DNA from: Thelephora terrestris | Taxonomy: Eukaryota > Basidiomycota > Agaricomycetes > Thelephorales > Thelephoraceae | Length of the DNA stretch: 64,000 nt | Direction: 5' to 3' | NCBI GenBank assembly: GCA_015956445.1 | Contig: WIUZ02000011.1 | Location: 186,001 to 250,000, forward strand | In this document: in pieces, positions 1 through 64,000 of the stretch | How positions within the stretch are numbered: position 1 is the stretch's first letter | Layout: each line of letters starts with the position of its first letter | Position numbers and translations under genes: made by a program | Notes under the pieces: generated by a model | Seen by the model: the letters and a program-made list of their open reading frames with translations, nothing else | What the model was told of the DNA's origin: nothing | Database searches by the model: none

Positions 1-1233
1 AAACCAAACTTGATAAAGCAGTGTGTATATTGTTTAGAGTAGGGCGGGATCACAAGAAATGGCCAAATAGGATGAGAAATCAAGAGACGCACAGCACGGG
101 ACACAAGAAAAGGGGATATCCACTGGTGGTTACGGACAGGCGCGTAGATAACAGAATCAACGTAAAAACGGTCTCTACTCTTTTACAAAGACCAGCGCGC
201 AGTTAACTGTGAGAGCCAGGAATAGATTCTCCGCGTCATCCTTGTTCAGTGCACAGGTGAAACCACCTGGTTTCAGCTTTGCGCTCTTCAATGCGTCCCT
301 AAGGCGTGTGTCAGTGTGGGTACAGATATTTGGAGTAAACGTGTAGTACTCACACGCCGTAATATACCCCAGGAAGGACTCCGGTGTGCACAACATACCA
401 CCCGTCTCCAGGGCGGGAGCCCTTATACGAATCCTGTGGGATCAGAGCCGGTGGCGAATCAACGGCTTTGCGCTTTGAGGCCGCCCTCGACGACTCCACG
501 AGCTGGGATGGACAAGGCAAAGGGGAGCGAACCGGAGTGACTGGTGCCGGGGTAATGGATTGAGCGCCAGGGGTTGTTTCGCACGCATCCTCCGCCAACT
601 GGGGCATCAGCGCTTCGACACCAGCAAACGGATCAGAGACATTGAACATTTGATGGACCCGCCCTGAAAAGATTTCGAATTTGATTTTCCCTTCTGAAAC
701 CGAGGAGCAAGCGCGGAAAACAGCGCCATCGTAGCCTTTAACAGACGCCTCGAGCTCGGAGCTTGATAATCACATTAGAATCGAGTGTGCCGGGCAAGAC
801 ATACGAGTACTCACACTTTGGTAAAAACCCCGGGTTTGTTCCCAAGGAAAACAACCCACGGTGATTTGCCGTAGTCAGGATAGATCTTGTCCCGAATGTA
901 GGCATTCCAGGCGCTTTCAGCGCTTTCGAAATTCGGGTAAATCCTCTGGAATGGGTCGCTGAACCCCTGGGTCTGCATGGCTGCGAGTAGGCTAAAGGGA
1001 AATTACATTAGCGGAGGGGTTTTTCTAGACTCGAGAGAGGACCTGCCCTGTCAGGAACATGGTATTTTTAAACTTTTTATAACACGCTCTTTCTTCGAAC
1101 TCTTCTTAACAATTCTTATGTTTTGAATGCTTCACACTCCTTATCCTTCACACCAATCATTCGAAACACACACACGCGCGTACTATTCCCAGCGAATCCA
1201 CAACGAGCTATACAAGTGCTATCCTACGTCCCA

Positions 1234-2928
1234 TCAAAAGTCGACTCTATCTTCGGCAGGCCTCATGGTCATCACCCTTCCATCCCGGAGATCGAAGTGC
1301 TGGCCCCTCCTCGCTAGGACCTCCCCGAACATGGCGTCACCATCTTCGGCACTCAGCTGAACGACTAGTTCAAGCCGATAGGAAGAGACTCCTTCGAGCG
1401 GACCGATCAGCCTCCCAGATGTCACCGAACTGCGGAACACCTGGTCCCACATCTCCATCACCGGGTGACTGCTCGACAGCACTATCGACGTAGTCGGCAA
1501 GCGACCCTCCGTCTCCCTCGTCGGACCCCTGGGTGGGATCCTGTCTTGCGAGGCGAAGCTGGTGTCGGAGTTGGATCTCGGACTCGACCTGTCGGTAAGG
1601 ACGGTGGACCCGATATCGGAATCCTCGCTCCTCACCTCGACCAGAGAAGTCACCATCCGACTCAACTGGTCGAGGGTAAGGATTAGCCGACGCGGTCATA
1701 CGATGAGCAGGACGGCGTCGAGAGCGTTTGCATCGTTGCCCCTTAGTCACCGGACGTACCTCGGCGACCCTCGGAGCATCTTCAGCTCGGTCAACCTCCA
1801 TGACCTCATCCTCGATCTTCACCAACTGATGGATCGGCTGCAAGACACAGCGCCCACAGTTCTCCTTGTCGGAAGCGGCCAAGGTGGAAGCCGGACCTGG
1901 AGTCGGAACGGGAACCGCGTTCTCGATCGGAGGCGTCGCATAGGACGACGGGTTAGGAGAAGCGAGTACCACCTCATCGGCGTACTCCAGCTCGAACGGA
2001 ACATCGGCGGTCCCCTGACCAACCAATTTGGGACCCTTCTGGCAGTTACAGGTCTTGTCCTGTAAGGCATCGACCTGCGCTGTCAACACGGCCACCACGT
2101 TCTCGAGCTCCTCAGTCTAGAAGAAGTGTCAGCTTCCCTCATTTCGTCTTCGAGATGAGGAAAGCTACCTTTTCATCCCTCCTGGCCAACGCCCCCTTGA
2201 TGTTGTTGTCCCTAACCTTCAGTCCGGCGATCAACTCTTGATGGTTTGCAACCATCGCCTCCAATGCCTCGTTCGTCCCCTGCTGGAAGGCAGCCAAGGT
2301 CTCCTTCATCTGAAGACCCTCGGCGGACAGACGAAGCACGTCGGCCTTCGCCTCCTTCACTTCGCGCTCCAAACGTTCAACCTAGGCAGTTTGATTAGTC
2401 GAGAGTCATACTCGAATAATCAAACGGAGGACCTACCTTGCTCTCCCCCTCCCGAACGAGCGACCACAACAACGACGTAGCGGCAGTAGCATGGCGGACG
2501 GCCCGAGGAACGGTTGCCCCGTGCTCCAATAGGTCCTGATCGTAGATCCCCCTCTGCAAGGTGTACCAGAGCTCCTTCTTGATCGGATGCTCCAATTCCC
2601 CGAACCTACCCCTCATCTGGAAGATCACCTTCTCGGCAATCATGGACCGGACCCAGAGCTCATCGTCCCAGGTCAACCCCATCAGATGAGGGATCGTCTC
2701 CCTGAGACGTTCGGCGTCCACCTTCTTCACGACCTCCAAGATCTATTGGAACAAAGTTAGAATTAACATCAAAGGTTATTTCTAACTCCCCCCCACCTGT
2801 TCATCGGTGGTGTATGGAACCCCTGCCTCACTGGCATAGGTCTTGCGGTTGGCGGCACGGCGGTCGATGCGAGAGATGGTGGAGATGCCGTTGGCGACTT
2901 TGTAGGTGTAGTTGTTGGAGAAGGACAT
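1234..2928 (-). CDS. Spliced coiled-coil protein carried by a TG..CA element, copy 1
   Basis: Start ATG at 2928 (MSFSNNYTYKVANGIST). I read short exons separated by introns of about 50 bp: a 44-residue head (YTYKVANGISTISRIDRR), a 100-residue helical block (HLMGLTWDDELWVRSMI), a heptad-rich segment (VERLEREVKEAKADVLRL) and a long Pro/acidic tail with Lys-Arg runs (CKRSRRR) that could be a nuclear signal. The tail is open in two frames around 1370-1665; the frame ending near 1234 (..GDAMFGEVLARRGQHF) is preferred because related copies keep it. No enzyme motif is visible. The same protein is encoded at 21244 and 62688 and, diverged, at 14828, so it travels with the element. Gag-like, DNA-binding or regulatory roles are all possible; I do not recognise the family. 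Confidence 0.55.
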
Positions 2929-2995
2929 GTTTTGGTAAGATGATGGGGAAGTTGCTGGTGTTGCTGATCAAGGATGGCTCCAAGAAGACGTCCTT

Positions 2996-3050
2996 CTTAT
3001 AGCCTAGATCGGTGATCCTTCACGTGACCTACCTCGACGAACCTCATTGG
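2996..3050 (-). promoter_or_regulatory. Promoter of the antisense coiled-coil gene, copy 1
   Basis: Read on the minus strand, a CCAAT box (3046-3050), a CACGTG palindrome (3021-3026) and TATAAG (2996-3001) lie in that order about 70-120 bp before the ATG at 2928. The same order and spacing recurs at 21122-21176 and 62566-62620, so it is conserved between element copies. Confidence 0.6.
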
Positions 3051-3851
3051 TCCGGGTCACATCAACTTCCGCCCCTGTACCATCATCGTTGGCTTACTAC
3101 ATCAAGCTGACACCTCGGCCCGCGGGACGGCCTTGGAAGAATTTCGTTCCGGAACGCCTAGAACGCACGCGCACTAAAAATAGGTCTCAAGACCCTGATG
3201 ACCCCTTTATGACATCACGAACCCCTTTTACGACCCCTCATGACTTTACGATTACAAACAACCCTGGACCCTGGAACACACACGTGGGCACGGGGTATCA
3301 ACATTTGGACACTGTGCTTCTAATCGGATAGTAACCCTATCTGATCTGGTTGTGCTTTGGAAGCAGAGTAGGCCCGAGCCGAGAACGGCGGCCGAAGAAT
3401 ATAATCCCTGGTGCCACTTAGGAAGAACGATATTCCCAGGTGCTATGCCTAATCAAGACTGGGTCTGATCAAGCGATTATGGTTGCAACTCCCAGGTTAC
3501 TGCCTGTCCGTTGGTATCATACCACCTACAGACAACAAGGGATGTGTAGAGTCTTCGATATCTCTGGCCAATCGCAGAAGCCACGAGACGGACTCACCTG
3601 ACCCTTGGGTGTGGTCTAGATTCAGGTACGAACTTTCATGACCCATGCCCCTTTCTCTTTTAGGACTAGTGTTATCTTTACCCCTATGTTTCATGCGGAC
3701 TATTGTTATCTTTTATGCAATCCTTCACACGCTAGTAAGGCCCTTTGTCCTTTATTCTCCCACGCGTCACATTTGTTCGCTTCCCTTACTTAGCGTTCTC
3801 ACACTCCTTATCTCCCTTTGTTTTGGACTTGATAAGGGTATATTAGGGTAT

Positions 3852-3880
3852 TGACGTCATGGCCACTCCTTTAGTATAAG
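3852..3880 (+). promoter_or_regulatory. LTR-like plus-strand core promoter: CRE palindrome plus TATA
   Basis: TGACGTCA at 3852-3859 stands about 16 bp before TATAAG at 3875-3880, some 450 bp from the CA end of the element. The pair is kept at 20339-20346 (inverted copy) and 61779-61786. It points away from the antisense gene, as a U3/R boundary would. Confidence 0.55.
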
Positions 3881-4692
3881 TAGCAACTGTGGCTGTATCA
3901 TAGTACTTTAGTTTTGTTACCTCAGGAAATCCTCTGCCCTTCTCAGCCCAGTTGCAGTTAAGGACAAGTCAGAGTTTCTTGTTTGATCCAAGACATCCCC
4001 ATCTGCTCTCCCTCCCGCTCTGCGCGTCCACTGCGCCTCGTAACTATAGACTCCCAGCAGTCATATTAGAACACCTCGAGCGTCCAGTCGATCAACTGGT
4101 GGAGTCATCAATCCTGTTGTAGGGATCAACCCTTGCTTGTTAAACCGAACAAAGTGCGGTTTAGGTTGGGTTTCTCTTTAGGATTTCGACCTGACTTGCA
4201 GTGACCTCGGACAACCTACCGGAAGAATAGAGACGTGATCGTTCTCTCACAAGCTAGTCGGACTAGTGAGTACTCTGCGGAGTCGGCTCAGTGCACTGGT
4301 AGTTGTTGGGGTAGAGTGGCCCTGACATGCCCATTGTCGTGGATGCCGGGGACCTTGCCGTGAAAGACGACCCAGTATTTGCGCTCGCGAACATATGTCA
4401 GATGCGGCGCGGTGTGGACGGTGGTGACTCCAGTGTCGTCAAACACTTCATCAGCCTCGGAATGCTCTTGGTCAATCCTGCGGAAATCGTCGTCCATGTC
4501 TGAGCTGTAAGCGAAGCCAAAGTAGTCTGGGGATGGCACAGACAAGATCTCCGGCGAACGGGTGAACGCAGATGCTGTGAGTGGGTAAGAAGGAAGTTTC
4601 CCGCTCGGTAGAGGGGATGAGCAAACGGTCGAGGGGGGAGCAACGGGGGTCAAAGGACGTGGGGCGACAAGACGTTGCTTCCTCGAGGACAT

Positions 4693-5429
4693 CGTGCGAC
4701 TGGGAAGTTCCCGCGGGTCACTCGCTCTTTATGTGCGTCGTGTGCTTTAAAAATATCAAGAAAACGGGGTGCAAATGGAGCTGCCGAGACGCATGGTACC
4801 CCATTTACAGATCAATCGGAGAAATATATAAAAATATATAAATCGACGGCGTGCAAGCCAGAAAGAACCCGAGCTTCTTGTGAACCGGCCTCAAGTGACA
4901 GCGCTTCCAGGTGTGTGGTGAGAAAGGCTAAACCGATTCCAGCAGGAGGGGTGGACCATGGTGACAGGCTTCCCGTTTGCGGGCTTCAAATCGTCCTGGC
5001 ATGCACTGATCTGATCCCACACTCAACGGAGACGAGACGGAGGTGGGATCCCGAGTAATGCAGAGGTCGTTCGTGATCCTGATTCATAGTACTGTTCAAC
5101 GACGGCGCTGTTTCCAATCGAATATTATGTAGGGGAGAATAGGAGGCTCGCGTGGTGATTATAGTACCTCTAACCACGGCCGGAGGATCCGAAAAGGTGG
5201 CTCGGTTGTGTGTGCTGCAGCGGCGGGAGGAGCCCCAAAAAAGATGGTACCATCAGACCACCCAAGACGGGTATCCAGCGAAGGCTGTGGCATCTAGCCT
5301 AAAACACGCAGTGAGCGGACATTTTAGGTGCGATGTCAACACGCTGAAGACGGAGAATGTACCCACAAAAAAAAAAATATTTCTGGCTGCGGCCTTTCCC
5401 TCTGTTCCCTGCCTCTTCCCTCGAGCGAA
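4693..5429. other. Divergent intergenic promoter region between two host genes
   Basis: This 740 bp stretch separates the two divergent host genes. An A/T-rich TATA-like run lies at 4819-4842, on the side of the minus-strand gene. A T/C-rich tract with an A-run near 5368-5380 stands just before the plus-strand ATG at 5430. Short frames here look like chance. Confidence 0.45.
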
Positions 5430-5973
5430 ATGCCGTCATCTACCAGCTCTACCACTGGCAAAGCCAAAGGCATGGCGAGCCTGAATGGTTAGTCCCTCAC
5501 CCATGCATATCACACATTATCCACTTACCCATCTATTGCAGAGCAGGCTGCTCAACGGCGTCGCGGCCCAAAGGGATACTTCAAAGACTCGAGAAAGGAA
5601 TACCTCCAGAGCCACCTTCCAGCATATGTCGCATGCAAGAAGGGAAGTCGCCAGGGCTTCTGGCACAGGCTCTACAGTGGCTGGTGGGAGCGCTTCCCGT
5701 GGAAGCTCAAAGACAACGACGAGCCGCCGGCGAATGACCCTGCTGAGATGAAAAGACTCGCATCAGTTACGCCTGGTGAAGAGGCCCGGAAGAAAGAAGT
5801 AGAAAAACACCTACAGACGGTGAGCTGAGCTCAGAGCTCGGGCGTCGAGTCGTGGGTCAGGTGATCGATACTGACTTTGCATTTCAGCGTTTAAAGAATT
5901 GGTTTGTCAATCACGCGCACGCTTCGGCAGCAACGACGACGACCCAGAAAGTACTCACTTGGCAACCACTTCT

Positions 5974-7199
5974 CACTGGGGGCAGGGGTTGGTTTACTGA
6001 GTCATTAAACTGTGAGTAAATTACAAGTAAATGGAAAAAGAACCTAGCGAAATACTTGCCTGGCAAGCACAAAGCAAATTCACAATTTACTGAGCCAATT
6101 TACCTGCAATTTACTGGGTTCAGTATGCGCTCAGTATGTTTACAGTTTACTGGGTCATGTGACCACAGTTTTCCCATTAGGTAAACCTTGGAAAAATTCA
6201 CAATTTACTGAATAAATTTACCTGCAATTTACTGAGCCACTTGCCCAATCAGTATGTTTTTAATTTGCTGAGTGGTTTGATCACGGTTTACTGGACTCAG
6301 TAAACTGGAAAAAAACCAAACTGGTTTACTGACGACGTCCCTGATTGGTCAATTCTAAAAATAACCGAAAATTTACCTGGACGTGTCATTGTCAGTAAAC
6401 TGCAAGTTTTCTTTCAGTAAATCAGAAAAAAACCTGACTTGTTTACTGACAATGTACCTGATTGGCTAATTTGAAAAGAACTCGAAAATTTACCAGGACG
6501 TGTCTTTATCAGTAAACTGCAAGTTTTCTTTCAGTAAATCGCAAGTACACGTAAAGTAAACCAGAAAACACGTGTAAACTGTAAGTAAATCCAAAGTTTA
6601 CGTGTTTTCTGGTTTACTTTACGTGTACTTGCGATTTACTGAAAGAAAACTTGCAGTTTACTGATAAAGACACGTCCTGGTAAATTTTCGAGTTCTTTTC
6701 AAATTAGCCAATCAGGTACATTGTCAGTAAACAAGTCAGGTTTTTTTCTGATTTACTGAAAGAAAACTTGCAGTTTACTGACAATGACACGTCCAGGTAA
6801 ATTTTCGGTTATTTTTAGAATTGACCAATCAGGGACGTCGTCAGTAAACCAGTTTGGTTTTTTTCCAGTTTACTGAGTCCAGTAAACCGTGATCAAACCA
6901 CTCAGCAAATTAAAAACATACTGATTGGGCAAGTGGCTCAGTAAATTGCAGGTAAATTTATTCAGTAAATTGTGAATTTTTCCGAGGTTTACCTAATGGG
7001 GAAACTGTGGTCACATGACCCAGTAAACTGTAAACATACTGAGCGCATACTGAACCCAGTAAATTGCAGGTAAATTGGCTCAGTAAATTGTGAATTTGCT
7101 TTGTGCTTGCCAGGCAAGTATTTCGCTAGGTTCTTTTTCCATTTACTTGTAATTTACTCACAGTTTACTGACTCAGTAAACCAACCTCTGCCCCCAGTG
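5974..7199. mobile_element. CACTG-ended palindromic MITE (1226 bp, 3-bp TSD)
   Basis: Both ends read CACTGGGGGCAG, inward from each side, and TCT is duplicated (5971-5973 and 7200-7202). The arms pair over about 600 bp with a spacer of only some 20 bp near 6590. The body is packed with CAGTAAA / TTTACTG motifs. CACT(A/G) ends and 3-bp duplications fit the CACTA (CMC) superfamily; no transposase frame is inside, so it is non-autonomous. It sits in an exon of the host gene at 5430; removing it with one TCT restores an open exon, which fixes the borders. Confidence 0.85.
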
Positions 7200-8649
7200 T
7201 CTCCAACGACTTCACCAAATTCGTAACCCCCGCCCCCGCCGTCGCAAGGCCGTCAACCAGTTTATCTCGGATTACGCGACAGAAATCGACGACGCCGTTG
7301 CCACCGTCCTTGCCAACCGTCCAAAGCTTGATAGCTGTCAACGAATGAATATATGCTACGAAGTGGCTCAGTCCCTACTCAAATCCAAGGGAGCCGACTT
7401 TATAGAGGAGCTTGAGCGGAAGGCGGCTGCTCAGCATGAAGCGGCTAAGGAGGAGTGGAATTTAATCCTGGAGGATATTTCTGCGGCGGAGGACGTTTCA
7501 CAGTACGTTTTATTCCCGGTTCTGGACTTCGCCGTCTCACTGCTGCGTTGGCAGGGCTCGCGATACACTCTTTGACGCCGTGCACCCCCTCCTCCAGGCA
7601 ACTGGCAGTTACGCCGGTTGTCATGTTTCCCTGATTGCTGGAAGCCCCGGAAAGGACGGAGAGGATGGATTTTTCACAGCGTGAGTTCAATCTCTTCTAT
7701 TTAGTGTTGGTTTGTCACTGATGCAGAAACAAGTGTTCATTGGTGGCCAGGAGACCGCACTTCGTCACCAGATTGGACGCAATGGGATAGAGACGCATTT
7801 AATACAGGAGTGGCAGGTCCGTTTCTCAAATACGTGGCCCATACTGGTATGTCACGTACTTTATCGGACGGATTTACACGTCTCATTGATTTCTAGACCA
7901 ACTCACGCAAATGGCGATCAACCCATCCCCCACCCTTTCCAACTCAATTCCCAGGAACAATACCAACGACATGCCCTCTACCGACAACCATCCTTCCACT
8001 GGTGTTGGATCCACCCCCACCACTGTGACACGTCAACTAGACCGCCGTCCACTTCCGGCTAAGAAAGCAGTGCCAGCATCTGTGCAAGGTGCCAACAAAC
8101 GCAAGCACGCTGCAAAGTCATATCCCGTCCGTTACTCCGAAGACTCGGCAAGCGAGGAAGACAACTCTGGAAACCTCAGTGGTGATGGGAGCGGCGACGG
8201 ATCATCATCTGGAGACTCCGTTTCCGAAGATGCTTCAGCACGCCCAAAACGGCAACGGACTTCGACAATTACCACTCGCTCTTTCAATTGACACTAGTGG
8301 TAGTTAACTTTTACTGAGTAAAGTGTGATAACTGGTCAGATTTCACCCTCAAAGTTATCATGATAACTTTGAGTACTGCTCAACCCATACTCACCCACTG
8401 TTTTGGGTTGATGGGAGAGGTCCCAATTAGGCAGGTGCCGAGGGTGTGGATTGCCTGGGAGTCTGGGTGGGTTTCCTTTTTGGGAATATCCCAGAAAGGA
8501 AATATTGATGGCTTATGTAAGCAATGATGGGAAACAGAATAGATGGAATGTCTATAAAAGGAAATACTATAAAAGGAAATACCATAAGAGGAAATTTGAT
8601 GGATTACATAATGGGATCATGTGACTTCCTAAAAAGGAAATTTTGCCTG

Positions 8650-8878
8650 GTATGTTATTTTTACCTGGTATGTTATTTTTACCAAATATGTTATTTTTAC
8701 CAAATATGTTATTTTTACCAAATATGTTATTTTTACCAAATATGTTATTTTTACCAAATATGTTATTTTTACCAAATATGTTATTTTTACCAAATATGTT
8801 ATTTTTACCAAATATGTTATTTTTACCAAATATGTTATTTTTACCAAATATGTTATTTTTACCAAATATGTTATTTTT
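8650..8878. repeat. 18-bp satellite, left arm (about 12 copies)
   Basis: Head-to-tail copies of an 18-bp unit containing GTTATTTTTACCAAATAT. The mirrored array in the right arm is shorter. Confidence 0.9.
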
Positions 8879-9189
8879 CTAACTACAGCAATTTCTAAGT
8901 ATGAGAACTTCCAAATAGCATAATTTTCAAAGATAGTGACCTTTCAATAAATTGATTTTCCAACATTACAATTGGAAGGTCTTCATTTCAATGAGATTTA
9001 TGTAAACTTTTCTTTGCCTTTTCTACCATATGATAGAATGTGGTTCTGTTTGTAGTCATGACCTAACCTAACCTAAACCGACCCTAACTCAACTTTATTT
9101 TGTTTTATCTTATCTCACCTAACCCCTAATCTAATCTAATCTACAAGTGTTTCATCTAATCTACCCAAAATAGTCCACCTGACCTAACC

Positions 9190-9447
9190 TAACCTACAGT
9201 AAATCCAACCCACTGTAAATGTAATCTACCATAAACATAATCTACGGTAAACATAGTCTACAATAAACATATTCTACGGCAAACATAGTCTACGGTAAAC
9301 GTAGTCTACGGTAAATGTAGTCTACGGTAAACTTAATCTACGGTAAATGTAGTCTACCATAAACGTAGTCTACGGTAAATGTAGTCTACCATAAACGTAG
9401 TCTACCGTAAACGTACTCTACCATAAACTTAATCTACCATAAACTTA
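9190..9447. repeat. CTACGGTAAAC-type repeat field, left arm
   Basis: Degenerate 16-18 bp repeats of GTAGTCTACGGTAAA and its near-inverse CTACCATAAA. The mirrored field is at 11035-11300. Confidence 0.75.
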
Positions 9448-9600
9448 ACCTAAACCTAACCTAACCTAAACCTAACCTAACCTAAACCTAACCTAACCTA
9501 AACCTAACCTAACCTAAACCTAACCTAACCTAAACCTAACCTAACCTAAACCTAACCTAACCTAAACCTAACCTAACCTAAACCTAACCTAACCTAACCT
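9448..9600. repeat. Telomere-like (CCTAACCTAAA)n array, left arm
   Basis: A regular alternation of CCTAA and CCTAAA units, bordered on both sides by degenerate CCTAAC-rich DNA (9061-9180 and 9600-9900). Confidence 0.85.
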
Positions 9601-10739
9601 ACCTACCGTCAACGTAAACCTAACCTACCGTCAACGTAAACCTAACCTGACCTAACCTACCCTAAACCTAACCTACTCCACACCTAACCTACCCTAAACC
9701 TAACCTGTCCCAAACCTAAACCTAACCTACCCTAAACCCCACCCTACAGTAGTCCACCTAACCTTACCTGACCCTGTTCTAAAGTAGCCTTACCCAACCC
9801 AATATGTTCTACTCAACCTAACCTAACTAAATCTATCTGGACCTAACCTGATCTAACCCAGCCTAGCATAACCTAACCTAATCTGCAAAAATGTGAACCT
9901 AGCTCAACCTATCCTCACCCAGCCCATTAGTATGTAACTTGGTTTATGGGAACACAGGATGAACCACACACTTCCCAACTACAAGCTGACAATTGCTCAA
10001 GTGCATCTACTTTGCTGGACCTACAAGCCAGTGGACCTATAAGCCTATATGCCCACAAACCCGTGGGGACCTATACTCAGTACATGTGACAAGCCATATT
10101 CTGTTCCAGACTGCAACCTGACTGCAACCCAAACTTGTCCACCTAGCTGGACCTATTAGCCAGTTGGTGTATTATGGGCCTACAGATCTGTAAGGGTTTG
10201 AGTTGATGAGTCCATTAGCCTGCAGGGTGAAAGGGCTTGGGTTGCAGCCAGGTTGCAGTCTGGAACAGAATATGGCTTGTCACATGTACTGAGTATAGGT
10301 CCCCACGGGTTTGTGGGCATATAGGCTTATAGGTCCACTGGCTTGTAGGTCCAGCAAAGTAGATGCACTTGAGCAATTGTCAGCTTGTAGTTGGGAAGTG
10401 TGTGGTTCATCCTGTGTTCCCATAAACCAAGTTACATACTAATGGGCTGGGTGAGGATAGGTTGAGCTAGGTTCACATTTTTGCAGATTAGGTTAGGTTA
10501 TGCTAGGCTGGGTTAGATCAGGTTAGGTCCAGATAGATTTAGTTAGGTTAGGTTGAGTAGAACATATTGGGTTGGGTAAGGCTACTTTAGAACAGGGTCA
10601 GGTAAGGTTAGGTGGACTACTGTAGGGTGGGGTTTAGGGTAGGTTAGGTTTAGGTTTGGGACAGGTTAGGTTTAGGGTAGGTTAGGTGTGGAGTAGGTTA
10701 GGTTTAGGGTAGGTTAGGTCAGGTTAGGTTTACGTTGAC

Positions 10740-11034
10740 GGTAGGTTAGGTTTACGTTGACGGTAGGTTAGGTTAGGTTAGGTTTAGGTTAGGTTAGGTT
10801 TAGGTTAGGTTAGGTTTAGGTTAGGTTAGGTTTAGGTTAGGTTAGGTTTAGGTTAGGTTAGGTTTAGGTTAGGTTAGGTTTAGGTTAGGTTAGGTTTAGG
10901 TTAGGTTAGGTTTAGGTTAGGTTAGGTTTAGGTTAGGTTAGGTTTAGGTTAGGTTAGGTTTAGGTTAGGTTAGGTTTAGGTTAGGTTAGGTTTAGGTTAG
11001 GTTAGGTTTAGGTTAGGTTAGGTTTAGGTTAAGT
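10740..11034. repeat. Telomere-like (TTTAGGTTAGG)n array, right arm
   Basis: The inverted partner of 9448-9600, visibly longer. The two arms therefore carry different copy numbers. Confidence 0.85.
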
Positions 11035-11300
11035 TTATGGTAGATTAAGTTTATGGTAGAGTACGTTTACGGTAGACTACGTTTATGGTAGACTACATTT
11101 ACCGTAGACTACGTTTATGGTAGACTACATTTACCGTAGACTACGTTTATGGTAGACTACATTTACCGTAGATTAAGTTTACCGTAGACTACATTTACCG
11201 TAGACTACGTTTACCGTAGACTATGTTTGCCGTAGAATATGTTTATTGTAGACTATGTTTACCGTAGATTATGTTTATGGTAGATTACATTTACAGTGGG
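11035..11300. repeat. CTACGGTAAAC-type repeat field, right arm
   Basis: Inverted partner of 9190-9447, made of TTTACGGTAGACTA units. Confidence 0.7.
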
Positions 11301-11635
11301 TTGGATTTACTGTAGGTTAGGTTAGGTCAGGTGGACTATTTGGGTAGATTAGATGAAACACTTGTAGATTAGATTAGATTAGGGGTTAGGTGAGATAAGA
11401 TAAAACAAAATAAAGTTGAGTTAGGGTCGGTTTAGGTTAGGTTAGGTCATGACTACAAACAGAACCACATTCTATCATATGGTAGAAAAGGCAAAGAAAA
11501 GTTTACATAAATCTCATTGAAATGAAGACCTTCCAATTGTAATGTTGGAAAATCAATTTATTGAAAGGTCACTATCTTTGAAAATTATGCTATTTGGAAG
11601 TTCTCATACTTAGAAATTGCTGTAGTTAGAAAAAT

Positions 11636-11790
11636 AACAAATCTGGTAAAAAATAACATATTTGGTAAAAATAACATATTTGGTAAAAATAACATATTTG
11701 GTAAAAATAACATATTTGGTAAAAATAACATATTTGGTAAAAATAACATATTTGGTAAAAATAACATACCAGGTAAAAATAACATACCAG
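11636..11790. repeat. 18-bp satellite, right arm (about 8 copies)
   Basis: Inverted partner of 8650-8878 with fewer copies; the innermost copy is altered (AAAAAATAAC). Confidence 0.85.
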
Positions 11791-13134
11791 GCAAAATTTC
11801 CTTTTTAGGAAGTCACATGATCCCATTATGTAATCCATCAAATTTCCTCTTATGGTATTTCCTTTTATAGTATTTCCTTTTATAGACATTCCATCTATTC
11901 TGTTTCCCATCATTGCTTACATAAGCCATCAATATTTCCTTTCTGGGATATTCCCAAAAAGGAAACCCACCCAGACTCCCAGGCAATCCACACCCTCGGC
12001 ACCTGCCTAATTGGGACCTCTCCCATCAACCCAAAACAGTGGGTGAGTATGGGTTGAGCAGTACTCAAAGTTATCATGATAACTTTGAGGGTGAAATCTG
12101 ACCTGTTATCACACTTTACTCAGTAATGTAACTACCACAGCTGCAATTGAACCTCCTTTCCAAACGCGAGCAGAGGAGAGTTGACTGTAGGACCCCCGGC
12201 CCCTGCACTGGCGGCTCGAACGTTGCTCGCTATTCCTCACGGCAACACCACAAACACCGCAGATGACTCTTCCATCACCACTTCCAAGCCTCTCAGTCCT
12301 CCTGACCTCCCGCACACCGACGTTTCTGAGGGTGCAATGGAAGTGGACGATCTTCTCGGATGCAACGCCTCCCGCAAAACATTGAGCGATCATGGTGACG
12401 TCCCTCCTACTGGGACTGAATCCACCCCCGACATACGTTGTTCTGCGAACACGATAGCTCCCGATTCTGAAAGCGAAGCCAGCGTTACCACCACCGCCGA
12501 TGCCACCACTGAGCCTGTCACAAAAACGACATCTTTAGCACGCTCCTCCGCCACCACTCCAACAATCATCACCCGCTCTCCTTCTCCCTCAGCATCCTCA
12601 ATCGTCATTGACGAAAACAAAGTCCCGGCTTTCCTCCGTAGCCATGGGAAGGGAAAACGAGAAGTCAATATATTCGACTATCTCAACCTGGTCAAAGATC
12701 ATCGTTTCCGACAGGTCCTCCTTCACTACATCCGTATCAAGGCTAGTGACCGATCTGGGGTGGGTGGGAACCTTTCCACTTCTGGGAGACCAGTAGAGAT
12801 AAGCCAATGGTCATCTCGGGCCCGCCCAGCCAGCCTCCCAGAATTCACGAGGGGCACACGAACATTCTCCGATTTTGTGGACTCAGTTTTCACGTGGTGG
12901 GGGTCCATTCAACCTGCGTGGAGGTCGTTCAAGCGTGGACAGGTCTCTCGTGAGGTTTGTGGAGAGTGGGATGCTCTCTATGCCCCTCTCATCAATGGAC
13001 TGCTCAATGTCGTCATCCTTGTGTACTGGTGGGTCAGGATTCTTGAAGAACATAAACCAGTGGATGGCGCCCGCGCTGAATACAAAGAGTTTGCGGATGA
13101 TGTAGCCTGGGTGTTTTCAAACCTTTACAACTAG

Positions 13135-13789
13135 TTTCCGTACCGTCGAAATGTATCTCTCTCGATTTGAAATCATACCCGGTTTCCTTGGCCCCTGTCT
13201 GTGGCAGCGAATGCGCTGCATGACAAAAACTACCGCAGCTGACATAAGTGGGCGGTGACTCAGGGTCTCGTCGTCCCAAGTCCTTGGACTCAATAGTGCA
13301 GGCGGCTTGCTGAGCGCGGTTCTGAGTTCGGGATTCGGGGCAGAAACTTATGTATATATGTTTGAGTATCTACCAGGGGAGAACTACAATAGAGGGTGTA
13401 TCGCGTTGAAGACCAATCCCGGTGAATGGGCTGGGTGGCTGGCATCGAACTCGGGCAGTGTGGATTTCACAGCAAACTTGAGGTATCGGAGTGGAGGAAT
13501 GGCTGGATGGAGCAACGAGGGAATGGAGGTGTGCCAGAGGGGGTCGAATAGCAAGCACGGCATACTGAGTTTTGACTCCAGGTGATGTTGGGATGGGCGG
13601 GAATGGCACCGATACAAGAGCTGAGCAGAAGCTGGCGGAGGGTGCACCGGTATCGGGACTTGATAAGTGGACTCTGGGACAAAAAAATGTGCAAAGTGGG
13701 CTTACCGAGGTCTGACTTCACAACACTCGCGGACAACGTCGACAGTGGGCAACGCGGGAAGAGGTGGGTGCACGGTTTCCCAAAAGGGA
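13135..13789. other. 3' flank of the host gene; no firm feature
   Basis: After the stop at 13134 there is no clear gene. A plus-strand frame of 92 codons (13307-13585) has a Gly/Asn-rich composition but no motif I recognise and no copy elsewhere in the window. The region must hold the lost left ends of the two truncated elements that follow. Confidence 0.3.
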
Positions 13790-14072
13790 AATTATCAGCC
13801 GGCCCGCACTGCAAGCAGAAACCAAAACAACGGGTCAAGCCAGCCGCTGGTCCGAGACAATGGTCCCACATTTGGCCGTTGACCCGGAACAATGGACCCA
13901 TCTGAACCACTGACCCGAAACAATGGGCTGGAGGTTGGGCTGAGATTCCACATTTACAAATATGGGACAATACCAATGCCACAATTATATTTTTAGGCCT
14001 TAACTGGAAGAAATAGGTTTCAGAGGTAGCTTGTTATCTGGAAGAAATAGATTTTTTGAGCTGCAGCTATTG
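13790..14072 (-). mobile_element. Truncated end of a foldback element related to 43321-47869
   Basis: Read on the minus strand it starts CAATAGCTGCAGCTCA and continues with AATATAATTG and repeated GACCCATTG..CGGGTC blocks. The element at 43321-47869 has the same order (CAATAGCTGCAGCCCA, then AATATAATTGT, then GACCCATTG and CATCGTCTCGGGTC). Only one arm tip is present; no partner end or target duplication was found. It interrupts the coiled-coil gene at 14073-14828. Confidence 0.55.
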
Positions 14073-14828
14073 TGTCTTGTTCCTTCAACGACTCGACCAA
14101 CCGATTATGCTCCTCCCGCATCGCCAGCATCTCGCTCTTGAATGTCACGCGAAGTGTATCGTTTATAAGGAGGAGCGTCTTCTTGGTGTCCAACGCCTCC
14201 GAGTACATCCTACGGGCGTCGTCCTTCGCCTCTTTCACTTCACGTTTCAGCCGCTCATTCTACAAGCCAATCAGTGTTATCCCACAAGCGGGATGCACAG
14301 ACCGACTCACCGCTTTCTGTTCCGTCCTCAAAAGGAACCAAAGGCGGTGACCAACGGCGGCTGTGTAGTGTTACGAACGAGTCGCTCCAGGCCACCTTCC
14401 TTCGCCGTTTCCCAGGTCGTAGATCCCCATCTTTAGAAGACCCCACAGCGATGACGCCACCGGAGTCTCCCACGGCATATGCAACTCGGTGTCAAACGTG
14501 ACCCCGCGCATAGACTCCTGTAGCTTGTGGTCAATCAAGTTGTGGTACCACAACTCGTCATCCATGGTCAGATAGCTGGGAGGCTTGGCTATGGTCGCCT
14601 CCAGTTGTCGAGCGTCCACCTTGTCGGCAGCCGCAAAGATCTACGAATGCAATGTCAGTTGTTGCCAGCAAACGGCGACACGTGACGTCGCACCTTGCGA
14701 TAACTAGGGTACGCCACATTGGCGTTTGGCAGAAAGTATCCCTTGTTCTGCACGGACCGAGGATCCGCGGACTCGATGGTGGCAGTGCTGTTCTCGGCAC
14801 GGAAGACACGGTCAGATATCATGGGCAT
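14073..14828 (-). pseudogene. Coiled-coil protein of the TG..CA element, diverged partial copy
   Basis: The chosen start is the ATG at 14828 (MPMISDRVFRAENST), by analogy with the heads of the other copies. The recognisable blocks are YLTMDDELWYHNLIDHKLQE (matching LTWDDELWVRSMIAEKV) and a helical KEAKDDARRMYSEALDTKK segment. Introns lie in the same places. The gene stops at the element tip at 14072. Sequence identity to the other copies is low while the exon plan is kept, which suggests the protein has been maintained over a long time. Confidence 0.5.
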
Positions 14829-15750
14829 GATGGATGAGTAGTTGGTTGGTGGGATTGTTGGTTTGGGAAGAAGGGAGTTTGATGGATCCAACGGCCGGTT
14901 CGCGCTACACTTTATCCGACCACGGAAAGCGCTCGTGCCCTATCCGCCATTGGATCGGTCCATCGTTTCACCGGTCCAGACTCCCCATACATTCGTCCAG
15001 ACATTCAAGCCCCACTCGGTCTTTTGCTGTTCCGATCGGACGAGCTGACGCATTGTCCCCCTATTGGTCAGTCTTCGCATGTGATATTGTTCTTTGTCAT
15101 TCCTTTCCCACACGACGTCATGACCCCTTTCTTGTTCTCTCACGAACCCTGACCCATTAGTCATTCCTTTAACATTTCTATTCTATGTTCCGGGCCGCTT
15201 ACTGTTCTGGCTTACTCTCGGCCCTTCTTTGCTCCGAGTTATTATTAGATAGGGTTATCTCTGTCCCGGCCACTCTCCTATATAGGTACCAGTAGAGTAG
15301 CTGAGGATTCCCCATCTTTGATATCTCAGGAAGTCCTCTTCTCCTTGCAGCATCGGTGTATTTGCTGTAGGCCACTGAAGAGCTTATCGAGTACCTCTTT
15401 GAACACGTTCGCTCTCCTCTCTCTCTCAGCCTTGCATCAAGAATCGGCGAACGCGCTTACGAAAAGGAGTTCCTCGTCGCTCTCTTGATCAAGCATCAGT
15501 TTGAGGCGCCATCCTCGGGCTCCTATATCTGCCCTCAGAAGAAGATAGGGATTTATCGGATAGAGGCTCGGCACTCCTGCTGTGAATTTGGACAACCTAC
15601 CGGAGAACGCTCGTCCATCGCGTTTTGGACCACGTAGACTTTGGGTGGATATAGGGAAGTCATTCCCCCTTTGCCCCATTGTTTCTTGTTGGTTGGAGTT
15701 GCGACTCACCAACAGCACTGGTACCTGAAGGGCGAAGAGTGGCCCTGACA
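14073..15750 (+). mobile_element. Truncated, diverged relative of the TG..CA element
   Basis: The right end GAGTGGCCCTGACA (to 15750) matches that at 4327. The inner motif GGACAACCTACCGGA (15590) and a CACTGGTA block (15717) are also shared, but the rest is diverged, so this is a second subfamily. The TATATAGG box is at 15278-15285, again about 470 bp from the CA end. A minus-strand coiled-coil gene fills the left part. The left end is missing. It abuts the coding start of the gypsy remnant G1. Confidence 0.6.
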
Positions 15751-16500
15751 CCCCCCAAGCCTTCTGCCGATGACTCGAAGCATCGCTACCACTCTGCGAT
15801 TGAGTCCTCTGTCAATGTCAACGACATCATTGACAGGGCTCTAGATGCTAAGGTCCAGATCTCAGCTCGCGAGATCCTGGCTGTCTCGACGGATGCACGC
15901 AAGCATGTCAAGGACTTGGTCTCGATGCAAAAGGTTGCGGCAAACCTTATCACGAAGGATTCTACGGATTCCTACCTTACCTCCTTCTTGGAGCCCGATT
16001 CTCCCGCAGTTTATCTCGACGTCCACAAATACGACCCGACGACTTCCTCTGCTGCTCCCTCCCTGCCGCTACGAGTTATCTATCCTACCTTCACACCAGG
16101 AGTCGAACCTGAGTGCATTCTGGACAGTGGAGCGCAAATCATCGTGATGCGGAAAGATATCTGGGAGAAACTTCGGTCTCCTATCACTGCCAACAAGGCG
16201 ATGGCTATGGAGTCTGTGAACAGTGGTACTACTCTGACCCTTGGGATGGTCGAGCAGCAACCTGTCACTCTAGGACAGATCACTGTTTTCTTGCAGATCC
16301 AGGTCGTTGAGGATGCTCCTTTTGAGGTTCTTCTTGGTAGACCCTTCTTTGACATCCTATCTTGCATGGATATCAGCCACGCTGGCGGTATTCACAAGAT
16401 TCATGTCAGAGATCCCAAGACTGGAACCCCCTATGTCTTCTCGACGAGCCCTCGTCCGCCCAAGCCTTCACGAGGACCTGCCGTAAATTTTTGTTTGTAG
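15751..16500 (+). pseudogene. G1: gag tail and retropepsin-type protease
   Basis: The frame carries IIDRALDAKVQISAREIL, a gag-tail block common in fungal gypsy elements. An aspartic protease follows, with ILDSGAQIIVM (near 16118) and the closing FEVLLGRPFFDIL (near 16322). It begins abruptly at the border with the TG..CA element. Confidence 0.7.
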
Positions 16501-17252
16501 GCGATTCTACGAGCCCCTCCCGACCACGTTTCAGTCATAGCGAAGCGTCTGGTCCCCTCCTAGAATCGTCGCAATCTTTTGGCTTCCTGCAGGCTCTCGA
16601 TAGCAGAACTCCTCCCTCCTCTCAGCGATCATATAATCAGTTTTCATGTATGTCTCCCACGTTGCCTCTCTCCTCATATGCACCATCATTGGCATCGTTT
16701 TCTGGCTCTTGTCTCCCTTTCTTCCCTGACCCTGTTCCTTCATTTTCTTCAGATGTCTTACCTTCGTCTCCCGTTCCTTTCCCTACCTCCCGTTCCTTTT
16801 CGCGACTTGTTCCCGACCCTTTGGACTGTACTAATATTTCTTCGGACTCTTGTACTACTTCGGACTTGGCACTTACTTTAGATTCTGACAATCAATCATT
16901 TTCCTCTTATTCTGCGCATGACTTAAGTTCTCCCTCTTCGTTCTCCACAAGCCAGTTTGTTTCTCCCAACTTCTACTCCACTTCTTCTTGCTTTTCATTC
17001 TACGAACAGCCTTCTTTCAATATCTCCCCTCCCTCTTCTCCCGACGTTATTTCTACTCCCATTGGCTCATTCCCTATTGTATCTTCTCCCTCCTGCACTA
17101 TTCCCCTTCCTTCTTGACAGGTCCCCGATTTTAGATCTAGATTCCCTTCTCCATCTTCTCTTCGTAGTACTGGTCCTATTGTTTCCTCCACATCTTCCAC
17201 TTCAGTAGATTTCTATAGTTCTCTCACCTCCTTCTTCACCTCCTTCCCCTCC
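16501..17252 (+). other. G1: Ser/Pro-rich hinge between protease and reverse transcriptase
   Basis: About 750 bp of pyrimidine-rich DNA, open over most of its length, encoding a low-complexity Ser/Pro/Phe/Leu chain. It lies where gypsy elements join protease to reverse transcriptase. I see no domain in it. Confidence 0.5.
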
Positions 17253-18941
17253 ATGGATCGTCGCGACGCCTTCCTGTCTTTTGCCACCCTCCGTAACGCC
17301 ATCCCGCCATCCCCTACAAATCCCTACACACCTCTCCAGCTTGCTAGCGTCTGGCTTACTGAGCACTTCACTCAGAGCCCCTTCCTGGATCTAGGTTCTG
17401 ATGGCGACTTCGAATCCCTTCTCTACAAGAAGGTGGCAAACAAGACTAGGCCGGTAGCAACGACCCTGCCAGAGAACTTCCGGATTGTCCGTCACGAGCA
17501 TCCCGATCCCCTCGTGAATCTCCTCCCTCTTCCTTCTCATCCTCCCAACTTCATCCCGATGGGGAGATTCACTCGCGAGCGCCGTGACAAGATGGACATC
17601 GGGAAGGATCTTCTCTGGCCTGAAGAGATCAAACTAGCTGAGTGGATTGTTGCCCAGCATCACGCAGCTTTCGCTTGGACTGACGAGGAACGAGGTGCCT
17701 TCGATCCCCAGTACTTCGTGCCCATCGAGATCCCTCATATCTCGCATGTTCCGTGGGTTCTGAAGCAAGGCCCTATTCCTCGTGGTATCCTTCAGGAAGT
17801 CATCAGGATCATCGAGGACAAGTGGCGGTCGGGTGTCTATGAACCCTCCTCTTCGTCCTACAATTCCCGATGGTTTTGTGTCTTCAAGAAGGATGGCAAG
17901 TCCCTCCGCCTAGTTCACTCTCTGGAGCCGTTGAATGCAGTCACTGTTCGCAATGCCGCGATGCCTCCCTACACCGAGATCGTTGCAGAGGACTTTGCTG
18001 CGCGATCTATCTACACCACTCTCAACCTCTATGTTTCCTTCGATCAACGCCAGCTTCACGAGAGGTCTCGCGACATGACTACCTTCAACACTCCTCTGTC
18101 TTCCTTCAGGCTCACTGTTCTCCCGATGAGCTGGACGAACTCTCCTGCTGTTCTTCAGGGTGACGTCACTCACATCCTACGACCCAAGATTCCTCACTGG
18201 ACTCAACCCTTCGCTGATGATGTCCCTATCAAAGGTCCTAAGTCTCGCTACGAGCTTCCCGACGGTTCCTACGAGACCGTTCCCGACAATCCTGATATTC
18301 GGCGATTTGTCTGGGAGCATCTCGAGGCTGTCCATCGTATCATCCAGCGAGTAGAGTCCTACGGAGCTACGTTCAGCGGGAAGAAGGCCTTTATTGGTGT
18401 CCCTCGTGCTGATATCCTTGGACACGTTTGTACTTATGAAGGCCGAGTTGCAGATCCTTTGCGTGTGCAGGCTATCCAGGACTGGCCCATCCCGAAGAGT
18501 GTCTCAGAGGTTCGCGCATTTTTGGGCACTTGTGGAGTTCTCAGGATCTTCATCAAGGGCTACACACTTGTCGCGAGGCCTCTGATTCATCTCACTCGGA
18601 AGGGTATCACCTTCGAGATCGGCCCCCAGCAGCTAGAGTCTATGGCAAGACTCAAGGCTACCATCCTCTCCTCTCCCGCCTTGCGCCCCATCGAGTATGA
18701 GTCCGACAGGCCAGTTATCCTCGCTGTCAACTCTTGCGCAAACGGCGTCGGGTACATTCTCTTCCAGATTGGAGAGAATGGGAAGCGCTATCCCAGCAGG
18801 TTCGGTTCTATCACCTTCAACGATCGCGAGTCTCGCTACTCCCAGGCTAAGCTCGAGCTCTATGGCCTCTTCCGTGCCCTCAAGCACACTCAGATCTTCA
18901 CCATTGGTGTGCAGAAGCTGGTTGTAGAGATGGATGCGAAG
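17253..18941 (+). pseudogene. G1: reverse transcriptase and RNase H
   Basis: Reverse transcriptase blocks are visible in order: KDGKSLRLVHSLEPLNAVT, FRLTVLPMSWTNSPAVLQ, and the palm region around FADDVPIKGP. Connection and RNase H follow (LRIFIKGYTLVARPLIHLT, then YSQAKLELYGLFRAL). The coding stretch is cut at 18941 by a solo LTR and resumes at 19302. Confidence 0.8.
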
Positions 18942-19296
18942 TGTTGAGCAGGTAGAGTATCATACTATACTACTACATGGGTACTCTAACACTTACCTGA
19001 AGGGGGGATGCTTTATAGTTGCTAGTGGGGGAGAGAGAGAGAGAAGCGATTGATTGATCTATCTACACATGAGGGGTATATATATCTATCTACTCTATTG
19101 GTGTCACATCTATATAGTGTGACTGATGCAGGGTCCGTGCGGCGGCTTAAGGCACGCGCGCGTCATACCAATCGATCGGATCACTGATGTGATTCCGTCC
19201 CTTCGGGTCGCTTGATCAGTGCTCTCCGGCATCGGCTCTTGCTTGAAGCGGTGGAGCCGGTTGACCCGTTGCCGGGCATAGACCTCCGGTTCAACA
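18942..19296. mobile_element. Solo LTR, Copia-type (355 bp, 5-bp TSD)
   Basis: It runs from TGTTGAGCAGGTAGAG to CCGGTTCAACA, has inverted TGTTGA/TCAACA tips, and duplicates CGAAG (18937-18941 and 19297-19301). A second copy at 59620-59946 adjoins a Copia-like gag and a primer site, which identifies this one as a solo LTR of the same family. It lies within G1's RNase H. Confidence 0.85.
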
Positions 19297-19301
19297 CGAA
19301 G

Positions 19302-19868
19302 TTCGTCAAGGGCATGATCAACTCCCCTACCTTGCACCCTAACGATGCTGTGAACCGCTGGATATCTGCTATCCTCTTGTGTGACTTCGAGCTTGTCCAC
19401 GTTCCCGCAGAGAGGCACACAGGAGCTGATGGACTGTCCCGACATCCTCGCGCTCCTGAGGATCCTCCTCGCAACAATGGCGACGAGCTCGAGGACTGGA
19501 TTGACTCGAACACTGGTTTCTATATAGATCTTCACACTCCCTCTTTTCATGACCCTCTTCTTTCCATAGTGCATTCCTATGTTTCGGACTCCCCCACTAT
19601 TCCTTCTTCTGTAGTTCCCGCTTTCATGCTTCCCTCTTGCTCTCCTACTTCACTTGTTTCTTCCTATTCCGCTTCACATGTTCCCTCCCCTTCCATTCGC
19701 TCTCCTTCCCCTCTATCTTCTCCCCCTCTCGAGATCCCTCGCTCGGTGAAGGCCCTTCGTCGCGACGACAGAGTTTCCCTTATTCGCCAGTTTTTGACCG
19801 ATCTTTCGCGACCTCCTGATCTTTCTGACGAGCAGTACAGACTTTTCATCCGACAAGCCACTGACTAC
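19302..19868 (+). pseudogene. G1: RNase H end and spacer before integrase
   Basis: The frame carries the RNase H end (WISAILLCDFELVHVPAER, GADGLSRHP), then a Ser/Pro-rich spacer, then the start of the integrase N-terminal region (FLTDLSRPPDLSDEQ). It is cut at 19868 by the TG..CA element, which duplicated ACTAC. Confidence 0.75.
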
Positions 19869-20338
19869 TGTCAGGGCCACTCTACCCCAACAACTACCAG
19901 TGCACTGAGCCGACTCCGCAGAGTACTCACTAGTCCAACTAGCTTGTGAGAGAACAATCACGTCTCTATTCTTCCGGTAGGTTGTCCGAGGTCACTACAA
20001 GTCAGGTCGAAATCCTAAAGGGAAACCCAACCTAAACCGTACTTCGTTCAGTTTAACAAACAAGGGTTTATCCCTACGACAGGATTGATGACTCCACCAG
20101 TTGATCGACTGGACGCTCGAGGTGTTCTATAAGGTGAACGCTGGGGTTCTATAGTTACGAGGCGCAGTTGACGCGCAGAGCGGGAGGGAGAGCAGATGGG
20201 GGTGTCTTGGATCAAACAAGAAACTCTGACTTGTCCTTAACTGCAACTGGGCTGAGAAGGGCAGAGGATTTCCTGAGGTAACAAAACTAAGGTACTACGA
20301 TACAGCCACAGTTGCTACTTATACTACAGGAGTGGCTA

Positions 20339-20346
20339 TGACGTCA
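20339..20346 (-). promoter_or_regulatory. CRE palindrome of the LTR-like promoter, copy 2
   Basis: TGACGTCA, next to an inverted TATA-type sequence (CTTATACTA, 20317-20325), in the same arrangement as 3852-3880. Confidence 0.5.
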
Positions 20347-21121
20347 ATACCCTAATATACCCTTATCAAGTCCGAACAAAGGGAGATAAGGAGCGTGTGA
20401 ACGCTAAGTAAGGGAAGCGAACAAATAGGATGCGTGGGAGAATAAAGGACAAAGGGCCTTACTAGCGTGTGAAGGATTGCATAAAAGATAAGGAATGTCC
20501 GCATGAAACATAGGGGTAAAGATAACACTAGTCCTAAAAGAAAAAGGGGCATGGGGTCATGAAAGTTCGTACCTGGGGATCACACCCAAGGGCTAGGTGA
20601 GAATCTTCTTGGATGCTTCCTTTGGAGAGGCCAAAGATAGAGACCATACAACATCCCTTGTTGTCTGTAGGCGGTAACAGCATCACGGACTAGTGGCAAC
20701 CTCAACGTGCGTCCGAGCATGAGGAGCGCAGGCCTAGACTCATGGGACATGAGGGATTACAGATTCGCCGGCGTTTCACGCTAACGGCTACTCCACATTC
20801 GCTGAGCTAAACAAAAGGAGTCTAGGGCACTTCTTCCGAATAACGGCGATTCCTTCCTCCGGTTAGGAGACTGTGATGTGACTGTCCACGTGCGTGATCA
20901 GGGTCCAGGGTTGATCGTTATCGTAAAGTCATGAGGGGTTGTAAAAGGGGTTCGTGATGTCATAAACGGGTCATCAGGGTCTTGAGACCTATTTTTAGTG
21001 CGCGCGCGTTCTAGGCGTTCCGGAACGAAGTTCTTCCAAGGCCGTCCCGCGGGCCGAGGTGTCAGCTTGATGTAGTAAGCCAACGATGATGGTACAGGGG
21101 CGGAAGTTGATGTGACCCGGA

Positions 21122-21176
21122 CCAATGAGGTTCGTCGAGGTAGGTCACGTGAAGGATCACCGATCTAGGCTATAAG
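21122..21176 (+). promoter_or_regulatory. Promoter of the coiled-coil gene, copy 2
   Basis: CCAAT (21122-21126), CACGTG (21146-21151) and TATAAG (21171-21176) precede the ATG at 21244, as in copy 1. Confidence 0.6.
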
Positions 21177-23169
21177 AAGGACATCTTCTTGGAGCCATCC
21201 TTGATCAGCAACACCAGCAACTTCCCCATCATCTTACCAAAACATGTCCTTCCCCAACAACTATACCTACAAAGTCGCCAACAGCATCTCTACTATCTCC
21301 CGTATTGACCGTCGTGCCGCCGCCCGTAAGACCTACGCCAGTGAGGCGGGGACTCCCTATACCACGGATGACCAGGTATTGGGGAGGTCTAGAGCTTCTT
21401 GTGTTAGCACTAACGCCTTCCTCTAGGTAGAGGTTGTACAGCATCAGCTTTAGACGTTGAGCTAACAGCTTCTAGATCTTGGAGGTCGTGAAGAAGGTGG
21501 ACGCCGAACGTCTCAGGGAGACGATCCCACATTTGATGGGGTTGACCTGGGACGATAAGCTCTGGGTCCGGTCCATGATCGCCGAGAAGGTGATCTTTCA
21601 AATGAGGGGTAGGTTCGGGGAGCTGGAGCATACGATCAAGAAGGAGCTTTGGTACACTCTGCAGAGGGGGATCTATGATCAGGACTTGTTGGAGCACGGG
21701 GCAACCGTTCCTCGGGCCGTCCGCCATGCCACTGCCGCCACCTCGTTATTGTGGTCGCTCGTTCGGGAGGGAGAGAGCCGGGTAGGTTCTCTGTTTGAAT
21801 ATTCGAGTATGACTCTCGACTAATCAAACTGCCTAGGTTGAACGTTTAGAGCGCGAGGTGAAGGAGGCGAAGGCAGACGTCCTTCGTCTATCAGCGGAGG
21901 GTCTTCAGATGAAGGAGACTCTGGCCGCCTTCCAGCAGGGGACGAACGAGGCGTTGGAGGCGATGGTCGCCAACCATCAAGAGTTGGTCGCGGGGCTGAA
22001 GGTCAGAGACAACAACATCAAGGGGGCGTTGGCCAGAAGGGATGAAAAGGTTCTTTCAGCCTTTGCAGGTTTATGCAATGACTGAGAGACTTCTTCTAGA
22101 CCGAACAGCTTGAGGACGTCGTGGCTGTGTTGACTGCGCAGGTCGCGTCCTTACAGGACAAGACCTGTAACTGCAAGGAGGGTCCGAAGTTGGTTGGTCA
22201 GGGGACTGCCGACGTTCCGTTCGAGCTGGAGTACGCCGACAAGGTGGTACTCCCATCGCCTAACCCGTCGTCCTATGCGACGCCTCCGATCGAGAATGCG
22301 GTTCCCGTCCCGACTCCGGCTCCGGCTTCTACGTTGGCCGCGTCCGACAAGGAGAACTGTCCGCGTTGCCCGCTGCAGCCGATTAGTCAGCTGGTCAAGA
22401 TCGAGGATGAAGTCATGGAGGTAGACCGGGCCGAAGATGCTCCGAGGGCCATTGAGGTACGTCCAGTGACAACAGGGCAGCGCTGTAAGCGCTCTCGACG
22501 CCGTGTTGCTCATCGCATGGCTCCATCGGCTAACCCATACCCGCGTCCAGTTGAGTCGGATGGTGACCAATCTGGTCGAGATGGGGGATGAGAGTTCCGC
22601 TATCGGGTCAACCGTCCCTACCGACAGGTCGAGTCGGAGATCCAGCTTCGCCACCAGCTTCGACTCGCAAGACAGGATCCCACCCAGGGGTCCGACGAGG
22701 GAGACGGAGGGTCGCTCGTCGACTACGTCGATAGTGCTGCCGAGCAGTCACCCGGTGATGGAGATGTGGGACCAGGTGTTCCAGAGTTCGGTGACATCTG
22801 CATCAGAAAAGGTGGCACCAGATTATCGAAGTTATGTGAGGTTATTTGAAGTTATTTGAGGTTATTCCTTACCTAACCTTTTGACCTACATCAAACAATC
22901 ACGAAATAACCGATGAAAAGGTGAATAAGGTGAAATAATCGACAAATAATGTCGCTGCCACCTATTCTGATGTGGGAGGCTGATCGGTCCGCTCGAAGGA
23001 GTCTCTTCCTATCGGCTTGAACTAGTCGTTCAGCTGAGTGCCGAAGATGGTGACGCCATGTTCGGGGAGGTCCTTGCGAGAAGGGGCCAGCACTATGATC
23101 TCCCACAGGGTTCAGCTATCTTTTCTCCATGGGTCATGGACCATACATCGTGACAATTCTCCATGGGTC

Positions 23170-23830
23170 ATGGGCCATGCAACGTTGTACAACACTATCC
23201 TTTCCCCATGCCTCATGGGTTGTACAATGCTATCCTTTCGCCATGGGGCATGGGTTGTACAACACTATCCAATTCCCATGCCCTATGGGTTGTACAACGC
23301 TATCTGTTCCCCATGGGTCACGGGTTGTACAACACTATCCAATTCCCATGCCCCATGGGTTGTACAACGCTATCCATTCTCCATGGGGCATGGGTTGTAC
23401 AACGCTATCCGATTCCCATGCCCCATGGGTTGTACAACACTATCTATTTCCCATGCCCCATGGGTTGTACAATGCTATCCGATTCTCATGCCCCATGGGC
23501 TGTACAACACTATCCGTTCCCCATAGGGCATGGGTTGTACAACACTATCCTTTCCCCATGGGGCATGGGTTGTACAACACTATCCATTCTCCATGCCCCA
23601 TGGGTTGTACAACACTATCTGTTCCACATGGGGCATGGGTTGTACAACACTATCCTTTCCCCATGGGGCATGGGTTGTACAACACTATCTATTTTCCATG
23701 CCCCATGGGTTGTACAATGCTATCCAATTCCCATGCCCCATGGGTTGTACATCACTATCCAATTCCCATGCACCATGGGTTGTACAACAGCATCTTGTGC
23801 CCATGGGGCATCAGTTGCAGAATGGTGTCC
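23170..23830. repeat. 35-bp satellite, left arm
   Basis: The unit contains GGGTTGTACAACACTATCC next to a 13-bp core that appears either as CCATGGGGCATGG or as its inverse CCATGCCCCATGG. Because 35 is not a multiple of 3 and stops are rare in the unit, all three frames stay open for hundreds of codons. Confidence 0.9.
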
Positions 23831-24112
23831 TTTCTCCATGTCCCATGGACTATATCACTATTCCAGGAAAGGAGATACTTTATAAATCAACCATTAGCTG
23901 TGTGAATTTGAAAAAATTAGACTCTGTTTGTATGCATGATAGACCATATATCAGTTTGTGGCTCTAACCTAATGGAAACTAAACTTAACCTGATAATAGC
24001 CACAACCTAATCCTCAATCTAACCTGAGCCAATGTAAACTTGACCCATGAACCTAAGCCTAACCTAATCCTAAACCTGGTCTAATCCCAAATCTACCCCT
24101 AACCTGACCTGA

Positions 24113-24262
24113 CCTGACTTAACCCAACCTAACCTAACCTTATCTGACCTGAACCTACACCTAACCTAACCTAACCTAACCTAACCTAACCTAACCTAAC
24201 CTAACCTATACCTAAACTAACCTATACCTATACTAACCTATACCTAACCTAACCTGGTATGG
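24113..24262. repeat. Telomere-like (CCTAA)n array, left arm
   Basis: Perfect CCTAACCTAA runs near 24164-24205, flanked by degenerate CCTAACCTATA units. Confidence 0.85.
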
Positions 24263-24904
24263 GCAAACCTAACCTACCTATCATGACCTGTTTCAGCCTA
24301 ATGTCATGTATGCCAGCCAAGACTAACTTCACCCAGTTGCAAACATATGACTTGGGTCACAGGACCATAAAGCAAACTGCAGTCCCCTCACTCTGTGCCC
24401 AACCATCCGATAAGCCAACAGACGCACATATATATCATCAGCAACCCAGCATCATGCTTATCACCCATGTTCAACCACAAACCACTCTCACCCTTTGTTC
24501 TGTGCCATCTCACAGACAAACCACAACTCAAGTTCATCCACCTCCTTGGGCCCACAAGCAAGTGGACTACAAACATATGGTTTATAGACTTATAACATAT
24601 TCCACACAAGGATGAATATGGGTGGGTGAGCTAGAGTTATGGTTAGGCTTTGAGATGGCACAGAACAAAGGGTGAGAGTGGTTTGTGGTTGAACATGGGT
24701 GATAAGCATGATGCTGGGTTGCTGATGATATATATGTGCGTCTGTTGGCTTATCGGATGGTTGGGCACAGAGTGAGGGGACTGCAGTTTGCTTTATGGTC
24801 CTGTGACCCAAGTCATATGTTTGCAACTGGGTGAAGTTAGTCTTGGCTGGCATACATGACATTAGGCTGAAACAGGTCATGATAGGTAGGTTAGGTTTGC
24901 CCAT

Positions 24905-25060
24905 ACCAGGTTAGGTTAGGTATAGGTTAGTATAGGTATAGGTTAGTTTAGGTATAGGTTAGGTTAGGTTAGGTTAGGTTAGGTTAGGTTAGGTTAGGTT
25001 AGGTGTAGGTTCAGGTCAGATAAGGTTAGGTTAGGTTGGGTTAAGTCAGGTCAGGTCAGG
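24905..25060. repeat. Telomere-like (TTAGG)n array, right arm
   Basis: Inverted partner of 24113-24262. Confidence 0.85.
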
Positions 25061-25374
25061 TTAGGGGTAGATTTGGGATTAGACCAGGTTTAGGATTAGG
25101 TTAGGCTTAGGTTCATGGGTCAAGTTTACATTGGCTCAGGTTAGATTGAGGATTAGGTTGTGGCTATTATCAGGTTAAGTTTAGTTTCCATTAGGTTAGA
25201 GCCACAAACTGATATATGGTCTATCATGCATACAAACAGAGTCTAATTTTTTCAAATTCACACAGCTAATGGTTGATTTATAAAGTATCTCCTTTCCTGG
25301 AATAGTGATATAGTCCATGGGACATGGAGAAAGGACACCATTCTGCAACTGATGCCCCATGGGCACAAGATGCT

Positions 25375-26400
25375 GTTGTACAACCCATGGTGCATGGGAA
25401 TTGGATAGTGATGTACAACCCATGGGGCATGGGAATTGGATAGCATTGTACAACCCATGGGGAATGGAAAATAGATAGTGTTGTACAACCCATGCCCCAT
25501 GGGGAAAGGATAGTGTTGTACAACCCATGACCCATGGGGAACAGATAGTGTTGTACAACCCATGGGGCATGGAGAATGGATAGTGTTGTACAACCCATGA
25601 CCCATGGGGAATGGATAGTGTTGTACAACCCATGACCCATGGGGAACGGATAGTGTTGTACAACCCATGGGGCATGGGAATCGGATAGCGTTGTACAACC
25701 CATGGGGCATGGGAAATGGATAGCGTTGTACAACCCATGCCCCATGGAGAAAGGATAGCGTTGTACAACCCATGGGGCATGGGAATTGGATAGTGTTGTA
25801 CAACCCATGGGGCATGGAGAATGGATAGTGTTGTACAACCCATGCCCCATGGAGAAAGGATAGCGTTGTACAACCCATGACCCATGGGGAACAGATAGTG
25901 TTGTACAACCCATGGGGCATGGGAAATGGATAGTGTTGTACAACCCATGGGGCATGGGAAATAGATAGTGTTGTACAACCCATGACCCATGGGAAATGGA
26001 TAGTGTTGTACAACCCATGCCCCATGGAGAATGGATAGCGTTGTACAACCCATGCCCCATGGAGAATGGATAGTGTTGTACAACCCATGACCCATGGGGT
26101 ATGGATAGTGTTGTACAACCCATGGGGCATGGGAATCGGATAGCGTTGTACAACCCATGCCCCATGGAGAATGGATAGCGTTGTACAACCCATGACCCAT
26201 GGGGAACAGATAGCATTGTACAACCCATGGGGCATGGGAATTGGATAGTGTTGTACAACCCATGGGGCATGGGAATTGGATAGCGTTGTACAAACCATGC
26301 CCCATGGGGAAAGGATAGCATTGTACAACCCATGAGGCATGGGGAAGGGATAGTGTTGTACAACCCATGGGGCATGGGCAACGGATACTTTTCCATTACC
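25375..26400. repeat. 35-bp satellite, right arm
   Basis: About 30 copies of the inverted unit. Core orientation and the GGG/GGT core variant change from copy to copy. The 380-390 codon frames here are artefacts of the repeat. Confidence 0.9.
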
Positions 26401-26798
26401 CATGGGTCATGGGTTGTACAATGGTATCTTTTCTCCATGGGTCATGGGTTGTACAACGCGTTGTACAACGTTGCATGGCCCATGACCCATGGAGAATTGT
26501 CACAATGTATGGTCCATGACCCATGGAGAAAAGATAGCTGAAGGGGCTCGATCTCCGGGATGGACGTTTGATGACCATGAGGCCTGCCGTAGATAGAGTC
26601 GACTTTTGAGGACGTTGTATAAGCATTGTATAGCCAGTTGTTCCGTATTGCCGTGAATGTATGCGCGTTTGTGTGTTTTGAATGATGGATGTGAAGGATA
26701 AGGAATGTGAAGCATTCAAAACATAAGAAATGGTAAGAAGAGTTCGAAGAAAGAGCGTGTTATAAAAAGTTTAAAAATACCATGTTCCTGACAACTAC

Positions 26799-27393
26799 TT
26801 TCTCCACGAAGGTAGCCTCTTTCGGATCAGTCGGGATCCCCTCAGCTTGTCCCAAAGCCTAGTGAACGCCTCGAGCTTGTTCGCTATGCTCACAATGTTC
26901 TAGGACACAAGGGTATCTTCGCGACGACTCAGTCTCTCTCAGTCCGATTCTGGTGGCCCGAGCTTGCCAAGGACGTCCGCTGGTATACTAGGACTTGCCA
27001 CGAGTGTCAGGTGCGACAGACCAAGTACTTTCACATCCCTCCTATCGTCCCGCCTGTCCCCTCGCTCTTCCGCAAGGCTCACATGGATACCTTCCTCATG
27101 CCTCGCGTCGGGAACTATCGCTATGTGGTCCATGCCCGCTGCGTGATGAGTTCTTGGCCTGAGGGATGTGCTACCACTGCGGACTCTGCCAAGGTCATCT
27201 CGACGTTCATCTTCCAGGACATCCTCTGCCGTTGGGGCGGTCTCGACGAGATTGTCACCGACAACGCTACTCCCTACATCGCCGCTGTTGATATGCTTGG
27301 AGAACAGTATGGGATCCGACACATTAGGATCTCAGGCTACAACTCTCAGGCTAATGGGATCGTTGAGTCGAAGCATTTTGACGTTCGCGAGGC
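26799..27393 (+). pseudogene. G1: integrase zinc-binding region and catalytic core
   Basis: The H-H-C-C region is visible (HKGIFATTQSLSVRFWWPEL, then TCHECQVRQ), followed by the core with AHMDTF and VTDNATPY, and YNSQANGIVE. It is cut at 27393 by the palindrome, which duplicated CGCGAGGC, and resumes at 31247. Confidence 0.75.
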
Positions 27394-28440
27394 CAGTAGT
27401 CCTTATTAAAAACATTAATGTTTTAGGAGTTTTTGTCGCAAATTTGAATGATTTTTCTCATGAGTTTTTGAATGGCCTGAGGGGGGATATTTTACTCATA
27501 AAGTTTTAATGGAAATTATGGGGGGGACTGGGACCCAGCTTACTGGGCACTGGTGCTCCCAATTAGGCAGGTGCCGACAGTGTGGGTGGCCCGGGGGAGT
27601 GGATTGCTTATATAATAAAAATTGAAAAATTCAGGGAAATTCCAGAAAATTCTGAAAAAATTCCCACGGGTGTCAGGGAGGGCAGAAAATAAAAAATGGA
27701 CTGTGGGAATTTCCGATCAAAATTTCCCAAAAAGGAAATTTTTGATGGCTTACATAAGCAACTCAAAAATGATTTTGATATTGAATTTCCTTTTTGGGAA
27801 ATTTTGATGGCTGACATAAGCAGGTCATGTGACTGAAAAAAGTGGGTGTTGCTTATGTAATCAGGTCATGTGACCGACCAAAAAAGGAAACTTTTGATGG
27901 CTTACATAAGCGTCTCAAAAATGCTTTTGGAGGGGTCTTTCCTAAAAAGGAAATTCCTTTTTAGGAAATATTTGATGGATTACCAAAAAAGGAAATTTTG
28001 ATGGCTTACATAAGCAACTCAAAAATTATTTTGGCAAAAATTACCAAAAAAGGAAATTCCCTAAAAAGGAAATTATATGCTAGAAAATTCGGAAAAATGC
28101 CAGAAAAATCCTAAAAAATACTGAAAAAATTCCCACACGTCTAGAAAGTGCCCAAAATGGTAAATTATTCCCAGAAGTATTCAAAAAATTGTTTTTCTGG
28201 CTGGAAAAATCAGGAAAAAATTCCAAAAAAATTCCAAAAATTCCAGAGTATAGATAAATATTTTATAAAAATTATTTCAATTTTTTTGGTCCATTGAATA
28301 GCCCATAATTTCAATATTAATATATTTTTTGCCCAAAAAATTCAGAAAAATCCCAAAAAATTTGATAAAATAGTGAAATACAAATATATCTGTAATATTC
28401 ATTATATCATGAAGTACAGACCAGTTTGTGGTCATAAACT

Positions 28441-28800
28441 AGCCCTAAACCTAGTCCTGGACCTAACCTAACCTAACCTAGCCTAACCCTAACCCTAACC
28501 CTAACCCTAACCTAGACCTAAACCTCCACCTAACCTAAACCTAAACCTAACCTAACCTAACCTAACCTAACCTAACCTAAAACTAACCTAACCTAACCTA
28601 ACCTAACCTAACCTAACCCTGACTTAACCTAACCTAACCTAACCTAAACCTAACCTAACCTAACCTAACCTAACCTAACCTAACCCCAAACCTAACCTGC
28701 CCTAAACCCAGCCTGCCCCAAACCTATCCTAGCACCAAACCTAAACCTAAACCTAAACCTAAACCTAAACCTAAACCTAACCTGCCCTAAACCTAACTCT
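28441..28800. repeat. Telomere-like array, left arm, with canonical CCCTAA units
   Basis: CCTAA and CCTAAA units predominate, but 28485-28513 has four or so exact CCCTAA units, the standard fungal telomere repeat. Confidence 0.85.
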
Positions 28801-28820
28801 GACCTGGCCTAGTTCAGCCT

Positions 28821-28851
<31 letters not shown>

Positions 28852-29846
28852 TCTTATTCTGTCTTACCTACCCTAGACCCAACCTAACCTGACATAGTCA
28901 ACTTAACCTGGTCCACCACAGATCACCCAACCTAACCTAAAGTGGTCTACCTGACCTAGACTGATGCAACTTGAGTTTATTCTTCTAATCAGCTGTTATC
29001 TTATCCGGCCTTAATCTAAATACCGTAGCTAACCAACATCTAACCCAACCTCACCTGGCTCACCAGCAAGTAGCTGGGCTACAGGAACACACCGTGAGCT
29101 GCACCATCCCATATCCTGTATCCAACTGTCACTCAAACACAAGAACTGTGGTGGACCTACAAGTTAGTGGACCCATAAGCCCACAGACCCACAAGTATAG
29201 GCTGTTCACTCAGTGGAAACATCTGTTATCCACCCTCACCCACGCACCACCCTCACTCTGTGTTCTGTGCCAGACTGCAACTTCACCACAGCTCATGTTC
29301 AGCCACCTAGCTAAACCCATGTACAATCAGGTCTACAAATCCATGGATCCATAACCAGTAGTCTATCACCCTGACTTGCAGGTTCAGCCAGGTGGCTGAA
29401 CATAAGCTGTGGTGAAGTTGCAGTCTGGCACAGAACACAGAGTGAGGGTGGTGCGTGGGTGAGGGTGGATAACAGATGTTTCCACTGAGTGAACAGCCTA
29501 TACTTGTGGGTCTGTGGGCTTATGGGTCCACTAACTTGTAGGTCCACCACAGTTCTTGTGTTTGAGTGACAGTTGGATACAGGATATGGGATGGTGCAGC
29601 TCACGGTGTGTTCCTGTAGCCCAGCTACTTGCTGGTGAGCCAGGTGAGGTTGGGTTAGATGTTGGTTAGCTACGGTATTTAGATTAAGGCCGGATAAGAT
29701 AACAGCTGATTAGAAGAATAAACTCAAGTTGCATCAGTCTAGGTCAGGTAGACCACTTTAGGTTAGGTTGGGTGATCTGTGGTGGACCAGGTTAAGTTGA
29801 CTATGTCAGGTTAGGTTGGGTCTAGGGTAGGTAAGACAGAATAAGA

Positions 29847-29877
<31 letters not shown>

Positions 29878-29909
29878 AGGCTGAACTAGGCCAGGTCAGA
29901 GTTAGGTTT

Positions 29910-30195
29910 AGGGCAGGTTAGGTTTAGGTTTAGGTTTAGGTTTAGGTTTAGGTTTAGGTTTGGTGCTAGGATAGGTTTGGGGCAGGCTGGGTTTAGGGCA
30001 GGTTAGGTTTGGGGTTAGGTTAGGTTAGGTTAGGTTAGGTTAGGTTAGGTTTAGGTTAGGTTAGGTTAGGTTAGGTTAGGTTAGGTTTAGGTTTAGGTTA
30101 GGTGGAGGTTTAGGTCTAGGTTAGGGTTAGGGTTAGGGTTAGGGTTAGGCTAGGTTAGGTTAGGTTAGGTCCAGGACTAGGTTTAGGGCTAGTTT
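29910..30195. repeat. Telomere-like array, right arm
   Basis: Inverted partner of 28441-28800, including the TTAGGG units near 30122-30148. Confidence 0.85.
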
Positions 30196-31246
30196 ATGAC
30201 CACAAACTGGTCTGTACTTCATGATATAATGAATATTACAGATATATTTGTATTTCACTATTTTTATCAAATTTTTTGGGATTTTTCTGAATTTTTTGGG
30301 CAAAAAATATATTAATATTGAAATTATGGGCTATTCAATGGACCAAAAAAATTGAAATAATTTTTATAAAATATTTATCTATACTCTGGAATTTTTGGAA
30401 TTTTTTTGGAATTTTTTCCTGATTTTTCCAGCCAGAAAAACAATTTTTTGAATACTTCTGGGAATAATTTACCATTTTGGGCACTTTCTAGACGTGTGGG
30501 AATTTTTTCAGTATTTTTTAGGATTTTTCTGGCATTTTTCCGAATTTTCTAGCATATAATTTCCTTTTTAGGGAATTTCCTTTTTTGGTAATTTTTGCCA
30601 AAATAATTTTTGAGTTGCTTATGTAAGCCATCAAAATTTCCTTTTTTGGTAATCCATCAAATATTTCCTAAAAAGGAATTTCCTTTTTAGGAAAGACCCC
30701 TCCAAAAGCATTTTTGAGACGCTTATGTAAGCCATCAAAAGTTTCCTTTTTTGGTCGGTCACATGACCTGATTACATAAGCAACACCCACTTTTTTCAGT
30801 CACATGACCTGCTTATGTCAGCCATCAAAATTTCCCAAAAAGGAAATTCAATATCAAAATCATTTTTGAGTTGCTTATGTAAGCCATCAAAAATTTCCTT
30901 TTTGGGAAATTTTGATCGGAAATTCCCACAGTCCATTTTTTATTTTCTGCCCTCCCTGACACCCGTGGGAATTTTTTCAGAATTTTCTGGAATTTCCCTG
31001 AATTTTTCAATTTTTATTATATAAGCAATCCACTCCCCCGGGCCACCCACACTGTCGGCACCTGCCTAATTGGGAGCACCAGTGCCCAGTAAGCTGGGTC
31101 CCAGTCCCCCCCATAATTTCCATTAAAACTTTATGAGTAAAATATCCCCCCTCAGGCCATTCAAAAACTCATGAGAAAAATCATTCAAATTTGCGACAAA
31201 AACTCCTAAAACATTAATGTTTTTAATAAGGACTACTGCGCGAGGC

Positions 31247-31925
31247 TATCATGAAGACTTGTCAAGGCAACGAGGCCAAGTGGCGCGAGGTTCTCCCACA
31301 GGTTTTCTGGGCTGAGCGCGTTACGATCCGCAAGGCGACTGGCTACTCCCCCTACTTCCTGGCTCACGGTGTCCACCCACTCCTACCATTTGACATCACC
31401 GAAGCCACCTACCTAGCCCCTACCCAGGACTTTGGCATCACTACTGAGGAGTTAGTCGCGCTTCGTGCTCAGCAGCTCGCGAAACGTCCCAAGGATCTCA
31501 AAGACATGTGTCAGAGGGTTGCGAAGTCTCGTCGGAAGAATCTGGAGCAGTTTGAACTGCACCATGGTTCCCGCATCGTCGATTTTGACTTCGAGTCCGG
31601 AGCTTTGGTTCTGGTGCGCAACACTCGTGTCGAGGAGTCCTTGAACAGGAAGACCAAGCCTCGCTATCTCGGTCCGATGGTCGTGGTGCGCAAGACGAAG
31701 GGGACATCATATATTGTGGCCAAACTTGATGGAGCTCAGTCTCAGCTTCGTGTCGCCGGCTTCCGACTCATTCCCTACTTCCCACGCACAGCTACCGATA
31801 TCCCGCTGGTCTCTGATCTGGATGATGATGAGGATTTCACTTGGGATGATCCCGAGGATGTCCGCTACCTTTCTTCCCTTCCCGACGACCATTCCTATGT
31901 TTCCCTATCCCCTCCTTCCCTTTGA
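31247..31925 (+). pseudogene. G1: integrase end with GPY-type C-terminal domain
   Basis: ATGYSPYFLAHGVHPLLPF is the usual end of the catalytic core in fungal gypsy integrases. RYLGPMVVVRKTKGTSYIV marks the small C-terminal domain. An acidic tail follows (SDLDDDEDFTWDD). There is no chromodomain. Confidence 0.75.
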
Positions 31926-32292
31926 TTAGCACATCCTATCCCTATGTTACGCTATTCCCCTTCCATCCATCCCGACTCACTGTTATGCCTTTATATCATC
32001 CACTTCTACGTCCTGCCCATATTGTTCTTGTCCACGGACTATCCCTCATTGCTTCTTGCTTCATTTATTCGTTCACTCTTCCTATCTACACGATTTACTC
32101 TTTCATTTGGACTTTACTATTGGACACTCCCTATATCCACAAAGCACCTCTTCTAGTTAGATTTCCTTTTGTTCCACACTCCCTCTATCCCGACTTTTCC
32201 CTCTTTCTCGCTATCCCTTTCTCTTGGCCTCCCGAGTTTCTATCAGAAGTCCCAAGGAGACTCTTCTTGCGCCTCAAGACAACTGAGGACGG
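31926..32292 (+). other. G1: 3' region after integrase
   Basis: Pyrimidine-rich, no gene. It ends at the ACGG target site (32289-32292) of the G2 insertion and should resume at 57910. Confidence 0.5.
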
Positions 32293-33306
32293 TGTCGGAC
32301 CCCTGGATTAATCATGATTTATTTACTATTTTTCGCACAATTAATAGTGTACTTACAGCCCAAGCAGGAATATTTTATGGATAATTGTTTATTCATTTGA
32401 TAAGATAAGGACAATAGATAAGATAAGAGATAAGATAAGCCTGGAAAATCATGGAAAATCATGGAATTCCTTGGAGCCTACTGGAGAACACTGGAACGTA
32501 TTAGAAGGTAATGGAACATTCTAGAAGGTGACGGAATGTCACAGATGTGACCATTGGTCACCCAAAAGAACAAGACGGAATGCCATGGAACATGATGGAA
32601 TGTTATGGAATAATGTGGAATGCGTTGGAATGTTCTGGGACATTCTCCTGTAAATTAGTATATATAGACCTCAACCACACTTCTAAGGGACAGTCAGTTC
32701 ACCCCACCAGGACAGCAGCTCACCCACTACTCAGGGAGAATCACCAACAGCTCAGTCTTCACCTAGGCGTCATCCGTAGCAAGTTTAAGGTATCTGACAT
32801 ACCTCTATAAGCTCTACGACATATCTTGTCACTTTTACGACATATCAAGCACAGCCTCAGGTATAAGTGTACACCTTTCTTATTTGGTTTAGCTTCATGA
32901 CACAGCCTCAACACAGCTTTAGGTACAGCCTAAGGACAGGACTATTACACAGCCTCAAGCACAGCCTCAAGGCCCATCCTTGAGTCAGGAACTCCATTCC
33001 TATCAGAACATAGATTCCCACGGTGAAGTTAGGTGTCTAATCAGAGTGTACAGAGCCCCTGAGTGATAACATTACTGATTCCCTAGAATAATTACTGAGG
33101 GACACACTACTAGTAGATCCCCAGCGAACTCATCAGGACCAAGAGCCGGAAAGAGGAACCCCGCTCTACCCTGTGGAGTTGTTAGTCGAGTTCATTGACT
33201 AATCAACCAGCCTGCTTGGTTTCTATACTCTAGTCTCTAAGCAAACCAAAGGGTGTTAGTTATCTTCCGTATAGGAAATAACACTACACTCCCCACGAAC
33301 CCGACA
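32293..33306 (+). repeat. G2 5' LTR
   Basis: TG..CA ends with inverted TGTCGG/CCGACA tips. It holds GATAAG repeats (about 32398-32440), many TGGAA units, a heat-shock-type element, a TATA box and a downstream CAGCCTCA-type repeat (32850-32975). Confidence 0.95.
32398..32666 (+). promoter_or_regulatory. G2 LTR promoter: GATAAG cluster, heat-shock-type element, TATA
   Basis: Five or so GATAAG sites stand at the start. A perfect three-unit nGAAnnTTCnnGAAn site (GAACATTCTAGAA, 32514-32526) and GGAATGTTCTGGGACATTCT (32625-32644) lie 20-150 bp before TATATA (32660-32665). The pattern is that of stress- and GATA-factor-driven promoters; the use of these sites is inferred. Confidence 0.5.
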
Positions 33307-33308
33307 AC

Positions 33309-33326
33309 TGGAGCCCACGGCGAGGG
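33309..33326 (+). promoter_or_regulatory. G2 primer-binding site
   Basis: TGGAGCCCACGGCGAGGG begins two bases after the LTR. TGG complements a tRNA CCA end. The tRNA was not identified. Confidence 0.45.
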
Positions 33327-33412
33327 ATTCCAGTAAACAAACCCACATCACCCAGGACATCTCATTCACCATTAGACCCTCTTCTACCCTTAATCCCCAC
33401 CCCACTCACAGT

Positions 33413-36400
33413 ATGACTCGTCTATCAGAGTCAGAAAACGAACACTCCCCCATCTTCAGGAATGAAGATCGACACTACTCTGGTTCCTATTTGGAACTGC
33501 CCTCCCCCAACAGATCAAGAGCACCCCGAACCTTTGATGGGGAGCCCCACAGCCTGGAACCTTTCCTGGAGACATATGAGCACCTCTGTGAGCATTACAG
33601 AGTGACCTCATCCAGAGAGAAGTACCAAGGGCTTATTAGATATTGCAGTGATAAGGTAGCTCGGAAGCTCCGGAGTTTGCCTTCCCATGCTGAGAGAGAT
33701 TACCACGATCTCTTGAAGGATTTGGAGTACTACTTTGGAGTCAAAGAAGTATGTCTGAACATGGGAAAAATCGATGGATTCACAGCCAAATGGAGACAAC
33801 GCAAGATGCGTACCTTGGATGAGTTTAAGAAATATCAGCTAGAATTCTGGAAGCTGGTTGGCCTAGCCAAAGAAAGGAAGAGGATCTCCAACCGAGAGGT
33901 TCGCAGATATTTCTGGGAAGGACTGAATTCCTCGTTCAGAAGACAGGCAGAATCTCATATGAGGATGGTGAACCCTGAGTTGGATGTTACCATCCCATTT
34001 GAAATATCTGACATAGAGAAGGCGGCTAACTCAGTCCTCAACCCCAACAGGTTTGACCAGCATCTCACTACAAGGACTAGGTACGATTCCTCGGACTCTG
34101 AATCTGACTCAGATGAGGATGATGATGAGAAGGAGAAGAAGCACGGATACAGTTCTGGAGATGAGTCAGACCATGACGTAAAACCCCTTACACAACAGAA
34201 GTCACCCATCACCCCACCCAAGACACCTCCCAGGACCAAGAAGGGCAAAGGGAAAGATGACAAGGAACTTAACAAGCTAGTTGAAAGCATGAGTGGGCTG
34301 AAACTCAACGAACCAGACTACCTAGTAAAGTACGTCAATCTTGTCAGGAACTACCCAGAGCTCAAAGGCATAATAGAGGCCCCAGTTCAACAAGGCCCAA
34401 GCAGATCCTCTTGGCAAGGTGGAACATTCCAGAGAGACCCTCCTCCCCATCAGAGATTCAACAACCCTCCCCGTCAACAATTCAATTCCCCTTCCCAACA
34501 ACGAACCAATCCCAATCCTCAGCAACCAAGTAAACCCCCTCAGAAGAGTTTTGCTCTGGGAACAGGAGCCAATGCAATTGGGATTAGTATTACCTGTTAT
34601 GGTTGTGGACAGCCAGGGCACCATATCAGGTATTGTGAGGAAGTGAACAAGCTAATCCAGCAAGGGAAAGTTGTGAGAGAACCAAACAGTGGAAGACTCC
34701 AACGACCTGACGGCTCACGAATAATCCGGGCTCAAGAAGAAACTTGGGTGCAGGCAATCCAGCGTGAGGTAGCAGAAGTTCATTTCACACAAATTGGGAC
34801 ATATGAACATGATGAAGACGACGCAGCATGTAATTACATGGAAGTAGAATACGAGGAAGAAGATGCTGGGACAGATGCACAAGAGGAACTAGGATGGGCC
34901 TCTGGGCAGGTAGGAAATTACCAAGCTTATAGCACAATAAGGACAGAACAGGTCAGCAAAGCTCATAGGAAAAACATAGCCCAGGGAGACTTACCTAGCA
35001 GTGTCCAAGGGGTGAAGAAACTCCCCAGGGGTGGCAAAGCAAATGGTCTGGGTAGGAAGGAAGCCCCCATCAAGGTAAGCGTCAATCCTAATGGCCACCA
35101 AGGAAGGAACCCCAAAGGAATGGGAACCATGAACATCAACAAGGGCATAGCTGAGGAGACAGCTGACATACAGGCGGTGCCAATGGACGTCGACAAGACA
35201 ATCCCCATAAAACCCATAAAGAGCACGAGGAAGGAGCCTACGCATCAACCTAAACCCAACATCATCAAAGTCGCTAATACTGGGCCTGTGGGAAGAGACA
35301 GTTCAGAAATAACCAAGGAAATTCTGAGCACCCCAGTTACCCTAACAGTACAGGAGATTGTGAGTAATGCGCCTTCCTTGCGACGAAACCTAGTGAGCGC
35401 CATGAGACCACAGCGTGAGGCTTTGGCCCCAGCTCAGGACAAAACAAGTTTTGTTGGGATTTACGAGGACGATCACTCAGACCCATCTGATGCAGAAATG
35501 TCAGAAGAAGAAGAGGGAGAGGAGGAGGAAGAAGAAGCTTACCTCAGTGAACAGGTAAAAGAACCCCAGATAACGACGGAAAAGGGAGACTTGTTGAAAG
35601 TACCAGTGAGGATAGGAAGAGCATGGATGACTGGAATATTTGACAGTGGATCCCAGCTCAACGTCATCAGTCAGAACTTGGCAGAGAAGGCAGGAATACC
35701 TTGGTTAGACGCTGAACCGCACCAAATTCAATTATTGTCAGTTGATGGTAACCTAACCAGATGTGCAGGAATGGTGCCAATGGCTGAAATAACGATTGAA
35801 ACTGATGATGGACCAATCTTAACCAGGGGAAACTTGTATGTCAATCCTCGAGTCGGATTTCAGCTACTCTTGGGAAGACCCTGGGGACGTAGGAATCGGG
35901 CTCATCTCATTGAAGACAATGAGGGAACAAGAATAGCATTCCGGACCAAGAACGGGTGGCACAACATAACCCCTATCTCTAACCTAAAAAGGCAAGAGAC
36001 CAATACACCACAGACAGAACGGAAGCAAAGTCCGGCCGAAGTCTATGCCATTAGGGAAGCACAGGAAGTACCACAAACGGATGAAGAAGAAGAGGATGAC
36101 AACATAGGAAGCAACGTAGCTCATATTGGAGCCCAGGGCCTAGAAGATAGAGGGAGAGATTTTCCCTACTCACCTGTGGCAATTGGAGAAATGGATCCAC
36201 CAGAACCAGGACAGCGACGAGAAGTAGAAGAGTCTGACAAGGAAGAAGAACAAGGGATGGACGAGTATGAAGTTGGAGCAGCGGAAGAAGAAGAAGCCCA
36301 GGGACCGGAACACCCAGGAAATCAGGCAGAGTTAAATACTCAAATTGAGGAGTCTACCGTTCGGTCGGTTCTACATGAAACACTGATACAAAAGGTGCTA

Positions 36401-37042
36401 AGGGGAGTGACAGATCAAGACTGGGAGGAGTTTCAGCAAATGATGCAACAAGAGAAGCAGAATGATGAAGCACGATGGAGAAGGCTATGCGATGACAACA
36501 CCTTGGAAGAAACAGAGGAGTTTGACATTGATGACTACAGGGAAGAGCCTAATTTAGAAGACGAGCGAGACAGCGGAGAAGCGGAGCCCTCGCAAACGCT
36601 GGACATACCGGACGACGAACCCGAACAAGAATTACCGAGCGATGTACCTACTAGCCGAAGGCGGAAAGGACCCGGAGGCATGAAAAGAAGAACTCGGACG
36701 AGCCGGACTAGTTACCAGACAGAGAAAGCTCAAGGAGAAGAATATCTAAGGTATATAGGAAGGTACCGCCACAAGGAACGGCAGACGCGTGAAACAACAA
36801 GGACGCGTAACAAGGAAAGGCCTGCGGCAGCGTACTCGTGCCGAATACCAGAACCTGACCTGTCGAACGAATGGGATGACGGAAGCGAGGGTGATGATGA
36901 AGACGACAAAGCGACGGACGACGTGACACCGAAGCTGTTGGCGGGACGTCGGGGGGCTAATGAAATTGATGGCGACGACGTCATTAGTTTACAAAGGCTC
37001 AGACTTCCCGATAAGGAAGGACTAACCTTCCGAGATGCCTGA
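33413..37042 (+). CDS. G2 gag and protease
   Basis: A 1209-codon frame from the ATG at 33413. Residues about 35-185 resemble a gypsy capsid (FDGEPHSLEPFLETYEHLC, FWEGLNSSFRRQAESHM). A CCHC zinc knuckle, CYGCGQPGHHIRYC, lies near residue 395, and an aspartic protease begins at FDSGSQLNVIS near residue 743 and ends at FQLLLGRPWGR. After the protease comes about 370 residues of Glu/Asp/Gln-rich low-complexity chain with Lys-Arg patches. Twice the usual gag-protease length. Packaging and maturation roles follow from the family. Confidence 0.8.
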   Translation: MTRLSESENEHSPIFRNEDRHYSGSYLELPSPNRSRAPRTFDGEPHSLEPFLETYEHLCEHYRVTSSREKYQGLIRYCSDKVARKLRSLPSHAERDYHDLLKDLEYYFGVKEVCLNMGKIDGFTAKWRQRKMRTLDEFKKYQLEFWKLVGLAKERKRISNREVRRYFWEGLNSSFRRQAESHMRMVNPELDVTIPFEISDIEKAANSVLNPNRFDQHLTTRTRYDSSDSESDSDEDDDEKEKKHGYSSGDESDHDVKPLTQQKSPITPPKTPPRTKKGKGKDDKELNKLVESMSGLKLNEPDYLVKYVNLVRNYPELKGIIEAPVQQGPSRSSWQGGTFQRDPPPHQRFNNPPRQQFNSPSQQRTNPNPQQPSKPPQKSFALGTGANAIGISITCYGCGQPGHHIRYCEEVNKLIQQGKVVREPNSGRLQRPDGSRIIRAQEETWVQAIQREVAEVHFTQIGTYEHDEDDAACNYMEVEYEEEDAGTDAQEELGWASGQVGNYQAYSTIRTEQVSKAHRKNIAQGDLPSSVQGVKKLPRGGKANGLGRKEAPIKVSVNPNGHQGRNPKGMGTMNINKGIAEETADIQAVPMDVDKTIPIKPIKSTRKEPTHQPKPNIIKVANTGPVGRDSSEITKEILSTPVTLTVQEIVSNAPSLRRNLVSAMRPQREALAPAQDKTSFVGIYEDDHSDPSDAEMSEEEEGEEEEEEAYLSEQVKEPQITTEKGDLLKVPVRIGRAWMTGIFDSGSQLNVISQNLAEKAGIPWLDAEPHQIQLLSVDGNLTRCAGMVPMAEITIETDDGPILTRGNLYVNPRVGFQLLLGRPWGRRNRAHLIEDNEGTRIAFRTKNGWHNITPISNLKRQETNTPQTERKQSPAEVYAIREAQEVPQTDEEEEDDNIGSNVAHIGAQGLEDRGRDFPYSPVAIGEMDPPEPGQRREVEESDKEEEQGMDEYEVGAAEEEEAQGPEHPGNQAELNTQIEESTVRSVLHETLIQKVLRGVTDQDWEEFQQMMQQEKQNDEARWRRLCDDNTLEETEEFDIDDYREEPNLEDERDSGEAEPSQTLDIPDDEPEQELPSDVPTSRRRKGPGGMKRRTRTSRTSYQTEKAQGEEYLRYIGRYRHKERQTRETTRTRNKERPAAAYSCRIPEPDLSNEWDDGSEGDDEDDKATDDVTPKLLAGRRGANEIDGDDVISLQRLRLPDKEGLTFRDA

Positions 37043-37051
37043 AGGCGTGCC

Positions 37052-40000
37052 GTGAGTCTTGAAGTGGAAGAGGAAGACGGATTTGGCCTAGTAACCGGCA
37101 GAAATAGTCTTGAAGGATCAATGCCCGATGTAACGGATGGCTATGAATCCGCGATAAGCGGTATCAGTAGAGAAAACGACCGAGAAGGACCTGAACTTAC
37201 CACGAAAGGTCCGCCCCACAAAACAGGGACGCCTGATAAGCCGGCGTCGGCCCAAGAGGGTAAAGGTGAAGACCCTGAGGAGGTCGATAAAGGAGATATT
37301 GAAGAGAAGGAAGACTCAGGGCGAAACCTAAGAAATGGTGAGACACGAGGAAAAGAGTCCGAAAACGACCTTGTAACACTTAGCTTGTTTGGAAGCCAAG
37401 AGAAGGACGTAGAAGGAGCTAAAAGGGATAAGGTCAGGGTTGAACATGATAGAAGGATGCCAGATAACGTACCTGAAGATGTCGACGAAGAGTCGTCAGC
37501 GGCGAAACAGTCTACGGACGATAATGCCGTACGACACCATGGCGTAACAAGGCTGTATGACGGGCAACAGCATCAGACCCTGAGAAACAATAAGCCCAGG
37601 ACAGAGGTGATAAGACAAGAAGGAACTTACCAAGATAAGTCCGGATCAGAGGACAACGGACTGGTTTCACGAAGTGGAGCCGGAACAACGTCCGAAGAGA
37701 GGAAAGACAGGATGGTGTCGATCCGGGATGAGATCGAACGCGTAACCACGCCAGGAACAAGGAACCAGGAACGGAGCAAGTGGAGTCACGGACGATGGGA
37801 AGACAGCAAGGACGACCCCGCTTCTGACCGTACTGGAGACGAAAGCGTAGGGGAAGGAGCAATCTACAACGAAGAAGATGGTCCCCTGCAAAATCGGATC
37901 AGTACGCCAAGACAACGGGTGACACTAAGGTACTTACCAGAACCGGGATATCGTCCACAAGGACTGTTGGCATCAAAGGAGATGGTGATCTTCGCACAAG
38001 ACGAAGATCTAGGTCAGCGGCACCTACACGCGTCTGATGTGACGTTAGTGATTGAAGGACCCGCGGGGAGTAGGACCGTGTTTCATGGGAACGTCACGCT
38101 TAGGCTGGATGAACCAAAGCCGGGTGACGTGATCTACATGCCTGTCAGGAATAAGGTTAGGCGAGCGCATGAGTACGTGTTCCGTAGAGGCGTGCATCTT
38201 GGAGGTGGCGCGACCGTGCTCTCGACGGAGACCACGACCAAAACTAAAGGAGGAAACAAAATAAAATGGAACGCCGTAAGGAAGGAAGAACTCGAGGATG
38301 TAATCGACGACATGAACCGACACCCCATGGTCAAGGGCGAAAAAGTCCGGACATACACGGTCAATAAGCTAGAAGACGGAAAAATCAGGGTATGCACCGG
38401 ACTTTACCACGAAAGGACTAAACCACGGACCAAGAATGCTTACGACAGCATGTCAGATGAGTCTGACTCCGGCGACGAACGAAACGATAGGTACTGGCAT
38501 CAAGACGAGAAGCGCCGGGGTCTTCCCAAATATGGAAGAGACCCACAGACCTCCGCTGGAGCGACTGGCGCCCGAGTACAAAGTTGGAATAATTTTGCAA
38601 ACGATAAGGGCCGCAGCCACCTTATCGATTCAAAACCTGTGGGAACTTGTGAAAAGGGTTCAGACCACCCTGAGGATGAAGTCAGAAAGAAAATAAATGT
38701 AAATTTGGGTATAAAAAGCGAAGGTGTAGCATACCTTGAAAACCTCGCCCCTCTCAAATCTACCGCCCCAGACGTCGCCAAAACGGAGTCAACTACTTAT
38801 GGTGAGTGTTCTTGTGGCTGTCAGCAGTGTCCTAGGCTAAAGGAAGGGCTGTTGCAGACATTGTTGACGCCGCCGTCGGAACCCAGCCCTCCGAGGCTAG
38901 GGCGTACTATCGAGCTACCGGTGCCCGACAACGTGCCTACCATGGAAGAGGTAATGGACGTCAACGTCCCACCCCTCGGCCAACGAAGCCCAGGACTGTT
39001 GGCCGCCGCCCACTTCGAGAAGTTAACGGATCCCACCCTAGGCCGTGCGGAGGACTCCTTCTTCGCGTTCGGAGCTATCATCGTGGGTGGTGGAGTGGAG
39101 CAGCCCCCGTACGTCTACCAGGGAGCGGCGTACATACACCTGTACGGTCCAGAGCTGGACGCGAGCAGCAACCGCCCGACGCCACCGCCCCTACGCCGAG
39201 TCCTCGGAGCCCCTTCAGCGATTTTTTCTCCATGGGTCATGGGGCGTGCAATGGTGACAAACTCCCATGGGTCATGGGGCGTGCAACGTTGTACAACGGT
39301 ATGGGTTCCCTATGCTGGGTTGCCCAAGGGTATAGATTTCCCATGGGTCATGGGTTGTACAACACTATTAATTCTCCATGGGTCATGGTTGTACAACGCT
39401 ATTAATTCTCCATGGGTCATGGGTTGTACAAGGGTATAGATTCTCCATGGGTCATGGGTTGTACAACGCTATAGGTTTCCCATGGGTCATGGGTTGTACA
39501 ATGGTATAGATTCTCCATGGGTCATGGGTCGTACAACACTATTAATTCCCCATGGGTCATGGGTTGTACAAGAGCATGGGTTGTACAGGGGTGTCTGTTC
39601 TCCCTGGGGCATGGAACATATGCCTATTCTAGGAAAGGTCATCAATCATGAATCACCCAACAAGGACATCTTTGATGGATTCCCAAATAGAAAAGTCTCC
39701 TGGGTTACATAACAGGCTGTCAACTTTGAAAGTAATCTACTGTTTGTATGCCCAATAGAATATCTCTATTTGGGGTCCTAACCTAAACCTAAACCTAAAC
39801 CTAAACCTAACCTAACCCTAACCTAAACCTAAATATAAACATAAACACAAACCTAACCTGACCTAAACTAAACCTAACCTAAATCTAAACCTAACATTAC
39901 CTAATCCTCACCTAACATAATCTAACCTAACCTAACCTAACCTAAACCTAACCTAACCTAAACCTAACCTAACCTAAACCTAAACCTAACCTAACCTAAA

Positions 40001-43000
40001 CCTAACCTAACCTAAACCTAACCTAACCTAAACCTAAACCTAACCTAACCTAAACCTAACCTAACTCAACCCAGATTCAACCTCATCTAACCTAACCTAA
40101 CCTAACCTAACCTAACCTCACCTAAACTAACCTAACCTCACCTAAACTAAGCCTAAAGCTAGCCCAGCCTCACACAAAGTAGCCCAGCCAACTTATCCTG
40201 AAGTAGTCCATCTAATCTAACACCTACCTAACATGCCCTGTTTCAACTCAACCTCATGTATGTCAGCCTAAGCTAATTTTCCCAGTTACCAACACATGAG
40301 TTGGCTAACAGAAACATAAATCAAACTGTAGCCCTCTTCCCCCTCACACATCCTGTGCACAATCATTACTCAAGCAAACCAGGCAAAAAATCTAGTGGAC
40401 CTATAATCTCAGTGGTTGAACTTGGCTGACAAACATGCTTGCTGGGTTATTGTTGTACATATGTGTGCCTGTGGGCTAGCAGATCCACTAAACTGTCAGT
40501 CTAGGTAGACTTGAGTAGTGATTGTGCAGAGTGTGGGGGGGGGGCTGCAGTTTGCTTTATGTTTCTGTGACCCAGCTCACATTTTGGTAACTGGAACAAG
40601 GTAGCTTAGGCTGGCATTTATTAGGTTAAATTGAAACAGGGCATGTTAGGTAGGTGTTAGATTAGATGGACTACTTCAGGATAAGTTGGCTGGGCTACTT
40701 TGTGTGAGGCCAGGCTAACTGTAGGCTTAGTTTAGGTGAGGTTAGGTTAGGTTAGGTTAGGTTAGGTTAGGTTAGGTTAGGTTAGGTTAGGTTAGGTTAG
40801 GTTAGGTTAGATTATGTTAGGTGAGGATTAGGTAATGTTAGGTTTAGATTTAGGTTAGGTTTAGTTTAGGTCAGGTTAGGTTTGTGTTTATGTTTATATT
40901 TAGGTTTAGGTTAGGGTTAGGTTAGGTTTAGGTTTAGGTTTAGGTTTAGGTTAGGACCCCAAATAGAGATATTCTATTGGGCATACAAACAGTAGATTAC
41001 TTTCAAAGTTGACAGCCTGTTATGTAACCCAGGAGACTTTTCTATTTTGGGAATCCATCAAAGATGTCCTTGTTGGGTGATTCATGATTGATGACCTTTC
41101 CTAGAATAGGCATATGTTCCATGCCCCAGGGAGAACAGACACCCCTGTACAACCCATGCTCTTGTACAACCCATGACCCATGGGGAATTAATAGTGTTGT
41201 ACGACCCATGACCCATGGAGAATCTATACCCTTGTACAACCCATGACCCATGGGGAATCAATACCATTGTACAACCCATGACCCATGGGAAACCTATACC
41301 CTTGTACAACCCATGACCCATGGAGAATCTATACCCTTGTACAACCCATGACCCATGGAGAATTAATAGTGTTGTACAACCCATGACCCATGGGAAATCT
41401 ATACCCTTGGGCAACCCAGCATAGGGAACCCATACCGTTGTACAACGTTGCACGCCCCATGACCCATGGAGAAAAAATAGCTGAACCCTGTGGTCCTCGA
41501 CACTTACGAAGACCTGTTCCCCAGTCGGTACCACCTCGGTCCCGACCCCGTCCCTACTCTGGACATCCCTTGGAATACGCCGTTCCCGGACCAGTCGGTA
41601 GCCCGACCCTCTGGTAAAGTGAACCCACCGCCGTACGGTCCGCAAAAGACGACCGTTACCGATGGCCGTGGACGACCCGTATCGATGGCCGACGCGATCG
41701 TCAGATTGCGACGGATCGAGGAAGAGATGGACTCAGAAGACAGCGCTGATGCCGACACCGGATCGATGGACCTAGAAGATAGTGACAGCGATGACATCAG
41801 TAGTAAGCGCAACACCTCGCTTCATGAACAACAAAAAACTAATGAATACTTAGCTTCGGACGAGTCGTATGGACCCCTGCTTAGACGTCCCGGTACGCCC
41901 AACCCATGGAAGGGTAGATCGCAATCCATACCTAAGATCGCGGTTATGGACGACGAGATGACCGACCATGTTCCCCCTATTGCTAACAATCAGCCGAAGT
42001 CCGACGAATCTCCGAGGATGGGGTTTACTCATGTCGATACCCCGTTCGACTCCCTTGACGGACTTCACCTCTGCCCCGGCTCCCCGATTATTCTAAAATA
42101 TCCTGATGACTTCGAAGAAGACGACGAGTTGACGGATGACATGCCATCGTACTCACCGCTCGCGAAGGACAGGAAGTTGTTAGCCGAGCCTGACAGGGAA
42201 GATGTCGCCAAGAAGGAAGCGCTGGACCGAGTCCATCAGAGTTTCGCACGCCTAGAGCCATACTTGGATATCCTGTTAGAACATGGAGATCAAAGCGACG
42301 TCCAGGATTTCTTTGCTAAGTTGGGTCTACTCCAGATTGCCTACGATATCGGCGCCCAACGCCTCAAGGGGATCGAGCCAGATTGGGACTATTGGGTAAA
42401 AAGAATTACCGACGTCTTGGAGGAGCGTAGCATGGTGGACACGGGTGAGGTCGCAACTGACCTCCTTCAGTTGAGGGAGGCATGGCAAAGGGGACGAAGC
42501 TTTGAACAGGAAGAGGAGAAGAAGCGACAGGATGAGGAAAAGAAGCCGGAGGTAAAAAAGGAAGCAGTGGATGAATCCAGAGCGACCCCGTACAAGACAC
42601 GCGATTGGCTTTCCGATGTCAAGCACCATTTCCAGGACCACGACGAAAATATGAAGCAGGACGAGGAGTTTTACGTACCAAAGAGTCCGGTCCCCGGAAA
42701 CCGACCCCCTTACCTTTTGCCGATGCCACACAATCCGGAAGAATTTCGGGAGCTTCGTAAACGAGTATCCGACCTTGAGGAGGACTTCGGATCGACGTTG
42801 GACGGATTGAGGGCTAAGGTTAAGCGGATGGATGACCAGATCATGGAGGATGGGTGCCTACTTACGAATTTGCAGTGGAAGTTTAATGAGACGCGGCGTT
42901 GCGAGGCGCAGGAACGAGAATGTCAGGAGATGGCGTACAATACGGACGACCCCCGAGGCCTTCGGCGATTCCACGCCCGCACGGTAATTGATGAGTGGCT

Positions 43001-46000
43001 GGCAGGCGCGAGGATGGATCTGACTCGGCTAAACGGTGAAATTAAGGTTGTGGAAAGAAGGATCGAAGCCACTCACATTGACGCCGAGTCCATCAAGGCG
43101 AGGCTCGATAAGATGGTAACGTTGGCGCCTGACCTTGAAGGACTCACGAAAACGGTCGAAGATAACCACCAGGCCTACGATCGGGAACTGAAGAGCCTTC
43201 GGGACGACGTCAATTCGGCCCTCCTTATCCTCGCCACCAGGGATAACGACTCGGATATCGCCGAACTCAAGCAAGATATGGCGACCTTCAAAAAATTCTA
43301 CGGCCCAAAGACTCAGTTCGCACACTGGGGGCAAGGGGTCAAATACCCGGTGGGTACATGCTGAATACATTGTGATCACAGTCAAAAAGTGATCACAATG
43401 TGCCCAGTGGGAAAAATTTGAATACATTCAAAATGTACCTGGCCATGTGAACCCAATGTGCCCAGTGGGCACATTTTGATTGTGATCACAATGTATCCAT
43501 CAATGTGATCTCAATGTGCCCACTGGGGACATTTTGATTGCGATCACAATGTACACATCAATGTGATCTCAATGTGCCTGCTGTGCACATTTTAATTTCT
43601 TTCACAATGTTCCCATCAGTGTGTTCACAATGTACCCAGCTCATTACATAATAGTTCCTTTCACAATGTTGTCCACAATGTGTCCAGCATGTGGCTGAGC
43701 CACTCATTCAAACTTCTTTCACAAAGTATCCAGTGATGTGTCTAGAATGTGTACAGCCATACACATAGTGATTTCTTTGAAAGTTCATGATGAAATTGAA
43801 CAATATTGTGATTACATTGTGATTACTTCAAAAAGAACCCCCTGGGGACATTATGGACACATCACTGGATAATCTTTGAAAGAATTTTGAATGAGTGGCT
43901 CAGCCACATGCTGGACACATTGTGGACAACATTGTGAAAGAAACTATTATGTAATGAGCTGGGTACATTGAGAACACATTGATGGGAACATTGTGATCAC
44001 AATCAAAATGTGCACAGCAGGCACATTGAGATCACATTGATGGGAACATTGTGATCACAATCAAAATGTGCACAGCAGGCACATTGAGATCACATTGATG
44101 GGAACATTGTGATCACAATCAAAATGTGCACAGCAGGCACATTGAGATCACATTGATGTGTACATTGTGATCGCAATCAAAATGTCCCCAGTGGGCACAT
44201 TGAGATCACATTGATGGGTGCATTGTGATCACAATCAAAATGTGCCCACTGGGCACATTGGGTTCACATGGCCAGGTACATTTTGAATGTATTCAAAATT
44301 TCCCCACTGGGCACATTGTGATCACTTTTTGACTGTGATCACAATGTATTCAGTATGTACCCACCAGGTATTTGACCCCTTGCCCCCAGTGGCAGCAGCT
44401 GCAGCCCATTCAATATAATTGTCATGCTAGTAAACATCACTTGAATTATATTTCCCTATGCTTATTTACACATTTACATTTGTTGCTGTACCCCTAGGCA
44501 TCTGACCCATTGCCTTGGTCCAGTGGCCAGTTGGGACCCATCGTCTCGGGTCTTGAAAAATGATGGAGTGATGGGGTAGATCCAGTTCCCCGGGTTCACT
44601 TCCTGGTGCCACAACCGTGGGAAACATAATTTCAGAGGTTAGGCTAGGTTTCCCAATAGGGTAATAGGCTTATGTAATAAAAAATATTAAGTTGCCATAA
44701 ATTCTGAAAAATACCAAAAGAATTTTAAAAATTACCAGAAAATTCCCACGGGTTTTGGAAAGGGCCAAAAATAGAAATGAAGCAAGGAGAATTTGTAATC
44801 AAATTTTCCTAAAAGGGAAATTTTGATGGCTTATATAAGCCAATCATGTGACTTAACCAAAGTGAGGCTGGGAGTAGTTCTGGAAGCCTATGTAAGCTGG
44901 TCACAATATTTCCCAAAAAAGGATATTTTGATGGATTATGTAAGCAGTTTAAAAATAGAATTGCCTAATAAGAAAATTTTGATAGCTTACATAACCAATT
45001 TAAAAATAGAATTTCCTAAAAAGGAAATTTTGATGGCTTATGTAAGCAGATCATGTGACTGAAAAAAGTAAAATTGATGGGACAAGTAGGTCATGTGATT
45101 TATCAAAAAAGGAAATTTTTGATGGCTTACATAAGCATCTCAAAAATAGTTTTCAATCACATTTCCCAAAAAGGAAATTTCCTTTTTAGGAAATAGTTTT
45201 TTGAGGAATTTTTACTGCTTACAAATGCAAATTGAAAATCATTTTTCATAAAATTTTATTTCTTTCAAAATTCAAAATTGTTGTATATGGAAGCAAAAGC
45301 TTGAACTTTATCTATCATTTCTATCACCTAATAAGTATAGTTCTGTTTGTGGTCCTAATCCAAACCAAAGTGGGCCTCCAACCTAGCTTACCCTAAGGTA
45401 ATCCATGAGACTCAAGTGGTCACTTGACACTTACCTAGACTTAAACTAACCTAAACCTACCCTAACCTGCCCTAAGCCCAAACCTGACCTGTCCTAAACT
45501 AACCTAAACCTAAACTAACCTAAACCTAACCTAACCTAAACCTAACCTAACCTAAACCTAACCTAACCTAAACCTAACCTAACCTAAACCTAACCTAACC
45601 TAAACCTAACCTAACCTAAACCTAACCTAACCTAAACCTAACCTAACCTAAACCTAACCTAACCTAAACCTAACCTAACTTAATCTAAAAGTAACCTAAC
45701 CTAACCTGACCTGATTGTAAACCTGATCTAAGCTAAACATAACCTAACCTAAACCTACCCTAAGGCTGAGCTAACCTAACCTAACCTAACTCAACCCAAC
45801 CTAACTTGAGCCCAACCTCACCTAACCTCAACCCAGCTCACTAGCACACAGCTTGCAGTTTCCACTGCAATGTGAACCAATCACCAAATTGCAACTTAAT
45901 TGCAACTTGACTGTAGCTTACCACAGCTCAATTGATTACCACATCTTGAACCAATTACCCCAGCTGGACCACTTATTGTGGCTTGACTGGTTACTGCAGC

Positions 46001-48052
46001 TTGACCGGTTACTGCAACTCGACCAATTACCACAGCTCAACCAGTTACTGCAGCTTGGCTGGGTATTTGCAACTTAGCTGATTAACACAGCTTGACAACA
46101 GTTAATTGAACCCAAATTCACTTACAACCTTGTATGACTATAAATCTACAGGCCAAGAACTGGTAATATATCCTGAATTGGCTTGTGGGTCCAGCCTGGT
46201 AAGTGGACTTGAGTTCAATTGAGCTATGATCAAGTTGAGGTCAAGTTGTGGTAATTGGTCGAGTTGCAGTAACCAGTCAAGCTGCAGTAACCAGTCAAGC
46301 CACAATAAGTGGTCCAGCTGGGGTAATTGGTTCAAGATGTGGTCATCAATTGAGCTGTGGTAAGCTACAGTCAAGTTGCAATTAAGTTGCAATTTGGTGA
46401 TTGGTTCACATTGCAGTGGAAACTGCAAGCTGTGTGCTAGTGAGCTGGGTTGAGGTTAGGTGAGGTTGGGCTCAAGTTAGGTTGGGTTGAGGTTAGGTTA
46501 GGTTAGCTCAGCCTTAGGGTAGGTTTAGGTTAGGTTATGTTTAGCTTAGATCAGGTTTACAATCAGGTCAGGTTAGGTTAGGTTACTTTTAGATTAAGTT
46601 AGGTTAGGTTTAGGTTAGGTTAGGTTTAGGTTAGGTTAGGTTTAGGTTAGGTTAGGTTTAGGTTAGGTTAGGTTTAGGTTAGGTTAGGTTTAGGTTAGGT
46701 TAGGTTTAGGTTAGGTTAGGTTTAGGTTAGGTTAGGTTTAGGTTAGTTTAGGTTTAGGTTAGTTTAGGACAGGTCAGGTTTGGGCTTAGGGCAGGTTAGG
46801 GTAGGTTTAGGTTAGTTTAAGTCTAGGTAAGTGTCAAGTGACCACTTGAGTCTCATGGATTACCTTAGGGTAAGCTAGGTTGGAGGCCCACTTTGGTTTG
46901 GATTAGGACCACAAACAGAACTATACTTATTAGGTGATAGAAATGATAGATAAAGTTCAAGCTTTTGCTTCCATATACAACAATTTTGAATTTTGAAAGA
47001 AATAAAATTTTATGAAAAATGATTTTCAATTTGCATTTGTAAGCAGTAAAAATTCCTCAAAAAACTATTTCCTAAAAAGGAAATTTCCTTTTTGGGAAAT
47101 GTGATTGAAAACTATTTTTGAGATGCTTATGTAAGCCATCAAAAATTTCCTTTTTTGATAAATCACATGACCTACTTGTCCCATCAATTTTACTTTTTTC
47201 AGTCACATGATCTGCTTACATAAGCCATCAAAATTTCCTTTTTAGGAAATTCTATTTTTAAATTGGTTATGTAAGCTATCAAAATTTTCTTATTAGGCAA
47301 TTCTATTTTTAAACTGCTTACATAATCCATCAAAATATCCTTTTTTGGGAAATATTGTGACCAGCTTACATAGGCTTCCAGAACTACTCCCAGCCTCACT
47401 TTGGTTAAGTCACATGATTGGCTTATATAAGCCATCAAAATTTCCCTTTTAGGAAAATTTGATTACAAATTCTCCTTGCTTCATTTCTATTTTTGGCCCT
47501 TTCCAAAACCCGTGGGAATTTTCTGGTAATTTTTAAAATTCTTTTGGTATTTTTCAGAATTTATGGCAACTTAATATTTTTTATTACATAAGCCTATTAC
47601 CCTATTGGGAAACCTAGCCTAACCTCTGAAATTATGTTTCCCACGGTTGTGGCACCAGGAAGTGAACCCGGGGAACTGGATCTACCCCATCACTCCATCA
47701 TTTTTCAAGACCCGAGACGATGGGTCCCAACTGGCCACTGGACCAAGGCAATGGGTCAGATGCCTAGGGGTACAGCAACAAATGTAAATGTGTAAATAAG
47801 CATAGGGAAATATAATTCAAGTGATGTTTACTAGCATGAACAATTATATTTATTGGGCTGCAGCTATTGCAGTTCGCTCTCGAAGAGCACGGACGTAATA
47901 TCGCCACCCTCATGAGTTGCTTCCAGTATCTTTATCAACTTGTGTACTCGGCCTACGCTGCTGGCGCCCGGCAGGAAAACCAAGCTTGCGCCACTGAGGC
48001 CTCCTCTCCTCCTCATGTCGATCCAGAAGCCAAGGCCGTTGAAGCACTTTGA
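37052..48052 (+). CDS. G2 long accessory frame of unknown function, split by two palindromes
   Basis: Coding stretches at 37052-39213, 41489-43313 and 47877-48052, separated by transposon insertions with clean target duplications. Together about 1400 codons. The first stretch is Glu/Lys/Arg-rich with a compact region near 37920-38420 (VTLRYLPEPGYRPQGLL, TLRLDEPKPGDVIYMPV). The second is acidic then strongly helical (LRKRVSDLEEDFGSTLDGL, AKVKRMDDQIM), a likely coiled coil. I recognise no domain. It stands between gag-protease and polymerase, where gypsy elements normally have nothing. It could be a far-diverged structural protein or a captured gene. Confidence 0.5.
39225..39610. repeat. 35-bp satellite, left arm of 39214-41485
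   Basis: About 9-10 units of CCATGGGTCATGG followed by GTTGTACAAC, all with the core in one orientation, unlike the array at 23170. Confidence 0.85.
39779..40170. repeat. Telomere-like (CCTAACCTAAA)n array, left arm
   Basis: CCTAAA units at the outer edge, mixed CCTAA/CCTAAA inside. Confidence 0.85.
40735..40955. repeat. Telomere-like (TTAGG)n array, right arm
   Basis: Shorter than its partner at 39779-40170 and mostly pure TTAGG, so the arms have changed independently. Confidence 0.85.
41110..41475. repeat. 35-bp satellite, right arm of 39214-41485
   Basis: Inverted partner of 39225-39610. Confidence 0.85.
43323..44391. mobile_element. CACTG-ended palindromic MITE (1069 bp, 3-bp TSD)
   Basis: Ends CACTGGGGGCAAGGGGTCAA; GCA is duplicated (43320-43322 and 44392-44394). 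A near-continuous palindrome centred near 43830, saturated with ACATTGTG / CACAATGT. One block of about 63 bp is repeated three times in the right arm (43985-44160). It shares tips and duplication size with 5974-7199 and 48262-48788. The youngest layer in this nest. Confidence 0.9.
45425..45800. repeat. Telomere-like (CCTAACCTAAA)n array, left arm
   Basis: Very regular between 45523 and 45680. Confidence 0.85.
46440..46830. repeat. Telomere-like (TTTAGGTTAGG)n array, right arm
   Basis: Inverted partner of 45425-45800. Confidence 0.85.
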
Positions 48053-48261
48053 CGTACGTCCCTTTTCCCCGCCGATTTATTGTCTACTCTCTGACGTTCA
48101 ATCTACCGCACGTCCTCTCTAATCTATTCGCACGTCCCATCCCATCAAAACGCCCCATCTCAATTCAGTCTAAGCGATCGGATTCTTAGAAGCCTTCGAT
48201 CCGATCCCCGGTTCCTGACCCCATCTTTACGCGTACGTCGCTTATTGACTTAACTCTTTGA

Positions 48262-48788
48262 CACTGGGGGCAAGGGCCCAAATACCCACCAGGTACATTG
48301 TGATTACATTGTGGTTACAGTCAACAAGTGATCCCAATGTGCCCGGTGGGTAAAAATCAGGTACATTCAAAATGTGCCCAAAAATGTGAATTTAATATTA
48401 CCGCTGGGCAAATACTGATCGCATTTACAATGTACCCAGTAATGTGACCATAATGCACCAAAACGCATGTCCTAGGCATATTTTGAATACATTCGATTCA
48501 CATTGTAAAATCGACGACATTCAAAATGTGTTCACAATGTACCCCACCAATTCCTCCACATGTTGAATACATTGTGAATGTGATCGTCGATCGCATTCAA
48601 AACACTTTTTAGGGCAAGTTTTGAATGCAATCTACATGTTTGGTGATGGCAAAATTTGATTCACATGATGGAGTACATTCAAAATGTGTTCACAATGTAC
48701 CCACTGGGCACATTGGAGTCACTTTTTGACTGTGACCACAATGTAATCACAATGTGCCCGGTGGGTATTTGGGCCCTTGCCCCCAGTG
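48262..48788. mobile_element. CACTG-ended MITE (527 bp, 3-bp TSD)
   Basis: Ends CACTGGGGGCAAGGGCCCAA on both sides; TGA is duplicated (48259-48261 and 48789-48791). Inverted repeats of about 120 bp flank a diverged middle; it shares the ACATTGTG motif with 43323-44391. It lies just after the accessory frame of G2. Confidence 0.9.
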
Positions 48789-48791
48789 TGA

Positions 48792-50762
48792 GCTCTTGAC
48801 TTATTAGCGCCCTCTATCTCTTTCCCTCTCCCCTACGTCCCTGCCAACCGTTCTCCTCTCTCCTTCGTCCACGTTCTCGACGAACGTCTGGACCACCTCT
48901 CGCTGGTCGACTGTAACGCCACTGGTGCATTTTCCGCTCATTTGCTCCCTTACTTGGCAACCTAATTTTTCGGCCTCCTGCCTTCGACGGACCTCAAACC
49001 CGCCCCGATCTCTACCTCAAACCTCCTCCCTGCCCTCCGAAAACTCTCTTTTTGGACTCTACACCTCTTCGTCGACGTCCTCCGACCCTTCGATTCCCCG
49101 TTCACGCCGCCGTTTGTCGTCAAACAGTAAAACCCCCTCCCGCCTAATTTCTCCTTCCCAGGTCTTCCTTCTCTCCTCTATCTCTCGTGTTCCTCTCTCT
49201 CCTCGTGGTCGCAACTGGTATTGTCTTACAGAGCAACGTAGGCCGGATAACCTCTCAGCTTTCGGAAAGGGTTCCGCGCAGTTGTTGCAATTCCGTTGAG
49301 TCCGCCGTCTCCATCCTTTTTCCGCCTCTTTTCTACCTCCTTTTCTTTGTTTTCCCTTTCCCTTCTCCGAGCCCCCTCTTCTAGAATAGCCCATCTTATC
49401 CTAATTCTCTCTCCGCGTCCCGTCCTATAATTTTTTCTTTCTATCTCTCTGTTTCTTTCGATATTTCCGCTTATCTTACCTCCCCCCCCCTAATTTCCGT
49501 GCCATCCCAGCCTCGTTTGTCCGCCCACCCGTCCCTTCGCCCCAACGCGAACGCCAACCCCTCAAACCTCTTCGGCAACGTCCAACCGTCGACCCTCTCC
49601 CTCAAAGTTTCTTGTCTGCGTGCAACGCCGCGCCACCACCACCCTCCTCGATCCCCTCGCTCACCCGGATCACCCGTTCTCAGGTCCACTCCCACCTCTG
49701 TTTTCTCTCTCCTTCCGTTCGACCTGCTATTCCGTCACCGCCGCCACCCCTCTCATGCACGACGGCCCCTTGTCGGCCTGCCGCACACTGTTTCCACCAC
49801 CGCCGCCTGCTTTTTCCGCCGCCGATCTCTCATGTAGGCCTCCTCCCCAACTCCTTTCCCTTGTTCGACGCTGGCCATTGTTTGGACGTTCATCCTTCTT
49901 CGACGACCCCTTTTCCGTTTTCGTCACCCCCCTTAGTTCTCCCCTTTCGTCCGGCCTCCCTATTTTGGTCCCGGCCCCTTTCCCTTCCTTGCTCCGTATT
50001 CGATATACGTAGTTCGTTTCACCTTTCCTCCCCACTCTTGTTCCGCACTCACCTACTAGTATTTGCACTTAGGTAGACTACCTACCAGTTAGTTTACACT
50101 GCGTGCAACAGAGTCCCCCCCGTTTACCGTTTTCTCGCGTGATAAAGCCTTTGGTTTGTCCGCCACTCGCATATCTCCCCAGGTAATCAGTTTTATTTGT
50201 TATTAAGTGTCACGACTTCGGCACTCCGGTAATAATTGAGCCGTTTACCCGGTCTCTCGCGTCTCCCTCCTTACCCCGTATTTTAATTTTCTCTTTGGCT
50301 TTCCGGCGCATAGCTCGCCTCTAAAACGTTCCCCGCGGTCACTTTTTTTTTTCCACCCTTTTTCTTCCCCTTTGAATCTTTTTTAAGCTCCCCGCGTTTG
50401 CCATTCCACACCCTCCCCGTAATTTTTTCTCTCCGGTCTCATTCTATTCTTTTTCTACCTACGTCATTTTTTTTTTCTTTCTTTCTCTCTCCTGGTTTTC
50501 CAATCGGCTTTTCCCCTCTTTCCTTTTCTGTCTCCGTTTCTCACGACCGCTACCTCTTCGATCATAGCTCAGTCTCCTTCGTTTTTTTCGGCCCCTCTCG
50601 ATCCCGTTTTTCCCCTACTCTTCCTCCGCCTTCTGCCTCCTCTAGCTATATTTTTTAATTTTTAATTTTTTTTTCTTTCTCTCCCTCCCGCCCGCCCCTT
50701 GCTTGAATTTTTTTTTTTCTGGCTTTCCATTTTTTTTTTTTTTTTTTTTTCTGTTTGCTGTG
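48792..50762 (+). other. G2: 2 kb pyrimidine-rich tract without a convincing gene
   Basis: Strong C/T bias on the plus strand, ending in long T runs (50690-50752) just before the polymerase frame. Short frames (for example 49612-50076) are Ser/Pro/Leu/Phe-rich by composition only. A TACAG at 50776-50780 follows the T tract and could act as a splice acceptor for a subgenomic polymerase message; that is inference. Confidence 0.5.
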
Positions 50763-50807
50763 GGTACCTGTAGGTACAGGTGAAATAAAAATCTTTATTT
50801 TCCCACC

Positions 50808-53800
50808 ATGTCCCACAGACCCGTTAAAACGATGAATAGGGCTAGGAAAGTTTGGGTACGACCCATCTCTCCCTCTGTTCCCCCTCACTCCGTCACCCCC
50901 TGCAGGCCTCAATCGGACTCAGAATGGGATGTCCAATCTGAACAGAGCTGTTCTGACCAAGAATCTTGGAATGAACTACCCAGCTTAATGCATCAGTACG
51001 ATAGCTCGGATTCTGAGGAAGATTGTGATACGCCTGCAACCCCTCAAAACCCCCCTTACGCAGTATTCAAGTATAGGAAGGTTCAGGACAGGGTAAAGCC
51101 TGTGGCAATGCCAATTCCTGAACATCAGAAGCCTCAACGTAGCTTCCCTCAAGGCCCTCTCCTCAACCTCCCTAAGTTACCCTACCACCCCCCTACCTTT
51201 TCCCCTACTACTAGGATTACATCTGAACGGATGAAAGAGCTTGATATTGATAACCATGAGGAGTTGTCAACTGAGGAACGTAAATTGTTGCAATATGTTT
51301 TGTGCCTCAACGAAAGGAGTATAGCCTTTGATGAGGACGAAAGAGGAACATTTTGTAATGATTACTTCTTTGATTACATCATTCCTACTATTGAGCACGA
51401 ACCATGGACTGAGAAGAACATACCCTTAGGTCTAAGTCACAAGGATGAAGTTCTACGTCTGCTTAAGGAAAAGATCAAGGCTGGAGTCTACGAGAGAGCC
51501 CAAACAGCTTATAGATCCAGGTGGTTCTATGTTCTTAAGAAGGACGGTGGTTTAAGGTTAGTCCATGACCTTAGACGTCTTAATAGTGTAACAATCAGGG
51601 ACTCAGCTGTTCCTCCCATCATTGAAGAATTTGTTGAAGCATATGCTGGACGTAGTGTTTATACTGTATTGGATATGTACTGGGGGTTCCATGCCAGAGT
51701 CCTAGATGTCCATAGTAGAGATCCTACTGCCTTCCAGACCCCTATAGGAGTTTTCCGACTTACATCACTGCCAATGGGATACATTAATGCCCCAGCAGAA
51801 TTCCAGGATACTATGATGTTCATCCTCCATGATGAAGTCCCAGACGTTGCAGGAGTCTTTATATACGACATACCAATCAAGGGACCAGCTTCAAAGTACC
51901 TTGGACCAGATGGCAAGGAGGAAACCCTCAAAGAGAACCCAGGTATCAGAAGATACATATGGGAGCATATCAGCGATGTTCATAGAATTCTTAATAGAAT
52001 CGGAGAAGCAGGTGGTACAATATCTGCCAAGAAGATGCAGCTCTGCCGTGCAGAAGTAGAAATAGTAGGTCATAAGTGCAGTGCTAAAGGAAGAGAGCCA
52101 GTAGACTGTCGTGCTCAGAAGGTTGAAAATTGGCCAGTACCTCGTAACCTTAAAGAGCTCAGAGGATTCTTAGGCTTATGTGGAACAGTCCGGATTTGGA
52201 TTAAAGGTTTCAGCCAATTGGCTAAACCTTTGGTTGATCTAACCAGAAAAGACGTAGAATACTGTTGGAGCCCAGAACGCCAAGAAGCCTTTGAGAAGCT
52301 CAAGAAGCTAGTATCAAGTGCACCAGCACTACGGTCAATAGATTACACTAGTGACAGGCCAGTCTACTTCTCTGTAGACACAAGTGCGCATGGTATAGGC
52401 ATGGTTTTGTCCCAAGAAGATGAAGAAGGCCGCCGTACTCCAGCGAGATATGGATCTATCCCCTTCAGTGGGTATAGTGAGCGCTACGGACAATCTAAGC
52501 TGGAACTCTATGGTTTGTATCGAGCCTTACACAAGTTCAGAGCCTACCTATACGGTGTAAAGAACCTCATTGTTGAAGTGGATGCCTCAAGCATAGGAGG
52601 AATGTTGAAGAACCCAGATACGATTCCAGGAGCCCCTATGAATCGGTGGGTAAAAGCCATCCTACAGTTTACTTTCAAGTTGGTTCACACCCCTGCGCAC
52701 AAGCACAAAGCCCCTGACGCTCTGTCAAGGAGAAGACTAGCCAGTGACAAAGAAGATCTATCCCAGGAATCTGACCCAGAAGAATGGATAGATAACATTG
52801 CTCTAGCTGTTGAAGTTCACGACACACTCTCCCCTCCTTTACCAGTTATCACCTCCCCAGTTCAGTCAGACCCTGAACCCCTTGCTTACTCCCATTTGGA
52901 AGATGCCACCTTTTTGGATGACAGCGTTAAAGTCTCTTACGCAGTAGCATCAGGCCATCAATATTCTGATGATGACCTCGTTGCCATCCTACGGTTCCTG
53001 ATTACCAAGAAAGTACCAGAATTCCGGTTTGCCAAGCACAGGAAGGCTTTCCTAAACAAAGCTAAACCATTCTATATGAAGGAAGCTCATATGTACAAGA
53101 AATGTTTAGGCTATCCTGCCCAAGTCGTGATTTTCCCTAAAGAACGAAGAAAGGAAATACTACGGGAAGCCCATGAGAACATAGGTCACCATGGAGTTTG
53201 GGCCGTAGAAGAACTTCTAACCCTCCGGTACTTTTGGCCAGGAATGAGGAACCAGATCAAGGAACATGTACAGAGCTGTCATACTTGTCAACTCAGAAGT
53301 ACCAAGAAGATGCATATTCCTGTCACAATTTCCCACCCGCCAAGTCTGTTCAGTAAGGTATACGTGGATGTAATGAGCATGCCCTTAGCCAGAGGCAAGC
53401 GTTGGTTGATTAATTGTAGAGATGACCTGTCTGGTGTAACGGAATGCAAAGCAATAGCAAGAGACAAGGCTAAGGTCATGGCTAGGTTTTTCCTTAAGAA
53501 GATCATCCTACGTTATGGGATAGTCCAGGAAGTGGTCACAGATAACGGACCTTCTTTTGGAAAGGAATTCTCTGAGCTACTGACCAAATATGGAATACGT
53601 CACATCAAGATCTCTCCCTACAATTCTCAAGCCAATGGACCAGTCGAACGTGGACACTACAACATCCGAGAAGCCTTAGTAAAGTTGTGCAAAGGAGACT
53701 TGTCCAAATGGCCTCTGTATGTTTCAGCTGCTAATTACACTGATAGGATCACAGTACACAAATCCACAGGATACAGCCCTTATTACCTCCTACACGGTGT

Positions 53801-54353
53801 ACATCCCTTGCTGCCAGGAGATCTCGTTGATGCAACATTTTTAGTTAACAACTTCAGACCAGGCATGACCAGAGACGAACTAGTGCAAACTAGGGCACGT
53901 CAACTCCTTAGGCTTCCAGAAGACATAGCCAAAGCAAAGAAAATTCTCCAGAAATCAAGGTTCAAATCCAAGCAAGCCTACGAAAAGAAATTTGCTAGAC
54001 GACTCAAAATAGGAGCTTATCAGTCAGGTGACTTAGTCTTAGTACGAAACAACCGGATTGAGAACAGTGTGTCTATTGAAAGGAAGACTGCAGATAGATA
54101 CATGGGCCCTTATCGTGTCATCAGAAGGACTCAAGGAGGATCATATGTCTTGGAAGAAATGGATAACAGTGAACTAACGGAACATGTGGCCGCCTATAGG
54201 CTAATCCCTTACGTTAAAAGACAGGATCTAGACCATTGGGCCACACTAGTTGGCACTGATAACAAAGTTGAACACGAGATCTCTCAGGAACAATCAGACG
54301 AAGGTACGCAAGATTCTCAGTCAGGAAACAACTCAGAATCGTCCTCTCCCTAA
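50808..54353 (+). CDS. G2 polymerase: reverse transcriptase, RNase H, integrase
   Basis: A 1181-codon frame from the ATG at 50808 (MSHRPVKTMNRARKVWVRP). Reverse transcriptase occupies about residues 200-480 (KKDGGLRLVHDLRRLNSVT, FRLTSLPMGYINAPAEFQ), RNase H about 500-650 (YGQSKLELYGLYRALHKF, HTPAHKHKAPDALSRR). The integrase has an HHCC region (HENIGHHGVWAVEELLTLRY, CHTCQLR), a core with YVDVMSM and VTDNGPSFGKEF, and a GPY-type end (RYMGPYRVIRRTQGGSYVL). It is a separate frame with its own ATG, far downstream of gag. It belongs to the same broad fungal clade as G1's polymerase. Confidence 0.9.
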   Translation: MSHRPVKTMNRARKVWVRPISPSVPPHSVTPCRPQSDSEWDVQSEQSCSDQESWNELPSLMHQYDSSDSEEDCDTPATPQNPPYAVFKYRKVQDRVKPVAMPIPEHQKPQRSFPQGPLLNLPKLPYHPPTFSPTTRITSERMKELDIDNHEELSTEERKLLQYVLCLNERSIAFDEDERGTFCNDYFFDYIIPTIEHEPWTEKNIPLGLSHKDEVLRLLKEKIKAGVYERAQTAYRSRWFYVLKKDGGLRLVHDLRRLNSVTIRDSAVPPIIEEFVEAYAGRSVYTVLDMYWGFHARVLDVHSRDPTAFQTPIGVFRLTSLPMGYINAPAEFQDTMMFILHDEVPDVAGVFIYDIPIKGPASKYLGPDGKEETLKENPGIRRYIWEHISDVHRILNRIGEAGGTISAKKMQLCRAEVEIVGHKCSAKGREPVDCRAQKVENWPVPRNLKELRGFLGLCGTVRIWIKGFSQLAKPLVDLTRKDVEYCWSPERQEAFEKLKKLVSSAPALRSIDYTSDRPVYFSVDTSAHGIGMVLSQEDEEGRRTPARYGSIPFSGYSERYGQSKLELYGLYRALHKFRAYLYGVKNLIVEVDASSIGGMLKNPDTIPGAPMNRWVKAILQFTFKLVHTPAHKHKAPDALSRRRLASDKEDLSQESDPEEWIDNIALAVEVHDTLSPPLPVITSPVQSDPEPLAYSHLEDATFLDDSVKVSYAVASGHQYSDDDLVAILRFLITKKVPEFRFAKHRKAFLNKAKPFYMKEAHMYKKCLGYPAQVVIFPKERRKEILREAHENIGHHGVWAVEELLTLRYFWPGMRNQIKEHVQSCHTCQLRSTKKMHIPVTISHPPSLFSKVYVDVMSMPLARGKRWLINCRDDLSGVTECKAIARDKAKVMARFFLKKIILRYGIVQEVVTDNGPSFGKEFSELLTKYGIRHIKISPYNSQANGPVERGHYNIREALVKLCKGDLSKWPLYVSAANYTDRITVHKSTGYSPYYLLHGVHPLLPGDLVDATFLVNNFRPGMTRDELVQTRARQLLRLPEDIAKAKKILQKSRFKSKQAYEKKFARRLKIGAYQSGDLVLVRNNRIENSVSIERKTADRYMGPYRVIRRTQGGSYVLEEMDNSELTEHVAAYRLIPYVKRQDLDHWATLVGTDNKVEHEISQEQSDEGTQDSQSGNNSESSSP

Positions 54354-54817
54354 AAAACCCATTCCCCACAGTCGTTACCCTATCCCATTCGTCCCAATCG
54401 CCCCCCTCTCCCCATTGACTGAAAAGGAAAGCACGGTCAGGCAGGAAGAAGAATGCCATAGAAACGTAGGGAACCATCAATGATTATGTTAGCAACGCCA
54501 GTCGTGCTAACTTAGTTATGGAAGGATTATCCGATCACGAAACCTTATTCAAGAATGGAGCGCCCACAAGAACAAAATACTCTCACGGAGTGGCGAACTG
54601 GGCCCCACTATTCCTCTTTCTCTCCCCACTTCCACCCAACATACTTAACTGTCTGAAGGGTAGAAACACGTTTGTTAGCCCTCCTACATCCCTGAATTTT
54701 GTCCTAAGGTGTGACCTCCTATCTGTTTCAGTATCTACGACTCTTATCCCACGCTTACCCCTGTTCAGTCAACCCAGCATTTTAACACCACCCCCTCCCC
54801 TTCCTTCGCTCTCAACA

Positions 54818-55147
54818 ATGGACTTCAGCTTCACAGAAGGAAACTGTGTCTGGATCGTCCTCTCCCCTGAGACCCACCTCAAAACATCGCCCCTCCTACT
54901 CAAATTCCTCCGCGACAACAAGGACGTTCGTGAGAGAATTCGCCAGGCAGCAACAAAACACCGTTTTAGCACCTGGGAAGCAGTGTGGGTAGATCACGAA
55001 TTTTTCCAGTACCCCTTCCTCCTCGAAAAGAACACGCCCGACAATGTGTTCGTTGAAGACATAAACAACCAATTCCGTGCCAGCAGCCCCTTGGACGAAG
55101 ACGAAGTTATTTTGCATTCAGACGAATATATTAACCTCGGCTTCTAA
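54818..55147 (+). CDS. G2 short accessory frame A
   Basis: About 109 codons from the ATG at 54818 (MDFSFTEGNCVWIVL); an upstream ATG would add a low-complexity stretch. It has compact, protein-like composition (WEAVWVDHEFFQYPFLLEKN) and an acidic end, with no signal peptide or membrane helix and no recognised family. Together with two more frames downstream it fills the space between integrase and the 3' LTR, where some elements keep an env gene; this is not env-like. Confidence 0.45.
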   Translation: MDFSFTEGNCVWIVLSPETHLKTSPLLLKFLRDNKDVRERIRQAATKHRFSTWEAVWVDHEFFQYPFLLEKNTPDNVFVEDINNQFRASSPLDEDEVILHSDEYINLGF

Positions 55148-55571
55148 CTTGTCAAGTCGTTAGGAAGACATTCCTACATCTTATCTTTTCTCCATTGTTT
55201 TTAATTTACTATGGTATCATTAAAAAGATAAGAAGTATTTTGACTCGTTGCCTCCGACGGATAAGGACAGAATTCGGAAAACTGAGCCCATCGAGAAGAC
55301 GCCACATCACGATTTAATGAATTTACGATTTACGACTCATTTACGATTTACGACTCATTTACGAATCACGACTCTTACGACCTCTCCCTCACCAACGCCC
55401 CCTATCCCTACCAACATCTCTATTGCCATGCAGATTTCCCGACGCTACCGAAAGCAGAAGGATATGACGCTCTACATGAGACGGTACGTTCAACAGTGCC
55501 AAAACCAGATGAGAAGCTGAATTTTTGATTAAAGGCACTACAACTTAAGAACGGTCCCATTAACCCCCATA

Positions 55572-55853
55572 TTGGAGCGTGTAGAAGACCACATCATCAT
55601 CAAAAACTACATGGGAGAATCGTGGAATTCTGCGTACGAGGTACTCAGTTACCTACTCAAGAACAAGGGTCTCCGTCACTATCTACGAATGAAAGCTCAG
55701 AGGGAGAAAGTACTTTTGGGTTGCCCCGGATGGCTGACTCACCCCCTCCTCTATTCTTACATTAGTCTAAAGCTCGTAGAAAGCGATAGGGACTTCGTCA
55801 AGGTAGTCAAGAAGCACCTTCACGATAAGCCCCGTTCGGTCCTTAAACTCTAA
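55572..55853 (+). CDS. G2 short accessory frame B
   Basis: 93 codons (MERVEDHIIIKNYMGESW), with helical, basic composition (YEVLSYLLKNKGLRHYLRMK). No recognised family. A splice-like acceptor precedes it, so a longer spliced product joining 55430-55510 (RRYRKQKDMTLYMRR) is possible. Confidence 0.4.
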   Translation: MERVEDHIIIKNYMGESWNSAYEVLSYLLKNKGLRHYLRMKAQREKVLLGCPGWLTHPLLYSYISLKLVESDRDFVKVVKKHLHDKPRSVLKL

Positions 55854-56422
55854 AGCTAGATACCGCTCTTGTAGTTCGCAAATTCTGCCTCTTCGTAGCA
55901 CATATCCCCTCGCTCCCCCCCATATAACAACTTCCTTGCTGTTTCCTCCTGCACAACCACACCTCCGGCTTGTTTTCGCCGGCAGGCGTTGTACTCTTCA
56001 CACATTTCACCTATTTATCATTTCACCTTCCCACAGAGCCGCCTCCCCTTATTAATTTGTATGTAATCTTCTCTGATCGACACCTTTGATGGCGCTCGAT
56101 CGAATCGAATGAGTATTTGACATCTGCCTAGACCTTACCTAACGGCCTTTTCCTCATTCGGTTAATTCTATTGTTATTTGTATTCAAGTTCCCTTCCTTC
56201 CCCGACATCACAGACACTAACCATATTAGGCCATGACACTCCACCCCTTAGCCTTCCACCCGTTTACGTTCCGCCCTTTTACGTTTCATTCAGTCTAAGA
56301 TGTTCCGCCCCTCCGACGCCCGGCTGTCAAAAATCTATATTAAGTCTAGAACCCATCACGTGTTTGTCGCCTTGTTACCTCCCTCCTTACATGAGGTGAG
56401 CATGAATAAAAAGAATTAAGGC

Positions 56423-56782
56423 GTGGTCACGAATGGAACTGCCAGCTCATCGCTTCCCACGGCAAACCCCTATCACCACCACATCTCCTTCCCAATGAGA
56501 ATCATCTACTACTCCCCAGATCCAAAAGGGATAGACATGTATTGGACGACCCCTCTTGAACTTTACTGCTATCTCTACTTCACCCCTTGGGAACGGGCCT
56601 GCATACAAGCGTTCGTCAACCAGAAGGGAAGCTTTGACGGCGAATACTTCCACATTTATCACCAATGTGATCGGTTTCATCTCCATATCAGGAAGGGACA
56701 AACCGACGACGAATTCCAGCGTCACCTCGCCTGTCTCTTCTATTCGATTGGGGTCGAAATGATCGTAGATCATCTCGTTTAA
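56423..56782 (+). CDS. G2 short accessory frame C
   Basis: 119 codons from the ATG at 56423; an inner start at 56495 (MRIIYYSPDPKGIDMYW) is also plausible. Rich in aromatic residues, His and Cys (FHIYHQCDRFHLHIRKG). No membrane helix. No recognised family. Confidence 0.4.
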   Translation: MVTNGTASSSLPTANPYHHHISFPMRIIYYSPDPKGIDMYWTTPLELYCYLYFTPWERACIQAFVNQKGSFDGEYFHIYHQCDRFHLHIRKGQTDDEFQRHLACLFYSIGVEMIVDHLV

Positions 56783-56891
56783 TGTACATCCACCTTTCTA
56801 TTGTGCTTCCAATCAGCAAATAATAAACTGATAATCCTAGACTAGTTGGGATAGTCGCGATCAGGGACGATCGTTTAAAGTTCCCCGCAGA

Positions 56892-57905
56892 TGTCGGACC
56901 CCTGGATTAATCATGATTTATTTACTATTTTTCACACAATTAATAGTGTACTTACAGCCCAAGCAGGAATATTTTATGGATAATTGTTTATTCATTTGAT
57001 AAGATAAGGACAATAGATAAGGTAAGAGATAAGATAAGCCTGGAAAATCATGGAAAATCATGGAATTCCTTGGAGCCTACTGGAGAACACTGGAACGTAT
57101 TAGAAGGTAATGGAACATTCTAGAAGGTGACGGAATGTCACAGATGTGACCATTGGTCACCCAAAAGAACAAGACGGAATGCCATGGAACATGATGGAAT
57201 GTTATGGAATAATGTGGAATGCGTTGGAATGTTCTGGGACATTCTCCTGTAAATTAGTATATATAGACCTCAACCACACTTCTAAGGGACAGTCAGTTCA
57301 CCCCACCAGGACAGCAGCTCACCCACTACTCAGGGAGAATCACCAACAGCTCAGTCTTCACCTAGGCGTCATCCGTAGCAAGTTTAAGGTATCTGACATA
57401 CCTCTATAAGCTCTACGACATATCTTGTCACTTTTACGACATATCAAGCACAGCCTCAGGTATAAGTGTACACCTTTCTTATTTGGTTTAGCTTCATGAC
57501 ACAGCCTCAACACAGCTTTAGGTACAGCCTAAGGACAGGACTATTACACAGCCTCAAGCACAGCCTCAAGGCCCATCCTTGAGTCAGGAACTCCATTCCT
57601 ATCAGAACATAGATTCCCACGGTGAAGTTAGGTGTCTAATCAGAGTGTACAGAGCCCCTGAGTGATAACATTACTGATTCCCTAGAATAATTACTGAGGG
57701 ACACACTACTAGTAGATCCCCAGCGAACTCATCAGGACCAAGAGCCGGAAAGAGGAACCCCGCTCTACCCTGTGGAGTTGTTAGTCGAGTTCATTGACTA
57801 ATCAACCAGCCTGCTTGGTTTCTATACTCTAGTCTCTAAGCAAACCAAAGGGTGTTAGTTATCTTCCGTATAGGAAATAACACTACACTCCCCACGAACC
57901 CGACA
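56892..57905 (+). repeat. G2 3' LTR
   Basis: Same length as the 5' LTR and almost identical to it, including the heat-shock-type site (57113-57125) and TATA (57259-57265). Confidence 0.95.
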
Positions 57906-57909
57906 ACGG

Positions 57910-58900
57910 TTGCTCTCTGAAGTCCCAAGGAAATGTCGTGACCATATTTCGGACACTATCCGGAATCGCGACCTTCTCTCAACTATCGACAACCGCTGCG
58001 CGAGGTCTGGATGACTTCCCTCAGCATTCTCGACTGTCCCAACGAGGATTCGCTGTCCCTTCACTTTGCCACACTTCCCTCTCTGCCTATTCTCCCTCGC
58101 GACTTCCCGATGTTTTCCCTTTCGACCTGCGACTTAGACCTGTGACCTGCGACCTGCGACCTGCGACCTGCGACCTGCGTTCCTTAGTAGACAGTTCCCC
58201 TTGGACTTTGTTCCCTTGCGTTTCCTCCCGATTGTGTCCCGATTACATCCCGACTTGTCCTGATTGTGTCCCGATCATTTCCTGATCCTCCATCCCGAGT
58301 TGTTTCTTTAGTTTACATTTCCCTATCTCCATTCCCTGCGTCCCGATCACGTCTCGATCGATCGCTCCGCTCTCAACTCTAGGCCTCCCTCTGGTTCACT
58401 TTCCAACCACATTCCTTTCCTTCGTTGTTTCCTTCGATCCCTCGCCTTCCCTATGTCATAGACGTGTCATTAGGTCCTTTGACATCATTTGGTTCGTTTC
58501 CTTTGGTCCCTTCGTTCTCAGAGCCCCCAGTATTGTATATAAAGGCCCCTGTATTTGATAGACCCCAGCAAGCAATCACTCAGCAGTGTTCCCTCTCTCT
58601 CTCTTCCTCTCTTTCTCTCTCTCTTCTGAGGCCTAGCAGCGTTGCTACGGTCCTCCCTTCGGTTCCCTCGTCGTCTCGCCCTCGTTCTCGTCATCCCTCT
58701 GGTCTCTGGTGTCCCGATGTTTCCCGATGTTTTCCTTAGTTAGCTATCAATAGTTTCGTTCTTTGGTTTCCCTGTTATCTTCCACTTCGTTCCCCCGATT
58801 TGCATCGCAACTTTCCCTCTCATCGTTTATTCCCTTCCCGCAGATCCCCTAGAGGCTCGCGCCTCTAAACCGAGGACCCGACCTTCTAACTGCCATCTCT
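57910..58900 (+). other. G1: probable 3' terminal region or LTR
   Basis: It lies beyond the right target copy of G2. A GACCTGC tandem (58133-58180), a TATATAAA box (58536-58543), then a CT-rich stretch give an LTR look, but I could not define TG..CA borders. No gene is seen. Confidence 0.4.
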
Positions 58901-58928
58901 GCCCTCTCGGACTCCGAAGGCTTTGTGG

Positions 58929-59278
58929 CTAGTTCACCGGGACAAGGTGCAAGAGGATATTGCTGAGGGCTTTGTCGTTCGCCTCAGCCCATGCGTCTAC
59001 TTTGTCTTGGTTATCAGTGCCTTCCTGCGCTGGAGTCAATAGGTTATTCTCGGCGTCATAGGTGGCTTCGGCTTTTGGCCATACCTCAAGGGTAGGTTCC
59101 TTTTTTGAATCGTCCTCCATTGTCCTTGCGACATTAGATATGAGCGCATTGGTCCGGCCCACTGTTGGTAGTTTGGGCCAGTGAGGATGGGGATGAGGGA
59201 GGTGAGTTGAGAAGACATTTGTTTTTGGGAGGTGGAAGTCCTACAACCAATAACAAGTTTCATCAGTTTATCGTACAC
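58929..59278 (-). pseudogene. Copia-type gag fragment
   Basis: LIPILTGPNYQQWAGPMRS followed by YLMSQGQW is the hallmark start of fungal Copia gag proteins. A downstream part (VDAWAEANDKALSNILLHL) also fits. It ends near 58929. Confidence 0.7.
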
Positions 59279-59605
59279 TTTTATGCCAGAAGCAAGTGAA
59301 AGAGGGAAGAAGCAGTCTTTCCCTTTAGGGATTACTTTGGTGAGAAGCTTTGTCGCATATTGCCTCGTTCCACACCGTCGGCAGATGTTAATTGACTACC
59401 CTCCCCTGTGGGGTCTACGAATGTGTGTTGTGCTCAGCTTTGGCTAGTCACTGTTTCATCCCTTCTTGGGGTTTTGACTTTTTGTTCTAAGTTCCCTTCC
59501 TATGCAGTGGATAGCGCAGTGGCAGCCATCAAGGCGCACTAAGGTAAGATTAGAGCCTGTTCACAGCGCAGCCATAGAGGCACAGCTTGGAACACAGGGC
59601 GTAGC

Positions 59606-59619
59606 CTGGGCTCATAACC
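59606..59619 (-). promoter_or_regulatory. Copia primer site matching a Met-tRNA anticodon arm
   Basis: Directly after the LTR on the minus strand is GGTTATGAGCCCAG. Its complement CTGGGCTCATAACC is the anticodon arm (CAU) of a Met tRNA. Copia elements are known to prime from a half-tRNA of initiator Met. Confidence 0.65.
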
Positions 59620-59946
59620 TGTTGAGCAGGTAGAGTATAATACTATACTACTACATGGGTACTCTAAGTCTTACCTGAAGGGGAGAGGCTTATAGTTGCT
59701 AGTGGGGGAGAGAGAGAGAGAAGCGATTGATTTATCTATCTACTCTATTAGTGTCACAACTGTATAGCGTGACTGATGCAGGGTCCATGTGGCGGCTTAA
59801 GGCACGCGCGCGTCATACCAATCAATCAGATCACTGATGTGATACTGTCCCTTCGGGTCGCTTATTCAGCGCTCTCCGGCATCGGCTCTTGCACGAAGCG
59901 GTGGAGCCGGTTGACCTGTTGCCGGGCACAGACCTCCGGTTCAACA
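59620..59946 (-). repeat. Copia LTR (327 bp)
   Basis: TGTTGA..TCAACA ends, close to the 355 bp solo LTR at 18942-19296 with small internal deletions. Confidence 0.8.
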
Positions 59947-61305
59947 CTGATGAGTTCATTGGGGGATCTACCATAAGTTTTTCCCTCAGTGTTTACAGCA
60001 GGTTGCAAAACAATAGACCCTTTTTTAGAAAAATAGAATAGTGATTTTTTGTTTACACAGTGACATATAAACAAAGATTTTGCCACCAGGGGTCGGAGAT
60101 CCAAGGGGCATCAATAGGCGCCTTCTGCCACCTTTTCTGTCACCTTCCGTGTTGTTCACCAGCTCGCCCAACCCACCAGCCTCACGTTCCTTTGTCCACA
60201 CCTTGCACAATGCCAATGTTGCATGGTGTTGCTCTCATATGAGCTTTTTCAAGCATGTGTCAAGCCACAGGACAACTAGAAGCACCATTTATCTGTGGGT
60301 TGCTGCTGTTGCCCACTGTGTTGGGTGATCTTGACAATGGTTGTGGTATGTTCTGCCCGTTCTACCCACCTCTGAGACACAACCTAACCACATTTATACA
60401 AATTCCCATATTTCCATGTCTCCAGCACCCACATCCTCAGGATCTTGCCCACAAATTGCAGCTATCTGTTACCCCTAGCTGCAAGATCCATCTCTGTGCC
60501 GTGCCACCTTACCAATGACCTCTCTACAATTGTTGTCATGATTTTTGGTATAAATGGTGTGATTTTTGTTGGTTGAGGTCAACCTTGACTCACCTTATCC
60601 CATTTCTAATAACTTTGCTCTCCCCCCTGGAGACTGTTTCCTCTGGCAGCAAAGGGCCCCTTGCGCATCCCACTGGTTCTGTATCAGTGACACCCACCCG
60701 GCAATGGTGAACAATCCATCCCTGAGTTTGGGTTACCTCCACCATCCCCTATACACTGTTGCACCCATACACTCCCATGCCTTCCATGCAAGCCCACTTG
60801 AGCAACATCCAAGGAATTACCAACTTCTCTGGAGTCATCCATCCTGGAGTGACCACATTCCCCCCCACTGGCCAAGTTCCCATTTACAATGTTCACCGCC
60901 AAGTTGAGCCAGCATAGATTGTGCCAAGAGACTCCCGCTCTGCCCTTCTCCCACATAAGCCTACAATTTGCCTGTTCTGTAAAGGTGTTATTAACAATAT
61001 GCTCCCAGGCATCACCATTTTGGTTCCTTTGAAGTAGCTCAGCCACCAGGACATTCCAAGCTGAGCTGAGATGCCTTCAAATGGCACTGTGGGAAACAAT
61101 AGTACTGATTGTTCGTGATTTGGGCAGTACAGCGATGTGTCACGATCAGTCCCGCTGGTACTGCAAACAGTATCTCAAGCAATGCGCGCAGGTGCTGATT
61201 TTAAGGTACTTCCATCAGTCGCTTTCGGTGCACTTTGAGTCCAAAAAAAATGCCAACTTCAGTACAACATGGACTTGCGCTCAGACACAAAGTCACTGAT
61301 TTATC
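59947..61305. other. Mostly unassigned DNA with one decayed coding trace
   Basis: A plus-strand trace near 60760-61090 reads HLSNIQGITNFSGVIHPGV, TTFPPTGQVPIYNVHRQVE, ALLPHKPTICLFCKGVI and NNMLPGITILVPL. Conservative, protein-like wording with a CxxC pair, but with several stops; I do not recognise the family. The rest shows nothing I can support. Confidence 0.3.
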
Positions 61306-61778
61306 AGTATTGTCAGGGCCACTCTACCCCAACAACTACCAGTGCACTGAGCCGACTCCGCAGAGTACTCACTAGTCCAACTAGCTTGTGAGAGAACGAT
61401 CACGTCTCTATTCTTCCGGTAGGTTGTCCGAGGTCACTACAAGTCAGGTCGAAATCCTAAAGAGAAACCCAACCTAAACCGTACTTCGTTCGGTTTAACA
61501 GACAAGGGTTTATCCCTACAACAGGATTGATGACTCCACCAGGTGATTGACTGGACGCTCGAGGTGTTCTAATATGAACGCTGGGGTTCTATAGTTACGA
61601 GGCGCAGTTGACGCGCAGAGCGGGAGGGAGAGCAGATGGGGAGGTCTTGGATCAAACAAGAAACTCTGACTTGTCCTTAACTGCAACTGGGCTGAGAAGG
61701 GCAGAGGATTTCCTGAGGTAACAAAACTAAGGTACTACGATACAGCCACAGTTGCTACTTATACTAAAGGAGTGGCCA

Positions 61779-61786
61779 TGACGTCA
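61779..61786 (-). promoter_or_regulatory. CRE palindrome of the LTR-like promoter, copy 3
   Basis: TGACGTCA beside inverted TATA-type sequence (CTTATACTA, 61758-61766), as in the other copies. Confidence 0.5.
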
Positions 61787-62565
61787 ATACCCTAATATAC
61801 CCTTATCAAGTCCGAACAAAGGGAGATAAGGAGTGTGAGAACGCTAAGTAAGGGAAGCGAACAAATATGACGCGTGGGAGAATAAAGGACAAAGGGCCTT
61901 ACTAGCGTGTGAAGGATTGCATAAAAGATAACAAATGTCCGCATGAAACATAGGGGTAAAGATAACACTAGTCCTAAAAGAAAGAGGGGCATGGGGTCAT
62001 GAGGGTTCGTACCTGGGGATCACACCCAAGGGTCAGGTGGCAATCTCCCTTTACATAGTTGTACCAGCGGATTCGGGAGTAGAGCCATGCAAACATCCCT
62101 TGTTGTCTGTAGGCGGTAACAGCATCACGGACTAGTGGCAACCTCAACGTACGTCTGAACATGAGGAGGTCGAGCCTAGACTCATGGGACATGAGGGATT
62201 ACAGATTCGCCGGTGTTTCACGCTAACGGCTACTTCCACATTCGCTTGGCTAACCGAAAAGAGTCTAAGGCACTCCTTCCGAATAACGGCGATTCCTTCC
62301 TCCGGTTAGGAGACTGTGATGTGACTGTCCACGTGTGTGATCAGGGTCCAGGGTTGATCGTAATCGTAAAGTCATGAGGGGTCGTAAAAAGGGGTTCGTG
62401 ATGTCATAAAGGGGTCATCAGGGTCTTGAGACCTATTTTTAGTGCGCGCGCGTTCTAGGCGTTCCGGAACGAAGTTCTTCCAAGGCCGTCCCGCGGGCCG
62501 AGGTGTCAGCTTGATGTAGTAAGCCAACGATGATGGTACAGGGGCGGAAGTTGATGTGACCCGGA

Positions 62566-62620
62566 CCAATGAGGTTCGTCGAGGTAGGTCACGTGAAGGA
62601 TCACCGATCTAGGCTATAAG
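62566..62620 (+). promoter_or_regulatory. Promoter of the coiled-coil gene, copy 3
   Basis: CCAAT (62566-62570), CACGTG (62590-62595) and TATAAG (62615-62620) before the ATG at 62688. Confidence 0.6.
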
Positions 62621-62687
62621 AAGGACGTCTTCTTGGAGCCATCCTTGATCAGCAACACCAGCAACTTCCCCATCATCTTACCACACC

Positions 62688-64000
62688 ATGTCTTTCCCCA
62701 ACAATTATACCTACAAAATTGCCAACGGCATATCCACCATCTCCCGTATCGACCGCCGAGTCGCCGCCCGCAAGACCTATGCCACCGCGGCTGGGACTCC
62801 CTATACCACGGATGACCAGGTATGGGGGAGGTCTAGAGCTTTTCGTATTAGCACTAACGCCTTCCTCTAGGTAGAGGTCGTTCTTTTGGCGTAGATGTCA
62901 AGCTAACGGCTTCTAGATCTTGGAGATCGTCCAGCAGGTGGACGCCGAACGTCTCAGGGAGACGATACCTCACTTGATGGGGTTGACCTGGGACGATGAG
63001 CTCTGGGTCCGGTCTATGATCGCCGAGAAGGTGAACTTCCAGATGAGGGGTAGGTTTGGAGAATTGGAGCATCGCGTCAAGAAGGAGCTCTGGTACACCC
63101 TGCAGAGGGGAATCTACGACCAAGATCTGTTGGAGCACGGGGCGACCGTTCCTCGGGCCGTCCGCCATGCTACTGCCGCCACCTCGTTATTGTGGTCGCT
63201 CGTTCGGGAGGGAGAGAGCCGGGTAGGTTCTCTGTTTGAATATTCGAGTATGACTCTCGACTAATCAAACTGCCTAGGTTGAACGTTTGGAGCGCGAGGT
63301 GAAGGAGGCGAAGGCTGACGTCCTTCGTTTGTCGGCGGAGAGTCTTCAAATGAAGGAGACTCTGGCCGCCTTCCAGCAAGGGACAAACGAGGCGTTGGAG
63401 GCGATGGTTGCAAACCATCAAGAGTTGATCGCCGGGCTGAAGGTCAGGGACAACAACATCAAGGGGGCGCTGGCCAGGAGGGATGAAAAGGTTCCTTTAG
63501 TCTTTGCAGGTTTATGCAAATGACTAAAAGACTTCTTCTAGACGGAACAACTTGAAGACGTGGTGGCCGTGTTGACTGCCCAGGTCGCGTCCTTGCAGGA
63601 CAAGACCTGTAACTGTAAGGAGGGTCCGAAGTTGGTTGGTCAGGGGACTGCCGACGTTCCGTTCGAGCTGGAGTATGCCGACGAGGTGGTACTCCCATCG
63701 CCTAACCCGTCGTCCTATGCGACACCTCCGGTGGAGAACGCGGTTCCCGTTCCGACTCCGGCTCCGGCTTCTATGTTGGCCGAGTCCGACAAGGAGAACT
63801 GCGGGCGTTGCCCGTTGCAGCCGATCAGTCAGCTGGTCAAGATCGAGGATGAGGTCATGGAGGTCGACCGGGCCGAAGATGTTCCGAGGGCCATTGAGGT
63901 GCGTCCGGTGACCAAGGGGCAGCGTTGTAAACGCTCTCGACGCCGCCTTGCTCATCGCATGGCTCCTTCGGCTAACCCATACCCGCGTCCAGTTGAGTCG
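62688..64000 (+). CDS. Coiled-coil protein of the TG..CA element, copy 3, partial
   Basis: Start ATG 62688 (MSFPNNYTYKIANGIST). The exon plan is that of the copies at 2928 and 21244: head to about 62819, helical block from about 62917 (LEIVQQVDAERLRETIPHL), heptads from about 63278, and the tail from about 63542 (TEQLEDVVAVLTAQVASLQ) still open at the edge. Many differences from copy 2 are third-position or conservative (RRAAARKTYA against RRVAARKTYA), hinting at constraint on the protein. Confidence 0.6.

Follow-up and report, generated by a model that had tools for sequence, protein, structure and literature searches.

The window, which is the whole 64,000-nucleotide stretch of Thelephora terrestris DNA analysed here, contains five inverted repeats of 2.3-4.5 kb each (E1 to E5, Table 1), with facing telomere-like (TTAGG/TTTAGG) arrays. 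We consider it probable, at roughly 0.6 for the explanation as a whole, that the five represent giant foldback DNA transposons (non-autonomous in the parts read) of one superfamily duplicating a target of 7, sometimes 8, bp, that their arms recombine with each other, and that the arrays were inherited as a slippage-prone component of the body and are not captured chromosome ends.

The five elements and their target duplications

All five near-perfect inverted repeats described in an earlier note on this DNA were found in place, and their long inverted arms fill most of each element, as in foldback (giant palindromic) transposons. E4 belongs to the E2 family and lies in the opposite orientation in the window, while E5 proved to be two elements, a larger foldback and a small CACTG palindrome that interrupts it at its left tip. 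The insertion of E3 splits a frame that, judged by eye, reads like a Ty3 integrase. An Rfam search of the window gave no match.

Table 1. Positions of the foldback elements, their parts and the small CACTG elements in the window.
Feature	Position	Strand	Details
E1 foldback	8292..12143		tips CACTAGTGGTAGTTA / CAGCTGTGGTAGTTA; duplication CAATTGA at 8285-8291 and 12144-12150
E1 array	left arm 9442..9735; right arm 10640-11035	+ (left arm)	
E1 central asymmetric loop	10140..10230		either orientation relative to tips in other copies
E1 25-bp motif GGAAATTTTGATGGCTTACATAAGC	starts 8498, 8590; 11824, 11915		2 per arm
E2 foldback	23104..26549		ends CACAGGGTTCAGC / GAGCCCCTTCAGC; duplication GATCTCC at 23097-23103 and 26550-26556
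E2 array	left arm 24050..24255; right arm 24908-25113	+ (left arm)	
E3 foldback	27394..31238		CAGTAGTCCTTATTAAAAAC tip on either side; 8-bp duplication CGCGAGGC at 27386-27393 and 31239-31246
E3 subterminal 25-bp motif GGAAATTTTGATGGCTTACATAAGC	27734..28015	+	≤5 errors; 4 per arm
E3 array	left arm 28461..28797; right arm 29901-30170	+ (left arm)	
E4 foldback	39207..41492		duplication GTCCTCG at 39200-39206 and 41493-41499
E4 array	left arm 39777..40156; right arm 40722-40955	+ (left arm)	
E5 outer foldback	43321..47869		tips CAGCAGCTGCAGCC / CAATAGCTGCAGCC; duplication CAGTTCG at 43314-43320 and 47870-47876
E5 inner CACTG palindrome	43323..44391		3-bp duplication GCA; nested in left tip of outer E5
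E5 25-bp motif GGAAATTTTGATGGCTTACATAAGC	44816-45111; 47125-47421		5 per arm
E5 array	left arm 45433..45833; right arm 46456-46828	+ (left arm)	
Further CACTG elements (E0, E6)	5974-7199 and 48262-48788		

The common plan that had been proposed is supported. The arrays are mirrored in all five elements, with the C-rich strand 5' in each so that the two arrays face each other; counts of CCTAA in the left half and TTAGG in the right half are 54/75 in E1, 23/23 in E2, 54/44 in E3, 54/34 in E4 and 52/48 in outer E5. A motif supposed to be shared by all five holds for four of them: CTGTTTGT has eight occurrences in the window, all of them as mirrored pairs within the arms of E1, E2, E4 and E5, whereas E3 carries CAGTTTGT in its place. 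The 25-bp motif, at ≤5 errors, has no window match outside E1, E3 and E5. Beyond simple repeats, the arms are homologous in the cores of E1, E2 and E3 (z of 16 for E1-E3, 14 for E2-E3 and 8 for E1-E2, against 200 dinucleotide shuffles); those of E4 and E5 bear little resemblance to E1 and E3, and the subterminal parts of E1, E3 and E5 are unrelated to those of E2 and E4. Motif, telomere-like array, core and loop, mirrored, probably represent an ancestral plan common to E1-E5.

The target duplications are 7 bp long in E1, E2, E4 and outer E5 and 8 bp in the E3 of the window. Duplications of 3 bp, which had been reported for E2 and E4, were rejected: CACAGGG and GAGCCCC flank the repeat in both elements, and recognition of these conserved outer heptamers moves the true ends outward by 7 bp and gives duplications of 7 bp, a caution that a short target duplication taken at the edge of a perfect repeat can mislead. 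The sole 3-bp duplication among the sites of the five elements is that of the nested CACTG palindrome. Mutator-type foldbacks make duplications of about 9 bp, unlike the 7 or 8 bp found here.

As the earlier note had anticipated, further copies with target duplications exist in the genome. E1 has 18 copies with both tips and E3 at least 47 tip pairs, and E2/E4 gave 38 matches starting at the first base of the query among the best 40 of 112 candidates; for outer E5 the only close copy is the window's own, apart from a 220-bp stretch at C12:885220 that matches it at 70%. The 7-bp duplication is perfect in 9 of the 18 E1 copies, has one mismatch in another and is swapped between two more. Flanks are unmatched in 6/18 E1 copies and 5/8 E3 copies, which assembly joins or recombination could explain, and one E3 copy (L069) has a 7-bp duplication rather than the 8 bp of the window E3.

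Arm identity, unlike tips and exchange between copies

Within a copy the two arms are more alike than arms of different copies. For example, mid-arm divergence across the 18 E1 copies is 0.17% within and 4.9% between copies; the contrast is less marked at 60-230 bp from the tip (0.26% against 0.69%), and the core, comparable in only 3/18 copies, gives 1.5% against 3.7%. The closest sequence to an E1 arm is strictly that of its own partner in 13/36 cases for mid-arm, 9/36 for 60-230 bp and 2/6 for the core, counts which are low because many copies are alike. In E3, no within-copy mismatches were seen in the first 260 bp (7/7 copies; 0.8% between copies) or mid-arm (6/6; 3.2%), and the core had none or one (5/5; 2.0%). 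Only the outermost bases are unlike between the arms in E1, E2/E4 and E5, and one CACTAG and one CAGCTG tip are kept in 17/18 E1 copies, the exception (L044) having two CAGCTG tips and no duplication. In addition, the central loop lies forward relative to the tips in 7 and reversed in 10 of 17 E1 copies.

Arms that are alike within copies, unlike tips that are kept and a loop found in either orientation together point to inter-arm recombination. Gene conversion and crossover between the arms of one element would homogenise all but the outermost 30 bp or so and flip the loop. The 18 E1 copies amount to a natural experiment in which fixed unlike tips mark the outside and the loop marks the inside; they indicate that recombination between the arms of a 3-4 kb palindrome is frequent enough to leave loop orientation almost random, and how foldback elements maintain near-perfect arms becomes a testable question. 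Nearly identical arms within copies that differ from one another would also be expected if the palindrome were rebuilt from one arm at each transposition, through replication of a hairpin or a half-element, in which case arm identity would date from birth and not from later recombination, and at one copy (L067) the palindrome does extend into the flanks. However, identical tips should then result as well, whereas 17/18 E1 copies keep two different ones, and a loop lying in either orientation would not be expected from such rebuilding, which we regard as unlikely.

Recombination may also join different copies, giving hybrids and inversions. An E1/E3 hybrid (L047) has unmatched flanks, the swapped target duplications flank a 12.7-kb segment, and when orphan duplications were matched only the C25 pair fitted among 19 E1 ends and none among 14 E3 ends. 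The hybrid and the swapped duplications point to exchange between copies. The hybrid, together with matching E1, E2 and E3 cores behind unrelated subterminal regions, could also be expected if different transposases moved bodies with the same core by tip swapping, as the earlier note suggested. That suggestion rested on the 3-bp duplications of E2 and E4, and the case for it falls away because E1, E2, E4 and outer E5 all duplicate 7 bp and E3 8 bp; moreover, the hybrid has unmatched flanks and so gives no sign of having transposed, and we find the idea doubtful. Similarly tentative, and in our judgement not probable, is a self-inverting superfamily in which the two unlike tips are actively preserved, the rest is homogenised and the facing arrays have a function, such as binding a Myb/telomere-type protein or serving as recombination-prone sequence that maintains the palindrome. 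The role in hairpin formation that the earlier note raised for the arrays is hypothetical.

Candidate helpers and the origin of the arrays

No transposase gene was found between the tips of these families, in a reading that covered five of the 13 E3 pairs over 6 kb and part of a sixth (L046). As autonomous elements the five were rejected; they hold inserts of other kinds. Among the long E3 copies, L066 has an insert with a reverse-transcriptase frame (no Rfam match, and none in a PDB search with the frame), L063/L064 a 7.2-kb insert that begins CACGG and has a TA duplication, and L065, L067 and L069 inserts that are also found elsewhere and resemble solo LTRs, the one in L067 also containing a CACTG element. 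A 2.9-kb insert in the E1 copy L051 is a repeat that L067 also contains and that recurs partially at window positions 14079-15750; four frames of this insert and two of L069 had no Pfam match. Four of the other long E3 pairs (C10:226306, C12:136866, C23:2669771 and C60:500118) all measure 7167-7208 bp, one arm being longer by about 3.3 kb, and have no KDZ match, and an autonomous E3 form with another transposase may still lie among these same-length pairs.

The likeliest helper is a KDZ transposase, and we propose that a candidate of this kind, most probably Kyakuja-type, would move the elements in trans and require two unlike tips. The genome has 59 KDZ loci (126 matches merged by hand). KDZ lies within 30 kb inward of 5/5 solo E1-type tips (CAGCTGTGGTAGTTA at C7:730633, C13:526496, C22:22386, C23:59695 and C58:1474340) and 22/183 other tips, at a limit chosen post hoc; one KDZ gene falls within an E3-like pair (C3:1044747-1057121), which at 0.34 loci expected by chance is not above chance. 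In the available parts of a published account, Kyakuja elements make 7-bp duplications, and Zisupton and a Dileera family 8-bp ones (PMC12730594), as seen here for E1, E2, E4, outer E5 and the E3 copy L069 on the one hand and for the window E3 on the other. Kyakuja ends are CA..TG in that account (PMC12730594), as are those of E1, E3 and E5, whereas E2/E4 end CA..TC. By contrast, Kyakuja is reported there to be without inverted repeats, which are long in all five elements here, and the foldbacks as read held no transposase gene.

A hAT-type helper (hAT7) is improbable. Rust fungi have hAT7 families that make 7-bp duplications, as far as the source was available (PMC12730594), but the hAT dimerisation domain has only four matches genome-wide (22.6-36.4 bits, all above the family cut-off of 21.4), a count in which split exons could be missed.

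That the arrays are telomeres captured from chromosome ends, or marks of healed breaks, is brought to mind by their unit (TTAGG/TTTAGG, some TTAGGG) and by the reverse-transcriptase frame in L066, which looks Penelope-like. It is improbable, however, given arrays that are mirrored and keep one place and orientation across all five elements. Exact TTAGGGx4 matches number 45; no contig start has one nearby and, C13 aside, no contig end has one, and 29 of the 45 lie between paired E3 tips. Neither the 12 contig starts nor the single contig end that were examined are telomeric. An assembly artefact is scarcely credible: the end of contig C23 cuts through an E1 copy and many copies lack matching flanks, but the nine E1 copies with exact 7-bp duplications include both loop orientations (3 and 6).

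Comparison with known systems

The P superfamily, which includes the foldback-like Galileo of Drosophila, has a THAP/P-type transposase. The present system appears to work like Galileo. In the available parts of its descriptions Galileo has, as here, long internally repetitive arms and 7-bp duplications; some of its copies are hybrids whose 7-bp flanks do not match, duplications are swapped where inversions break, and two copies have a reversed middle segment, comparable with the E1 loop that lies in either orientation (PMC2775673, PMC3573991). The host kingdom differs, and those parts describe neither telomere-like arrays nor tips that are both conserved and unlike, as found in the present elements. 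The earlier note knew of no family with this layout; its detail is indeed unusual, but repetitive-armed foldbacks, 7-bp duplications and hybrids were already known from Galileo, as far as these sources could be seen (PMC3573991, PMC2775673).

The small CACTG elements (inner E5, E0 and E6) have the CAC..GTG ends and 3-bp duplications (GCA, TCT and TGA) of EnSpm/CACTA elements, and 5/6 CACTG pairs read outside the window have matching duplications (L041, L044 twice, L064 and L067, but not L005). Although the window copies are short (0.5-1.2 kb), with no gene seen in them, they resemble Cryptococcus CACTG elements (CNIRT6), and the insert of L063/L064 resembles CACGG elements (CNEST), in the portion of the report available (PMC12810828). 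The same portion gives Cryptococcus KDZ1 241-bp inverted repeats and 8-bp duplications, and KDZ2 and KDZ3 duplications of 4-8 bp (PMC12810828). Finally, Tetris of Drosophila virilis, in the text available, has a repeat unit of about 220 bp and no mention of a telomere-like array, but like the present elements it is a non-autonomous foldback whose arms contain satellite-like repeats, and its tips are common to another element (PMC4079207).

Layout, ends and genome copies of the foldbacks

Self-comparison of the window (C3:186001-250000) bore out the five large inverted repeats of the earlier note (E1 to E5), and in all five the telomere-like TTAGG/TTTAGG arrays of the two arms face each other. 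From outside in, the order is tips, satellite or motif-rich DNA, CTGTTTGT (in E3, CAGTTTGT), array, core and loop. The satellite unit measures 18 bp in E1 and 35 bp in E2 and E4, and a 25-bp motif is repeated in every arm of E1 (twice), E3 (four times) and E5 (five times). The E2 satellite is open in several frames, likely as a by-product of its period. E5 is a composite, with a CACTG palindrome (duplication GCA) lying within a larger foldback, 2 bp from its left end; similar CACTG elements were also seen in the genome loci L041, L044, L064 and L067.

The 3-bp target duplications previously assigned to E2 and E4 gave way to 7-bp ones. Their near-perfect repeat starts at TTCAGC with GGG or CCC next to it, giving the look of a 3-bp duplication; however, CACAGGG bounds one side and GAGCCCC the opposite side of both elements, which lie in opposite orientations, and exact 7-bp repeats follow directly outside. 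CACAGGG also lies outside TTCAGC at a third E2-type tip (L009, one end read).

Coordinates and target duplications of the features (C, genome contig; L, individually read genome locus)
Feature	Location	Target duplication	Remark
E1	window 8292-12143	CAATTGA
E2	window 23104-26549	GATCTCC	exact repeat directly outside shared ends
E3	window 27394-31238	CGCGAGGC (8 bp)
E4	window 39207-41492	GTCCTCG	as E2
E5, outer	window 43321-47869	CAGTTCG
CACTG element	window 5974-7199	TCT (3 bp)
CACTG element	window 48262-48788	TGA (3 bp)
E2 satellite	window 23154-26441		open frames, 240-400 codons
Long E3 pairs, 7167-7208 bp	C10:226306-233513, C12:136866-144061, C23:2669771-2676969, C60:500118-507284		both subfamilies
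E3 core (94-96%) without listed E3 tip	C21:70147, C59:182881, C59:624954, C59:665718, C58:866795, C12:2339594, C3:444583
Reverse transcriptase frame, 1168 aa	L066 1885-5388		in E3 copy, beside ~0.87-kb inverted repeats
7.2-kb insert, start CACGG	L063 from about 1268 into L064	TA	in E3 copy

Further copies with target duplications exist in the genome (40.6 Mb in 60 contigs), which Ty3-type frames and its many KDZ matches mark as probably basidiomycete. E1 is present with both tips in 18 copies, flanked by perfect 7-bp duplications in nine, a one-mismatch duplication in one, mutually swapped duplications in two and unmatched sequence in six; besides these there are a hybrid on C45, a stump of 110 bp on C8 and a copy cut by a contig end (C23). 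E3 tips number at least 108 (75 of the 80 rows of one listing, the other five repeating rows of a second, plus all 33 of that second) and belong to two subfamilies, forming at least 47 pairs, 46 with both tips from one subfamily and one mixed. Places with an E3 core and no listed tip could represent other subfamilies or other tips. Eight E3 copies were read with both tips: 8 bp are duplicated at the window copy and 7 bp at L069, and five lack matching flanks; in L067, flank 1-314 recurs inverted as flank 7977-8301 (100% over 300 bp), and the palindrome thus extends beyond the element. L068 is a short form of 1866 bp without array or core, its arms about 99% identical.

The reverse transcriptase frame of L066, which looks Penelope-like with hammerhead-like motifs, gave only RVT_1 in Pfam (E 6e-6, below its cut-off) and no match in Rfam or PDB. 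The L063/L064 insert, which has a CACTG palindrome of its own, is similar to CNEST of Cryptococcus as described in an excerpt of PMC12810828.

Common body and probable exchange between arms

The proposal of one plan was supported, with homology beyond the arrays. Judged against 200 dinucleotide shuffles per pair, non-array cores match in E2-E4 (z 37), E1-E3 (z 16), E2-E3 (z 14) and E1-E2 (z 8); the other six pairs give z -0.2 to 3.4. In the subterminal sequences, E2 resembles E4 (z 55), and E1, E3 and E5 resemble one another (z 12 to 57); for the six pairs across these sets z is -1.4 to 1.1. Common descent with replaced ends is the simpler reading, because duplication length is equal; for the same reason the earlier suggestion that different transposases moved bodies of the same design appears unlikely.

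Judging by the alignments, the arms of one copy are homogenised. Across the outermost 640 bp, E3 arms of the same copy differ by 0 mismatches and 0 gaps in the window copy, L065 and L067, and by 0/2 in L068, 1/4 in L070, 1/32 in L063/64 and 5/54 in L066 (L069 was left out since an insert shortens its right arm), compared with 7-78 mismatches between copies (L069 right end excluded). E1 differs by 4.9% between copies versus 0.17% within at mid-arm (166 columns), 0.69% versus 0.26% at 60-230 bp from the tip, and 3.7% versus 1.5% in the core, comparable in three copies only. The first 30 columns are reversed (9% versus 17%) because the two tips are unlike; across columns 60-270 the within-copy difference is at most 0.8%, though at columns 90-120 it is as large as that between copies. 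Leftover arm-arm differences lie mostly in tandem arrays and the centre, and the E2 and E4 satellite parts are unequal as well.

We infer that the arms of an E1 copy cross over, which predicts both loop orientations. With CACTAG placed on the left, seven copies show the asymmetric 91-bp loop forward (window, L042, L054, L056, L057, L059, L061) and ten show it reversed (L043, L045, L048, L051, L052, L053, L055, L058, L060, L062), and the nine perfect-duplication copies divide into three forward and six reverse; L044, both tips of which are CAGCTG, cannot be oriented. Conversion from another copy could also have turned the loop. That each transposition rebuilds the palindrome from one arm is improbable, as this does not predict two orientations.

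Copies may also exchange with one another. L047 is a hybrid: an E1 tip with some 300 bp of E1 behind it gives way, at a GGAAATTTGATGGATT stretch common to both, to E3 sequence that runs to an E3 tip, and the flanks do not match. L042 and L043 (C25) have swapped 7-bp duplications, in the order that a recombinational inversion of the intervening 12.7 kb would give. Assembly switches could mimic both.

Candidate helpers and relation to known elements

KDZ transposases (Kyakuja, Dileera, Zisupton), considered as trans-acting helpers, gave 126 genome matches, merged by hand into 59 loci above the cut-off (two places below it excluded); hAT gave four. An exact CAGCTGTGGTAGTTA tip stands apart from the E1 copies, with no E1 sequence adjoining, at five places, versus ~0.08 expected from length alone; with one mismatch allowed, the pattern matched 53 times (43 exact) versus 59 for a reversed-pattern control not split by mismatch. 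All five solo tips have a KDZ locus inward within 30 kb (4.6 to 29.4 kb), one also outward, compared with 22 inward and 23 outward among 183 other foldback tips (E2/E4 contributing 36 among the 68 matches listed: 38 starting at query base 1, minus two tandem). This proximity is only suggestive, because the 30-kb limit was set after data inspection and only one of five has KDZ within 10 or 20 kb. The four long E3 pairs, in which one arm is longer by about 3.3 kb, are candidates for a putative autonomous form; the genome-wide search placed no KDZ match inside them. Target duplications measure 7 bp for Kyakuja and 8 bp for Zisupton and Dileera in an extract of PMC12730594, and 4-8 bp for Cryptococcus KDZ in part of PMC12810828.

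TTAGGGx4 matched the genome 45 times, overlapping matches counted, with 29 of the 45 between paired E3 tips; no host telomere repeat was found at 12 contig starts and the one contig end read. In the titles, abstract openings and passages of the open-licence papers listed (10 of 145 for palindromic Kyakuja-type elements), we found no description of this layout, either for such elements or for foldbacks with telomere-like arrays. The layout is unusual in detail, and its way of working is already known from Galileo, as portrayed in portions of PMC2775673 and PMC3573991.
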